Origin: Prorocentrum cordatum
Lineage: Eukaryota; Sar; Dinophyceae; Prorocentrales; Prorocentraceae
Length of the DNA: 64,000 nucleotides
Direction: 5' to 3'
NCBI GenBank assembly: GCA_963575745.1
Contig: CAUYUJ010015685.1
Location: forward strand, 194,397 to 258,396
Shown here: positions 1 through 64,000 of the stretch, in pieces
Layout of the letters: every line of letters begins with the position of its first letter
How positions within the stretch are numbered: position 1 is the stretch's first letter
Position numbers and translations under genes: made by a program
The notes under the pieces: generated by a model
Told to the model about the DNA's origin: nothing
What the model saw: only the letters and a program-made list of their open reading frames with translations
Databases searched by the model: none

Positions 1-258
1 GGTCGCGGGTGGGTCGTTGTTGGGTCGCAGGTGGGTCGCGGGTGGGCCGCGGGTGCGTCGCGGGGTGGGTCGCGGGTGGGGTCGCAAGTGGGTCGCGGGT
101 GGGTCGCGGATGGGTCGCGGGGTGGGTCGCGGGTGGGTCGCGGGGTGGGTCGCGGGTGGGTCGCGGGGTGGGTCGCGGGGTGGGTCGCGGGGTGGGTCGC
201 GGGGTGGGTCGCGGGGTCGGTCGTGGGGTGGGTCGCGGGTGGGTCGCGGGTTGGACGA
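1..258. repeat. GGTCGCGGGTG minisatellite
   Basis: Head-to-tail 10-11 bp units of the form GGTCGCGGGTG or GGTCGCGGGGTG run from the window edge to about 258. All three plus frames are open and rich in Gly, Arg, Val and Trp, which follows from the repeat and does not indicate a protein. A short relic of the same motif appears at 40685-40732. Confidence 0.9.
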
Positions 259-377
259 CGACAACAACAAATACCAACATCGCAACAGCGCAACAAGCAG
301 AACCCCCACGACGGATCCCCACTTCAGCCACACACACCCAGGGACAATGAATGACCGTTCGGCCCCTCACTCTGATG
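248..377 (-). repeat. (CAA)n-linked dispersed repeat, inverted partner at 63.2 kb
   Basis: A CAA-rich stretch is followed by GCAACAAG, ACGGATCC and a block at 338-377 that reads AATGAATGACCGTTCGGCCC in its core. The block is the reverse complement of 63225-63266 with two differences, and the similarity continues through the CAA/GTT part at 63267-63330. The two copies therefore face each other across the window. Confidence 0.8.
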
Positions 378-1145
378 ATTATATTTCAAGATGGTGCAAA
401 CTATGTTATGCAAGCTGTGTGGTGTAAGTTCTATGTTGTTAGCTATGTGGTGTAAGCGATGTTGTGAAATCTAAGCGATGTAGGCTATGCGAAGAACGCT
501 ATGCGATGTAAGGGTTGTGGCGTAATCTATGTGGTGTACTTTCTGCGGGGCTACTCAGGCTGGTGCAAACCATGCGGTGCAATCTATGCGGTGTCAGCTA
601 TATTGTGGGAACCTAGAGGCGGCCACGAGGCGGCCACAGGCGGCGACGTGGCGAAACATCGGTATGCGGCGCAGCATGCGTGGTGCAAGGTGGAAGCGGC
701 CACGGGCGGCAGTTTGGCCAAACCCCGACGGACCCACCCAGCGCACGAGGCGGCCACGATGTGACCACTGGCGGACCAGACGGCCACGACGAGGCCACGG
801 TTGGCAATATGGCAAACCCGTGCCGGACACACCGAGCGCACGATGCGGCCACGGGTGGGACCATGGTCATTCTTGACGCCCAGCAAATTCTGTAGTAATA
901 TGTAAATTGTTGTATTGTGGATGCGCAAGCTATGTGGCGTAAGCTGTGTGGTGCAATGGTGCAAGAGTAGTGGTTCCAGCTAGGAGGTGCACTATGTATG
1001 GTGCAAGCTGTATGGTGTAAGCCATGTGTTTCGCTTCCATGGTGCAGCCTACGTGTTGCACTCCATGCGGTGTAAGCTGTGTGGTACAAGACATGTGATG
1101 CAAGCTACGTTGGGCGGCCACGGGCGGCCACGGTGCGGCGGCCAC
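370..1145. repeat. TGTGGTGCAAGCTA minisatellite with CGGCCAC block
   Basis: Degenerate units of about 14-15 bp (TGTGGTGCAAGCTA, TGTGGTGTAAGCTA) occupy 370-608 and 898-1110. Between and after them, at 612-865 and 1110-1145, is a second motif, GGCGGCCACGA. The same pairing of motifs recurs at 36.1-36.7 kb. No credible gene is seen. Confidence 0.8.
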
Positions 1146-1246
1146 AATCATTTTTTGGTTACCCAGCCACTTCCATAATACAGCACATCAGACGAACTCC
1201 TAAGTGCAAGCAGTGTTTGGAGAACGCCACCTGCGCATTGAATTTG

Positions 1247-1765
1247 ATAGGTTCGGGCCCACCACGCATTTCTGGAGCTTGGGCCCCATCGGGACCTTGA
1301 GGGCGTACACGGGCTTCGTGGTGTATACACGCACTTTGGTGGTCGCGTGCGCCAGGCACCAGGGGCTGGTGTGCACGCGGCTGCTGTAGTTGCACAAACA
1401 TCGTGTTCTACACATGCGTCGTGGTGCACGCAGGCACTGCGGGACCAACGTCCAGGGACGGCCACACAGTTTAATTACCACAAGTAATGTACAACATTAC
1501 ACTGATAGGTTCGGGCCCATCCTGATGTTTTGGAGTGTGGGCCCCGTCGGGATTCTGCTGGTGTACACGGGCTTTGAGGCGCTTGCAGAAGCTCTTGCAT
1601 GTACGCGTTTGTTGTCATGTACACAGATGTGGTGGTTTACACAGGCAGTGCTGTGAAAACATGGCCTGGGATGTACGCCAACGCTGTGGTACACACACAT
1701 GCAGTCTCATAACTACCCTTGGTGTACACGCTGTTTTTGGCGCGCGCAGGCACAATGTTGCTATT
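1247..1765 (+). repeat. Two-copy tandem duplication of about 258 bp
   Basis: The sequence beginning ATAGGTTCGGGCCCA occurs at 1247 and again at 1505. Each copy is followed by TTTTGGAG or TTCTGGAG, GGGCCCC, GTACACGGGCTT and later CAGGCA near its end. The copies are diverged. The stretch from 1765 to 2095 carries further loose CGCAGGCAC and TTCGTGGCTCGCA repeats and no recognised gene. Confidence 0.6.
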
Positions 1766-2175
1766 CGTGGCTGCTGGCAGCAATCCCATACAATGCGCCG
1801 ACTCAATCCTAGCAGGGCCATTCTTACAACCCATTGCTATCTGTCCTTACGTGTCCCTAGGCATTCCCAGACGCAAGCGCAATGCTGTGCCCGCAGGCAC
1901 GTGGCCTCGCTCGCGGGCCGCTGTGGTGCTCACAGACATATTGCCTGTGTTCGCAGGTTTTCGTGGCTCGCAATTATTGCTGCACGCAGCTCGGCGATTT
2001 CAGGCACTTCGTGGCGTCGCATCGCAGACTATTATAATTTTACGGCTCGCAGGCATAGCGCGGTGTTCGCGGGCATGCTTCGGCGCTCCTGGCACGGCCC
2101 CGCCATGACGTGATCAGGCGACGTGTCCCCTTTCCCGATCATGCCCTTTTCGCCCTGGGAAAACAAGCAGGCTCC

Positions 2176-2415
2176 AGATATGCTTGTATTCCTCGCGTAG
2201 AGACGGGACGCGTCGCCCTTCTTGAAGATGGTAAGGACTCGTGTCAGTTGTTTGGGATCTCGCCGTCTTCCCAGCATTTGTAACACAAGGCGATGGCCCA
2301 AGCTCGTGCCGGCGACTCGGCAACAAATATCCTTCCAGAAGTCTCGCGGGATGGCGTCTGAACCGCAAGCTTGGTCCCTCCTCCTCGCCTTTGCCGCTTC
2401 GACGACTTCCCATTT
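2176..2415 (-). pseudogene. LINE-type reverse transcriptase fragment
   Basis: The minus-strand frame encodes about 80 residues resembling the N-terminal part of a non-LTR retrotransposon reverse transcriptase. A SDAIPRDFW segment is followed about 35 residues later by LTIFKKGDAS. These correspond to the family's conserved D-x-IP-x-x-FW and I-x-KKGD segments, which normally precede the N-Y-R-P-I motif. Here the NTSIS that follows is degenerate, no catalytic YADD box is present, and the frame closes at 2032. No endonuclease or RNase H is visible. Upstream on the minus strand the frame runs straight into the 89-bp satellite at 2411-2760. This is a short dead remnant. The family assignment rests on motif reading only. 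Confidence 0.6.
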
Positions 2416-2770
2416 CGGCACACCCCTCACGCGTTTCGTGGCCCCACAGGGAGCTCCACCGAAGGCCCCAATGGCGCAGTCCAGATGCGGTCCCGCCACC
2501 GATTTCGGCACACCCCTTGCATTTTCGTGGTTCTACAGGGAGCTCCACCGACGGTCCCAGTGGCTCAGTTCGCATGAGCTCCTGCCATGTATTTCGGCAC
2601 ATCCCTCACACGTTTCGTGGCCCTATAAAGATTTCTACTGAAGGCCCCAGTGGCGCAGTTTGCAAGCGGCAGCCCCACCGATTTCGGCACACAACTCACG
2701 CGTTTCTGTGGCCCTCTGGAGCTCCACCGAAGGCGATACTCACAACAACTGTTCTCGCCACTGGAGATGG
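2400..2770. repeat. 89-bp satellite, four copies
   Basis: The anchor ATTTCGGCACACCCCT recurs at about 2411, 2501, 2590 and 2680, a period of 89-90 bp. Each unit contains TTTCGTGGCCC and GGGAGCTCCACCGA. The period is not a multiple of three, so the overlapping open frames change register in every copy. The unit and its trailing flank (GATGGTTGGGTGTTTCGCCA near 2765) match the larger array at 17.39-18.65 kb. Confidence 0.85.
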
Positions 2771-2902
2771 TTGGGTGTTTCGCCAGGCTGATTTGTTCTG
2801 TTCGAGGTCCGCGTGGATTCTTCGGCTTGAGGCCTCCTAACGTACATGTATCTGGAGTGTTTTTGTTTGTGTTTCTGGTTCCTTTTGCTGCTGCTACCGC
2901 AG

Positions 2903-3068
2903 GTCCAACGGGGGGTGTTTTCGAGTAGAGGCGACGTCGCCGCCGCCGACGCCGACGACGACGACCAAGACGACCACGACGACTGCGCCCGCACGCCCAG
3001 GCGGCATCTTGCGCATCGAGGGCAAGCCGGAGAACGTCGCGCAGGCCAAGACGGCCGTTGAGGACCGC
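2903..3068 (+). CDS. Multi-KH RNA-binding protein, exon A (partial KH domain)
   Basis: This exon encodes the second half of a KH domain. It has a beta-2 strand (FRVEAT), a long Pro/Thr-rich variable loop of about 25 residues, a beta-3 strand (GGILRIEGK) and the third helix (PENVAQAKTAVEDRV). KH domains bind single-stranded RNA or DNA. Strings of them occur in vigilin/Scp160 proteins, which associate with ribosomes and mRNA. The acceptor is a pyrimidine-rich stretch ending CTACCGCAG before G at 2903. The exon opens with one base completing a codon. The end at 3068 (CGC then GTGTTG) is the best guess; a GA donor after 3062 is possible. The GXXG half of this domain must lie upstream, probably outside the window. 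The Thr-rich loop is unusual for the family. The helix pattern matches exons D and H of the same gene. Confidence 0.72.
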
Positions 3069-3932
3069 GTGTTGGCTGCACAGACAGTGCTGTATATGCC
3101 CAGACCCCCTCACGTCGCGAAAAAAACAACAGATATTTATTTCAACGTGTTCTTCTTCGAGGCCCCCACGCTCGTCGAAATAGTGCTTGGGGTGAAAGAC
3201 CAGTCTCAGGGAGGGTCTGGAGACCTTCTCATACCCATGATCGGATACATGGCAAGACCTGGTCCTCGGGCGGACTGATTTTCCCAGTCTTGGCGTTTCC
3301 CATGCATTTTGGTTTCCGGCGGTCGTTTTTGGGCATTCGGGCCATCTGAAAAGAAATCCAGAGCGAAAGGTCGGGGATAGGATCGGGACCTTCCGTGGCG
3401 TACGGGCTTTGCAAACCGATCCCCCGGAAGTTTGGGGGATCCGAGCGTGGACTCAGTCGGGCTCGCCGATGTGTTCGTGCGATGATTTTCGACTAGGGTC
3501 CTCATCAGTGTTCCTACCTTTCTCTCGTCATCGTCCTGTACTTCCTCCTCCTCCTCTGCTAGTTCTCGTCCTGCTCCTCCCTCCACCGTGTCACCTCCTT
3601 GTCCCTCCGGCCTCCTCACTCCTCTCCCACCCTCACTCCTTCCTCCTTCCCCCTCAGTTCTCCTCTTTCCCTCCCGTCTCCCCCCCCCCCCCCCCGCTGC
3701 TCCCCTCCTACTCCGCACATGCTCGGTGCGTTCCTTGCAGCCTCGGCCGCTTGTCGCGCCACCTAAGATTTGGCTGGGATGTGGCCTTGCTTTCTTCACT
3801 CGCGCAGCCTGCTCCCTCATCTCCGCGTTCATTTCCGCTCTTCATGACAGTTGTGCCCACCGGAGTTCTCTTTTAGGGCTTGTTGGAAGTCTTTAAGACC
3901 TACCCGATAGCTAACTGGCATTCTAACACGTC

Positions 3933-5756
3933 TCAACGTGCCGAACGCACGGCGGAGGATCGAGGACAGTTGTTGCGGCAGAGCGGCGATGATTGAGAGG
4001 ATCCGCCAGTCTTGTTTCCTGTGTCTTCTCCTGCCTGCCCTGTCAGCGTCTGTACATCCCGTCGTGCCATCTTGTAGGAGTTGCTTGCCAGGGGATTCAC
4101 TTCCTTGTCGTATGAGAACTTCAAGAGCGACGCCGTCAAGGTCAGTACTCTCAGCGATCTTGCTCTCACCTGTGTCTGTCTGTCTTTCTGTCTGATTGTC
4201 TGTCTGACTGTCTGTCTGTCTGTCTGTCTTCCTGTCTGTCAGTCTGTCTGTATGTCTGTCTGTCTCTCTATCTCTCTATCTCTCTGTCGCCCTCTCTCTC
4301 TGCCCTCCTTCCCCACTTTCTCTGCGGCTGTCTGAGGGTTTCGCATTGCTTGCCAGAGGGCTGATTCGCACAGCACGTTCACTGCGAAGCCCGTCATGTT
4401 TTTGGCAAGCTGACCCGTAACTTCCCACATTCCGACATACTTAATCCGCTCACTTGTTACACGGCATCTGCTAACATCCAGCTCTATCAATCCACCCAGC
4501 GCTGAGGCGCTACACGCCATCTCCATTGTCGGGACAGGTTTTACCGCAGGGGCCTAGATAGGTCGTTCAGTCTCTACCTTTACATTGCGTGGTCAACATG
4601 TTCAGGCTTCCGATGTGTTTTTTTTTCAATCCGCGGCCCTCTGAAGTCTCGTATCCTTGTTTTGGTTTAGTTGTTCGTTACATACATGTTGATGGCCCCG
4701 GGGAAAAAATACGCCCCCCGAGGCTGATCTTGATGACACGTGCTGGGATTGAACACATCAATCGGGCGCCATTTTGGGTACAGCGCGGGTTGACTCCATT
4801 CTTCCTGGATCAGGACTCGATTTGCCTGGCGGAGTCGAAGCCTTCCTGCGCGCACGCCTGCGCCCCGCTTCTCGGGAAACTTGTGGATCCCCTTGACTTC
4901 GCTTTCATCTTGCCTTCAGCGTGCCTCAGCATGCTTGGGGCTTGTCTCTAGCTGGCCCGCAGCCTACCTTTTTTTGCATTGTCTTTCAGCTTTGCTTTCG
5001 ATTGTGCTTGAATTTTCTGTACCCAGTCTTCAGTCCTTCAGTGTCCCTTCGTTTAGCTGGCCATTCGCCTGATTCGATGTTTGATTGTCTGCATCTTCAG
5101 GACGGACAAAAATCTCTGACTGGGGCCACGCGCCGTTTGCTTAGACGTCTGACGTATCACATCAAGACGACTTGTCATTTCCCATAGTTCATTTGCGTAC
5201 TTCCGCCGTGTGTCAGTTGATCCCGTGGCTCCATTAAGCCTTCGCCTGTTACCCTTCCATTCCTTCATCACTTCACTGGTGCGTTTGTTCGAATCTCAGT
5301 GCCCTGCCGTCTTCTCTACATTGCTTCGATATCCCTTGATTATTGCGTTTCCCTTGTTCACCCTTGCCTTTTTTTTTGTAGACCGTTTGGAGCGTCGGCT
5401 CCGCTCTCCATCTACTGGATCAAGGACTTTGGGTCAGGGTCCGTGGCGCCTGGAGGGGTCAATGGGCTTTTTGCCAGGGCTGGCGACTTTGCTGAGCTTG
5501 CCACTCCGCTCTTCTCGCCGTCCAGAGCTGCCTGCTTGTCACTCTCCCTGACCCGGGGGGCCAGGACGGGTGCTGGTGCGTACTTGGCGGTACTGTGATT
5601 TGCTGCTGAGTGCCTGTTGGTTTCGCATTTCCATTCCTCCCGCACGATTCGCCCATGGCGAGAGGTTCGGCGTTGCCTTTCTTGACCTGCGGAACGAATG
5701 GCCATTTCTAGTATGTTATATGACGTCTGTGGCCCACCACGACTGACATGGCACAT
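3933..5756 (-). pseudogene. Degenerate minus-strand coding relic
   Basis: Several minus-strand frames have protein-like composition, unlike the plus strand. They are 5756-5412 (begins MCHVSRGGPQTSYNILEMA), 5271-5053 (contains RRKYANELWEMTSRLDVIRQ), 4526-4239 (contains KYVGMWEVTGQLAKNMTGF) and 4169-3933 (contains LLKFSYDKEVNPLASNSYK). They lie in different frames separated by stops, and 4239-4310 runs into the CTGT repeat. I do not recognise a family; gag-like or transposon origin is a guess. The pieces could be exons of a minus-strand gene nested in the intron, or a decayed insertion. Confidence 0.35.
4170..4310. repeat. CTGT/CT microsatellite
   Basis: Imperfect (CTGT)n grades into (CT)n, with units CTGTCTGT then CTCTCTAT. 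Confidence 0.9.
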
Positions 5757-6140
5757 GTGATGGAGATTCGTAAAAAGCGACAGCTCATATCCCGGCTGGC
5801 GGCTGGCTTGGGTCGCCTATTTGAGCATCTTGCAATGGAGTCTTGGTCCGGATAGTGGCATTTGCTCATCCGGATTGTGGCATTTGCTCAAGGAGTGGGA
5901 CGTGTTCTATCGTTGACCGCGACCACACAGATTTTTCGCGTTTCCTCCCCTTAGGGAGGCCGCTTGGGAGCGCGATCCCGATCGCCAATGCTATTACTTT
6001 CCAGGGATCGCGGGACCCAATCAAAACGGTTATTCTGTGGGGAGTTCCGATGGTTGCATTGTTATCCTTCTGGGCTTGCCTCCTCTTTCAGCTTCCAGCT
6101 TTCCTTCTCCTCCCGCTTCTCCAGCCTGCTTGCTCACGAG

Positions 6141-6209
6141 GTGCCCACCAACGCACTGCCCGACCTCATCGGCAAGGAGGGCTGCATCATTCGGGCAATC
6201 AAGGAAGCC
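6141..6209 (+). CDS. Multi-KH RNA-binding protein, exon B (GKEG loop)
   Basis: This exon of 23 codons gives the start of a KH domain. It encodes VPTNALPDLIGKEG, which is beta-1, helix 1 and the RNA-contacting GXXG loop (GKEG), and then CIIRAIKEA, which is helix 2. The acceptor is TCACGAG followed by GTG, again AG before G. Joining it after GCC (6209) to exon C gives a domain with the usual spacing of GXXG, ten residues, then a hydrophobic beta-2 strand. The donor would then be GC (GCGCCT). A GA donor after AAG at 6203 also keeps frame but shortens helix 2. The 69-nt length is far below typical exon size but matches the other exons of this gene. Confidence 0.82.
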
Positions 6210-6309
6210 GCGCCTCATCTCGTGTGCCGGTTGGGGGAGGGTGGGAAGGGCACAGGAGGAGGGGAGGCAGGGCAGGGAGGGAGGCTCTCTTCCAGGAGCT
6301 TCTGGGAGG

Positions 6310-6510
6310 GGGGCGCTCTTGGTGACGTACGCGCGCAACGCCAGCCATCACTACCTCCAGCTTGCACTGGCGACGCCGGACGAGGCTTGGCGCCACGACG
6401 CGGCTCTGAGAGCCTGCGCTGGGAGCAGCTGCTGGACCGCTCGTGGGCCAGAGGCCTGCGAGCTGCTGGGCCTGCCGCGCAGCCTCCGCGGCAGCTTGTT
6501 TTTTATTCGG
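6310..6510 (+). other. GC-rich coding-like stretch, unassigned
   Basis: One plus frame reads LLVTYARNASHHYLQLALAT followed by an Ala/Arg/Leu-rich segment. The overlapping frame also looks partly protein-like. There is no recognisable motif or clear splice context. It could be a fragment of an inserted gene or chance in GC-rich sequence. Confidence 0.2.
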
Positions 6511-7078
6511 GGAAGCTGGTTGTCACCAAATTGGGTTGTTGGGCTTCGGACGACCCATAATTCCTCCCATTGTATTGCAAAATCCCGCTCTCGCGCAGGA
6601 CCTCCTCACAATGCATGCAGGAATCGCGCTCTCGCGTGGGACTTCGTCGCAATTTATTCACCTTCGACACTCAGGAATCATGCTCTCGCTTCGGCCTGTC
6701 TCACGATTTACTTGGGAATCGTCCCATCGCTCGAGACTCCTCGCAACTCATGCAGGACGCACGCTTCAGCTACCCGCCTTCTCGACCCGGCCGCTTGGGC
6801 CCGCCTTCCCGACCCGCCCGTTTGGGTATAACCGCCCGATTTGCCTATTCGGTTCTGCCACATGTTTTTCGGTTCGTAATCCCGTGCTCCAACCTTCTCC
6901 CTTCCCATGCCTTCCGTCCTCGTTTCTTCTGTTTGAGGAGCTGCACCAATTTCAAGCGGATGGTAAGGACGAATCTGCCACAACGGGGGTACGAGTGAAG
7001 ACGAAGAGGGCGGATACCGAAGGTTCGGGAGAAACGTGTTGAATGGCACGCTAGCAGGTAAGAGCGAACATTATTTAA

Positions 7079-7102
7079 ATGATGGTTGTTGTCGTTGTTG
7101 TT

Positions 7103-7133
<31 letters not shown>

Positions 7134-7172
7134 TTGTGTTTGTTGTTGTGGTTGTTGTTGTTGTTGTTGACT
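7079..7172. repeat. (GTT)n/(GTC)n tract of the first cassette
   Basis: Interrupted GTTGTTGTC units. Equivalent tracts lie at 7880-7922, 8106-8195 and 8948-8975. Confidence 0.9.
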
Positions 7173-8240
7173 TTTCACTTCTGAGGAATAACTATTGTTG
7201 ACCCCCCCTCCGGTCACATATATGTTTTTCTCAAATTCAAGTGCCCCTCCTGGGGCTCGCACCCAGTTTTTTATCACGGAAAGTCTTCCTTCTCAAATTG
7301 CGTTGTTGGCACCTCAACTATAACGAAAACGGTTCCCGCCTGATACTTCTCGCACTTTATCGGAGAATCGCGCTTTTGCGCGGGACGTCCCCACAATGTA
7401 TGTAGAAATCGCGCTCTCGCGTGGGACTTTTCGTAATTTATTCAGGCGATGCGCCCTCGGCGCTTAGGAATCACGCATTCGTTGTTGGCTTTATCGACTT
7501 TTCCTTGGAAGTCGCGCTATCGCTCGAGACTTCCTCGCGATTCATGCAGGATCCACGCTTCAGCAACCCGCCTGCTCGACCTGGTTGCCTGGGCCCGCCT
7601 TCCCGACTTGCCCGCTATGTGTCCGCCCGCTCGATCTGCGCGTCTGGTTCTACCACTTGTTTCCTGCTTCTTGTCCCCCTTCTGCTAATTTCTCTCGTGC
7701 TCCATCCTTCTCCCTCCCCCTTCCACCCGTCCTCTCTTCCCCTTGTTTTAGGGGCTGCACTCAATGCACGTGGCAGGTAGGGAAGATATACCCCCAAGGG
7801 GGCACGATCGAAGACGACGAGGGCGGGTACCGAGGGTATTGATTGGCACGTGAGCAGATAGGAACGACCAGTCCTACAATGATTGTTGTTGTGGTTGTTG
7901 TGGTTGTTGTTGTCGTTCTTGATAACAATATGGTTGATATCCCCCTCCCGTAACCATTGTAGGTTCTCAGTTCAAGTGTTTCTCCCGGGGCTCGCACCAT
8001 GTTTTTCAACAGGGAGAGTGGATGTTCACCAAGCGTCGTTGCTGGTTCGGGAGAAACGTGTTGAGTAATGACACGCGAGCAGGTAAGAGCGAACATTGTT
8101 TAAATGATGGTTGTTGTCGTTGTTGTTGTTGTTGTCGTTGTCGTTGTCGTTGTTGTTGTGCTTGGTGTTGCGGTTGCTGTTGCTGTTGTTGTTGAGCTCT
8201 CATGTCTGAGGAATAACTATTGTTGATCCCCCCCTCGGGT

Positions 8241-8241
8241 A

Positions 8242-8289
<48 letters not shown>

Positions 8290-8292
8290 GTT
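8241..8292. repeat. (CA)n(TA)n dinucleotide tract
   Basis: Ten CA units are followed by TATATATA and TGTATATATG. The tract lies inside the cassette cluster, just after the GAGGAATAACTATTGTTGA block. Confidence 0.9.
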
Positions 8293-10299
8293 TTTCTCCT
8301 ATTTAAGTGCCCCTCCTGGGGCTCGCACCCGTTTTTTTATAACGGAAAGTCTTCCTCAAATTGCGTTGCTGGCACCCAAACTATAACAACGACGGTTCCC
8401 GACTGATATTTTTCGCAATTTATTGGGGAATCGCGCTTTTGCGCGGGACGTCCCCACAATGTATGTAGAAATCGTGCCCTCGCGTGGGACTTTTCTCGCA
8501 AATTATTCAGACGATGCGCCCTCGGCGCTCAGGAATCACGCATTCGTTGTTGGCTTTATCGAATTGTTTCTTGGCAGTCGCGCTATCGCTCGAGACTTCC
8601 TCGCGATGCATGCAGGATCCACGCTTCAGCAACCCGCCTGCTCGACCTGGTTGCCTGGGCCCGCCTTCCCGACTTGCCCGCTATGTGTCCGCCCACCCGA
8701 TTTGCCCCTCTGGTTCTACCACTTGTTTTCTGCTCCTTGCCCCACTTCTGCTAATTTCTCTCGCGCTCCATCCTTCTCCCTCCCCCTTCCACCCGTCCTC
8801 TCTTCCCCTTGTTTTAGGGGCTGCACTAAATTTGCGTGGCAGGTAAGGAAGATATACCCACAAGGGGGCACGATCGAAGACTACGAGGGCGGGTACCGAG
8901 GGTATTTATTGGCACGTGAGCAGATAGGAGCGAACATTCCTACAATGATTGTTGTTGTGGTTGTTGTTGTCGTTCGTGATAACAAATATGGTTGATATCC
9001 CCCTCCCGTAACCATTGTACGATCTCAGTTCAAGTGTTTCTCCCAGGGCTCGCACCCTGCTTTTTACCAGGGGAAGTGAATGCTCACCAAGCGTCGTTCC
9101 TGGGCCCCGAACCACAACAGCAACGGCTCCCGCTGGATACTTCTTCGCAATGTATTCCCAATTCGCGTTCTCGCGCGGGACCTCCTTACAATGTATATAG
9201 GGATCGCGCTCTCACATGGGCCTTTTTCGCGATTTATTCAGACGCCGCGCCGTCGACAACGCTCTCGCTCGGGATTTCCTCACGATCGATGCGGGAATCG
9301 CAATATTGCTAGAGACTTCCTCGCGATTCATGGAGGATGCACGGTTCAGCAACCCGCCTGCCCCTTCTCCCTTCCGTACATCCGTTCTCTCTTCCCGTGT
9401 CCAGTGCCTTCGCAGGATACACGTTGCATAAAAGAAAAATATACCCTTGAATGGGCTGCGATCGAAGACGAAGAGGGCGGGTACCAAGAGTTCGGGAAAC
9501 ACATGTTGAATGGCACGCGGGCAGATACGAGCGAACAGTCTTAAATAGGTTTTTGAGATTGTTATTGAGCTTTCGTTTCGAAGGAATGATTTCTGCTGAC
9601 CCCCCCTGCCCAGTGACCATGTGCTTTTCCTGGGGCTCGCACCTAGATTTTTACAAGGACAAGTCTCGTGTCACTGAACTGGACTGTTAGGCCCCACACT
9701 CCAACAACGTCTGTCTCGTCACATTTCTTAAACATTCATTTCAAATTCGCGCCCTCGCGCGGGACTTCCTCACAATATATGCGGGAATCGCGCTCTCGCG
9801 AGGGACTTCGTCGCAATTTATTCAGACGCCGCGCCCTCGACGATTAGGAATCGTGCTCTCGCTTTGGTTTTTCTTGCAATTCACTTGGGAATCGCGCTAT
9901 CTCTCGGGACCCCGCGATTCATGCGGGACGCACGCTTCAGCAACCCGCCTGCTCGACCTGGCCGCTTGGGCCAACTTTCCCGACCCGCCTGTTTGGGTAG
10001 AATCGCCCGGTCAGCCCGTCTGGTTGTGCCACGTGTTTTCCGTTCTTAGCCCCCGTTCTGGTAATCCCGTGCTCTATCCTTCTCCCTCCCCCTGCCATCC
10101 GTCCTCTCTTCTTCGTTTGAGGAGCTGCACCAATTACGCGCTACAGGTATGGAAGATATTCCCCAAGGGGGGTACGATCGAAAACGGAAAGGGTGGGTAT
10201 CAAGGTTTTTGGGGTACGTACGCGTGTTGACTGGCACGCGGGCGGCTAAGAGCGAACAGTCTTTAAATGATGGTTGTTCCTGTTTTAGCTGCTGCTGCT

Positions 10300-10300
<1 letters not shown>

Positions 10301-10393
<93 letters not shown>
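10301..10393 (-). repeat. Uninterrupted 93-base poly-T
   Basis: Ninety-three consecutive T follow CTGCTGCTG and precede ATCTAGCAACTC, at the place where sister cassettes carry (GTT)n. It may be the poly-A tail of a minus-strand retroposed copy or slippage within the cassette tract. Length may be unreliable in assembly. Confidence 0.9.
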
Positions 10394-10395
<2 letters not shown>

Positions 10396-10439
10396 CTAGC
10401 AACTCTTATCGTTGGACCCCCTGAATCCGCTTTGATGGT

Positions 10440-11137
10440 ATCGCCTAGGCGCGGGCTGCATACCCTTTGAAATTCGGCTCAAGCTCAGGCGTTTCGGGGG
10501 TGCGTCGAAATCGACTCCCCAACAACAGCCACGCTCCCGTTCGATACCTTTTTTCTACTCGGGATCGGGGCTGTTGCTCGCCGCTGAAAGCCGGCTTTCC
10601 TACAACGTTTGTACTCTCGCTCGATATCTCTTTGTTTTTTACTCAGGACCAGAGCTCCAGCCTCGGCGCCGCCAGCGGCCACCCTGCAAACAACGACGCT
10701 CCCGCTCAATAGTTCCACAGCTTTTATTCAAGACTCCTAGAGGATCTGAGGCTTCCCTCCATGGTGAACTTTAATTATTGGGAGATTTCTATGGTGGGAC
10801 ACCCTACATCCGCACTGGCTCCCTCGCCTCGGCGCTGGCTGCATTTCCTTTGAAAGTGAGGCTCATCATCAGGCGTTTCGGGGTGTCCACTCGGGCGTGG
10901 TGATACAGTGATACCTAGAAGCAAGGCGTGGGCAGGGCGATTGCGAAGGTGATGTGCCATCCAAGCTGGAGGTGCTGAAGTGCCTCGGAAGAGGTGTTGT
11001 CAAGACCTCCTCGGGCGGAAGATCTGGGCAAGCGAGTATCGGACTCCCTGTGCAAATTCGCTCCCCCATGATGGGGGAGCTGTCATGATGAATGCACGCT
11101 GCGTGCAGATTCACATAACATTCGGGTAACGTGATCG

Positions 11138-11178
<41 letters not shown>

Positions 11179-11330
11179 GAACATTATTACTTCTAAAGAA
11201 TAATTATTGTTGGGGCCCCTGGTGCACGACCCCCCCGCCGCGCCTAGGCCGCAGCCTCATTTTCATCATTTTCGTGAGGAAGTCTCAGGCAAAACGGGTT
11301 GGTCCGGATCCGGTTGTGTTGTTACGATCG
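10440..11330. other. Cassette remnant and unassigned sequence
   Basis: 10500-10740 holds degenerate cassette blocks (CACGCTCCCGTTCGATACC and ACGCTCCCGCTCAATAGTT). 11131-11180 is (GTT)n followed by the cassette's AAAGAATAATTATTGTTG block. The rest shows no gene. Confidence 0.5.
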
Positions 11331-11334
11331 GTTT

Positions 11335-11430
11335 TCCCTTGCAAAAAATAAGCTAAAGTGGACATTTCTTGTTCTAACATAACCAAACTTCAAGAATCCC
11401 TTGCAAAAAATAAGGTAAAGTGGACATTCG
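11335..11430 (+). repeat. Direct repeat of about 30 bp in AT-rich DNA
   Basis: CCTTGCAAAAAATAAG followed by TAAAGTGGACATT occurs at about 11338 and again at about 11399 with one difference. The surrounding 11335-11580 is markedly A/T-rich against a GC-rich window and has a perfect short palindrome, AAAAACCAATGGTTTTT. Confidence 0.75.
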
Positions 11431-11880
11431 CGCGCGCAAGACGAAATCCTTCCAAAACCTTAGTTTTCGTAGCGATTTTAACATAAAAACATCAAAAAAC
11501 CAATGGTTTTTCAAAAAAAATGTCAAAATTTCATCCCGCGCGCTCTTGCGGATTCGTAGGAAACCCAACACTTTTTAATCATTTCTGTCAAACGGGCTTT
11601 TGCGAGCAACTTTTTCGAACTTCTGCAACAACGGTTGCGCACCTGCCAGGGCCATCATCCCTGTCAAATAATACCATGCGGGACACATTCGTTTTTTCTT
11701 CGCGCGCGCACGCCGTCGTCGTCGGCCGCGGGGCCCTGAATAGTAGCCACGGTCGTCCGCATGCCACGAAGTGAAGTGTCCGAACGTCATAGGGCGGGAA
11801 GCTGGGTGTGGGTGGTGGCGAAGAGTCGTTTGGAAATTTGGTAGAGCTTGAACCGGCCCCCCCACAAAGTGGGGGTATTG

Positions 11881-11940
11881 CCCGCCTCCTATGAAAACCC
11901 TGGCACTGGTGAGAACGGAGTGTCCCCACGTGCTAGTAAT

Positions 11941-11995
<55 letters not shown>

Positions 11996-12097
11996 ATTGC
12001 TGTTGTTGTTGTTGTTGTTGTTGTGGTTGTTGTTGTTTGCCCGCCTCCTATGAAAACCCTGGCACTGGTGAGAACGGAGTGTCCCCACGTGCTAGTA

Positions 12098-12141
<44 letters not shown>

Positions 12142-12198
12142 GGTTGTTATTGTCGTTGTTGTTGTTACCGCATGTCTGAATGTCCGCCCGCCCGGTCC
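11881..12198 (+). repeat. 159-bp tandem duplication with (GTT)n
   Basis: CCCGCCTCCTATGAAAACCC and the following CACTGGTGAGAACGGAGTG are identical at 11881 and 12040. Each is followed by a GTT tract with occasional GAT, GCT or GTG variants. The second copy runs on into the C-rich part of a cassette remnant that ends near 12565. Confidence 0.85.
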
Positions 12199-12715
12199 GT
12201 CCGTCTGGTTCTGCCGCTTGACCCTCCTCCTGCAAATCTCTCTTGTGTTCCGTCCTTGTCCCTCCCCCTTGTCTCTTCCCTCGTCCCCTTCTTCCCCTGG
12301 GCACTTCGGTTGGGGTGGGCCCCTGTGCCGCACGAGCGGGGCAGGAGTCCGCCCCGACCGTCGATGTTTGAAGGCTCCAGTCTTGTTCGCTCGAAGTGGC
12401 CGATCCGACCGCTTTCCCCTGTTTGAGCGGCTACGCCAACTACACGCGGCAGGTAGGGAAACTATTCCCCAAATGTGGGGTACGAACGAAGACGAAGTGG
12501 GCTTGTATCTAAGGTTTTGGACACATGTTGAATGGGACGAGAGAAGGTGAGAGCGAACAGTCTTAAACTGATTGTTGTTCTGGGGTGCTATCATGTTGTG
12601 TTTTTGCTCACATCGCATCGCGTCCCATCTGACCGCTAACGCCATTCTGCCCGCAGGGACGTCGCGGGACGAAGCACCCGGCACGGACTCACCGCGCGTT
12701 TCTGCCCCCCTTCAG

Positions 12716-12805
12716 GACAATCTCAAGGTCGAGATCACGATGCCCAAAAGCTCTGGGCCGCCTGGGTCTGGCCCGAAGAGAACAATGGTGACGATAGCCG
12801 GCAAG
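12716..12805 (+). CDS. Multi-KH RNA-binding protein, exon C
   Basis: These thirty codons encode beta-2 (DNLKVEITMPK), a Gly/Pro/Ser-rich variable loop (SSGPPGSGP) and beta-3 (KRTMVTIAGK) of the KH domain opened by exon B. The acceptor is TCTGCCCCCCTTCAG before G, with a clear pyrimidine tract. After AAG at 12805 comes GCCCGC, a GC donor in phase 0. Splicing to exon D gives an uninterrupted IAGK-GENV junction. The same I-x-GK-x-ENV arrangement is continuous inside exon A, which supports the joint. Without splicing the frame continues into low-complexity Arg-rich sequence. Confidence 0.85.
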
Positions 12806-12880
12806 GCCCGCGGGCGCGCAAGAGCGTGTCTGTCTTTCGGACAGTCCAGCTGCAGGAGAAGGCAGAGGATGAGGAGCTCT

Positions 12881-12936
12881 TGACGCTTCACGTATTCTCA
12901 CCAGCCTATCCCAAAACAGACACCAGGCGAGTTGCC
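12881..12936 (+). repeat. Dispersed repeat of about 56 bp shared with 52.6 kb
   Basis: TGACGCTTCACGTATTCTCA followed by CCAG and, after a variable gap, CCAGGCGAGTTGCC recurs at 52623-52679 with a few differences. A fragment, CCAGGCGAGTCGCCGTGATC, is also at about 42197. Confidence 0.7.
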
Positions 12937-12939
12937 CTG

Positions 12940-13325
12940 ATCAGGGATGTGTAGCGCCCTGGTTGAGTGGTTGCCTGTCGTTGCCTGCGCTGCCTGTACT
13001 ACGTCGTGCGTGCCCGGGGCCGCCTTGGTAGAGTGGTGACCTGTCGTTGCTAGCCGTGCGTGCGTTGCTTAGAGCGCGCTGCGCGCGCTGGTCATCTAGC
13101 AAGCTGGGAGGGACGGCATGCAAACACTCAACCAAGGCAGCCGCAGAAAGCGCGGGATGACGACGGCGGCGGCGACGAGGGCGGCGGCGACAACAACGAC
13201 GACGACGGCGGAGACGGCGGCGACGACGCCGCCGATGACGATGCTGACGCTGACGCCGACGCCGATGCCGACGCTGACGCCGTCACCGACGCCGATGCCG
13301 ATGCCGATGCCGACGTCGACGTAGA
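12940..13325 (+). other. Short tandem and hexanucleotide repeats
   Basis: 12955-13060 has two degenerate units of about 65 bp (GAGTGGTTGCCTGTCGTTGC and GAGTGGTGACCTGTCGTTGC). 13155-13325 is a GACGGCGGCGAC to GCTGACGCCGAC imperfect repeat. The Asp/Ala-rich, Thr/Pro-rich and Ser/Ala-rich frames across it are repeat artefacts. Confidence 0.7.
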
Positions 13326-13369
13326 GTCGACCATCAAGACCTTTGCAGACCTTTTGCTATTGGAGCATC

Positions 13370-13890
13370 TTGAAGGCCGCTTTGGTCCCTCTTGGGACCC
13401 TCTTGGGCCATCTTGGGGATCTGTCGGGGCGCTCTTGGGGCTCACTTTGGGCTTTCTTGAGGCCCTCTTGCATCTTAGAAGCCATCGTTCAAAAACAAGG
13501 GGGTATTCAAAGACGCCTTCTTGTCGGGCCCCGGCAAATCGCCTGTGGGGGTACTCTTTGGCCGCTCTTGGGGCGGTCTTAGACGCTCTTGGGCACTCTT
13601 GGGGCCGCCTTGGAGCCATCCTGGGCACCTCTTGGGGCATCCTGGAGCCATCTTGAGGCCTCCAGAGCCCATCGGAAGAGAACAGGCGAGAATGCACAAT
13701 CCATCGACAATCGCAATGCTGTTGAAGGATTTTGGGCTACTTGGGGCCTCGGAGGACACTTGGGTCCGTCCTGGAGCGATCTTGATGGCTCGTGGAGGCG
13801 TGGTTGAGGCTATCTTGGATCATTTCGGGGTATATTGAGCGATCTTGGAGTTCATCTTGGCCTCTGAGAGGGGGCCACCCGGGGCCAAAG
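13370..13890 (+). repeat. CTTGGGGCCT-type degenerate decamer array
   Basis: Units of 9-12 bp around CTCTTGGG(G/A)CC(A/C/T)T fill this stretch, broken by a less repetitive part at 13480-13560. The same motif, or its complement CCAAGAGGCCCC, builds large parts of 20.5-22.2, 22.9-24.3, 26.0-26.4, 29.4-29.75 and 47.45-48.65 kb. Confidence 0.75.
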
Positions 13891-14002
13891 AGGACCCTCT
13901 GACACTTCGCCACGGGGGGTCCAGACCCATGGGAAGGGGCTGGTGGGAGGGGGATCCCCCTCCCCGGAAAAGGAAAAGGGGGGTAGCAACACGAGCTTCT
14001 CA

Positions 14003-14032
14003 GACCACTTACGCCCAGAGGGCTGGTGGGAT
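14003..14032 (+). repeat. 30-bp conserved block next to G/C-run module
   Basis: A block containing TACGCCCAGAGGGCTGGTGG is identical at 29953-29982 except for one base. In both places it follows a module of alternating long G and C runs (13905-13985 and 29860-29940). Confidence 0.8.
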
Positions 14033-14289
14033 CCATTTCAAGCCCAATGGGAAATTAGTATCGGGGTCATCGCAGTGGTGGGGCCAGCTGGTCTCTTTGT
14101 GCTGTGGACGTATACTTATTTCGTTTCGGCCTTGAGTTCCCCAGAGGCCTAGTTTTGTTTCTAGTCGCTGCTTGGCCATTGGAGGACAGCACCGCAGGGG
14201 CCCTCGTGTCGAGGTACTGGCCATGAATAGAGCGAGATGGAGGAGAGGACGTTGTGATGAAGATGACAAGGTCCGTTAGTGTCGTTCTA

Positions 14290-14715
14290 TGATCATTCAA
14301 TTGACACACACATGTATCCATGCAAGCCTAATCATACACACATATTTCATTCACATGCCACACATATATCCATACATGCCAAATCATATATAAATGTACA
14401 TATGATATAGGCGTGCCAGTGTATGCAGACATGTCTATAGGTATGTCTGCATGTCTGTATTATTATATGCTTGACTGTCTGCCTGTATGCATTTTACGTT
14501 TGTATGATTAGAAACTTGTATGTATATACGGATATATGTATGCATGAATGTACGTGTTATGCATTCGTGCATGCACGTATGTGTGATGCGGATGCACGTA
14601 TATGTGTACGCATATGTGAGTGCATGCAGGGATGCATGTTTGCATGCTTGCATGTATCCATGCATATGTACATGTACGCATGTATGTATGAATGAATGTC
14701 TCTATGAAAGAGCGC
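14290..14715. repeat. TATG/TGCA-type microsatellite
   Basis: Imperfect CATA, TGTATG and TGCATG units. It ends at a small GAGCGCGCTAGTGGCC sequence. Confidence 0.85.
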
Positions 14716-14749
14716 GCTAGTGGCCTATTTCTCACTCAAAGGGTTGCCC

Positions 14750-15055
14750 CAACTTCAAGCTACCCCCCCCTCTCTTGGAAAGTGGGGGGGGCTTCCAAAG
14801 CTCCCCCCCCGCTCCCCCCCCTTGTGTGGGCATTTTTTTTGCTGGGGGACCCTGGCTAAAGGAGAGGGGGGGCTTGGAAGCTACCCCCTCTTCCCCCCCT
14901 TTACGGGGCCCGGGATCAGCCTGGGCTCCCCTTTCAAAGGGGGGGGAGCTTCCGAAGTTACCCCCATCCTTCTGTTTGAATTGTGTAGCTGGGGGGTCCC
15001 TGGCTAAAGGGGGGGGGGGCTTGGAGGCTACCCCCCAATCCTTTTCGCTTCTGTT
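14750..15055. repeat. G-run/C-run module, left bracket of the 15-bp array
   Basis: Runs of 7-11 G or C are separated by short motifs such as GCTTCCAAAGCT, CTTGGAAGCTACC and CTGGCTAAAG. A comparable module with mirrored motifs lies at 18865-19200, on the other side of the array. Confidence 0.7.
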
Positions 15056-15099
15056 GTTTTTTCCAGCCGGAGGGACCTGGCTGAAGGGAGTGTTCGAAG

Positions 15100-17220
15100 C
15101 CTCGTTGGTTTTACTGCGTACTTGTGGATTTCGATGTCTCTTTGGTTTTCGGCGCCACTTTGGTTTTCGGCGCTCATGTGGTTTTGGTGGTCGACGCTTT
15201 TTTTTGGTTTTCTGGCATGTCGTTGGTTTTCGGGGCCCTCTTGTGTTCCTGGCGCTCCTTTGGTTTTCGGCGCCCTCTTGGTTTTCGGCACCCTGTTGGT
15301 TTTCGACGCCCCTTGAGTTTTCGGCGCCGTTCTGGTTTTCCGCGCTGTTTGATTTTTCGGCGCCCCTTTTGGTTTTGGGCGCCCTTCGGCTATCTGCGCG
15401 CCTTTTGTTTTTGGCGCTCTTTGGTTTTCGACGCCCTCTTGGTTATCGGCGCGTCTTTGGTTGTTCGGCGGCCTTTTGGCTTTCGGCGCATCGTTTGTTT
15501 TCGGCGCTCCTTTGGTTTTCGGCGCTCTTTTGGTTTTCGGCGCCCCTTTGGTTTCTGGTGTTCCTGCGGTTTTGGCGCCCCATTGGTTTTCTGTGTTTGT
15601 TTTCGGCGCCGTGTCCGTCTTCGGAGCTTCTGTTGTTTTCGGCGCCCCTTTCGTTTTCGGCCTGTTTTGGTTATTGGCGCCGCCTTGGTTTTTCGGCGCC
15701 ATTTTGGTTTTCGGCGCAGCATCGGTTTTCGGCGTTCCTTGGGTTTGTGGTGTTTCTTTTAGTTTTCGACGCCTCTGGGGTGTCCGGCGCTTCTTTGGTT
15801 TTCGGCGCCCTCGTCGTTTTCGGTGCTCCTTTGGTTTTCGGTGTCCTTTTGATTTTCATTGCCTTTTTTCGATGGTTTCTGACGCAAAGTTGGTTTTCGG
15901 CGCACCCTTTTGCGTTCGGCGCTTTGTTGGTTTTGGTCATCCCTTTGGTTTTCGGCGCTCCTTTGGTTTTCGGCGCCCTTTCGGTGTTCGGTGCTCCTTT
16001 GGTTCTCGGTGCATTTGTGGTTCTCGGCGCCCTCGCTGCTTTCGGCGCCCCTTTAGTTTTCGGCCCTCCTGTGGTTTTTCGGCGCCGTTTTGGTTTTCGG
16101 CGCTGTTTGGTTTTTCGGCGCCCCTTTTGGTTTTGGGCGCCCTTCGGCTATCTGCGCGCCTTTTGTTTTTGGCGCTCTTTGGTTTTCGACGCCCTCTTGG
16201 TTATCGGCGCGTCTTTGGTTGTTCGGCGGCCTTTGCGCTTTCGGCGCATCGTTTGTTTTCGGCGCTCCTTTGGTTTTCGGCGCTCTTTTGGTTTTCGGCG
16301 CCCCTTTGGTTTCTGGCGTTCCTGCGGTTTTTAGCGCCCCATTGGTTTTCTGTGTTTGTTTTCGGCGCCGTGTCCGTCTTCGGAGCTTCTGTTGTTTTCG
16401 GAGCCCCTTTCGTTTTCGGCCCCGCTTTGGTTATTGGCGCCGCCTTGGTTTTTTCGGCGCCATTTTGGTTTTCCGCGCAGCATTTTTTGTTTTCGGTGCT
16501 CCTTGGGTTTTCGGTTTCTTTTAGTTTCGACTCTCCTCGGGTGTCCGGCGCCTCTTTGGTTTTCGGCGCCCTCGTCGTTTTCGGTGCTCCTTTGGTTTTC
16601 GGTGTCCTTTTGATTTTCAGTGCCTTTATGGTTTCTGGCGAATAATTGTTTTTCGGCGCACCCTTTTGCGTTCGGCGCTTTGTTGGTTTTGGCCATCCCT
16701 TTGGTTTTCGGCGCTCCTTTGGTTTTCGGCGCCCTTTCGGTGTTCGGTGCTCCTTTGGTTCTCAGTGCATTTGTGGTTCTCGTCGCCCTCGCTGCTTTCG
16801 GCGCCCCTTTAGTTTTCGGCGCTCCTGTGGTTTTTCGGCGCCGTTTTGGTTTTCGGCGCTGTTTGGTTTTTCGGCGCTCCTTTGGTTCTCGGTGCCCTTG
16901 TGGCTCTCGGCGCCCTCGTTGTTTTCGGCGACTTCGTTGTTTTCGGCGCCCTCTTGGTTTTCGGCGCTCTTTTGGTTTTTCGGCGCCGTTTTGGTTTTCG
17001 GCGCTCTTTTTGTTTTTGTTCGGCGCTCCTTTGGTTTTCGGCAGTGTTTTTTTGGTATGTTTCTTTTTTGGTGTTTGTCGGCCCTTTTGTTGTCGGCTCT
17101 CTATTGATTTTCGGCGCCCCTTTGGTTTCCAGCGTCCTTTTCAAGTTCGACAGCCCTTTGGTTTTCGGTGCTCCTTTGTTCCCAACCATCCTGTGGTGTT
17201 GGGTCCTCGTTTTGAAGAGA
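15100..17220 (+). repeat. 15-bp array (TTGGTTTTCGGCGCC) with 757-bp superstructure
   Basis: Degenerate units of TTGGTTTTCGGCGCC run for about 2.1 kb. Because the unit is usually 15 bp, all three plus frames stay open for hundreds of codons, giving FGALLV-, FSAPLW- and FRRSFG-type repeats of up to about 500 residues. The minus strand is likewise Lys/Thr/Pro-rich and open. A larger period is present: TATCTGCGCGCCTTTTG occurs at 15391 and 16149, and CGCACCCTTTTGCGTTC at about 15901 and 16657, with a third partial unit from about 16835. Confidence 0.88.
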
Positions 17221-17235
17221 CGGTGCCCCGCGTCT

Positions 17236-17390
17236 CTCCTCCTCTCCTCCTCCTCCTCCTCCTCCTCCTCCTCCTCCTCTCATCATCAGCATCATCATCA
17301 TCGTCATCGTCACCGTCATCATCAGCATCATCATCATCATCGTTCTTATCACCATCGTCGTCATCATCATCGCCGTCTCCATCATGGCCA
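17236..17390. repeat. (TCC)n and (CAT)n microsatellite
   Basis: CTCCTCCTC at 17238-17280 is followed by CATCATCAT with GTC interruptions to about 17390. Confidence 0.9.
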
Positions 17391-18650
17391 CACGTTTCGT
17401 GGACCCATAGTGAGCTCCACCGAAGGCCCCAGTGGCAAGGTCCGCATGCGGTTCCACCTCCATTTCGGCGCACCCCTCACACGTTCCGTGGCCCCATAGG
17501 GAGCTCCACCGAAGGCCCAAGTGTCAGGGTCCGCATGCGGTTCCACCTCCATTTCGGCGCACCCCTCACACGTTTCGTGGCCCCATAGGGAGCTCCACCG
17601 AAGGCCCAAGTGTCAGGGTCCGCATGCGGTTCCACCTCCATTTCGGCGCACCCCTCACACGTTCGTGGCCCCATAGGTCCAAGTGGTCCGCATGCGGTTC
17701 CACCTCCATTTCGGCGCACCCCTCACACGTTTCGTGGCCCCATAGGGAGCTCCACCGAAGGCCCAGTGCAGGGTCCGCATGCGGTCTCCATTTCGGCGCA
17801 CCCCTCACACGTCGTGGCCCCATAGGGAGCTCCACCGAAGGCCCCCAGGGTCCGCATGCGGTTCCACCTCCATTTCGGCGCACCCCTCACACGTTTCGTG
17901 GCCCCATAGGGAGCTCCACCGAAGGCCCAAGTGTCAGGGTCCGCATGCGGTTCCACCTCCATTTCGGCGCACCCCTCACACGTTTCGTGGCCCCATAGGG
18001 AGCTCCACCGAAGGCCCAAGTGTCAGGGTCCGCATGCGGCGTTCCACCTCCATTTCGGCGCACCCCTCACACGCTTCGTGGCCCCATAGGGAGCTCCACC
18101 TGAGGCCCCAGTGGCAGGGTCCGCATGCAGTTCCACCTCCATTTCGGCGCACCCCTCACACGTTTCGTGGCCCCATAGGGAGCTCCGCCTAAGGCCTAAG
18201 TGCAGGGTCCGCATGCAGTTCCACTTCCATTTCGGCGCACCCCTCACACGTTTCGTGGCGTCATAGGGAGCCCCGCCTAAGGCCCAAGTGGCACGGTCCG
18301 CATGCAGTTCCACCTCCATTTCGGCACACCCCTCACACGTTTCGTGGCCCCATAGAGAGCTCCGCCTAAGGCCCAAGTGGCAGGGTCCGCATGCAGTTCC
18401 ACCTCCATTTCGGCGCACCCCTCACACGTTTCGCGGCCCCATAGGGAGCTCCACCGAGGGCGCCAATGGCAGGGTCCGCATGCAGTTCCACCTCCATTTC
18501 GGCGCACCCCTCACACGTTTCGCGGCCCCACAGGGTGCTCCACCGAAGGCCCCAGTGGCAGGGTCCGCATGCAGTTCCACCTCCATTTGGCGCACCTCTC
18601 ACACGCTTCGTGGCCCCATCGGGTGTTCCACCAACGACGATACTTACAAC
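17390..18650 (+). repeat. 89-bp satellite, about 14 copies, nested in the 15-bp array
   Basis: The anchor CATTTCGGCGCACCCCTCAC occurs at 17461, 17550 and 17639 and then regularly to about 18590. Three units between 17655 and 17850 are shortened by internal deletions. The unit also contains CGTTTCGTGGCCCCATAGGG and TCCGCATGCGGTTCCACCTC. An 89-bp period cannot encode a stable peptide repeat. The array is followed by GGTTGGGCCCTTCGCCAGGA, the same kind of flank seen after the smaller copy at 2.77 kb. 15-bp-array sequence resumes at 18712-18855, so the satellite sits inside that array. Confidence 0.92.
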
Positions 18651-18864
18651 GGCGGCGTTCGGAATTGCGTATGGTTGGGCCCTTCGCCAGGATAATTTTT
18701 CGGGCCATGATTGGTTTTCGGCGCCGTTCTGATTTTCTGTGTCCGTTGCGGTTCTCCGCATTTTGGTGTTCGTACCTTTTTGGGTTTCGGTGGCTCTTTG
18801 ATTTTCGGCGCTGTGTTGGTTTTCGGCGCTCTTTTGGTCTTCGGCGCTCCTTCCGTTAGCCAAG

Positions 18865-19200
18865 GGGGGGCGTCCAAGCCTTTTCCTTTTGGTTCAAAGG
18901 GGGGGGGGGTAGCTAAGACCCCCCCCCTGGGTAGGGGGGGGGGTAGCATCCAGACCGCGAAACGGTGGGAGGGGGGGTAGCAATGAGGAGGGTGGGGGGC
19001 TTCGAGAAGGAGAGCTTCAAGGGGGGGGGGGATAGTTAAGCCCCCCCTTTTGGACAGGGAGAGGCGGGGTAGCTTCTGGAGCGCGACATGGAAGGGGGAG
19101 AGTAGCTCCCGAGGGGCGGAAACAAAGGAGGGGAAGTGGTTTCCGACAGGCCAGGTCCAAGGGAGGGGGGGTAGCTCAGGGGGGATCAATCCCCCCCCTT
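18865..19200. repeat. G-run/C-run module, right bracket of the 15-bp array
   Basis: Long G and C runs with GGTAGCTAAGACC, GGTAGCATCC and GGTAGCTTCTGG between them mirror the left module at 14.75-15.05 kb. Confidence 0.7.
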
Positions 19201-19209
19201 CGGGAGTGC

Positions 19210-19267
19210 GTCACGGGCGCGTTCTCTCGTCTGCCTGCCTGTCTGTCTGTCTGTCTGTCTGCTTGTC

Positions 19268-19303
<36 letters not shown>

Positions 19304-19304
19304 T

Positions 19305-19353
<49 letters not shown>

Positions 19354-19805
19354 AGGCAGGTAGGTAGATAGGTAGGTAGGTCGGCATGTAGGCATGTAGG
19401 CATGTAGGTACGTAGGTATGCATGCATGTGTTCAGGTACATGTGTGTATGTATGAATGAATGAATGTATGTATGCTTGTATGTAGGCATGTATATGTGAC
19501 TATATCTATACACGCATGTACGCATGCGCGTATGTATGTATGCATGCATGTATGTAAGTATGCATGCATGCATGCATGCATGCATGCATGTATGTATGTA
19601 TGGCTGTACGCATGCCCGTATGCCTGCGCGTATTATGTGTGCATGTATCTATGCATGAATGTGCATGCGCATGTGTGTGTTCATGTGCATATGTGTATGC
19701 GCATGTGCAGGTGCACGTGCATGTGCATGCGCATGTGCATGTTCATGTGCACTGCATGTGCATGTGCATGTGCATATGCACGTGCCTGTGCATGTACATG
19801 TATGT
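19210..19805. repeat. (TGTC)n then (TATG/TGCA)n microsatellite
   Basis: TGTC units at 19228-19352 pass through TAGG units to TATG, GCAT and GTGCATGC units. Confidence 0.92.
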
Positions 19806-20266
19806 GGCTTCGCCTCCCCCGGCCTCTCCCCCCCGTCGGTTGTTTTGGGACTCGTCGCTGCCGCTATCGTCCGGTTTTCTCGTTCGGACTCTTCGTTTGC
19901 GATGCCGGTTGTTTCTCTCTGGCCAGCCCTCTCTCCGCGCCTTTCTACCAGCGTCTGCTGGCCCTGGCACTTTCTGTAGTTTTACATGCGCATGCACGTC
20001 GTCTTCACTCTGTCATGTCGGTCACGATTGGTTGTTGCCTTTTTCCCCGCTCCCTCCCGTCGGTCCCCAGTTCTCGACGTCGTCGTTTGCCTTCGTCCGC
20101 CCCCCCCCTTCGTCTGACCCTTCAGTCATCCACGCCTGGATGTCTTACTGCTAGCAGTTGCCGCTGCTATCACGTGGCCTTGGGGGCTCGGCCGTTCTAG
20201 ACGCGCGCGCGTGACCCCTGCTACAGACTTTCTCCGCCCTGTCGCTTCGCGCAGGGCCGCGGTACC
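19806..20266. other. Non-repetitive stretch, nothing recognised
   Basis: C/T-rich sequence with no supported gene, splice-bounded exon or RNA gene. Confidence 0.4.
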
Positions 20267-20299
20267 AACAACATATATTAATGTGTATGTACGTATACA

Positions 20300-20342
<43 letters not shown>

Positions 20343-20401
20343 ATGTATGTATGTATGTATGTATTTATACATGCATGTATATATGTGTATATGTATGTAT
20401 G
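20267..20401. repeat. (TGTC)n/(TATG)n microsatellite, left flank of element I
   Basis: TGTC units at 20299-20342 are followed by TATG units and end in TATACATATA at the head of element I. Confidence 0.9.
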
Positions 20402-20654
20402 TATACATATAACGGCGCACCGGGTCCGGGGGCCCGGGGCCGGGACCTCGACCACAAATGTGCGCCCCGGGGGGCCCGGAGGCTCGTCGGGGCTTGCCGG
20501 AGGCCTCCCCGGTCAGACAAGACGGCCCCAGGAGCGCCCAAGACGGCCCAAGAAACTTCCAAGAGGCCTCCAAGAGGGCTCCGAGATGCTGAAGATGGCC
20601 TCCAGACGTCCAAGGACGCCCCCAAGAGGCCCCAAGAAGCCTCCAACATGCGTC

Positions 20655-22170
20655 CCAAGAGGGCCCCTAGACGCAAAAATTGGCCCATTCCCTTCGTAAA
20701 ACGTACATTTTTCAACAAAGTTGCTTTTTGGGCTTTCCGACGTTACAGGACGGCCCACGAGGCGCCCAAGACCGCCCCAAGACGGCCCAAGAAGCTTCCA
20801 AGAGGGCCCCAGGACAGCCCAAGAGGGCCCCAAGACGGCCCAAGAGGCGCCCAAGATGGCCCAAGAGGGCCCCAAGACGGGCCCAAGAGGGGGCCCAGAG
20901 GGGGACCACGAACCGCAAGCTCGAGCCTTCCGCCCCAAGAGGCCGCCAGGAGGCCCCCAGGAGGCCCCTCAAGAGGCCCCAGGAGACCCCAGACGTCCAA
21001 GGACGCCCCCAAGACGCCCCAAGAAGCCTCCAACATGCGTCCCAAGAGGGCCCCTAGACGCAAAAATTGGCCCATTCCCTTCGTAAAACGTACATTTTCA
21101 ACAAAGTTGTCTTTTGGGCTTTCCGACGTTACAGGACGGCCCAAGAGGCGCCCAAGACCGCCCCAAGACGGCCCAAGAAGCTTCCAAGAGGGCCCCAGGA
21201 CAGCCCAAGAGGGCCCCAAGACGGCCCAAGAGGCGCCCAAGATGGCCCAAGAGGGCCCCAAGACGGGCCCAAGAGGGGGCCCAGAGGGGGACCACGAACC
21301 GCAAGCTCGAGCCTTCCGCCCCAAGAGGCCGCCAGGAGGCCCCCAGGAGGCCCCTCAAGAGGCCCCAGGAGACCCCAGACGTCCAAGGACGCCCCCAAGA
21401 GGCCCCAAGAAGCCTCCAACATGCGTCCCAAGAGGGCCCCTAGACGCAAAAGTTGGCCCATTCCCTTCGTAAAACGTACATGTTCAACAAAGTTGTCTTT
21501 TGGGCTTTCCGACGTTACAGGACGGCCCAAGAGGCGCCCAAGACCGCCCCAAGACGGCCCAAGAAGCTTCCAAGAGGGCCCCAGGACAGCCCAATAGGGC
21601 CCCAAGACGGCCCAAGAGGCGCCCAAGATGGCCCAAGAGGGCCCCAAGACGGGCCCAAGAGGGGGCCCAGAGGGGGACCACGAACCGCAAGCTCGAGCCT
21701 TCCGCCCCAAGAGGCCGCCAGGAGGCCCCCAGGAGGCCCCTCAAGAGGCCCCAGGAGACCCCAGACGTCCAAGGACGCCCCCAAGACGCCCCAAGAAGCC
21801 TCCAACATGCGTCCCAAGAGGGCCCCCAGACGCAAAAGTTGGCCCATTCCCTTCGTAAAACGTACATGTTCAACAAAGTTGTCTTTTGGGCTTTCCGACG
21901 TTACAGGACGGCCCAAGAGGCGCCCAAGACCGCCCCAAGACGGCCCAAGAAGCTTCCAAGAGGGCCCCAGGACAGCCCAAGAGGGCCCCAAGACGGCCCA
22001 AGAGGCGCCCAAGATGGCCCAAGAGGGCCCCAAGACGGGCCCAAGAGGGGGCCCAGAGGGGGACCACGAACCGCAAGCTCGAGCCTTCCGCCCCAAGAGG
22101 CCGCCAGGAGGCCCCCAGGAGGCCCCTCAAGAGGCCCCAGGAGACCCCAGACGTCCAAGGACGCCCCCAC
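20655..22170 (+). repeat. 386-bp tandem repeat, four copies
   Basis: ACGCAAAAATTGGCCCATTC or its G variant starts at 20671, 21058, 21444 and 21830, giving spacings of 387, 386 and 386 bp. Each unit has a unique-looking part (CCCATTCCCTTCGTAAAACG through TTTCCGACGTTACAGG) followed by about 300 bp of CCAAGAGGCCCC decamers. Copies differ by only a few bases, so amplification or homogenisation is recent. The period is not divisible by three and the Pro/Gly/Arg-rich frames shift from copy to copy. Confidence 0.95.
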
Positions 22171-22225
22171 GACGCTTCGCGTCACCAATTTCTTCTCACA
22201 ACGATTCCTGGGTCTGTGACTCGAC

Positions 22226-22263
22226 AGAACCTAAGCGCGCGCGAAGCGCGCGCGTGGTTCTAG
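22226..22263 (+). other. GC hairpin terminus of element I
   Basis: Complementary arms CGCGCGC and GCGCGCG flank a GAA loop. Outside them AGAACC and GGTTCT also pair, so the whole 38-bp end can fold as one long hairpin ending TCTAG. Confidence 0.8.
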
Positions 22264-22895
22264 TATGTATGTATGTATGTATGTATGTATGTATGTATGT
22301 ATGTATGTATGTGTGTGTGTGTATGTATGTATGTATGTATGTATGTACGTAGTTATGAATGTATGTATTCATGTATGTATGTATATGTATATGTATATGG
22401 ATATGGATATGTGTATGTATATGTATATGTATATGTAAAGATACATGTATATGTATATGTATATGTATGTGTATATGTGTATGTAACTGTATCTGTATGT
22501 ATGTATGTATGTATGTATGTATGTATGTATGTATGTATGTATGTATGTATGTATACATATGTATGTGTATATGTATGTATGTCTGTCTGTCTGTATGTGT
22601 GTCGGTATGTATTCATGTCTGTATGTATGTATGCATGTATGTATGTATTTATGTATGTATGTGTACATGTATATATTCATGTATACACGCATGCATGTAT
22701 GCATGCATGGATGTATGCATGGTTGTATGTATGTATGTATGTATGTATGTATGTATGTATGTATGTATGCATGCATGCATGCATGCATGCATGCATGCAT
22801 GTATGTATGTATGTATGTATGTATGTATGCATTTATGTATGTATGTGTGTACGTATGCATGTACGTATGTACGTACATATGTTTGTATGTCTATA
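22264..22895. repeat. (TATG)n microsatellite between elements I and II
   Basis: About 630 bp of TATG with TGTA, TGCA and TCTG variants, bounded on both sides by inward-facing CTAG hairpin ends. Confidence 0.95.
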
Positions 22896-24397
22896 CTAGA
22901 ACCATCGCGCGCTTCGCGCGCGCTCAAGTTCTAAGTAGCTTCTTGGGACCTCCTCGGAGCATCATGGACTGCTTCTTGAAGTCGTCATGGGACCTTCTTG
23001 GCATGTCTTCGGGGGCCTCTTGGAAATAGTTTTGAAGCCTTTGGGGTGCCGTCTTGGGGCCTCTTGGAGCCTCTTTTTTGGGCGTCTTGGGGGCCTCTTG
23101 GGGCCTCTTGGGGGCCTCTTGGGGCCTCTTGGGGACTTCCTGGGGGCATCTTGGGGCCTCTTGGGTGCATCTTGGGGCGGAGAGCTTGATTTTTCAGTTC
23201 GCGTTCCCTCTCTTGGGCCCCTCTTGGGGCCTTCTTGGGAACCTCTTGCGCCGTCTTGGGCGGCTCTGGGGCCGTCTCGGGGCTCTCTTGGGCTGTCTTG
23301 GGGCCCTCTTGGGGGCCTCTTGGGCCGTATTGGAGCGGTTTGGGGAGCCTCATGGGCGGTGCTTTAGCGTCAGGAAACACGCACACAACACTGAAATCAA
23401 CAATGACAATCAACGACTTTGCCCTCTCGGTGCGCTCTTGGGCAGCATCTTAAAGGCCTCTTGGAGCGTCTTGGGGGTCTGGGGCAGTTTAAAACGCATC
23501 GTGCGTCGCCAGAGACCCCTGGACGGCGTCTTGGGGGTGTCTCGAGACCGCCTGGGGCCGCCGGGATGGCTGTCTGAGGGCTCCCCGGGTCCAGGCCCTG
23601 GTCCCCACATTTGTGGTCGAGGTTCTGGCCCTCGGCCCCCGAGCATGGTGTGCCGGTGGGGGCATCTTCGACCGTCTTGGGTGCCTCTTGGGCCCTCTTG
23701 GACGCAGTGGAAGCCCAAAAGGCGAACGCGCCAAAAAACATCAGTTTCCCAATCGGAAATCTACGTTTTTTTTATTTGGGGTTCTATTGGGGTGCCTCTT
23801 GGGGCGTCTTCGGGACCTCTTTTGGTGTTTTTTCTGGTCTCATGGGGGCCTCTTGGGGCTTCTTGAGCGCTTCTTGGAGCCTCTTCGGGTCTCCTGAGGG
23901 TCTCTTGGGCCAAAAGGCGCAAATTTCGTGTTCCTCGCCCCCGTCTTGGGCGCCGCCTTGGGGCCTTCTTGGGCGGTTTGGGCGCCTCGTGGGCCGTCTT
24001 GGCCCCCTCGTGGGCTGTCTTGGGGCCCTATGGGGGCATCCTCGACCAGCTTGGGTGCCTTTTGGGCCGTCTTGGACGCAGTGGAAGCCCAACAGGCGAA
24101 CACGCCAAAAACATCAGTTTTCTGAGAAGAAATTTACGATTTTTGCTTATTGGGGCCCTCTCGGGGTGCCTCTTGGGGCGTCTTCGGGGCCTTCGGGGGC
24201 CTTCTTGGCGTCATGGGAGTCGTCTTGAAAGGCATCCGGAGCCATCGGAGCGCGTTTTCGAGCGTTCCGAAACCTTCTTCGGGCGATCTTGGACGGCCTT
24301 CGGCGCTCCGGCAGGGCTCCCGTCGCGCCGGGCCCCCGCATTTGCGGTCGGGTCCTGGCCCCCGGCCCCCGGACCAGGTCCCCCGTTGTATGTATAT
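22896..24397 (-). mobile_element. Hairpin-ended element II (proposed, minus orientation)
   Basis: Read on the minus strand, the element starts at about 24397 with CATATACATACAACGGGGG and a head matching element I (GGTCCGGGGGCC, GACCGCAAATGCGGG). It continues through decamer DNA and ends at 22896 with a GCGCGCGCGAAGCGCGCG hairpin and GGTTCTAG followed by T. A second head-like block with GACCACAAATGTGGG lies at 23595-23655, and sequence around GACGCAGTGGAAGCCCAA repeats at 23701 and 24075, so it may be two partial copies in tandem. It is embedded in (TATG)n on both sides. Confidence 0.55.
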
Positions 24398-24657
24398 GCA
24401 TATGTATGTGTAAGTGTATGTGTATGTTTGTATGTATGCGTGTGTGTATAATTGGATGTCGTATGCATGTATGTATGTTCGCACGTCCGCATGTATGTAT
24501 GTATGTACGGATGGATCGGTGTATACATGTGATGTCTGTATGTGTGTATGGATGTACGGATGTAAGCATGTATGTATGCAAGTGTGTTGGTTGTATGTTT
24601 GCATGCATGTATGTGTGTGTATGTATGTATGTATGCATGCATGCATGCATGTCTGTA

Positions 24658-24696
<39 letters not shown>

Positions 24697-25313
24697 ATGT
24701 ATGTATGTATGTATGTATGTATGTATGTATGTATCTATGTGTATGTATATGAATGCATGCATGCATGCATGTATGTATGCTTGGATGTATGTATGCATGT
24801 ATGTGTGCAGGCATAGATATATGTTTGTAGTGTAGTGCAATTTGGCGGAATGCAATGTCATGCCATGCAATGTCATGCCATGCCACGCAAGCGTAAGGTA
24901 ATGTAATGCACGTATGTGCGTGTATGCGTATGTGCGTATGTATGTATGTATGGATGTATGCAGGTATGCATGTATGTATGTATGGATGTGTGTGCATGTA
25001 TGTTTGAATGTACGTATGAATGTATGTGTGTATGTATGTATGTATGTATGTATGATTGTATTTATGTATGTATGTGTGTGTCTGTATGTATGCATGCAGA
25101 TACGTAGTACGTATGTATGCATGTATGCATGCATGCATGTATGTATGTATCTACGAATGTATATGTGTGTCTATGTATGTATATATGTATATTCATCTAT
25201 GTATGTATGTAGGTATATATGCATGCATGCATGCATGCATGCAGGTATGTATGTATGCATGCATGCATGCGTGCATGCGTGCGTGCATGCATGCATGCAT
25301 GCATGCATGTATA

Positions 25314-25348
<35 letters not shown>

Positions 25349-25475
25349 ATGTATGTATGTATGTATGTATGTATGTATGTGTGTATATGTTTGTATGTAT
25401 GTATGCATGTATGTATGTATGTATGCATGCATGCATGCATGCATGCATGCATGTATGTGTATGTGTATGTGTATG

Positions 25476-25507
<32 letters not shown>

Positions 25508-25785
25508 TGGATGTATAGTTGTATGTATGTAGGGATTGCTGCATGTATGTATGTATGTATGTATGTATGTATGTATGTATGTATGTATGTATGTATGTAT
25601 GTACGTATATATGTAGGTCTGTATATATGTATGTATATACCTATATATATATATATATGTATGCATGCATGCATGCATGCATGCATGCATGTATGTATGT
25701 ATGCATGTATGCATGCATGCATGCATGCATGTATGTATGTATGTATGTATGTATGTATGGATATTTGTGTATATACACATTGTGG
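24398..25785. repeat. (TATG)n/(TGCA)n/(TGTC)n microsatellite, 1.4 kb
   Basis: Long mixed tetranucleotide tract with TGTC blocks at 24660-24695 and 25315-25350 and alternating TGCA blocks. Long Cys/Tyr/Val or His/Thr/Tyr frames on either strand are artefacts of TATG periodicity. Confidence 0.95.
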
Positions 25786-25976
25786 AGGCCTCCCGGCCAG
25801 TGCCGACCCTGAGGGCGGAACCTCCCCTTGGAGTGACCTGGGACCCCCCCCACCACAAGCAGGACCTCCCCTGCGACCCCCGCTGGCGACTCCCAGAGGG
25901 GGTCCCCCCTTCCCCCTGTCCACGGGGGGGGAACCCCTCCCCCTGGACCGGGACCTGCTAGGACCCTGGTGTGGGG

Positions 25977-26008
<32 letters not shown>

Positions 26009-26040
26009 AGCGAGAGAGTGGGCGAGGGAGATGAAGAGGG
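25786..26040. repeat. G/C-run module and (GA)n
   Basis: GGACCTCCCC and GGGGGTCCCC-type runs at 25790-25975 are followed by a (GA)n tract at about 25978-26004. Confidence 0.75.
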
Positions 26041-26480
26041 AGCTCTTGAGCCGTCCTTGAGCCATCTTGAGGGCCTATTGGGGGTCTCTTGGGGTAATCT
26101 TGGAGGCTTCTCGGGTCGTCTTGGATGCTGTGAAACCTGATGAGGCGCTTATGCTAAACATATATGTTCTTTTCATGAGATGGGGCATTGTTTGTGTCTC
26201 GGGGCCCTCTTCGGGAGTGCTTTCAGAGGCGTGTTGCACCGTCTGGAGGACATCTCTTGGAGCGATGTTTCGGCGAGTCGGGGCACTCTTGGACCGGCTT
26301 GGGGGCCGTTTGGGGCCCTCTTGGGGTTTAGTCCCGATTTGGGGCCCTCCTGGGCCAGAAAGTGTCGTGCGACAAGACGCGGCAAGCCCTGGGAGAGCCA
26401 GCCGCGGCACGCCCCAGGAGATTTTTGGGTCTGGACTTGGGCCTTTTGTTGAATCTCCAATCCTGAGTACTGAGGGACTG
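26041..26480 (+). repeat. CTTGGGG-type decamer array
   Basis: CCATCTTGAGGGCC, GGGTCTCTTGGGG and similar 10-12 bp units, interrupted by a low-repeat segment around 26130-26190. Confidence 0.65.
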
Positions 26481-26641
26481 AGGAAAGTTCAAGGGGGCCT
26501 AAGGACACTCGAATTCCTGCCTCACGGCACGGTCACGGATGAGGGGAGGCGGAGGAGGGACAGAAAGACCGATCAGATACAGGGGTGCAGCACATGATAT
26601 CACACCGAATGCCATGTCTTCATTTGCCTTGTCCGAAAAAG

Positions 26642-26719
26642 GGCGAAAACGTCGAGAAAGCCAAGGAGGTAGTCAACGATATCGTGATGTATTATCACCA
26701 CGAGATCACCCATCCCGGC
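26642..26719 (+). CDS. Multi-KH RNA-binding protein, exon D
   Basis: These twenty-six codons give the third helix of the KH domain started by exons B and C (GENVEKAKEVVNDIVMYY) and the start of the inter-domain linker (HHEITHPG). The acceptor is CCGAAAAAG before GGC, again AG before G, though the upstream tract is purine-rich. After GGC at 26719 the sequence is GATGTG, giving a phase-0 GA donor. A GC donor two bases earlier is a formal alternative but breaks the frame with exon E. Exons B, C and D together encode one intact type I KH fold. The intron between C and D is about 13.8 kb and contains both hairpin elements. Confidence 0.85.
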
Positions 26720-27457
26720 GATGTGCTTCTCCCTGCTTCCTGGTCATATTGTTTCCACTTCTCCCATTCCGCCTGCTACTCGTCCGTGTCCAGAGACGCC
26801 TCGTTCACTCCTCTTGCTGCTATGACATACTTCTGGCTCCTCGGCTCCACTCGTCGTCTTTCCCATGAATCGCCCCGCAGTGCCATGGCAAGGAATTCGC
26901 GAGGCAACCGTGTACGCGCGCGCTTTGCGCGCTCACTCGCAGCAGAGTCCGAGCATATCACTTGCCCTTGGCACAGCAGATACAGTCCTCGTCCTCCTCG
27001 ATTTCGGAGTTGACTTGATTTTGTTTGTTGTTTCAGCATCCCTGGTTTTCTTCTAGCGTCGGCATCCGAAGGCCGTTTGTGTCCCCTGGGCCACCACTCA
27101 TTGTTCCAGGCGAAATTCCAGGACGAGAAGGTGTCCCTTGGGCAACGGGTCAAGAACTCTGGAGCCCGCGGAGTTATGGGGGTCCTCCTCCCGCCCTCCC
27201 TCCCACCCCCCATCTCCGTTTCCTCCTGCCTGTTTCTCCTCCTCGGCCTTTCTCTTCCTCCTCCCCCTCTCTTCTGAATACCCCGAGCCCATGTCTATTT
27301 CTTGGCACACGTGGTAATGCTTAGGGCTTAGGCCATAGCACATGGTTCTTATTACATTAGGAAGTCCACGTGGATTTCGATGCACCCCGCGGCCCTGCTA
27401 ACCTCAATGCTTATGCGTCATACATTTGAAAAAGCGAGTTCTACCGCTGCTGGCGGA

Positions 27458-27625
27458 AAACCGGGGGGGGTCACTACCGGTTCGACCCCCCCCCCCCTCC
27501 GGAAAACCGGGGGGGTCTTTACCGGTTCGCACCCCTCCCCCCCCCCCAGTCCATCATGAAAAGGGGGGGGGTCACTACCGGTTCGAACCTCCCCCCCCTC
27601 GAAAACCGGGAGGGGTGTGCGGACA
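27458..27625. repeat. Triplicate G/C-run module with CCGGTTCG, left bracket
   Basis: GGTCACTACCGGTTCGA followed by a C run and GGAAAACCGGGGGGG repeats three times. It is the inverted equivalent of 28245-28330. Confidence 0.8.
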
Positions 27626-28230
27626 GTGGTGGGGACGGTGGTGGTGGGGACATTGGTGAGGGGACAGCGGGACAGTGGCGGGGACAGTGGGACAGTGGTG
27701 GGAACGGTAGTGGTGGGGACAGTGGTGAGGACAATGGTGGGACCAGTGGGGACAGTGGGACAGTGGTGGGGACGGTGGTGGTGGGGACAGTGGTGTGGGG
27801 ACAGTGGGAATGTGGTGGAAACAGTGGGACAGTGGAGGGTACAGTGGTGGTGGGGACAGTGGTGAAGGCGGTGGCGAGGACGGCGGTGGGACAATGGGAC
27901 AGAGGTACAGTGGGGACAGTGGTGGGGACAGTGGGGACAGTGGTGGGAACAGTGGGACAGCTCAGTGGGACAGCGGAGGAGTCAGTGGGACAGTGGGGAC
28001 AGTGGGGATAGTCGGGCAGTGGTTGGGGCCGTGGAGAAAGTGGGGAGAGTGGAACCGTGGTGGGAACAGTGGTGGGGACAGTGGGGACAGTGCGACAGTG
28101 GTGGGGGCACTGGTGGGGACAGTAGGGGCGGTGGTGGAACCAGTGGGGACAGTGGTGGTGAAGACAGTGGTGCTGGGAACAACAGTGGGGGATGTGGTGC
28201 GGACGGTGGTAGGGACCGGGAGTCGTTTGC
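27615..28230 (+). repeat. GGGGACAGTGGTG minisatellite
   Basis: Units of 9-14 bp (GGGGACAGTGG, GGGACAGTGGTG) run for about 600 bp. Gly/Thr/Val-rich plus frames and Pro/His-rich minus frames are artefacts. Confidence 0.92.
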
Positions 28231-28244
28231 TGGCGGTGAGGGGG

Positions 28245-28450
28245 GGGGGGGGAGGGGTTCGAACCGGTAGTGACCCCCCTCCGGTTTTCGAGGGTAGTGA
28301 CCCCTCTTGGTTTTTCGAGGGGGAGGGGGGGGGGGGTTCGGGGAGGGGGGCGTTTTGCCAGGGGAGAGGAGGGGGGGGGTGTCAGCAGGGGGGGGGGTCG
28401 GAGGGGGGGGGGGATCCCTGGGTTCTGGAGGAAGAGGGGGGGAATCTTCC
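28245..28450. repeat. G/C-run module, right bracket
   Basis: GGTTCGAACCGGTAGTGACC and GGTTTTCGAGGG in inverse orientation to 27458-27625, followed by long G runs. Confidence 0.8.
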
Positions 28451-28454
28451 ACAG

Positions 28455-29200
28455 TAAAACGGCGGTGGATCACGCTCTCTCATATATTTGTACGCTAGTG
28501 TTCCTCTCACGATTCTCCGTTGCCGCGCGTGCTCTTATTTTTGTATACATGCCTACAATGGGGAGTAATAAGCAATCCGGATTCACTCGATTTCTGTGTT
28601 TCTGCTTACCATTCCAATGCTTCCTGTCTTCGCGCCAAGAGTCCTGATGCCGACCGAACGACGGGTCATCGGCGGAAAACGGCCAAGTGGAGGCTTGAAG
28701 TTTTCAATGGGATTGTTGAGGCCAACCTCGAAGCCACCGTGGAACCACTCTGACTGGCAGCCATGCCTGCGCCGCCAGCGAACGTGATGCCACTCTCCGC
28801 CTCCTCCAGCTCAGCCTCCAAGTTCGAATTCACGAGCAGTTGGATGCTTGTGTTTCCGGCGACCGTATTAATCGTCCGTGACATAAACTACGATGGCATA
28901 AACCGTCACATCATAAGGTTGTCGTGTACATTGGCTAACGGTCTTGTTATGGTTCCAGTCCTCATCCGGGTCGCAGGCTTCCATGCCCAAGCTGGAAGCC
29001 ACCGCATACGTTCAAAGCTCTCGTTTCTTGTGTGTGCCCAGTCGTCCGACGGATTCGCTTGTTCAATTCACGGGCCCCATGGTTCGATCGGCATGTTTCG
29101 TCTCAGAACAGTGTTTGATGGCCACGGGGGCTGAATTTACGGAAACAATTATTGTGGGACTAATCAAATACCTCAGAAGTCCACGGTCTTGAAGTGCGTC
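28455..29200. other. Low-repeat stretch with ambiguous open frames
   Basis: A plus frame at 28763-29134 (123 codons) and an overlapping minus frame at 28884-28666 (contains NLEAELEEAESGITFAGGAG) both have protein-like composition. I recognise no family. They cannot both be real; either may be a decayed insertion in the D-E intron. Confidence 0.25.
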
Positions 29201-29206
29201 TCTGTG

Positions 29207-29211
<5 letters not shown>

Positions 29212-29238
<27 letters not shown>

Positions 29239-29305
29239 TATATATCCCCTTTTTTATGTTTTCTCTTTCTCTCTCTCTTTTCCCCCTCTCTCTCTTTCTT
29301 TGGGA
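29212..29305. repeat. (TA)n and (CT)n tract
   Basis: TATATATA with TG interruptions, flanked by CTCTCT tracts. Confidence 0.9.
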
Positions 29306-29404
29306 ATTGTTGTCGCTTCGCGAATCCCCACCAGCCCATCCAGTAACGATGCCCAGAGGAATTGCCTCGATCAGAGAAGTGGGCAGCACACAGAGGAAGC
29401 CATT

Positions 29405-29780
29405 ATGAGACATCTTGGGATATCTTGAGCCATCTTGGAGGTCATTTTGGGCTCTCCCAGACGCTCTTGGAGTCATCTTAATCCGTGCCCCCCCCCAAGA
29501 GGCCTCCATGTGGCTAAAACCTGTGTAGAATCAATGATTAGGCATTCTCGCCGAGGCCTCTTGGAGCATCTTGGGTGCATCTGGGGGGGCTCTTGGGGCC
29601 TCTTGGGGGTCTCTTGGGGGCCTCCGGGGGGCCTCTTGGGGGCCTCTTGGGGCCATTTTGGGGCCATCTTGGGACCTCTTGGGGCTTCCTGGGCGCTTCT
29701 TGGGGCCATCTTGGAGGAGATCGATCAAACAAGAGGGGGGGGTGAATTAGCGCCCCCCCTCGGAAGCCCCGAAGAGGCCA
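29405..29780 (+). repeat. CTTGGGGCCT-type decamer array
   Basis: Dense CTCTTGGGGGCC units at 29560-29715, followed by GGGGGGGTGAATTAGCG with C runs. Confidence 0.8.
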
Positions 29781-29952
29781 AAATCGTCCCAAAACCTAAG
29801 GAAAATCAATGATTTTTGCTTTCTCGCCTTTTCGCTTCCGGACGCTCTAACTACCCGCGGCCCCCCCCGTCCAGGTCCAGGGGAGGGGGTAGGGGGAGGG
29901 GTAAACCCCTCCCCAAGGGGGAAGAGGGAGGGGTGGAAGAGGATCTGTTCTA

Positions 29953-29982
29953 GACCACCTACGCCCAGAGGGCTGGTGGGAT
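29953..29982 (+). repeat. Second copy of the 30-bp block
   Basis: Matches 14003-14032 with one substitution. It again follows a module of long G and C runs (29860-29940). Confidence 0.8.
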
Positions 29983-30189
29983 TCTGCTACGCGTTGCCTC
30001 GCGCCTGCGCTGGGCTGGCCTGGGACCACGTTGCGGTCCTCACTGCGTTATGTGTGCCGTCCATCGCCGCTCGCGTCTTGGCCACTGGTTTGTAGAACCC
30101 CACCGATAGACACGACACGTTCGCGGAATCGGCTCGTTTGCAAGTTCTTTCTTTTGTAATGTGGCGAGGGTGGTTTCCTCCAGGACCTA

Positions 30190-31740
30190 AGTCAGTATCG
30201 TCTCCCGTATGGTCTCCCGTATGGCCGTATGGTCTCCCGTGTCATTTCCCGTATGCGTTCCCGCATGGTCTCCCTTCTGGTTTCCCGCATGTGTGGTCTC
30301 TCGTATGGTCTCCCGCATGGCTTGATCTATGATTTCAACTATGGTTTCCCACATGATCTCCCGCGTGGTCTGCGATGTATTCCCCCGTGTGGTCTCCCGT
30401 CGGAGGTTGGGGGGGAGATCGCAGTGGAACGGAGTGCCCCCCACGGGAAGCTCGGTTTCGGTTTCGTGTTCGCATCGTGCGTGCGGGCGAGGCGAAGCTC
30501 CGTGGGCGGGCGAGAGGAATGACCCCGCCGTCGCTAGGGCCGCTAGGGCGATTCGGATGCAGTGGATCGCCCCTCCGCCCCCGGTGGGCGCGCGGTGACC
30601 CGGGGTGTCCCGCCGTGGTGTCCTGTGGTGTCCCGTTGGTGTCCCGTCTGTGTTCCGTCGGCGATGGGCTGGCGGCGGCCGGGGGTGTCCCGCCTTGGTA
30701 TCGATTGTGAATTCGATCGTGAGATCGATACTGAGATCGCTAGGCTGGGATGGGTTGTGATATGAAGCGTGAAATCGACAGTGAGGTTTATCGTGACATT
30801 TATTGTGGGGAAACAGCGGGGACAATACGTTTATTACATCGCAGCAGAACATCGTCATCACGCGTCGTCGCTAACTCGGGGGCGCGCCACCAGCACCGTC
30901 ATCAGCACACCCACCGCATTTGCCAGCAGTTGATTCTTCCCCCCCCACCTCCTAATCTCCTTATCAACCGAAGGTTGTTCGTACAGGTATGGTCTCCAGT
31001 ATTGTTTCCCGTGTTGTTTGCCGTGTGTTTTCTGTTTTGTTTCTGTCATGGCCTCCCGTATGGTCTGCTGTGTGTTCTTCTTTATATGGTTTCCCGTATG
31101 GTCTTCCGTATGTTTTCCGTATGGTCTCCCATGTGATGTTTCTCGTGGTCTCCCGAATGTTCCCCCATCAGGCCTCCTGCATGATTTCCCGCATGGTCTG
31201 TCGCATTGTCTCCCGCATGGTCTCCCGCATGGTCTCCCGAATGCTCCCCCTTTCCGTTCGCATCTATGATCTCCCGTGTGGTCTCCCGTGCAGGGTTCGT
31301 TTCGATTCTTCCGATTCGATTCGATTCGATTTCGATGGCTTCCGATTCCGATTCGATTCGATTTCAGATTCCAACTTCGGCTCCGATTTTTGATTGGACG
31401 CGCATCAGCCTGCCGATTTCTGCCGATTCGACTTTTCCCGGCTCGGCTGCCGATTTTCGCCGATCCGATTCGTGTCGATCGCTGGTCCGACTTGTCGATT
31501 CGATTCTGGGCTCTCCTGCCCGTATGGTCTCCGGTATGATTTCCCGTATGGTCTCCTTTTTTGTTTCCCGTATGGTCTCCCGCCTGGTCTCCTTTATGGG
31601 TTCCCAGCGATCTTCCGCATGGTCTCCCTCATGGTTTTTGATAGGGTCTCCCATATGGTCTCCCGTGATTGGTCTCCCCTGATTCTCATCACCCCTGTGG
31701 TCTCCCGCATTTGCCCGGGAGGTTGTCTCCCAGGGCTCCT
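30190..31740 (+). repeat. 12-bp minisatellites (TATGGTCTCCCG) with related arrays
   Basis: TATGGTCTCCCG and variants occupy 30195-30405, 30985-31290 and 31520-31735. GGTGTCCCGT units lie at 30605-30700, GTGAGATCGAT units at 30705-30800 and CGATTCGATT units at 31305-31480. Met/Val/Ser/Arg-rich frames are artefacts of the 12-bp period. A possible unique fragment at 30410-30600 has no recognised gene. Confidence 0.85.
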
Positions 31741-31744
31741 CCGG

Positions 31745-33360
31745 GGCCGCACGCGCGCGCGAACCAGTAATACACGTACCATGAAGCTCTTACCACAGAT
31801 TCTGGCATGCCGTTGGACACAGTTGCCCCGACGGGCTGACGAATTGTGCTGAACGAGGGAGCTTATTCAGGGCCAGTAGTCTGGGGCAGCTGAACGTTCT
31901 GAATGAGAAGCATTGCCAAAAGATGTCAGTATGAGAAGGGGCCAAGTACTACTGCCGCGGCCAACGAGACAGCGGGCCTGGCCCATTCCCACCCCTCCCA
32001 CGCCATCAGGATCAGCGGTGGTACAATTTGACATTGGGGCTGGAGCGCGTCCCATCCATCGAACGGAAGGCGATCTCGCGCGGTCCCGCCTCCGACGACT
32101 TGACGAGGGAGCAACGCACGGGCCGCGCATGGGCGCGAGCAGAACTTCCAAACATTCCTTGCGCGACAATGCGGCGAGAGTACCATTCAGCTATCTCTTT
32201 CTCTCTGTTTCTCGCACGCGCGCGTCGAGCTTTCCGATAAGAGCGACCAGGGCGAAGCATGCGCCGCGCCGAACCACTGCTGCCACTTTTATGCAACATC
32301 TGTTTGGCGATTGCGCGATAACACCATTTCGCCCGCTCTCGCGCAGCCCCGCTGCCGCTGCCGCTTTCTGCGACTTGGCGACCGAAAGCCATGCGCAGTG
32401 CCAGGACAGGAACGACACTTAAAGGCGGAATCTTCACTTACAGGCTAAATCTTCACTGGGCGTGACACCCTGCCCCGCACCCAAACGACTTGGCGAGAGA
32501 TAAACATGCGCCGCGCTTAAGCGGGAACGCCTCTTTCAGGCGTAATCTGCGCGGCGCCGAGGCGATATTTACATTTGTCGATCCCGCTGTCGACCTACTG
32601 GCAATCGAACCATGTGCGCCGCGATCAACTTGTAGCTCAGCTCGGAGGAGACATGAGCACTTTGCCGATGCGGAAACGACATGTCGTCCAATCCCATCAC
32701 ACGCGCGGTGTGCGCTACGTCCCATTCCTGCCACGCATTTTGCGACGTCGACAACGAAACGTCCACGTTGAGTGGAAACGTGTGGACTCTGCATTGTTTT
32801 GCTGATGGGGAGACGACCAAGACGTCCACGCGTCCACATGACAGGTCGCTAAGGAGCGTCTATCCTGTGTGGGGGGTGTCGAACGTGTGCCATTCCGAGT
32901 GGAATCTGCCACCATATGAGATCTCTCTCCCTACCTCTCTACTCATCCTTCCCCTGCTGAAGCGGTCTGGGTCCACGCCAAGGCTGTATCTCACGCGAAG
33001 TGTTGCGCACCCGTGGTGCGGTCAAATCATTCAGATGTTGGCACGTTGTTTACCGTACAAGTGTCTTGCCAACCTGCCATTCGGCTTGATTCCGTTTTGT
33101 TGACACAGACGCTCCACACGCCTCTTTCCGCGGGGCGTCAGCCATGCACCTCACCGATCCTGGCCAGGGCCATCACAGGCCCAGGATCGACATCTGCACC
33201 CTCCTTGATTGACTTGGCCAGTAATGCACGTACCCCGATCCCAGGCCTGGGATCGGCCCAGCCAAGGTCGGTGAGGTGGATCGTTGATATCCTCAGGCCC
33301 TTCCCCTTCCGTTCTGGTCTTGCCCCTCCTTTTGCCAGCCTCGTCTGAGGTGAAGGGCGG
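31745..33360. other. Low-repeat intron sequence, coding potential unclear
   Basis: Open frames of 100-170 codons occur on both strands, for example plus 31913-32422, minus 32839-32453 and plus 32681-33103. None has a recognised motif or consistent splice context. This is part of the D-E intron of the KH gene. Confidence 0.3.
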
Positions 33361-33545
33361 ACGACGAGGAGGAGTACGAGGACGCGGATGAATGACGAGG
33401 ACGAGGACGGGGGGGAGCGACGGAGCAGAGGTGGAGGAGGAGGAGGAGGAGGAGGAGGAGGAGGAAACATAGGAATAGGAGGAATAGCAGGAGGAGGAGG
33501 AGAAGGAGGATGAGGAGAAGGACGAGGAGGGCAGCAGGCGCAAAG
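33361..33545. repeat. GAG/GGA polypurine tract
   Basis: GAGGAGGA units with few pyrimidines end about 30 bases before the exon E acceptor. Confidence 0.9.
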
Positions 33546-33573
33546 TGTGGGAGGCGGTGCTCCACGCGCCTAG

Positions 33574-33611
33574 GTGCACGAGGAGCTGGAAATCGAGGAG
33601 TGGAACTACAG
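33574..33611 (+). CDS. Multi-KH RNA-binding protein, exon E (38 nt)
   Basis: The exon encodes VHEELEIEEWNY plus the first two bases of an Arg codon. The acceptor is GCGCCTAG before GTG. Joined to the HPG end of exon D it gives ITHPG-VHEELEI, a linker followed by beta-1 of the next KH domain. The donor is GC (AG then GCTCCC) in phase 2. Completing the codon with the first base of exon F yields NYR-FIIGKAG. At 38 nt this is a micro-exon, and it is supported by reading frame, splice signals and domain continuity on both sides. Confidence 0.82.
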
Positions 33612-34853
33612 GCTCCCGCGTCCTCTCTTCCGAGCCTTCGCACTCAGTCTTTTCTTTGTCCCTTGCGACTCTCCTGACGTGACACGTGAGGGTGGAGAAG
33701 GGGGAGGACTGAGGAGGGAGGAGGAGGAGGGGCAGATGTGCTGCGATTTACCCTCCCGTCCCAAGTCCCCTCATCATAAGTCCTTCCAAGCGTTTTTTTC
33801 AACGGGAAGCCCGCCCGTCACCCCCCTCCCTGAAAGACGAAAGCCCCGTGAGCCTGCCGTTCAAGCGAGAGTCTTGTTTCCGAAAGGAACCGCGCTCCAT
33901 CGTTCTAGGTAGTGGGGGTGCAACGGTGTAGGAGTAGAAAGTTCATTGCATTATTCAGCGATGCCCAGCTTTGAAAATGTGTCGCTTCCCATCCGTGCAA
34001 GTGTGGTTTAACTTGATGCTGTAAATCTAGCCATACGCATGGAGGAAGTACCAAGGGATAACCAAGGAGATATCCCAGGCCTGGTAAGGGGCCACTTGCC
34101 ATGTAACCCATCGGACGCTTTTGAGGGGAACGTGTGCGCGGCGCCAAGTGGATCCCCACAGTTCGAGCATTACCTTCATTTCGCGAATGTTGCTCTTTAG
34201 TCTTTTAAGACGAGTTTTGCGCGGCGCTAAGGTCGGCGCATTAGTTTGAAAACCATCCGACCGCCAGCCTTGTCGCTGCCGGAGCCTTTAAGATTTCGTG
34301 CGCTGCCTTAAGGCGGGAGCCACAGTTTTACATCCCACCCTTCGTATCTGCGTGTGCTGGGGGGCCAAGCTTCAGGGCCATGACTTGCACCAGAGCCGCC
34401 CTGTTGCTACGCCTGGTGGTTTGACGAGGAGAGACCAATCCTGCTGTTGTAGGGGTGCCCCCTCTCCCACTTGGATGCTCTTCGTTTTGGGTATCTCCAT
34501 GGGGCCGTGGGCCCTCGGCGCAGGGGCTCGTCGTTTGTGGATCCGCTCGCTCGACCTGGACCCGTGCAGGCCGCTCTGCGGCGCCGTGATGGACCCGACT
34601 GCACACTGTCGCTAACGCTTAGAGGCGCCAAGCACGCAGATGGAAATCCAGGCTCGAGCGACGGCAGGTTCCGTTCCCCCTGCTCCCGCTCTTCGTCTTT
34701 GTTCATCGTCTTCGTCCTTGTTCTCCTGATCCTATCTGGGGGATCACCCACCCCCCCTCGTCTGCTGCCTCCCTCTCCTCTTCGTCAGGTGCTTGGGCTG
34801 TCGGCCGTCCGTGCCAGCCCACGGAGAGAGGCCTCTGGCGCGGGCGGCGCCAG

Positions 34854-34908
34854 GTTTATCATCGGCAAGGCGGGCTCCGAGCTGAGACACACCGAGAAAA
34901 ACTACAAG
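34854..34908 (+). CDS. Multi-KH RNA-binding protein, exon F (GKAG loop)
   Basis: After one base completing Arg, the exon encodes FIIGKAGSELRHTEKNYK. This is helix 1, the GXXG loop (GKAG) and helix 2 of the third KH domain. The sequence F-I-I-G-K-A-G-S-E with R-H and N-Y-K-V downstream is typical of vigilin-class KH repeats. The acceptor is GGCGCCAG before G. The donor after AAG at 34908 is GTCTCC, the clearest GT donor in the gene. Read through without splicing, the frame ends at TGA three codons later. Confidence 0.87.
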
Positions 34909-34924
34909 GTCTCCTTATGATCCT

Positions 34925-35340
34925 CCTCGTCGTCCTCCCGTCTATCCGGCGTTTGCTCATTCTCCTGATCCTTTTCTTCGTTATCGAATTTGCCAGCCTC
35001 GCCCTCCTCCGCCACCACCCCTCGTCCTCCCAGCCCTCCTCCTCCTCCTCCTCCTCGTCCTCTTCCTCCTCCTCCTCCTCCCCCTCCTCCTCCCTTCTTG
35101 TTCCATCTCCTCTTTGTCATCCCCCGTCCTCATCCTCATACTCCCTCCTGCCTCCTCATCTTCATGATTATCGTCCTTCATCCCTGCCTGTTGTTTCCTT
35201 CCTATCTCCATCCCCTGCTCAGCTCCCTGTCCGCCTCCCAGCCTCTCACCCCTCCCATCCCTCCCACCCAACCCCCACCCCTCCAATCTCCTCCATCCCG
35301 TCCCTCGGGTCTCTTTCTTTATCCCTTCATTAGCACCGCC
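34925..35340. repeat. CCT/TCC polypyrimidine tract filling the F-G intron
   Basis: Nearly continuous pyrimidines (TCCTCCTCC, CCTCATC) run most of the 557-bp intron up to the exon G acceptor. Confidence 0.85.
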
Positions 35341-35465
35341 TCTCCCTTACAACCCCTTCCTTTCTCCTCCCATCCCATTCCACTTCATGTCCCTTCCTTA
35401 TGTTTCCTCATACGTGCCCCCTTTCTGCCCTCATGCGTTTCCCTCCCTCATCCTTTGTCCCTCAG

Positions 35466-35528
35466 GTGCGCGTCAGGATTCCTCGCGACGAGACCCCCAA
35501 CAGGAACGTCGTCGTTGTTGGCGAGAAG
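35466..35528 (+). CDS. Multi-KH RNA-binding protein, exon G
   Basis: These twenty-one codons encode VRVRIPRDE (beta-2 and the start of the variable loop), TPNRN, and VVVVGEK (beta-3) of the third KH domain. The acceptor is TTTGTCCCTCAG before G. After AAG at 35528 comes GCCTGG, a GC donor in phase 0. The splice to exon H gives VVVVGEK-RNVERA, matching the beta-3 to helix-3 turn of the other two domains. Read-through would end at TGA four codons later. Confidence 0.86.
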
Positions 35529-36100
35529 GCCTGGGGATGAGTGATAACATACCATTTTTGGAGTGTGGCCCCTCCTGGCTTCGTCCATTGTATTTCACTG
35601 CCTCCGCGGCCTGTCACACTATTTCAACCTCCTTACCGTCTACATGCCAGTGGTATCTGTAATTTATTGCTGGAGTCCACGTCGAAACCAAGGTTATTTC
35701 TGTGGCGGCCAGTGCAGCAACACGCTGTGGCCAGAGGTGGCGCTGGCATCACCTACTCATGGACGTTGTCTGCAGGACAGATTTCCTGTCACCGTTGTCT
35801 GGTGAAGGCTGCCTCCAGACCTTGTGTGAGCTGATAGCACTCAGTCTGTAGCCCAATTGTCTAGAAGGTTGAGTGCGCATATCGGGATGACAGCAGCCGT
35901 CGGTGCTTCATGTAACCAGAAGCTTCAGAAGTTGCCGATAATGTGCGAGCGAGAGAACACAGGCGTCGCCGCCGCTGCTGCTGCTGCTCTACCTTGTTCC
36001 CCTTTCGCTAAATGTCATCGCTTGCTTTCGACACACGCTGCATGTATGTGTTTGAGATGTTAGTCAGCATGGGCCCCAGACGATGTGTTCTAGCACACTA
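35529..36100 (+). other. G-H intron, first part
   Basis: Low-repeat sequence with no second gene recognised. A short GCTGCTGCT tract lies near 35975. Confidence 0.4.
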
Positions 36101-36700
36101 GGTGGTGCAATACATGCTGTGTAAGCCATGTGGGGCAAGCTAGATTCTGGAAGCTCTGTGGTGCAATCTATGTGGTGCAAGCTATGTGATGCATGCCACG
36201 TGGTGCAATACATGAGTTGTGAGCCTTGTGGCGCATGCTTTGTGGCGCATTACATATGGTCGGAGCTAACGTACTCGTGTGGTGTGAGATGTGCGCTATG
36301 TGGTGTAAGCTAGGTGGTGCCATCTATGTGGTTCGATATGTGGGTTGTGTGGTATGTGGTGTAATATATGTTGTGCAATCCATGTGGTGCGATCTATGTG
36401 GTGTAAGCTGCGTGGTGCAATCTAAGTGCATGTGTGTACAGTTTAATGCAATGCGATGCACAGTGATGCAAAGCACAACAACATGCAAGACAATGCAAAA
36501 CAACGCAAAGCAGCATAAGTCAATTCAAACCAATGCGAAGCGCGACCCTCGCACAATCCAACTCGTGACGAAAATGGTACGGCGACCGACGGGGGCGATC
36601 CCAATTGCGAGCCTCGCACGGTCAACATCGTGACCAGTTTGGTGCGGCGACGGGCGGCGGCGAGGGGCGGCGATTGGCGGCAACATGCTGGCTGGACCGA
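36101..36700. repeat. TGTGGTGCAA minisatellite with CGGCGACGG block
   Basis: ATGTGGTGCAAGCTA units at 36110-36430 are followed by CAATGCAAA units and a GGCGGCGACG block at 36630-36690. The order parallels 0.37-1.15 kb. TTAGTGCAAGCATTGTGTGG at about 36738 resembles TAAGTGCAAGCAGTGTTTGG at about 1201. Confidence 0.75.
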
Positions 36701-36814
36701 CGCACGGGCCCAGTTCTTTAGGAGAGAGATGAGAATCCCTTAGTGCAAGCATTGTGTGGGGAATATGGCAGATCCATTTCGGATTTCGGTGTCATTTGTC
36801 TTCCAACGACTCCG

Positions 36815-37235
36815 CGCGGTTTTCTGGTGACACTACTGGCGACACTGAATGGCGACACAGTGCAAGCTCGCCAGTGACGACACTGATGGCGACACTGAAC
36901 TTCGCCAGTGACGACACGAATGGCGGCACTGATGGCGACGCTAGTGTCGGCATTATCCCATCCCTCATCAAACGCCTCCCGGCCTCGACTCGTCACACTA
37001 GTTGAAACGACGTCTATCTTGGGTACCCTCGCAACGGAACTTCGTGTTTTCGGTGTTATGTCCATGCCCACGCCTCCCGCGGTCCCCGCGGCCTGCATTG
37101 CTGGCTTTCCGCTCACTGATAGCGACACTCATGGCGACATTTATGGCAGCACGAACAGCGGCACTAACGGCGACACTACTGCCTACACTACTTTGGCGGC
37201 GCTAATGCCGACTTTAATTCGGCGACGCTAATGCA
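36815..37235. repeat. GGCGACACTNAT 12-bp minisatellite
   Basis: Units such as TGGCGACACTGA at 36825-36950 and 37110-37235, split by about 150 bp of low-repeat sequence. Confidence 0.8.
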
Positions 37236-37239
37236 CCTC

Positions 37240-38070
37240 GTCGATGTCCCCCAACGTTCTTGTGTGTTTATAGGCGCATCTGTGTGTTGTGATGGAATTG
37301 TGTATCGACTTGTTCCCCTGTCAGGCAGGCACGAAGTGAGAGGCAGGGACGAAGCGCAATATCTGTCCCCACCGAACAAGTCCCAGTCAAGTGTTGGAGT
37401 GTCGGAACTGGCGATTGGGAATGCGGGCAGGAGCTTGGGGGCGAATTTCCGAGTAGGAGGATTCAACATGGATTCAACGCGAGCCACGATGAGGCGTCCA
37501 GGCACGGAGGAGGCCCGAAGGCGAGTGCCCCCCCCGTCACAGGAACTGCCGTTGCCGCGGCCGCAGCCCCCGCTCCAGCTTGGCCGTGCTGGATCGGGAG
37601 CGCGTCAGCCGAGGAGTCGTGCTCGAGAGTGTCGTCGCCGTACTCGATGGCCTGCGGTCCAAGGGCCCCAGGGGCTCCCGCCGCGGTCGCCGCCGCGGCT
37701 GGTTGCTGCCGCCCGCCGCCGCCTTCTCCATGTGCTCGCCCTGGTCCACGGGCTCGTCGGCGGCCCGCCGCCGCCGCGCGCCTTGCGCAGCGCGGCCCTC
37801 AGGGTCGGGCGGTGCCGCCCTCGCCGCTGGCGCGTCCTGCTTCGTGGCGTCGCCGACGAGGTCAGCCACCGCCGTGTGCAGGAGGCCTTTCGCGGCCCGC
37901 TGTAGGTGGGTTCCGGAAGGGGACCACCTAGCAGCCGGGTCGGAGGCGGCATGTGAGGAGGGCTCCTCGGGCTGCCTCTGCGGCGTCCCGGAGCATGCAG
38001 CCCTGAGTGTACGCGGCATCGGCGGAGCAGCGGCGGTGCTTGCAGCAGCACAACGCTCAAACGATATGGC
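37240..38070. other. G-H intron, GC-rich stretch
   Basis: GC-rich sequence with overlapping open frames on both strands at 37231-38060. The frames are Ala/Arg/Pro-rich with no recognised motif. Confidence 0.35.
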
Positions 38071-38074
38071 TGGG

Positions 38075-38085
38075 TATTGGTGATG

Positions 38086-38119
<34 letters not shown>

Positions 38120-38815
38120 GGAGGAGGAGGAGGAGGAGGAGGAGAAGAGGGCGAGAAGGAGGAGGAGGAGGAGGAGGAGGAAGAGGAGGAGGAGAAGGGA
38201 GGAGCACGAAAAGGAGAGGAAAAGGAGGAGGAGGAAGAAGAAGAAAAGGACATCACAAGAAGGGGGAGGAGGAGGAGAAGGAGGAGGAGGGAGGAGGGAG
38301 GTGGGAGGTGGGAGGAGGGAGGATGAGGGAGGAGGAGGAGGAGGGGGAAGGAGGAGGGAGGAGGAGGGAGGAGGAGGAGGGAGGAGGAGGAGGGAGGAGA
38401 GAGGAGGGAGAGGAGGAGAGGGGAGGTGGAGGAGGAGGGAGGAGGAGGAGAGGAGGAGGAGGAGGAGAGGACGAGGTGGGAGGAGGAGGAGGAGGAGGAG
38501 GAGGAGGAGGAGAAGGAGGTGGAGGAGGAGGAGGAAGACGAGGAGGAGGAGGAGAAGGAGGAGGAGGGGAGGAGGAAGAGGAGGAGGAGGGGGAGGAGGA
38601 GAGGAGGTGGGAGGAGAGGAGGAGGAGGAGGAGGAGGAGGAGGAGGAGGGAGGTGGTGGGAGGCGGGAGGTGGAGGAGGGAGGAGGGAGGAGGGAGGAGG
38701 GAGGAGGGAGGAGGGAGGAGGAGGAGGAAGGAGGAGGGGAGGAGGTGGAGGAGGAGGAGGAGGAGGAGGATCGAGGTGGGAGGAGGAGGAGGAGGTGCTG
38801 CAGCAGCAGCAGTAA
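38075..38815. repeat. 740-bp GGA/GAG polypurine tract
   Basis: A (GAT)n start is followed by almost pure purine GGAGGAGGAG with AGG and GGT interruptions, ending in GCAGCAGCAG. The Glu/Gly/Arg-rich plus frames and the 533-codon Ser/Pro/Leu-rich minus frame covering it are artefacts. (GGC)n follows to about 38880. Confidence 0.93.
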
Positions 38816-39015
38816 TTAGCGGCAGCGACAGCGGCAGCGGCAGCGGCGGCGGCGGCGGCGGCGGCAGCAGCAGTCAGCAGCGCAGGAGGAGGAGGATGGG
38901 AGAGTGGGGGAGGAGGAGGAGCGCCTCGCTGAAGCCAGCACGCGCGGTTGAGGAGTGCGGCGGGGACCTTTATTTCTGTCCTGCCTTGCCCCGCCGCGAC
39001 GGCCCGTGTCCCCAG

Positions 39016-39069
39016 CGCAACGTCGAGCGCGCCGTGGCCTACATACACAACGTGATCGCCAAAGCCGCC
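39016..39069 (+). CDS. Multi-KH RNA-binding protein, exon H
   Basis: The exon encodes RNVERAVAYIHNVIAKAA, the third helix that completes the KH domain of exons F and G. The acceptor is CGTGTCCCCAG before C, the only acceptor in this gene not followed by G. The 3' boundary is not fixed: GC donors after AAA (39063) or GCC (39066), or a GA donor after GCC (39069), all keep phase 0. With exon H the three joined exons E-F-G-H give a full KH domain with no gap. I could not follow the gene with confidence beyond this point, so its C-terminus and 3' untranslated region are unknown. Confidence 0.8.
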
Positions 39070-39199
39070 GAGCCCAGGGGCCGTGGTGCGGTCGGAGCAG
39101 CCCCCCACTCTGCACTGCCAGAAACAAGTTGTATCCATTGCCTAGGAGTTCTGCCCAAGAATCTCGAGGACCTCTCGCGGGGTGGGAGTCATGGAGATC

Positions 39200-40040
39200 T
39201 GCCCGCCCTTGATTGAGTTCGGGAGAGTATCGGTATCCACCGTTCCCCAGATATCGAGGGCAGCGCTGCATAAGCTGTGGATGTGGATGTTTCCTGGCGG
39301 TCTGCTACGCTGCTGCAGCCACTGCGAGGTTATGTTGCAACTCCTGGGGTTCTACAGAGAGCCACGGCCCTGGCATCTCATTTGTGTTACTCCAGTCTCA
39401 TCTGGCATCTCGTTTTGTCTGGTTCATTCTGGCTTAGTCTGGCTTTATGTGTGGTTACTCTGGGCTTACTTTGGCTTGCTAGCTATGCCTCCTGATCTGG
39501 CCTGTGAAGTTTCGATCGCGCCTATGAAGAAGACCTCTCGTGAGTTGCCTCATGAGATGTGAGGGCGGCCCTGCACGGCCTTCCGAAATCCGACCGGCTC
39601 GGACATCGCATAGCGGTGTTTGCGCGCGGCATCTCTCGATGCATAGTGGCTCCCCCCTTCCAAGGGGTGCCATGTGGGCTTCAAGAGCCTCTGTGGTATC
39701 CCTGGGGCCTTCCTGGGAGCCGCGGGGCCTTTCATGCTGAGAGCTCCTGCAGTGCCCCCGGGCCGGCCCAGGGGGCTCCGGGGAAGGGCGGCGTAGATCC
39801 GCCATGAGCGCCCGACAGCCCCCCCAGAGTTGCGGCAAAGTCGGCGAGGCTTGTGGAGTCTCAAGGAACTTCAGGGTATCAGAGGTCGTACAGTGGATGT
39901 GAGTTGCGGAGTTTCGGTGCGGGCTCCGCCGCGGCAGGCGTCCTCGATGCTTGAACCGCGAAGCTCGATCCTCGGACCTCGTTCTTGACATTTCTCCCTC
40001 CTTCCTCCTTCCTCCCTTTCGTAGCCTTTTTGACTCAAGG
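39200..40040. other. Low-repeat stretch, nothing recognised
   Basis: No supported exon, RNA gene or repeat array. Several open frames of 60-170 codons on both strands lack recognisable motifs. Confidence 0.35.
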
Positions 40041-40042
40041 TT

Positions 40043-40615
40043 TTGCTGGTGGCAGCGCCAGAAGTGGATGCCGCTAGTCTGCGCTCAGAGAACTACAATC
40101 CGTCTGTTCGCCCAGGCTGGAACTGTGCACCAGTGTGCGCGGTCGTTTTTATGAGCTTTTGCTGGTGCAACGACAGTGTCAGCGACGACGGCGACATGCC
40201 GAAGTATCAGCAGTACACGGCCTGCACCCGCTGCGGAGGTTTGGTCTTCAACTGGAAGCTCAAGGTCCTCGGCGGCGGGTGCAACACTTGCAACGACTAC
40301 ATCGTTGGTTGGTGCGAAGAGAGCGGGACAAACAGAAGCGGAAGCGGTTGCCAGCGTGGCGTTGGCGTGGGGAATGACTCGAGGATGTTTGCCTTGGAAC
40401 CGCACTTCTAGGAGACCTTCGAGGAGCAGCACATGCTTGGGTCGCAGGACGCGGACGTAAAGCCCTTCTACATCACCGAGGAGATGTGGACTGATGTGCT
40501 CGCGCTCCCGCGAGAGCCAGCCTCGCTCTCGGCATCATTCCAATCCTGGAGCGATCACCCCATCTTCCTGGACGGAAGGCAAGCTGCAGCAGATCAGGCG
40601 GCGACTATGAGATAG
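40043..40615 (+). pseudogene. Zinc-ribbon-like ORF broken by one stop
   Basis: One plus frame runs from 40043 to 40615 with a single TAG at 40409-40411. From an internal ATG at 40197 it reads MPKYQQYTACTRCGGLVFNW, with a CTRC knuckle and a second Cys pair (GGGCNTCNDYI) about 20 residues on, as in a small zinc ribbon. After the stop the same frame continues with ETFEEQHMLGSQDADVKPFY and ends at TAG. Short CxxC-W...CxxC proteins of this kind are common N-terminal modules in dinoflagellate retroelement-associated proteins (recollection, not checked). It is either a pseudogene or two exons with the stop in an intron. Confidence 0.5.
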
Positions 40616-40734
40616 GCGGAATGGGTATCGTGATTGGAGGATTCGGTATTCATCATTGACAGCATCCCAGAGCACGACGATGGGCCGCGAGTGGGTCGCG
40701 GGTGGGTTGGGTGGGTCGCGCCGCGGGTGAATCG

Positions 40735-41265
40735 TTCGGTCCCCTCAGTGACCGCTCGGGGGGCCCTCCCGGGGCTGTCTCGGGGCCCCCTTGGAGCCGT
40801 CTGGGGGCCCTCGGAAAGGGCTTGATTGGGGCCCCGAGACGGCTCCCAGAGCGCCCCGAGACAGCTCCACGAGGGCCCATGAAGGCCCCGAGATCGGTCA
40901 AGCCAGAGAGGCTTCGCGTGACTGCTCTTAGGGTCCGCTCGGGGCGGTCTCGGTGCCCCCTCGGGGCCGCCCGAGAGCCCTGGGGGCGCGGGCGGGGCCC
41001 GAGGGGGGCCCCGAAACAGCTCAGAGCCCCAGGGCGGTTTCAAGAGGATCCCCAGCGCGGTCACGCGAAGCCTCTCTTGCGGGACCGGTTTTGAGGCCCT
41101 CCTGGCAGCATTTTCAGGCCCTCTCGGGGGCCTCCAACCCTTGCTGGGGCCCTCGGACGGGCCCGCGCGGGCCCCGAGACACCCCTAAGTTGCCCCCGAG
41201 AGGGCCACAGAGGTCCCCAAGAGTGCCCCAAGATCTGTCGAATGCATCCCGCTTTTTCCCAACCG
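40735..41265. repeat. GGCCCCGAG/CTCGGGGCC array with inverted halves
   Basis: CTCGGGGCCC-type units at 40735-40825 are followed by their complement CCCCGAGACGG-type at 40830-40895, and both orientations alternate again to 41265. Confidence 0.7.
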
Positions 41266-41544
41266 ATTGACCAAGCTAAGGAAGTCTCCAAACGCAGAGG
41301 CCCGTGCCTTCTTTGAACAATCATAGGTTCGGAGGGTGATTCCCAAAGAGGGCAAGGGGCCGCTCCGGGCCCCTGGGGCGGGGGGGGGATTTCGGAGGAG
41401 TCCAGGGGCGCTCGGAGGAGCGTGCCAGGCAATGGCCCCCGTGGCGGCCGCGGCGCGTTCGGGTCACAACGCAATCCCCCGCGCAGTCTGCGATGTCTCT
41501 TAGTATGACGAGGACATGATTTGACGAATTTTCGTTTCAAGATT

Positions 41545-41735
41545 TGCACAGGGCTGCCGTCTTCAAAGAAGTTCCCCTCCCCGAGGGCACTCTCCAAAGT
41601 CCCGCCAAACTTGTGCGAGGATGTCTCGAAAAAGTAGTTCGCGTCAGATCTCCTCGAATTTCGTTTAATGTCGTCAAATCCCGTGCCAACCTCTTCAAAG
41701 TACGATTCGTCAAAGCGCGCCGTCTTCAAAATCGC
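41545..41735 (-). other. Minus-strand coding-like segment
   Basis: The minus frame reads TARFDESYFEEVGTGFDDIK, then NYFFETSSHKFGGTLESALG and EGNFFEDGSPVQILKRK. The acidic/aromatic pattern and balanced composition look protein-like. CTTTGAAGACGGC occurs at both ends of the segment in the same orientation, so part of it may be a diverged tandem repeat. No family recognised. Confidence 0.3.
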
Positions 41736-41759
41736 TTCGCCAAACTACATGGGAAAACG

Positions 41760-43210
41760 GGCAACAATGACGCGGGGGGGGTCGCGATGCTACCCGAACG
41801 CGGCGCAGTCGCCGAGGGCAGGCTTCCTGGGGTCTTCAACAATCTGGAGGCATGGTCGGGTAGTCGGCCAGTAATCGCGCTCTGGCGTCGTTCGGGCCCC
41901 TCTGCAGGTCTCCCGGGGGTGGGCGAGCGAGCTCCCGGAAGGCCCCGCAGACCCCGCCGCCCAGGTTGCTGCCGGGTGGCGGGCCGCGGAGGCCATCATT
42001 CAGACCGCGCGCGAGCGTCGTCGCGACGCCGTCGAGGGTTGAGCTGCGATGGGGGCCAAAGTATGATGATCGGGCCAAGGTCGGGGGGTGCCGGGTGCCC
42101 ACTCGCAGTGTCCTCATTCGCCGCGGCAGTGCTCTGCGGCAGTCCTCGGATTCTTGTCGTATCGCGCACCCCCGCCGCCCCTTTCAGAGCAGGTGCCCAG
42201 GCGAGTCGCCGTGATCAGGAGGGGAGTGTAGCAGCGTGCAGTGAAACAAAAAGGGGGGCAGCCGCTGCCCGTGGGAAAAAATGATGTGGCCGGGGGGAAT
42301 GAAGGAATAGCTCTGGCTTTGTCGTCGCCAGGGGCCCCAGGAAAGTCCCCGGAGGACCGCGCAAAGGGCTTCAGATGGTTCTGGGGGCTCTCGTGGGGCC
42401 TTCTTGGGGGCCCCATGAAGGCCGAGCAGCGCAATTTGCGAAGACTCAGTCTTTATCCGATCCCGGTTCTTGGCTCGACTTGCTCCCCGAGGGCCCCCGA
42501 TCCTGCGGGCGCCTCCTCCTGGGTGCGCCTCTAGCAGCTCCCGAAGCCAGGCCGCTGCTGGGCGCCGAGCAAACGGCGCCTCGCTCCGCAGTTCTGTCGG
42601 TTTTTTATTTTGGCATTCGAGGAGTGCCCGGGATCTTTCGCGTTTTTCATTGCCCCTCGCAAGGTTCCGAGAAACCGGGGCCATTGCCGGGCCAGTCCTT
42701 CGGCCGCCGGTTCCAATGAGGACCGTGGTCCAGGGCCAGAGCCGCCTTGGACTGCCGCCCATGTTAGGATATCGCGGTCGTCAGGGCTCCGCCCCGTGCG
42801 GGCGAGAGAGAGGGCCCCGATGCGCTTCTAAGGGAGCAGCAGAGGTTCTTCGCCGCGGGAAACCACGTCGCTGGCACGTCGACGGGGAGCGGGGCGGATT
42901 TGGCGCGGGGGCACGGGCTGGCGGGGAGGGGGCCGGGCGCTGATCGGATTGATGCGCGCGCGCATGGGGCGCGGGCGCGCGCGCAGAGCCCTGGCCGCGT
43001 CGGCCGCGACGGCGCCGGAAGAGCGGGCCTCGCGGGCGCCCGCGCGCAGGGCGCTGTCCAAGCAGACGCAGGCAGTCGCCCCATTTGCTCGAACAGTTTG
43101 GCGGCAAGTGGAGATCCAGTCAGTGCCGGTGCATTTTTCCCAGTGCGAAGTTCTCTTGGTTTGCGCCTTCAGAGTGCGCGGGCCCCCGGGGATGCGAGAC
43201 CCGCGGGGCC
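41760..43210. other. GC-rich stretch, no gene supported
   Basis: High-GC sequence with many overlapping open frames on both strands and no motif or splice-bounded exon that I can defend. Confidence 0.3.
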
Positions 43211-43212
43211 CT

Positions 43213-43213
<1 letters not shown>

Positions 43214-43265
<52 letters not shown>
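43214..43265 (-). repeat. 52-base poly-T
   Basis: Uninterrupted T run between GGGCCCTG and CGGCGCCTGG. It could be the tail of a minus-strand retroposed copy, but no matching gene body or target-site duplication is obvious. Confidence 0.85.
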
Positions 43266-45690
43266 CGGCGCCTGGTCTGGGGCATGGTGCCCGCCCCGCC
43301 CACTCACTGATGCGCGCGGAGAGATGGTCTCTGCAGTGGCGCGCCCCCTGCGCGGGGCGCGCGCTGCAGCGGGCGCTCGCGCTTTGCGCGGGCGCCTCGC
43401 AGGCGCGGCCTCGAAAAGGGACCGAGGACTTCGGCGCGATTGACCGCGGCGCGTTTCTTCGTCGCCCCCCCCCCCCCCCCAGCGCTATCAAGATGGCAGC
43501 GGCCCCCAGGGGCCGCCGTCGTCTGGGGGGCAGGGCCGGGGGGGCGCGCGCGCGCGCGAGCTGGGGCGCGACGGGGGGGGGGGCCCGTCGAGCCTTCTGG
43601 CGCTCCGCCCGAGGTCTCCCGAGCATGCCGCGACAGGCGTGAGCGGGGTCAGCTGCGCGGGGTCGCCGCGGAGCACGGCGCAGGCCGCGGCCCCGCGGCT
43701 GCCCTCCGCGGCCGGGGGGGGGGGTCTCAGCAGCTCGGGCTCTTGGTGGCTCGGCGGGGGGGGGGGTCTTACTCTTTTGATCGTCTGCGCCAGTGCGCGC
43801 CCGCCCCTCGCTCTCCCTCCCGCGATTAGTGCGCCTGCCGCGTCGGGGCCCAGGTGGCGAGGTGGCCCTCGCCCTCTTGCCTTGGGCGGCGCGTTTGTCG
43901 CAGCGGGTCCCGGATGGCAAGGTGGCGTCGAGTCGGCGCCGGCGCCGTGCGCGACAGCTGCGCTGCCCGTCCCAGGGGTCGAGAGGAGTTCGAATTTGGC
44001 CCGCCGCAGAGCAGCGCCGCGGCAGCTTTTGCGCGCGTAGCAGCGGAGGAAAGAGATGGAGTGGCGAGCTCCCTTGATTATATTTGTCCAAAGAGTTGTT
44101 TGTCCCATCGTTTGCGTTGCTTCTTGGGCTCGCATTCGCTTCGCAGGCGTCCTCGGGCCCAGTTTCGGCGCGCCTGGCGCTGCCGGCGGAAGAGGCCCGC
44201 GTCGCGGCGCGCGGGGTGGCGCGCGGCGGCTTCCTCGCGGAGCACTCGGCGGGTGGGCTGGCAGCGGGCTGTAGTGGGCGGCGCGAGGCCTCTCGCGTGC
44301 TCGGGGCGGCCGAGGCCATTCTGCGCGCGGCTGGCCACGCTGGCCAGGCTCGCCCCTCCCGCGCCCCTTGCGGTGGCCGCGGCTGCCCGCCCGCGGCGAC
44401 GTTGGCCCCGCGGCCACGGCGGCCAGACGGGCGAGGCGCGGGGCGGCCGGCGCGGCGCCGACGTTAGCGAAGGCAAAGTCGTGGAGAGCGCGGCGGCAGA
44501 AGGCGCGCCTGCCGGGGCGGCCGCGCCCCCCGTGTCGACGCTGGGGGGAGCGGGGCCGGGCTGGAAGCGCCCCGCGGCTGCCGCGGCGGCGCTGGCCTAG
44601 CCGGGCCCCAGCGCTGCCGCCTCGCGCGCGGCGGCCCTACTGGGTCCGGCGGTCTTCGCGCGAGCGGGTCGCCTAGTCCTCCGACGCGGAGCTGGGGGAA
44701 TTTGCCGGCGGCCGCGGGGGGCGCAGGCCCCCGGTGGGGGGGGCCGCCAGCCCCCGCCCTCTGCGCCTTGACGAGCGCGGCAGCTGGCCTGAGCCAGCTG
44801 CGCTCCAGCCGTGGGCAGTCCTGTGGGGGTGGGCCTTTTTCCGCGCTGCCGCGCGCCCCCGGGGTGCGGGTTGTTGCCCCCTTGCCCGCTCGCCGTCGAT
44901 CTCCGTTTCCTGGTGTCCTTTTCTTTTTCCTGCCCTCTCCCTTTCCCGCCTTCCTTGCCGCCCCCATCCTTCTCGGGGGTGGTTGTGGAAAGTCTTCGAA
45001 TTGAATCGTTGCTTGCATCCTGCTGGGGTGCTGATCTGGTTCAAACACGGAGGCTGTCAATAACCGTGCGGGATGGTATTTTGCACTTCCAGTGGGCGCG
45101 CTTCGCCAGTGGCCCTGTTGTCCGGCAGAGCGCCGATGGTATTTCACGGGAAGCAGGGGCGCGGGTTCGCGACAATGTTTTCCTGGTCGACGTCGGCCTT
45201 CCAGGCATTGATCCCGCGGATGGCCGGGGGCTGAAATCGCTACGACGATGAAACCCCAACTGCCGTGGCGGGCCGCGCGCCGTCGCCGTTACAATGGTCT
45301 TGCCACTCCACGCGGACGGTACTATGCGGCAAAACGCTGACACGGTGCCTGGTGTATCTTTCGAGCCCTGCTGCTACATAACTGGGACTAGTGTGCAGCG
45401 AGTTTCTGCCACTGGTGGTCGTTGTAATTTAAGCCCGTTGGCGGCTGAGCCGGGGAGCGACCGACTTGCCCGCGCGAGCCGCGGCAGCACGGGCAAGAAC
45501 CACGCCTGCGGCGTTGCAACCTCGTGGTGCCCGTTCGTGGAGGCAGCGATGGACTACGATGGTCGCGGCGACCGGACAATGTCGCCCCAGCCATTACGCT
45601 TGTCGACGAGGGTACAGGGCTTATGTGCGAGGCGGTCGGCGGTGTGCTGCTGGAGGTGGACGTGTGGCTTGAAGGCCGCGCGTGAATTGC
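43266..45690. other. Extremely GC-rich stretch
   Basis: GCGCGC-rich sequence with Ala/Arg/Gly/Pro-rich frames in all directions. No gene, repeat family or RNA is recognised. Confidence 0.35.
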
Positions 45691-45760
45691 CCCCCCCCCC
45701 CCCCCCCCCCCCCCCTCCCCCTCCCCCCCCTCCACCCCCCCTTCCTCCTTCTCCCCCGGG
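45690..45760. repeat. Poly-C tract
   Basis: A run of about two dozen C followed by C/T-rich DNA. Length may be unreliable. Confidence 0.85.
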
Positions 45761-46664
45761 GCTGGTCAACCTGCCGCCAGCTGGCTCACCTCGGCGTTTT
45801 CCATGCCCGATTTGTTGTGGCATTGTGTCGTTCGTTCACGGGTGGGGGGAATATAATAATGGCGAACATGCGAATGCCCTTGGTGCTCGGCGTATGCGTC
45901 CACTTCCAAACTATACCTGGCCAAACTACCTGCGCCCATCTCGCAGTTTATCCCTTCCTCTCCTTCTGCGTCGTCCCCTGTTTATCCTTTCCTTGTGGAT
46001 CGCGCGCAGTCCCAACCGTTAGGCCCCCCTGCTTTTTTTCTCGCCATGGCGAGACTGGATCGTGCCCAGCGGCGCGAGAGAGAGACTGAGCTGCCGCCGT
46101 CGAGGCGCGTGTCGGTGACTTCTGCGTGGCGAACATGCAGCTGCGCGCGCAGCAACATGCTCTTGTCGACAGTAACGGGGCCTGACTGTGCGCATCGGGG
46201 TCCTCCGGCGCGTCGGCCCCGCCTGGGCCCCCGCCCGACCCTGCCGACGCCTCCTTGTCGGCTTTCCGCAGTCTCCCTGGTGGGCCTTCCCCGTGCGCCT
46301 CCGCCGATCACGGCAGGGTGTCGCTGCGCACCTCCAGCTAGTTCCACTTGCGGCGCCCCCGCTAACGAGTGGTCTGCGTGGCCATGCGCCGTTTTTTCGG
46401 GCACCGTCGCGAGGAAGAGCCCCGCGGCTGTGGGCATTGTTTTCTTGCGTTGTTTTTGTTGCGCCCTGGGCGGGGGGGAGGCTTTCTCTTGCGCGGGCGA
46501 CGTTTTTTGCAGTGCGCACCTGCGCCACGCCGGGAGGCGGCTTATTTCGGGCGCGCCCCGGTGCGTGGCGCGTCGGTGTGCCCCCGTTTTATGCCCAACG
46601 GGAAGAGCGGTCAGCTTTTGATTCCGTTGGGTAGACTAGATTGGCACGGCCCCCCGCTCTTCAG

Positions 46665-46708
46665 CGTCGGTTCAAAAAAGCTCAACGCGCCGTGTGCGAG
46701 TGCCTCAG
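46665..46708 (+). CDS. Candidate exon: possible KH helix 3
   Basis: Between CTCTTCAG and a GTGCTG donor lies a 44-nt open stretch encoding RRFKKAQRAVCECL plus two bases. The spacing of Phe, Ala, Val and Leu resembles helix 3 of the proven domains (PENVAQAKTAVEDRV, RNVERAVAYIHNVI). It could belong to a further KH domain of the same gene, but the matching beta-strand and GXXG exons were not found. Chance is quite possible. Confidence 0.25.
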
Positions 46709-46929
46709 GTGCTGGACTGACCGCCGCTGGATCTTGCCTCCTCCTTCCCTCCTCAGTCTCTCCTCTTTTCCTTTCCTCTGGCTTCCCCCCAGTCCTCCCT
46801 CCCTCCTCCAGGCTCCCGCCTCGTTCCCCTTCGTACACTTCATTCCGATATCCTGGGGATCTTGTTCAGGCCATGAACAAAAGACAGGGGATCCTGACGC
46901 ACGACGCACGACGACCACGACGACAAAGA

Positions 46930-47372
46930 CGAGCAGAGTAGAGTAGACGTGTGATGAAGAAAAAGTTGGAGTAGAGGAGAGGGTTGGGCTGAAGAGCCGA
47001 GTCGAGTAGAGTAGGGTGGGGTAGTTCCGGTAGGGTAGAGTGGAGTAGGGTAGAGTAGAGTAGAGTAGATTGGAGAAGAGTATCGAGGTGTATATCTGAT
47101 TATAGTAGAGAAGCGAAGAGTGGAGGGGTAGATCAGGACAGACTTAGAGGGGCAGATCAGGACAGAACCTGAGTAGAGTAGGGTAGAGTCGGAGTATGGT
47201 TGAGCAGAGTAGGATCAATGTCGAGTATACTATAATATGCTACGTCACGGTGGGGTATAATCTGGTAGAGTGTATTCCGGCAGAGTAGGGTAGAGTACAG
47301 TAAAGTAGAGTAGCGTAGAGTAAAGTAGGAGTAGAGTAAAGTAGGGTAGAGTAAGAGCGAGATGGAGCAGAG
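46930..47372. repeat. (TAGAG)n microsatellite, left flank of element III
   Basis: Imperfect GTAGAGTAGAG units. The tract resumes at 49390 after element III. Confidence 0.92.
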
Positions 47373-47459
47373 TATATACATATAGCAGGGGATCAGGGCC
47401 AGGGACCCCTGGGCCAGAGCCTCGATTAGCGACTGGTGTGTCGCTCCTCCCCTGAGCCT

Positions 47460-48650
47460 CCATGAGGCCTCAAGACGGCCCAAGAGGGCTCCCAGAGAGC
47501 TCCCAGGCAGCTCAGGAGAGCCCGAAGACGGTCCAAGAGGGCCCCGAGTCGCCGAATGATCGCTCCGAGACGCCCAAGGTGGCCCCAAGACGGCGCAAGA
47601 GGCCTCCAAGACGCCCCAAGTTGCTGACAAGAGCAGTCCCAAGAGGGGAAGCTAAAGTTATTGGCTTTCAGTTGGTGTTTGAAGGATGTTGGTGTTATCG
47701 CCTCTTCGGCTCCGCGACGCTTGAAGACAGCCCAAGTGGTTTCTAAGATCGGTCCAAGACGTCCCAAGAGGCCTCCAAGAGAGCCCCAAAACGGCCTACG
47801 AGAGCTCCATACATCAAAAGAAGCCTCCACGACGGCCCGAGAGAGACCCCAATTGACATTCCGTCTTTTCGGCTTCGAGAGGCCCCCAGGAAGCCCCAGC
47901 GAGATCCCCAGAGGCTCCTCAGAGGCCCGAAGCGGCCCCGGACACGCCTCCAAGAACAGTCTCAATGGGACCCCTGGAGGCACACTGTATTGATTTCTGT
48001 TAGGTTTTAAAGGGTTTGTGCGTTATCGCCTTCTCTGTACCCCGACGCCCCAAGGCAGCCCACAGAGCCCCCAAGATCGCCCCACGTCGGCCCAAGAGGC
48101 ACCCGAGAGAGCCACAATCGGGCCCAAGAGGTTTCCAAGGCGGCCCAATATGCCTCCAAGACGGCTGCAGAGGCCCCCAACATGGTTCCCAGAGGGGGCC
48201 CAGGCGGGGGACCCGAACGGACATTTCGACCCCTCGGCCCCAAGAGGCCTTTTAGACGCCCCAAGAAGCCCCCAAGAGGCACCACGATGCTCCCAAGACG
48301 CCCCAAGAGGCTTCCACTCCCGAGGTGGCCCCACGAGGCAAACATAAGTGATTTCTGTCAGGTTTTGAAGAAGGATTTTGGCGTGTTCGCTGTTTGGCTC
48401 ACCGAGGCCCAAGAGGGCTCAAGAGGCCTCCAAGATCGGTCCAAGACGGCTCAAGAGACTTCCAAGAAAGCACCAAAACGGCCCAAGGGCCTCCCAAGGA
48501 GGCCCAGGGGGCTTCCAAGACTGCTCAAGAGGGCCCCAAGACGGTTCCAATAGGGGGGCCCGACGGGGTGGCCGAACGGAAAAATTCGATCCCTCGGTCC
48601 TGAGGGAGTCCCTAGAACGCCCCAAGAGACTTCCCCAGAGGCCCCAAAGA
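47460..48650. repeat. CCAAGAGGCCCC decamer arrays within element III
   Basis: There are three successive blocks with related spacer sequences, TTATCGCCTCTTCGGCTCCG, TTATCGCCTTCTCTGTACCC and GTGTTCGCTGTTTGGCTCAC, each preceded by TTTGAAGGA, TTTTAAAGGG or TTTTGAAGAAGGA. This suggests a unit of about 340-350 bp present roughly three times. Confidence 0.65.
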
Positions 48651-48959
48651 TAACCATGCTTCCCAACTTGGACCACTTCAGTTCGAATATCCGCCCACAC
48701 CGATCCCGAACAGTTCGAGGGTCCCACATAGCGGCCCCTTTCACCCGAGGCTACCCCCAAAGTTCTGCGGGGTTTCCTTCAGCACCCTCGTCTTTTCTGT
48801 TTGCACAGGAGCGAGCGTCCAGTGCGTTCTGACGTTCGGGATGTGGGGGGAAGAGTGCAGCCTGTGGGCTGATACACAAGAGGAGAGAGGGGGGGAGGGG
48901 AGCCGACCCGACTCCTCTACTATCTCTGCTCAAATCCGTCGCCTCGAGTGATACATATC

Positions 48960-49260
48960 CTGATGGCGATGATGAAGATGAGGCGGCCAGCCAGAGAGAC
49001 AGAGCGAGAGAGAGAGAGAAACATAACTATACAATCGTATAGATGAGAGAAAGAGAGGAGGGAGGATAAGGCTGCGTAGGATGAGACGCAAGAGGGAGAT
49101 GTGTGGAAAAGAAAAGTCAGCGAGAGAACGTGGATGACAGATGGGAGAGAGGAGGGGGACGAGGAGCATACAATGAGGAATTGGGACATCTGGGAGGACA
49201 TGAGAAGTGAGAGGATAAAGAGACGAAGTAACAGAGGGAATGCAATGCGCATGGCGTGAC
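48960..49260. other. Purine-rich part of element III
   Basis: GAGAGAGA and GATGAGA-rich sequence. The open minus frames are Ser/Leu-rich artefacts. Confidence 0.6.
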
Positions 49261-49383
49261 TGAGGGGAGGCCCTCGTTTTTGCGAAATGTTGGGAGTTTA
49301 GGCTTCAAGATTTGACCAGGACCTATCCGATGCTGCGTCGCTGCCTCGGTCTGCGCTAGAACCTAAGCGCGCGTGGTTCTAGT

Positions 49384-49645
49384 AATTAGAGTGTATCATG
49401 GTACGGTAGGGTGTAGAGTAGAGTAGAGTCGATTAGGAGCAGAGTAGATTAGAACAGAGTCGAGTAGAGTAGAGTGGAGTAGAGTGAGAGCGACATGGAG
49501 TATAATAGAGTATGTTTGGGTACGGCCGGGTCGAGCAGAGTAGGGCAGTAGCCTAAGACAGAGAAGAGTAGAGTAGAGGAACGTAAAGTAGTGTGAGTAG
49601 GGTAGAGTCGGGCAGGGTCGAGCACAGTAGGGCCCTGGTAGATTA
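49384..49645. repeat. (TAGAG)n microsatellite, right flank of element III
   Basis: TAGAGTAGAG units with GTAGGG variants, the same motif as 46930-47372. Confidence 0.92.
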
Positions 49646-49727
49646 CCCCGAGAGCTGGACCGAGCCCTACCAATACCATTCTATCAGAGCCAGCGCCTGG
49701 CGAGGGCGTTGGCGACAGGTGCGCCGC

Positions 49728-49850
49728 CGCCGCTGACTTCGTCGTCGTCGTCGTTGTCGTCGTCGTCGCCGCCGTCGTTGTCGTCGTCGTCGTCGTTGCC
49801 GTCGTCGTCGTTGTCGTCGTCGTCGTCGTCGTGGCCGTCGTCCTTGCAGG
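49728..49850. repeat. (CGT)n trinucleotide tract
   Basis: CGTCGTCGTTGTCGTCG units. A minor tract recurs at 50020-50045. Confidence 0.9.
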
Positions 49851-50099
49851 TGGTGGGGGAGGGGGGACCGGGGACCCCCGGAATGATCTTCCGGGGGGGT
49901 TGTAAAGTTGCAAAGTTGCAGCCTGCATTGAAAAGTGTTCAAGGATTCCTGGCTTGGGACCCCCGTGGGGGTGGAGCGGGCAATTTTGGGCCATGTCAGA
50001 GCGATTCTTTATCTTTTTCGTTTTCGTCGTCGTCGTCCTCCTCCTCCTGATCCATCCCCTTTGTTCTCTGCGTTCCCTCGTTCCACGGGACACAAATTT

Positions 50100-52620
50100 C
50101 AGCTGCGCCAGTAGCCTCCCGCACCCGAAGGTGCCTGCGCCCACTTGACACGGGGTGCGGCCCCCCCCGCGCTGCCCGGCCTGGCGGTGCCAGTCTGAGC
50201 CGACGCGCGTGGCGCCAGGGATGCAAATACCCACAGGAGCGGGAGGGTGGGGCGAAAGCGCGCGCGCCGTCCGCCGACGGCAGGACGCAAGCGCCGATGC
50301 CCGCAGGCTGCAAGAGGCAACGCCTGCGACCCGCGCAAACCTGAGGCGCGCCGCGAACCGCCTCGACGGGATCCCCGCGGCGCGCCAGTGCAGATCGCAC
50401 AACGCGCCGCGAGCCCGCGCCGCGAGCCCGCGCCTCGCGCGCGCCGAATGCCTTTTTCGCGGGGCTGCGCGCGGCGCCGCGCACGGCTTCGCACTTCCCC
50501 CTTTCGCGCGCGCGAGCCCTTCGCGTTGGGCCGCGCTCCGCGCGGCGTAGGATAGCGGGAGGCGGCCTGTGCGCGCGGCTCGCCCGCCTGCGCGCGAGCC
50601 CAGCGCGGGCTCGAAATTTGTGCCCGCGCACAACGCAGCTCCAGTGTGCGCGCGCATACGAAGGCGTTGTTTGCCCACCAAAAGAACAAACCCACATCCA
50701 AACAAAACAAGCAAAACGCCGCAATGTGTTGGGGAGACTCCCGACTGAAGGCGAACCCGTGCGAATCTTGTTGTTTTCGGGGGGGGGGGGTCCTTGCTCC
50801 TCCTCTTTCTCCCCCAAAACGTCCTCTTTCTTGAACTAATCACCCCTGGTCCAACCCCAACTCTTGATCCAACTCCTGGTCCAACCACTTCATCACTCCT
50901 GATCCTTCTTTAATCATTCCTGATAAGAAAGGGAGGAGAACTTGTAGCGGGGAAAGGGAGGAGAACAAAAACATTGTGCTGACGATGATTACGACGAGAA
51001 AGAGGCTGATGAACCTGTACTCATCTACCTCGATCTCGGTTTCATATTTGCCCTCCACCCCCTCATCCCCACCACGGGTATCACCCTTTTTTCCTCTCTT
51101 ACCCATTGTACGTTTTCGTTCCTCATCGCATCCCTCCTGCACGTCATGTCGGACGCGCGACAAGAACGCTGGAGGAGGGTGACTAATTGGGGCGAGCGTG
51201 GACGAGGATTGGTCGGAGGATGGTGTCAACGATTCGCTGCCATTTCCCATCGTCCTGGCCGTTTTCAGCCTCTTCTTCCTCGCCGCTGTCCTCATTTTAT
51301 CACTCGTCATCCTCCTCAGCATCCCCCCCGTCGCCCCTATGGAAGAATGCTGGGAGGGTGTCACCAGGCAGCAAGTGGATGATGACGAGGAAACACCGAA
51401 CATGACGAGGAAACGCCAAGGAACCTTATGATGAAATGGATGGAGGAGGCAGGGATAAACACCGAACATGGACTAGAGCCGATCGCGCCACATGCCCATC
51501 CAACCTGGCCCATGTAGCAGATGAGTGGGCAGAGGATGCGGGTGAGATGTAGGAGGAGGGGGGATCTGATAATGAGGAGGACCATGAAGAGGTTGAGGAG
51601 GTTGAGTGATACGATGAGCAGCGGGAGACGTACGATTAATATGATGAGGGCGAGGGAGAGGATGCTGACGAGAACGTGGCGGACGATTGGCAGGGTGAGG
51701 GTGATGAAGAAAATTCGGATGATGATGATGGGGGGCAACGATGGGGGGCAACGGTACTCATGTGGAGGAGCACTCCTTGTTCATCCTCATCATCGCCACC
51801 GTCGAGATGCCATCCGTCCCATTCCTCATGCCACTCATCGTCATCTTCGCCCGTCTCCGGGAGCCCGAGGTAGCACACATCATCGACGTCGTCATCCTCT
51901 GCATCACCGAGAATTCAAAGCATCGTTATCATCGTTGCCATCAGCTTCGGCAGTATGCCCCATGCCCGCGGGGTGCCGCTATGCCCCTCCCCAATTCCAT
52001 GCGGGGACCCCCGAACAATTTTCCTGGGGGGATAGGGGGTGTCCCGTACTCCGTAGGTTTGCCTGGTTCTGGGAGGCTTGGGGGGAAGTTCGGAAAAAGA
52101 GGGGGGGCCTGATTTCTGACCCCCCCCCCTCCCTTGGTAGTTTTCAGGGGGGCACCTGGTTTCTGATCCCTCCTAGAGAATTTGGTCAGACCAGCCGCGG
52201 TGGACCGCGCTCCCTCGGATCTCGCGATGGCGGTGGCATAAAAGGCACAAATTTTAGCTTGTTGCACACGTTATATTTGATCGATCGAAGAGGCTTGTAC
52301 TGTTGAGTGCCATGGCTTCTCAACCACAATTGTTGACGCAGCGAACTTGGATGCCAGACCTGCACGCGTGTATCAAACTGGTGGCTTGTTACGCGCATAA
52401 CGCGCTTTGTTGGCAAGCTTGCATTGTTCAGAGCACAAGGTTGCAGGATCTGGTGCGCTGTGCGTATCTTTGCGCTGCCACGGCCGTGGTGGATTTGTGT
52501 TTTGTGCCTTGCGAATGATGCCGGGGGGCGGCTTCTCTTTTGCGGGCCCTTGCCGGTGAATTCTGTAGCCCGCGGAGTTCCACATTCTTTTCTTTCAATG
52601 TTTGACGCGGCTTTCAAAGT
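50100..52620. other. Unassigned stretch
   Basis: 50150-50600 is GCGCGC-rich. 51540-51760 has GATGA/GAGGA-rich imperfect repeats. 51975-52200 is a G/C-run module (CCCCCGAACAATTTTCC, GGGGGGCCTGATTTCTGACC and its echo). No gene recognised. Confidence 0.4.
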
Positions 52621-52622
52621 CC

Positions 52623-52679
52623 TGACGCTTCGCGTATTCTCACCAGTCCATCTAGCAACAGATCGCCAGGTGAGTTGCC
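52623..52679 (+). repeat. Second copy of the dispersed repeat of about 56 bp
   Basis: TGACGCTTCGCGTATTCTCA, CCAG and CCAGGTGAGTTGCC match 12881-12936. Confidence 0.7.
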
Positions 52680-53109
52680 TCTCAGCGTGTACAGCGGGTT
52701 CCCGATTTTACAGCAAAGTCCCGCCAACCTTTCCCCTCGCGAGCACTCCAACCAACTGTGTTGTCAAGGTCAACATGCCGACGGATATGTTGCCAGTGTT
52801 CGCTTGAGTTTTCCAGAGTAACATTGGAGCTGTTTTGATCGCCAGGTGGATCTATGAAGGACGCGTTAGTTTTCGCAGTGTGCCGGCTGATTAGTTACAC
52901 CACATGCACGTCTTGTCTTGGCTCCAGAGGCAAACCATGACGTTCAGTGCCGTTCGACCGTCATTTTTAGGTTTCGCGGTTTCGGGCTGATCCGACGATC
53001 CCATGCCAGACTTCAGACATATTTGTCTCCCCCATACCCGAAGTGTTGTTTTCTTGTTTTTGTTGTGACACCTCAGCCGCCCTTTCCTCGCCTCCCCCGC
53101 CCTTTCCTT

Positions 53110-53412
53110 CCCGCCCCTTTCTCACACTCACACTCATACTCACACTCACACTCACGCTCAGCTCCCTCACGCTCAGACTCACGTACGCTCAGACCACTCC
53201 ACTTAGACTCACATACACCTAGGTCAAGCATGCTCAGGCTCACTCGGACTCAGACTCATACCGCCAGCCTCACTCACACTCAAACCCATTCACGTTCAGA
53301 CTTCGCCATTCTCACTCAGATCCACTTATACTCAGACTCACTTACTCCCAGTTCACTCATACTCCATACACATACTCGGACACACACACACACACACACA
53401 CACACATCCAGA
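53110..53412. repeat. CACTCA hexamer and (CA)n tract
   Basis: CACTCACACTCA and CAGACTCACGTACGCTCA units, ending in (CA)n at 53382-53405. Confidence 0.9.
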
Positions 53413-53479
53413 CTCGCACACTCCGACTCATTCGCACTCTAATTTCGATCGCACTCAGAAACCACCGCGATGTAGAAGG

Positions 53480-54180
53480 TCTGAAACTTGGGCACCCCAA
53501 GGAGGAGCCGCCAGGGGATATTGCGCTTGTCCGTTCGCATTTAGACCGTGGGGATGTCTCAAGCGAGTCGCTTGTTTGACGGCCTTGTTTGTTTGCGAAC
53601 ATCATGATCACCGCGGTTTCGTAGGCATTGCGTTCGAGCACCCCGAGGAGGATCCGCAAGGGTGTAGCACATTTGCCCGTCCACGCCGCCCAGTGCCAGC
53701 TTATGGGGATTCCGCGGGCGTTTCGCTCTTGTGAGGGTTTGCCACCTTTCTTTGAGAGCCTCATTGTCAACGCGATGAAGCAGGCAGAGCATTTGACCAC
53801 CCCACAGGGGAGCCGCCAGAGGGTACTACTCTCGCCCGTTGGAGCTTAGATTGTGGGGATGCCTGAGAGTTCTCTCGTTGGGCGGCTTCGTTTCCTTTGA
53901 GAGCATATTGGTCACCACGGTGTATCAGGCACAGCTTTCGAGCGCGGTGGAGCCGCCAGGAGGTGTTGCGTGTTCCCGCGCGCGATCAACGTGCGAGATT
54001 TCTCAAGCGACTAGCTCGTTCGGAGCCCCCGATTCCTCATGTCTAAATCCTCCTGATCACTTCGGTATAGCAGGCATGGCGCTAGGGCACCTCAATGAGA
54101 AGTCGCCAAGAGGAGCTGCACTTGCCCGTTCACACTTAGATTGGTGGGGATGCATCTATATGTTGGGAGAGCGCGTTTTA
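53480..54180 (+). repeat. Satellite of about 150 bp, five diverged copies
   Basis: GGAGCCGCCAG or close variants recur at about 53504, 53650, 53809, 53949 and 54109. Each is followed by TTGCCCGTTC or similar, ACACTTAGATTGTGGGGATG, TCTCAAGCGA and a link to the next GAGCACCCC. Spacing varies from 140 to 160 bp. Two further copies follow at 55.4-55.65 kb. Confidence 0.8.
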
Positions 54181-54199
54181 CGAGCGCTTGCCTTGGGAA

Positions 54200-55375
54200 C
54201 ATTCGGCGGCGCGTTTCGAACCGGGGGGTGGCCCCCCTCCCCAACAGTCGGCGCCGTCGATCAAAACCAGGGGGACTCCCCTCCCCCTCAAACCCCCCCT
54301 CCTCCCGAACCCTCCCCCCCCCCTCCCAATCAGGAGGGGGGGGGGGTTGAACCCCCCTCCCTCTCGGCGCCGGCGCCGGCGGCCGCCAGCAGCGCCGACG
54401 GTGGGGACGCAGCGACGATGACCAGAGGCAGCCCGAGAGGGGGAGGGTTCAAACCTCCCCCCTTGGCGCCGAGGGGGGGGGTTCAAACCACCACCCCCCT
54501 GGCGCCGGCGCCGGCGCTGGCGGCGGCCAGCAGCGCCGCGCTGGCGCCGGCGACAGCGGGACGCAGCGACGATAACCACCACCCCCACCACCACCACCAC
54601 CACCACTACCTCTACCACCACCGCCTCAACCCACCACCACCACCAACCCACCACACAACCACCACCACCACCACCACCGCCGCCACCACCACCACAACCA
54701 CCACCACAACTCACCATCACCACCACCACAAAAACTCACCACCACTACCACCACCACCACAATCTACCACGCCACCACCACCACAACCACCACCACTACC
54801 AGCAGCACAACCCACCACCACCACAAACCACCACACCACCACTACCACCACCGCCACCACCGGCGCCATCACCATCACCACTTCCACAAACCACCCCCAC
54901 CACCGTAACCAACCACCACCACCACCAACCACCACCACCAAACCACCAGCTAACCACCACCACCACCACCACAACCCACCACCACCACAAACCACCACCA
55001 CACCACCACCACCACCACCACCACCACCCACCACCACAGCCACCACCACCGCCACAACAAGCCACCACACCACCACCACCACCACCATCGCCACCACCAC
55101 CGCCACCACCATCACCACAACCCACCACCAACACCACCACCGTCGTTCTCGTCGACGCTCCCCGCCGCCGCCGCCCGCCGCCACAGGCGCCAGCGCCGGC
55201 CCAGAATAGGAAATCGTCGCTCCCGCCGCCGCCGCCAGCCGAGGAGAGGGAGAGAGGAAATGTAGGGGAGGAGGGAGGGTGGGGGGGGGAGAGGGGTTCG
55301 AATCCCCCTCCCCTTCGTCACGTGAGGGGGGGGGTTGGGGGTCGACCCCCCCCCCTTCCAAGCGACCGCATAACG
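54200..55375. repeat. G/C-run bracketed (CCA)n module interrupting the satellite
   Basis: Left side: GAACCGGGGGGTGGCCCCCC-like runs, with GGGGGTTGAACCCCC and CTGGCGCCGGCGCCGGC. Centre: about 560 bp of CCACCACCACAA (54575-55140). Right side: GGGGTTCGAATCCCCCTCCC and GGGGGTCGACCCCCCC. Thr/Pro/His-rich plus frames and Val/Gly-rich minus frames are artefacts. Confidence 0.85.
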
Positions 55376-55394
55376 CGCCTCGACTCCTCTCCGT

Positions 55395-55650
55395 TCAGAG
55401 CCTTATGATTACCGGGATGTTGCACGTAGACATAGCTTTCGTGCACCCCAGGGGGGAGCCACCAAGGGGCGTTACACTTTCCAGTTCGCGCCCCGATCAT
55501 GGGTCCTCTCAGGCGAATCGTTGCCCTAGGCTCCTCCTACCTCTCCCTTCTCAGAGTCGCAAGGTCGCCCCGATGTAGCAAGCATAGCGTTTGGGCGTTC
55601 CAAGGGGGCCCCACTTTTGAGCACGCAGTCGCCGCAGGCTGATATTCCCC
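55395..55650 (+). repeat. Satellite of about 150 bp resumed, two copies
   Basis: GTGCACCCCAGGGGGGAGCC at 55441 and GGGCGTTCCAAGGGGGCCCC at about 55593 continue the 53.5-54.2 kb satellite after the interrupting module. Confidence 0.7.
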
Positions 55651-56396
55651 GGCTTAACCACTCAGGCGAAAGTGCCTGGAATGGATATGCACATTTAGGA
55701 ATCCCGCGTCGGATAATTTTCAAGTCGCTGGCCGCGAATGTCCCCCACTCTTCCTTGAGGGCAGTTTTCGTGAAGCCTCCATGTTTGATGGCACCGGGCC
55801 GCGAAATGTGGAAACATCAATGGAACTAAACTAAAAGTACACTCCGCCTGACATCCATGTCGGTCCCTGATCGCCGTGTGCGTGCGTGCGCGCGTGGGCG
55901 CGTGTCTGTCTACAGTCTACGTTTGTCGCTGGCGGGATTGGGCATGCTATCAGCGTGTTGCTCCCCGCCCTGATTGCGCACGGTTGCGCTTGCTCCCACA
56001 CGCCATGACTTCCCCTCGTCCGCTACTTCTTCCTCGTTCTTTGTCTTTCCTCCCCTGTTGCGCCTCGTGCTCGTCGGCGCTGCCGACCTCGGCATGTTGC
56101 CACTTTTCTTCTCACTTCCTGTCTGTCTGGCCTGCTGGGCCCCTCCGCGGCGCTCTCGGGCTCGCCCCTGGCCCGGCCCCTCTTTCGTTCTCCCTCCCTG
56201 CCGTGGCTTTGGGCATTGCACCCCATCGCCCGCATCGCGCATATGTCTACAGCTCAGCGGTCGGCTATGTCCCACTTTCACTGGGGCTTTTGTGTGTAGC
56301 CTGTGCCCCACACGCGTCGGTTAATCGTCTTAGCAGTGTCTTTGCTCGAATTATCGCCGCTGGCTGTAACCGCCCCGCGCGTAGGAGGACCAGCAA
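55650..56396. other. Unassigned low-repeat stretch
   Basis: No gene or repeat recognised. An open plus frame at 55876-56415 (Cys/Arg/Ser/Leu-rich) has no motif. Confidence 0.35.
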
Positions 56397-56492
56397 TGTG
56401 TGTGTGTGTGGTTGATGGGTTGTGTGCGTGCGTATGTGTGTGTGTGTGTGTGTGTGTGTGTCTGTGTGCGTGTGTGCGTGTGTTTGTTTGCC
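56397..56492. repeat. (TG)n tract
   Basis: TGTGTGTG with GTGCGTGC interruptions, ending about 50 bases before the candidate exon acceptor at 56547. Confidence 0.92.
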
Positions 56493-56547
56493 CACTGGGA
56501 CTCCGCCCCGGTGGCCTTTGCATCAGAATTCTGGCGCGCCCGCAGGG

Positions 56548-56688
56548 TGACAAGGCCGAAGACTTCTGGGGCGAGGATACCTTCGCACTGCGCCTGCAGT
56601 TTCGCGCGCTCGTCGCCCCGAGGGAAGGGGCGAGGATGATGAGGACGGGCAGCAGAATCGAGCATATCTCGCTGGACGTGTCTCCTTG
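56548..56688 (+). CDS. Candidate terminal exon, unknown product
   Basis: After GCGCCCGCAG before G, an open frame reads GDKAEDFWGEDTFALRLQF and continues to a TGA at 56686. The acceptor and the acidic/aromatic sequence are compatible with a coding exon in phase 0, the phase in which exon H ends. Whether it is the C-terminus of the KH protein, part of another gene, or chance cannot be told from sequence alone. Confidence 0.25.
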
Positions 56689-56699
56689 ATTTCGGCTTT

Positions 56700-58230
56700 T
56701 CTGGGTCCGTTTCGGCCCCCAGGGCCGTGGAGGCCCCCAACCAGCGATCGGGGATGACGAATTGACCAGGATGGATCCCGGGGGCTAATCTTGAGAGCAG
56801 ACTGCCGAGCTTGTAGGCTCGACGATCGGTTTGGGAGCAGGGACTGGGAGGAGCGGCTCCAGCAAGAGAAGGAGCTCCCCCACACTTCTGATGGCTTTTT
56901 GATTGGGCATGCCTGCGAGCCGCGCGGGGGTCCAGAGGCCCAGTACGGCAGTGGTGAGCAGGGTGCAGCAGCAGCGTCACAGCAAAGGCATGGCGTCCAC
57001 AAAAAGACAGTGGCAGCAGCAACGGCATAAACAACCGCAGAAGTAAGTCCCTTCCCCTCCTGCCTCTCGTCGGGTTCGGGCTCGAGCCGTCTGGACCAGC
57101 GGCGGCGCTGGCCTTGCTGCTCCCCCTCCGTCGGCTGACGGCAGCTACCAGGCGCGTGGGCTCCCCATGGAGGAGCCGTGGGGAGCGGAGAAGACAGGGG
57201 CGAGCAGGGAGGCGGAGGGCGAACAGCGTGTGAGAAAGCCTACGCGTGTCGGGTCCGCGCACGCGCGGCAGGGAGGAGTGTCTGGCGGATCTGTGCCACG
57301 TCGCGTGTGCATCTTTGCTCTGTTTCGCGCGTTGGAAGTTGCTCTTTGTCTGAGGGTTTAGAACACACGACCAGGGATGGCTCTTAGCGAGAGAGGGAAG
57401 GGAGAGGAGTGGAGTTGAGGGGGACAGACCAGGAGGGGAATCCGGGAGGGTAGGTGAACCCAAACGTCCAAGGCTTGACTCAAGAGGCTTACGCCATACC
57501 TTCGACCCCCCAAAGAAAGCGGATGGGCAAGTGTGATCATTTGCGTGTCCCAGGTCCCCAGCTGGAGTGTGCAAGATGTTGATGTCTTCTTTGGACTTGT
57601 TTGGAGCCCAATTAGGGCCGTGGGCGGTCCCTCTTGGCGCCGTCCTGGAGGCCGTCGATCTACAAGGAGGTGGTCCTAAAGTAGAGTCCCCTCGCGTGGA
57701 GCCTGATCAATTGTTTCATGGGCCCTTCGGAAGCCCATCGGAAGCGAACATACGTAAAACTAACATCTGTGGAAAATATGTAGTGCTTGAAAGATGTCGT
57801 TTTCTTGGAGCATCCTCGGGATGCTTCGTGGCCACTTGGAGCCGTCTTTGGGGTTTCTTGGCTGTAGGTGTGTCGCCGTTGTCACACGCTCACACACAAA
57901 ACATATACACGACAAACACCGTGCACACACCGTGCGCCGCCCCCCGCTCGCCCGCCCAGTACAGCACCGTACGCCTCCCCTCCCGCCCGCCCAACCTTGC
58001 ACGCACACATGCACACGACCACATATTTTTGCTCCTCCGCCAGCGAAGTGACACCACTGTCACGAGTCCAAGTATGTACAGGGCACGGTGACACGAATTT
58101 CCACTAGCGGTGTGGATGGACGGCCGAGAGAAGGCTGGCAACGGAAATGTGAGACCCCAGCCACTCGTGTGCAGGACAGACTAGACTGCTTGGGAACCGC
58201 GGGGGAGTCGCGTCGACCACCGGGGACGCA
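56700..58230. other. Unassigned stretch
   Basis: Mostly low-repeat. 57880-58010 has CACACGCTCACACAC and CGCCCGCCC-type simple sequence. No gene supported. Confidence 0.35.
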
Positions 58231-58232
58231 GA

Positions 58233-58889
58233 GTGCAGGAGGCGGCGAGTGTGCAAGCCAAGCGGCGGTGCGCAGGGGCGAAAGCAGGCGTGCAGGCCGG
58301 CCGAGCAGGCGGGCCGTGCAGGCGGGGGCAGACAGTGCGGGGGGGAGGGCCGACTGGCAGACACTTGCAGCGGAGGCAAGCAGGCGTGCCGAGGCAGGGT
58401 GCGACGGCGGCAGGGCAAAGAGAGGCGCGCGCCGCCACCCCGGCCGACCAGGCAGGCGACAGGTGGGCGGGGAGCGGGCCGCAGGAGGGCCGCCCAAAGA
58501 GGCGGCCCCCGAGAAGCGGGTTGCGGCGACCTCGCCAGCAAGGTAACACGTTTGTACTTGCAACGGTGGACCTCGTGGCATTTGATCTGAACGATCGCCT
58601 GGGTCCAATGGGCCGAGGAGAAGAGATGGATGCCCGGGGAGTGGGGAGGACGGTTGCCAAAACGACCTTCGAGGCGGGCTTGCGAGCGTACGAGAGCAGT
58701 CGGCAGCTAACGTGCCGGCAAGAGCGCCGCGCGAGAGCCACCGACGGAAGCAGGCGTACCAAGGGCAACCCGAGATGTGGCCCCCATCCCGCGCTCACGA
58801 CAGCGCACATGCAAACAAACGCACCTTTTGGCGTCGCGGCCGCGCGCAGCAACGCAGCAGAGTCGGTCAGCGAAGAGCCGAAAGAGTAG
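58233..58889 (+). other. Long open frame, partly CAGGCG-repeat driven
   Basis: There are 218 codons open on the plus strand. The first half is Ala/Gly/Arg-rich over a GCAGGCGGGC repeat (58240-58480). The second half reads NTFVLATVDLVAFDLNDRLG, then KTTFEAGLRAYESSRQ, which looks more protein-like. The minus strand is also open here. No motif is recognised. Confidence 0.22.
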
Positions 58890-59497
58890 TGCGGTCGAGG
58901 CGTCCGAAGGGGTGCCCAGGTCTCACGCAGCCCGGGCGAAGAGCACAGGGTTCACCTAGAGGAACGCACGCTGTGGGGGGTGGGGTGGGGGGCGAACGGG
59001 ACAACCAGCGCAACCGCACGCACAGACTAACGCAACCCGACACATGCTACGAGCAACACCTGACCAAGGTCACCGCATGTAGCCACTTACAAACATGATA
59101 CCAATTGCAACCATAGATAAGCTTGTGGGAAGCCACACGGTGGTACTCACTGTGCATCCGCTTCGTTTGGGGTACGACTCCGTGCGCGCGCAGGCAAGTC
59201 CATTGAGGTGGCGCTTCTCGTTTTCGTCTGAATCGGCGGAACAGCCTCAGCACATGCACGCATAAGCAAGCACGCACACATGCACTCGCGTGCCAGCGTT
59301 GCGTGCGCAACCCCAGTGGGGATCGGCTCGAACACGGAGAAAGCTGTTGGGGTTCTACCCCGCTGGATTGGCTGAGATGTGTGGTCCAACGTCTTCTGAT
59401 TCTCCAAGGCTTGCGGCTTGCCTCTGCGTCCGCCCACCACACGTCTTCTATCATCCCGTGCCTCCCTCTGTCCCCACCATCTCTGCTGACAGATCTG

Positions 59498-59550
59498 CCC
59501 ATGGCGAGCATCGAGGCCAAGAAGAAGGAGGGGCGCGCGGCCAAAGATGG
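59498..59550 (+). other. Candidate exon start region
   Basis: A good pyrimidine tract and TGCTGACAG precede a frame reading LPMASIEAKKKEGRAAKDG. Its 3' boundary is unclear. Confidence 0.2.
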
Positions 59551-60105
59551 GAGGATGGGGGAGAAGTATTCTTTCCTTGGGAGCTGTGCTTTCGAGGACA
59601 GTGGCTATTCGGGAAGAGTGAAGTTTTCTGAGTTGGGTTCCCGCATGTGGCGCAGGCGCCACAGGTGCCCTCCATGGTCGGGGTTGTCGCCGCCCCCCGC
59701 GCCGCCGACGGCTTCAAAGGTTCGGGCGGGCGTATGTCTCCCCAAATCTTAGTTGGTTCAGCGCTGGCGCGCTTGCGCACCAGTCCCAGGGCGCATGCCC
59801 TAGAAATGCTCCTTGAACTCGGTGCTGGCGCGCATTCTCCCCAGCCGTCAGGCCGTCAGTCTCAGGGCGTCTGTCCCACAAATGCTTGTTTGACTGGGTG
59901 CTGGCGCGCATCCCCTCGGCCGCCAGGCCATCATACCATGACGTAGAGATTACTCCATGTGTTGGATTTGCCAGATTGTACCGTGATGGAGAAGCAGGGG
60001 CAGGGAGACAGAAATAATGAGGTAGAGTGGGAGAGAGAGAGAGAGAGACTCGTTCCCCAGCACCCATTTTGCCGCCCCCTCCTCCGCAGCTCCCTTTGGC
60101 TCGTT

Positions 60106-60420
60106 CTAGACATGAAGGCGCTCCGCGAAAAGATCCGCGCAGCAAATTCTGATCTGTTCTGTTGGGACGGGGTACCTGGCCTCACTCTCCGTTTCGATTT
60201 CCGGGCATCGGCCCGCATCGGCCAGCGCTTGCTGGAGTTCTGGCGGCACGGCCGTAAGCTTGGGGCCGACGGCGCCCAGCCCAGACAGGTTCGCAATCAT
60301 CGATCCTGCTTCGCTCATGGACCTCGCAGCTGGCGCGCGAGTATTGCAGTAACTGCTTACTGTCGGGGACAGGAGTGGTTTCCCATTCTTCTGGCCCAGT
60401 GTGGAGCATTTGGGGAACAT
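60106..60420 (-). other. Minus-strand coding-like frame
   Basis: The minus frame of 104 codons contains MIANLSGLGAVGPKLTAVPP, ELQQALADAGRCPEIE and TEQIRICCADLFAERLHV. The amphipathic pattern looks like real protein. The overlapping plus frame (60112-60462, with MKALREKIRAANSDLF) competes with it. Family unknown. Confidence 0.25.
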
Positions 60421-60597
60421 GTGCGTCTTGCCGTGTCCCAGGTGCGTGCAGGGGGGTTAGATTGACAACGTGGACCACTGGTTGCAGGAGTGCCCGGGCA
60501 ACTGAACCGCCCCCCCTGCCGCGCCGGCCGCGAGGGGCCGCCGCGCCCGCGGACGATGGGAATTGCTTACGGCTGTACAGCCATAATGTTGGCCATC

Positions 60598-61515
60598 TTA
60601 CACCATCGTGCATGTCGTCACGCTGGCGTTTCGCGAATCGCCGCGCAGCGCTTCCCTGTGCCACGTAACGAAACACATCGCAGGCGACATCTTCAGAAAC
60701 TCGCTCTCGCTTCCGCGGTTGCGATCGGATCGCGGTCCGCTCGGTGACTCGTGTACGCGTTCTTCCATGACCCAGATCGAGGTCGCGCCTGGAGGCCCCA
60801 GCATCGACGAGAAAATCGTGATACGTCCGAGCGTCCAGGGCAGGATTCCAAAGCGACATGCCCACCGTCCTCCTCTCGCAGCCGCCCGTCCGCCGACTTG
60901 TCCCCTGCCCCTCCCCCCTCCCCTTCTGCTCTCGGAAGGCCGGCCGGCGGGTGGTGACACGGCCGGAGGGAAGGAGAGGAATGAGGGAGCGAGGCGCTCC
61001 ATTTGGGGCCAGGCGGCACAGAGGCGGCTGCGCCCGCGTGCGCCCTTGACACGACCAGGCACGCAGGCCCTGGGTCCGCCATAGGTGGTGGCGCTTGCTT
61101 CCGCCCCTGACCCTGGACCCCTGGCGCCCCCGGGGTCAGCGATAGGGGGGGCCCCCTCCTCCCCCCGCCCCCGAAAAAGAATTGCGGATAGGCCTGCACT
61201 TTCAAAAATGATATGTTGATCGTCTTGTGTCGAGATTCGGGACAAGCCGGTCTTGTGGAACTTTTCATTGTTTCTGAGGGCGCCCTGGGGCAGGCAAATC
61301 CTGCCCCCCCTGCCAAGCAGCGGAGTCCTGACCGTCAACGCTCCGTCAGTGCGCGTCACCAGGGTCAGATCGACGATTCGTGTCCTCGGGGGGCGCATTT
61401 GCATCCATGTGCCGACATGCAGGAAGCTTGCCGACACGTGCCAGTGTTCGCCCAAATCTGGGTCGGGGGCGCTCCGGCCCTCCCCCGCCCCGTCCCTACG
61501 TACGCGTGAGGCCAC
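60598..61515 (-). other. 305-codon open frame, unassigned
   Basis: This is the longest non-repeat frame in the right half. Pieces such as TRIVDLTLVTRTDGALTV and HKTGLSRISTQDDQHIIF look protein-like, while the centre is a low-complexity Gly/Arg/Pro stretch. A competing plus frame at 60608-61084 contains MTQIEVAPGGPSIDEKIVIR. I cannot decide between them. Confidence 0.22.
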
Positions 61516-61672
61516 TGCGGGGCAGGACCCCCGGAGGGGCCACTTTGCGTGACTTGTTCCTCAAGGCTCGGCATTTCCCAGTGGACGTTCCGTCGCGCCA
61601 CGAGGCGCTCACAGACCCTCGCAGCCTCCCTTTTCTTTTCCTCGGCCCACTCCGCAGGCTTTCAAGGATCGG
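61365..61672 (-). other. Minus-strand helical coding-like segment
   Basis: The minus frame reads PAEWAEEKKREAARVCERLV then ARRNVHWEMPSLEEQVTQ, a charged helix followed by a plausible globular stretch, opening after a TGA at about 61675. The frame continues to a stop at 61365 with less convincing sequence after 61500. It may be an exon or a remnant of a mobile-element protein. Confidence 0.3.
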
Positions 61673-61679
61673 CCCTAGG

Positions 61680-63200
61680 CGCATTCACGTTTTCTATTTT
61701 TGCGGCGAACGCACGCCAGAACCCTTGCCGAGTGAGCGTCAAGACATCCCCCCCTTCCAGCTGGTGGGCCGAGATGTATTCACGCCCAATATTTTTTCTT
61801 CTCGCGGACTCGGCGAGAAAAGGAGGACAAAGCGGGCACACGTCAACTCATTTGTGCAAACTTGGCCCTGCTCGAAGCAGTCATCTACGCCGCACCCGAA
61901 CGCAGAGCACAGAGCAAAAGCGGTGAGCACGATCCAAGCAAGCTTTGGGAACCCTCCGCGGTTGCACGGTACGAATCCGCATTGCGCATTTGCTTGAATC
62001 GTAATGAATCGGAGTCGGGGCTGCATTTTTTTCTTTGCGGCGCCGATGTGAAATTAATGTGTTTGTTTGCGAGCATCGACGGGACACCGTGAGGTCGATA
62101 GTGACAAACGCAAGCGTGAGCGCGTGGCATGTGGAGCGACAACTTTTTGTTTTTTGTTGGGTTGCTGGACCGAACGTTCGACGGCCTTTTGGCGCAAAAG
62201 GGCTTACCACACGAGGAGTCTCACGAACATTACGCGACGCAGCGGCAGCCAGCTTCGCATTCGTTCGGTATTCGCTTGAGTGGTATTTCCGGGCATTATT
62301 GGTTTTGGTATTCAAGTCGGTTCCGACCATTACGTCGCGCTGACAAGGCGGTAGAAAATGACCCGAATGGTCAAGGAATGCGTTGCTTCATCCCACCATT
62401 CCGGCCTTTGGCCAAATCCGTCCAGTCCGTTCGCGGAATGAGTGACCTCGGTTGCGGGCCCAATTTTGATCTGTCATCGCAGGCCGAGCGTTACTCTCAT
62501 TTCTGGGTTCCGCGATTCCCCGTGAGCTTTCGGCCGAAAGCTTCTTGGAAAGCACTGCACGCCACTCTGCCGAATCTGGGCACGGGCGCGCACTCCATCC
62601 GTAAAGGGAGAGCGCAGTGGAACAAATACCAGAAGCTAGTACCTGAAGAAGTGATACAGGCAGAAGGTGGCTAGAGCAGCCCAGGCACCATGCGGTCCGT
62701 GCAATTCCTGGAAAAAGAAGGCGAGCGCCGCGACCTTCTTATCCAGTCGGGCACGCGCTGCCTTGCATTGCCGCACACGCGTTCACACCGTGAGACGCCC
62801 ACGCCTCCACGGGGTGCGGCCGGGTGACTTCGTTTTCCCTGGCTTCAAAAGGAGGTCAAATCTGCCTTTCACTGGCCTGCAGCCGCCCGGCACACCCGCT
62901 GAGGCACTCAATTACCAGAGCTGGGGTAAAGAAGCAGTTTTCTTTCATCACATCCCCTCGTCCCTTCGCTTCTCGCCCCGCGCTGGCCAGAAGGGCGACG
63001 GCACCTTGCGCCCACGGAGTGTGGGCGTCTGATTGCGATCGGCTGGAAGGTTTGGTGACGCTTGAGTTGGACGACGACGAAGCGAAACGAGACGGCGATG
63101 GGGCGCCGCCGCCCTTTCACCGTCGCACGGAGGCTTGACCAGAAGGGAGGGACAGGGGCGGTAGGGCGTTCTTTGGCCGTTTGCGGAAGCTATAGCTCCA
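61680..63200. other. Unassigned low-repeat stretch
   Basis: A minus frame at 62026-61739 has a hydrophobic run (LAWIVLTAFALCSAFGCGV) followed by Cys-containing sequence. A plus frame at 62129-62674 (181 codons) has no motif. Neither is firmly supported. Confidence 0.25.
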
Positions 63201-63224
63201 CACGCGCACATGCACATACACACA

Positions 63225-63312
63225 CATCAGAGTGAGGGGGCCGAACGGTCATTCATTGTTCCTGGGCGCGTGGTGAAAATGAGAATCCGTGGTGAGGATT
63301 ATACTTGTTGCG

Positions 63313-63330
<18 letters not shown>
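63225..63330 (+). repeat. Inverted partner of the 248-377 repeat
   Basis: CATCAGAGTGAGGGGGCCGA, ACGGTCATTCATTGTTCC and the following AATCCGTGGTGAGGATTATA match the reverse complement of 248-377. Confidence 0.8.
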
Positions 63331-63367
<37 letters not shown>

Positions 63368-63453
63368 GGTTGTTGTGGTTGTGGTTGTGGTTGTGGTTGT
63401 GGTTGTGGTTGTGGTTGTGGTTGTGGTTGTGGTTGTGGTTGTGGTTGTGGTGG

Positions 63454-63485
<32 letters not shown>

Positions 63486-63486
63486 G
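63305..63486. repeat. (GTT)n/(GTTGTG)n tract
   Basis: GTT units at 63314-63365 change to GTTGTG units and back to GTT. Confidence 0.95.
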
Positions 63487-63870
63487 AACTCTCACCTCTG
63501 AAGAATAATTATGGTTGATCCCCCCACCGGTGCATACTGTTTTTTCTCAATCAAAGTGTGCCCCTCGACGCTCGCACCGTGTTTTTTGACAGGGAAAGTC
63601 TTCCTGCTCAAACTGGGCCCCTGGCCCCCAGGTTACAACAACAACGGCTCCCGCCTGAGACTTCCTCACAATTTAGCCAGGACCGCCGCTCCCGCCTGAG
63701 ATTCCTTCACATTTTATTATGGAATCGCGCTCTCGCTTGGGACTTCCTCACAATTTATTCAGGAATCGCTCTCCCGGCGCTCTGGGGTCGCGCTCTCGCT
63801 GGAGACTTGCTTGCAATTTACTGAAGAATAGCGCCGTTGCGTTGGAATTTCTTATAATTTGCTCAAGCGC
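63487..63870 (+). repeat. (GTT)n cassette, right part and start of a next copy
   Basis: TCTGAAGAATAATTATGGTT, GACGCTCGCACCGTG, then CAACAACGGCTCCCGCCTG and ATCGCGCTCTCGCTTGGGAC are the blocks of the 6.5-10.4 kb cassette in the same order. Confidence 0.8.
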
Positions 63871-64000
63871 CGCGCTCCCGACACCCAGGCACCCAGGAGT
63901 CGCGCCCGTTGTGGCCCCATGTGCATGCCCTTCGTGGCCGCGCTGTCGCCGTTGGTGGCCCCTCACTGTCCTACGTGGCCCAGTTGCTACCCTCAGTGGC

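Follow-up and report, generated by a model that had tools for sequence, protein, structure and literature searches.

The window analysed here, a 64,000-nucleotide stretch of the Prorocentrum cordatum genome, contains three repeat sequences (E1, E2 and E3) that lie in microsatellite DNA and end in a hairpin tail, and it raises the question of what kind of element they represent and which enzyme moves such elements. The three sequences are cut-down copies of a rolling-circle element present in thousands genome-wide. All three loci proposed by the initial annotation are present, at coordinates that were correct to within 2 bp (Table 1).

Table 1 Positions and parts of the three copies in the window
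Feature	Position	Strand	Description
E1, probable non-autonomous Helitron copy	20402..22263	+	1,862 bp, host repeat (TATG)n
E1 head, TATACATATAACGGCGCACC... with G/C-rich block	20402..20476	+	20-bp start with 1,539 exact genome copies
E1 body	20602..22175	+	386-bp unit of decamers and AT-richer spacer; 4.1 copies, 98% alike
E1 hairpin tail, CTAG at end then T	22226..22263	+	folding compared with 200 shuffles
E2, probable non-autonomous copy	22896..24396	-	1,501 bp, (TATG)n-type DNA; 5′ end 24396, 3′ end 22896
E2 hairpin tail, AGAACTTGAG variant	22896..22932	-	
Second head, internal to E2, without preceding TATACATATA	23577..23655	-	
E3, probable non-autonomous copy	47375..49382	+	2,008 bp, (TAGAG)n-type DNA
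E3 tail, short loop (AGAACCTAAGCGCGCGTGGTTCTAG)	49358..49382	+	within palindrome CTAGAACC...GGTTCTAG starting at 49356

Within the window, TGGTTCTAG is found without mismatch three times, once each at E1, E2 and E3, and 20 matches are found when up to one mismatch is allowed (9.5 expected). The E1 and E2 heads match each other in the window search (E = 6e-17), a search in which the E3 head did not recover the other heads; the E3 head aligns with those of E1 and E2 and with the head of the autonomous element in a multiple alignment that carries no significance value. The decamer body proposed as a shared feature is real, except that the final ~700 bp of E3 are not a decamer array, but it is not exclusive to these elements, as arrays lacking an E-type head and tail exist at about 13340-13870 and 29400-29870. 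Such free-standing arrays, together with the varying array length, would suit a reading without any mobile element, in which blocks of decamer satellite spread by recombination within microsatellites. That reading, to which we assign practically no probability, is refuted by the element boundaries, which are fixed, and it is at odds with the unrelated flanks, the sites outside microsatellites and the thousands of copies.

A genome search with the tail and the head, as the initial annotation had proposed, returned numbers far above chance for both. In the 4.13-Gb genome, the pattern for the 38-bp hairpin tail was matched exactly at 3,114 places and the 20-bp head at 1,539, the reversed-pattern control being 0 in each case. 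For 23 of the 37 heads listed, an exact tail lies 762-5,105 bp further downstream on the same strand; a tail upstream was found for one head, and an opposite-strand tail for none. Heads and tails at variable distances with no fixed boundaries had been named as the outcome that would speak against an element; the distance does vary, but both boundaries are fixed, and the objection therefore does not apply. Exact tail-to-head junctions, in which TGGTTCTAG runs directly into TATACATATA, number 134 in the genome (control 0). No target duplication was found in 27 paired flanks, and terminal inverted repeats are absent between head and tail. Both observations argue against a MULE- or MITE-type cut-and-paste element or a retroelement targeting microsatellites; plants do have microsatellite-targeting MULEs (SaTar), but we regard this alternative as extremely improbable.

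The full-length partner that the initial annotation had sought was found in eight copies, in which a Rep match lies between ends of the same kind. The hairpin tail also terminates elements of ~11.7-12.0 kb with a Rep (Helitron_like_N) match: among 40 autonomous-type heads listed, eight are followed by Rep at 4.7 kb and by the 3′ block from 10.6 kb, and in these eight copies head, Rep match and 3′ block are collinear at near-constant spacing. The tail was read directly in all eight and the 5′ end in three (C390, C13580 and C19636). These three 5′ ends are likewise followed by decamer arrays, and both their heads and their bodies align with those of E1-E3; the array at the 5′ end of the autonomous element is related to the E1 body, and the autonomous head diverges from the E1 head after TATAYATAT. 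C13580 has (TATG)n on both sides, as does E1. The linkage was also measured from the Rep side, using the 56 of 151 matches that scored 166 bits or more and 40 of 45 rows for the 3′ block (five short pieces omitted). The 1,158 bp preceding the C390 tail recur less than 10 kb downstream for 13 of these 56 Rep matches, at 5,250-5,404 bp in 12 of the 13, and for none of the 56 upstream or on the other strand; the tail is present after the C390-type 3′ block at all 13 places fetched.

The helicase part of C390 was seen solely by DNA alignment with C478, a related Rep/helicase sequence of the same genome that contains Helitron_like_N and PIF1 domains by domain scan and matches Helraiser (7lcc) with E = 9e-237. 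Of Rep and helicase between the element's own ends, the mark of the Helitron superfamily, the Rep match was found in all eight copies and the helicase part in C390, through its alignment with C478. C478 itself was considered as a second Rep-tail pair and rejected: its tail is part of an E1-type 3′ end that is separated from Rep by ~13 kb and by another ORF, the stretch examined contains no E1 head, and it was therefore not counted as linked. In the eight linked copies the open frame at Rep measures 577-1,105 aa and in one case contains a stop, so that none could be recognised as an intact partner. No Rep was detected by tblastn in 20 regions of ~10 kb around tails.

The lack of duplication, the precise junctions, the exactly joined ends and a target like the left end would also be expected of a Crypton-like tyrosine-recombinase element, in which the junction of the circle would recombine with a TATG/TATA core of the target. 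Such an element is highly improbable and is strongly disfavoured by the linkage to a Helitron Rep, which lies between the same ends at constant spacing to the tail; moreover, the T after the tail persists without a TATG or TATA core (C162, L001). We conclude that E1-E3 are, very probably, non-autonomous Helitrons, which have kept the 5′ end (TATACATATA and a G/C-rich block), the decamer stretch and the 3′ hairpin tail of the Rep-bearing ~11.7-12.0-kb lineage and have lost the Rep/helicase gene. The initial reading of a family that is mobile, non-autonomous and Helitron-like at its 3′ end (hairpin, CTAG, T) is thereby supported, as the same tail ends Rep-bearing copies.

The ends are non-canonical for a Helitron, with no 5′-TC and no strict insertion between A and T. 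At the 3′ end, the CTRR-then-T arrangement of Helitron1 is present, with CTAG fixed by the search pattern; of 75 distinct right flanks (tails running straight into a new E1-type head excluded), 73 have T next to the tail, as do all 27 paired flanks, so that the T initially described as invariable is absent in two of the 75. The tail palindrome is preserved across the copies listed. The E1 tail folds better than most shuffles (z -3.64, 1 of 200 as good), and the E3 tail no better than shuffles (z -1.07, 28 of 200). A 3′ hairpin is thus present as in Helitron1, but it abuts the element terminus; the canonical Helitron hairpin lies some 10 nt inside the 3′ end. The 5′ terminus is TATACATATA in E1-type copies and (TA)nTATCCC in autonomous copies, which bears out the absence of a TC start noted initially. 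The left base is A in 12, G in 9 and T in 6 of the 27 paired flanks. Folding of the 5′ block is no better than that of shuffles for E1 (z -0.78) and E2 (z -0.56), and better for E3 (z -2.55).

These termini bear on the Helentron/HINE (Helitron2) branch, which shares the chemistry and comprises elements of the DINE-1 kind that carry subterminal inverted repeats and insert at TT. Placement there is suggested by conserved ends that flank a tandem array and include a 3′ palindrome, the arrangement described for DINE-1 and Cg_HINE, and by a 5′ end that begins with T rather than TC. However, no subterminal (asymmetric) inverted repeats were found in 12 elements, in which the longest exact inverted match is 5-7 bp (exact matches only; shuffled heads average 5.5-6.2 bp), and the elements end at CTAG before T in an NT rather than a TT target, the left base being T in 6 of 27. 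Membership of this branch is accordingly unlikely.

Host repeat is visible on both sides of E1, E2 and E3, as initially described; genome-wide it was scored at just 3 of 27 paired sites by a strict measure (at least 16 bp of microsatellite on each side) that also misses E1, E2 and E3. The proposed microsatellite preference is real, with a microsatellite right flank in 38 of 75 cases against a background of 6.3%, but partial, since 18 of the 27 paired sites have no microsatellite by the measure used. The elements are not confined to microsatellites, and at their sites a T leads into TA-alternating DNA. Microsatellite targets, among them (TATG)n and (TA)n, are frequent without being obligatory, and many copies lie inside microsatellites because TA-rich spots are favoured. 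When the E1 flanks are joined, the (TATG)n phase is restored. The 37 non-microsatellite right flanks resemble TATACATATA more closely than their own shuffles do (5.0 versus 3.99, sd 0.21, 0 of 3,000 as good); this did not hold in a smaller set of 18 paired flanks, which differs by one site from the 18 paired sites without microsatellite and for which 811 of 5,000 shuffles were as good.

For the non-autonomous Helitrons proposed here, an HUH-kind Rep would presumably nick at the 5′ T, and the displaced strand would extend to the 3′ hairpin, which would mark the end at CTAG before T. The element ends would then be joined, with a strand or possibly a circle as intermediate, and insertion would occur 5′ of a T in TA-alternating DNA resembling the element's own 5′ end, without duplication of the target. 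Some copies may still move. We tentatively suggest, while leaning against it, that Rep might read about ten bases rather than one dinucleotide, the elements then inserting where the DNA resembles their 5′ terminus (TATACATATA; the target being roughly TATRTATATA). A ten-base site would entail a preference for TA-alternating microsatellites and for the element's own joined ends, and the latter preference would yield exact head-to-tail tandems.

Neither the tail nor the double decamer has an exact match in viral contigs, nor the E1 unit in plasmids, and searches of Rfam and for tRNA gave no match. In the literature searched, no paper contained both 'Prorocentrum' and 'Helitron', the P. cordatum genome paper does not use the word 'Helitron' in its main text, and no title among the matches listed in wider searches concerned dinoflagellate Helitrons. 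A repeat that is abundant and associated with microsatellites in a very large dinoflagellate genome is here connected to a rolling-circle enzyme; its two ends are defined, and relatives carrying Rep were found. With thousands of insertions, Helitron end recognition and target choice become readable from sequence, and ends lacking 5′-TC would be missed by annotation based on TC...CTRR.

Lepidopteran Helitron-like elements (Coates 2010) reportedly disrupt (GAAA)n; insertion in a microsatellite is alike, and the repeat is different. SaTar MULEs (PMC5907723) are also non-autonomous and microsatellite-associated, but belong to another enzyme class. Helitron2/FoHeli elements (PMC3627910, PMC5148889) share non-canonical termini and reported joined-end forms, and differ in their asymmetric terminal inverted repeats, none of which were found here. 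DINE-1/HINE elements of the Helentron type (PMC4067079, PMC2374699; oyster Cg_HINE, PMC7492417) are similarly non-autonomous, with conserved ends around tandem repeats, a 3′ palindrome and an association with microsatellite DNA; in P. cordatum, however, no subterminal inverted repeats were found, the target is T rather than TT, and the microsatellite is the host target rather than an internal module. Proto-Helentron-Pi of Phytophthora infestans (PMC4067079) has the same 3′ CTAG, a 5′ end with T but not TC, and no duplication, and differs in its 5′ TT and its insertion between A and T. Helraiser, a canonical Helitron1 (PMC4778049), shares the CTAG-3′ joined to T, the 3′ hairpin, the absence of duplication, joined ends and a preference for AT-rich sites that is greatest on their 3′ side, whereas the P. 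cordatum elements have TATACATATA or (TA)nTATCC rather than TC at the 5′ end, a preceding A, G or T, and a hairpin that abuts the end.

The three window elements described in the initial annotation, E1, E2 and E3, are all present as described, each comprising a head (the 5' end with a G/C-rich block), a decamer body and a 3' hairpin tail ending in CTAG. Exact copies of TGGTTCTAG in the window are confined to their tails. Searched within the window, the E1 and E2 heads are similar to each other (E = 6e-17), and the E3 head as query did not recover the others. With two heads and one tail, E2 is a composite or nested copy. The body unit of approximately 350–390 bp combines decamers (CCAAGAGGCC) with a spacer richer in A+T, and in E1 it is present in 4.1 copies that are 98% alike. 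Decamer arrays also lie outside the three elements, so the body by itself defines nothing. Two decamer-array blocks with inverted ends (CCACCAGCC and GGGCTGGTGGG) and flanking sequence in common possibly represent a second, inverted-repeat family with the same satellite. The G+C content of the window is 45–69% in 2-kb steps, mostly 51–63%; excerpts of PMC10666404 give the P. cordatum genome as 4.15 Gb in 22,724 scaffolds with 59.7% GC.

Features of the window and of related loci in the same genome (G000)
Feature	Position	Strand	Description
E1	20402-22263	plus	head, decamer body, hairpin tail
E2	24396-22896	minus	head, decamer body, hairpin tail
Extra internal head within E2	23655-23577	minus	from window head search
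E3	47375-49382	plus	head, decamer body, hairpin tail
Decamer array	about 13340-13870		outside the elements
Decamer array	about 29400-29870		outside the elements
Decamer-array block	12900-14040		inverted ends
Decamer-array block	29330-29990		inverted ends
Tandem repeat	2412-2734		89-90-bp units, related to those at 17389-18632
Tandem repeat	17389-18632		89-90-bp units, related to those at 2412-2734
Degenerate array	15140-17042		long, 18-bp (CTTTGGTTTTCGGCGCCC)
T run	10301-10393		93 T, uninterrupted and perfect
Upstream tail copy	C390 (L107/L037), oriented 315-347		different tail copy, ending ~40 bp before autonomous element start
6.5-kb derivatives	C18266, C14524, C3336, C7217		nearly equal length

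The 4.13-Gb assembly searched (21,875 contigs, including the window) contains 1,471 + 1,643 exact matches to the tail pattern AGAACCTAAG N5-25 TGGTTCTAG and 729 + 810 to the head TATACATATAACGGCGCACC; the reversed patterns, used as controls, have no match in it. Pairing was assessed on the first 100 places listed per pattern, on contigs common to both listings. Among these listed matches, an exact same-strand tail follows 23 of 37 heads at a distance of 762–5,105 bp, one head has a tail upstream, and none has an opposite-strand tail within 12 kb; the last head listed may have its tail farther on. Three of the 37 begin exactly at a tail end. Exact junctions of TGGTTCTAG with TATACATATA number 134 genome-wide, part of which may be targets of that sequence rather than new heads.

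Flanks were paired for 27 insertions; the window and larger loci supplied 10 and the pattern listings 17, the latter being exact-pattern pairs biased toward young copies. One tandem dimer is counted as a single insertion. No target duplication is present in these 27 paired flanks. CTAG is followed by T in every case, and the 5' T is preceded by A (12), G (9) or T (6), never by C. When the flanks are joined, the host repeat is back in phase at E1 and C189 (both (TATG)n), at C382 ((TA)n) and at C162 ((TCA)n). The claim that the tail is always followed by T holds for 73 of 75 distinct right flanks across all tail types, with exceptions in L022 and L092. The commonest bases of these 73 flanks give the consensus TATATATATATA, with an A+T content of 83% over the first ten bases versus 61% at 30–40, and the fourth position is A or G in about 69% (first 61 flanks). 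By a simple measure, a microsatellite of at least 16 bp occurs in 38 of 75 right flanks versus 6.3% of random 40-bp window stretches, but among the 27 paired sites it is found on both sides in 3, on the right only in 6 and on neither side in 18. Insertion into microsatellites, as initially proposed, therefore stands as an enrichment and not as a requirement. The 37 non-microsatellite right flanks are closer to the element's own start TATACATATA than shuffles; in a smaller set of 18 flanks this likeness is no better than in shuffles.

A genome search for the Helitron Rep (Helitron_like_N, PF14214) returned 151 matches (150 of 1,615 candidates scored), and 14 control genomes gave no match. One Rep match lies upstream of the tail in C390, and the 1,158 bp preceding that tail (the 3' block) returned 45 rows as a query (40 of 437 candidates scored). 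Among the matches listed, 56 Rep matches score 166 bits or more. A same-strand 3' block lies within 10 kb downstream of 13 of these, at a spacing of 5,250–5,404 bp in 12 and 6,731 bp in one; for none of the 56 is a listed 3' block upstream or on the opposite strand. At all 13 fetched 3' block places, nine of them with a listed Rep, the tail follows, and then T and TA-rich DNA. The C390 5' end, 4.7 kb upstream of Rep, comprises a TA repeat, TATCCCGGGGGACGAGGTCCCC and decamer arrays that extend for about 1.4 kb, their spacers of the same kind as in E1–E3. The same 5' end was read in C19636 and in C13580, which is flanked on both sides by (TATG)n, the same situation as E1. With 213 bp of the C390 5' end as query (40 rows; 40 of 1,016 candidates scored), in 8 of the 40 listed rows the head is followed by Rep some 4.7 kb on and by the 3' block from some 10.6 kb on. 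These collinear copies span roughly 11.7–12.0 kb, and the tail was read directly in all eight, supplying the full-length, Rep-bearing copy between matching ends that the initial annotation had proposed seeking.

The heads of C390, L014 (second type) and E1–E3 align over about the first 60 bp. Against the C390 5' array, the E1–E3 bodies score E = 7e-135, 2e-92 and 4e-87 and the two non-element window arrays 8e-25 and 8e-22, all values inflated by repeats. The four 6.5-kb derivatives, which combine the autonomous head with the final 241 bp of that block and have no listed Rep, suggest a second non-autonomous subfamily; the tail was read in two (C18266 and C7217). The 3' block is interrupted in C15214, and C16131 has Rep with no listed 3' block. 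Rep was not found by tblastn in 20 fetched regions of ~10 kb around tails, which a predominance of non-autonomous copies would predict. The upstream tail copy and the autonomous element in C390 are neighbouring insertions in one TA repeat.

Read unmended, the open frames at Rep in the eight linked copies are 577–1,105 aa long, one with a stop. The 2,623-aa open frame of C478 (L038/L039) contains Helitron_like_N and PIF1 domains; its Rep/helicase matches the C390 relative at 55% over 588 aa, and the DNA alignment of the two covers the Rep and helicase parts. Residues 722–2181 match Helraiser (7lcc, E = 9e-237), and two stretches retained in the alignment, one H-x-H and one with two tyrosines, we take to be the HUH and Y2 motifs, respectively. 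The C478 Rep frame is separated from an E1-type tail by an ORF whose sequence looks EF-hand-like by eye.

For Helraiser, excerpts of PMC4778049 describe CTAG joined to T, a hairpin that signals the end, circular forms whose ends are joined, and a preference for AT-rich DNA that is greatest on the 3' side. By analogy, Rep would nick at the 5' T, the hairpin would terminate transfer at the CTAG/T boundary, and the new insertion would go in 5' of a T. The joined ends seen genome-wide are compatible with either a circle or repeated rounds. For the E1–E3 decamer satellite, the simplest origin would be the 5' portion of the autonomous element; in the excerpts of PMC4067079, PMC2374699 and PMC7492417, tandem repeats are likewise a regular central component of DINE-1 and oyster HINEs.

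Because of Rep, the family belongs to the Helitron superfamily. It lacks two marks of canonical Helitron1, a 5' TC and strict insertion between A and T (A precedes the 5' T in 12/27), and the tested marks of Helentron/HINE, subterminal inverted repeats (exact matches, 12 elements) and a TT target (T precedes in 6/27). Helitron-like elements in microsatellites were already known, reportedly from Coates in 2010. In its ends the family is nearest to proto-Helentron-Pi, for which excerpts of PMC4067079 give a 5' TT and a 3' CTAG.
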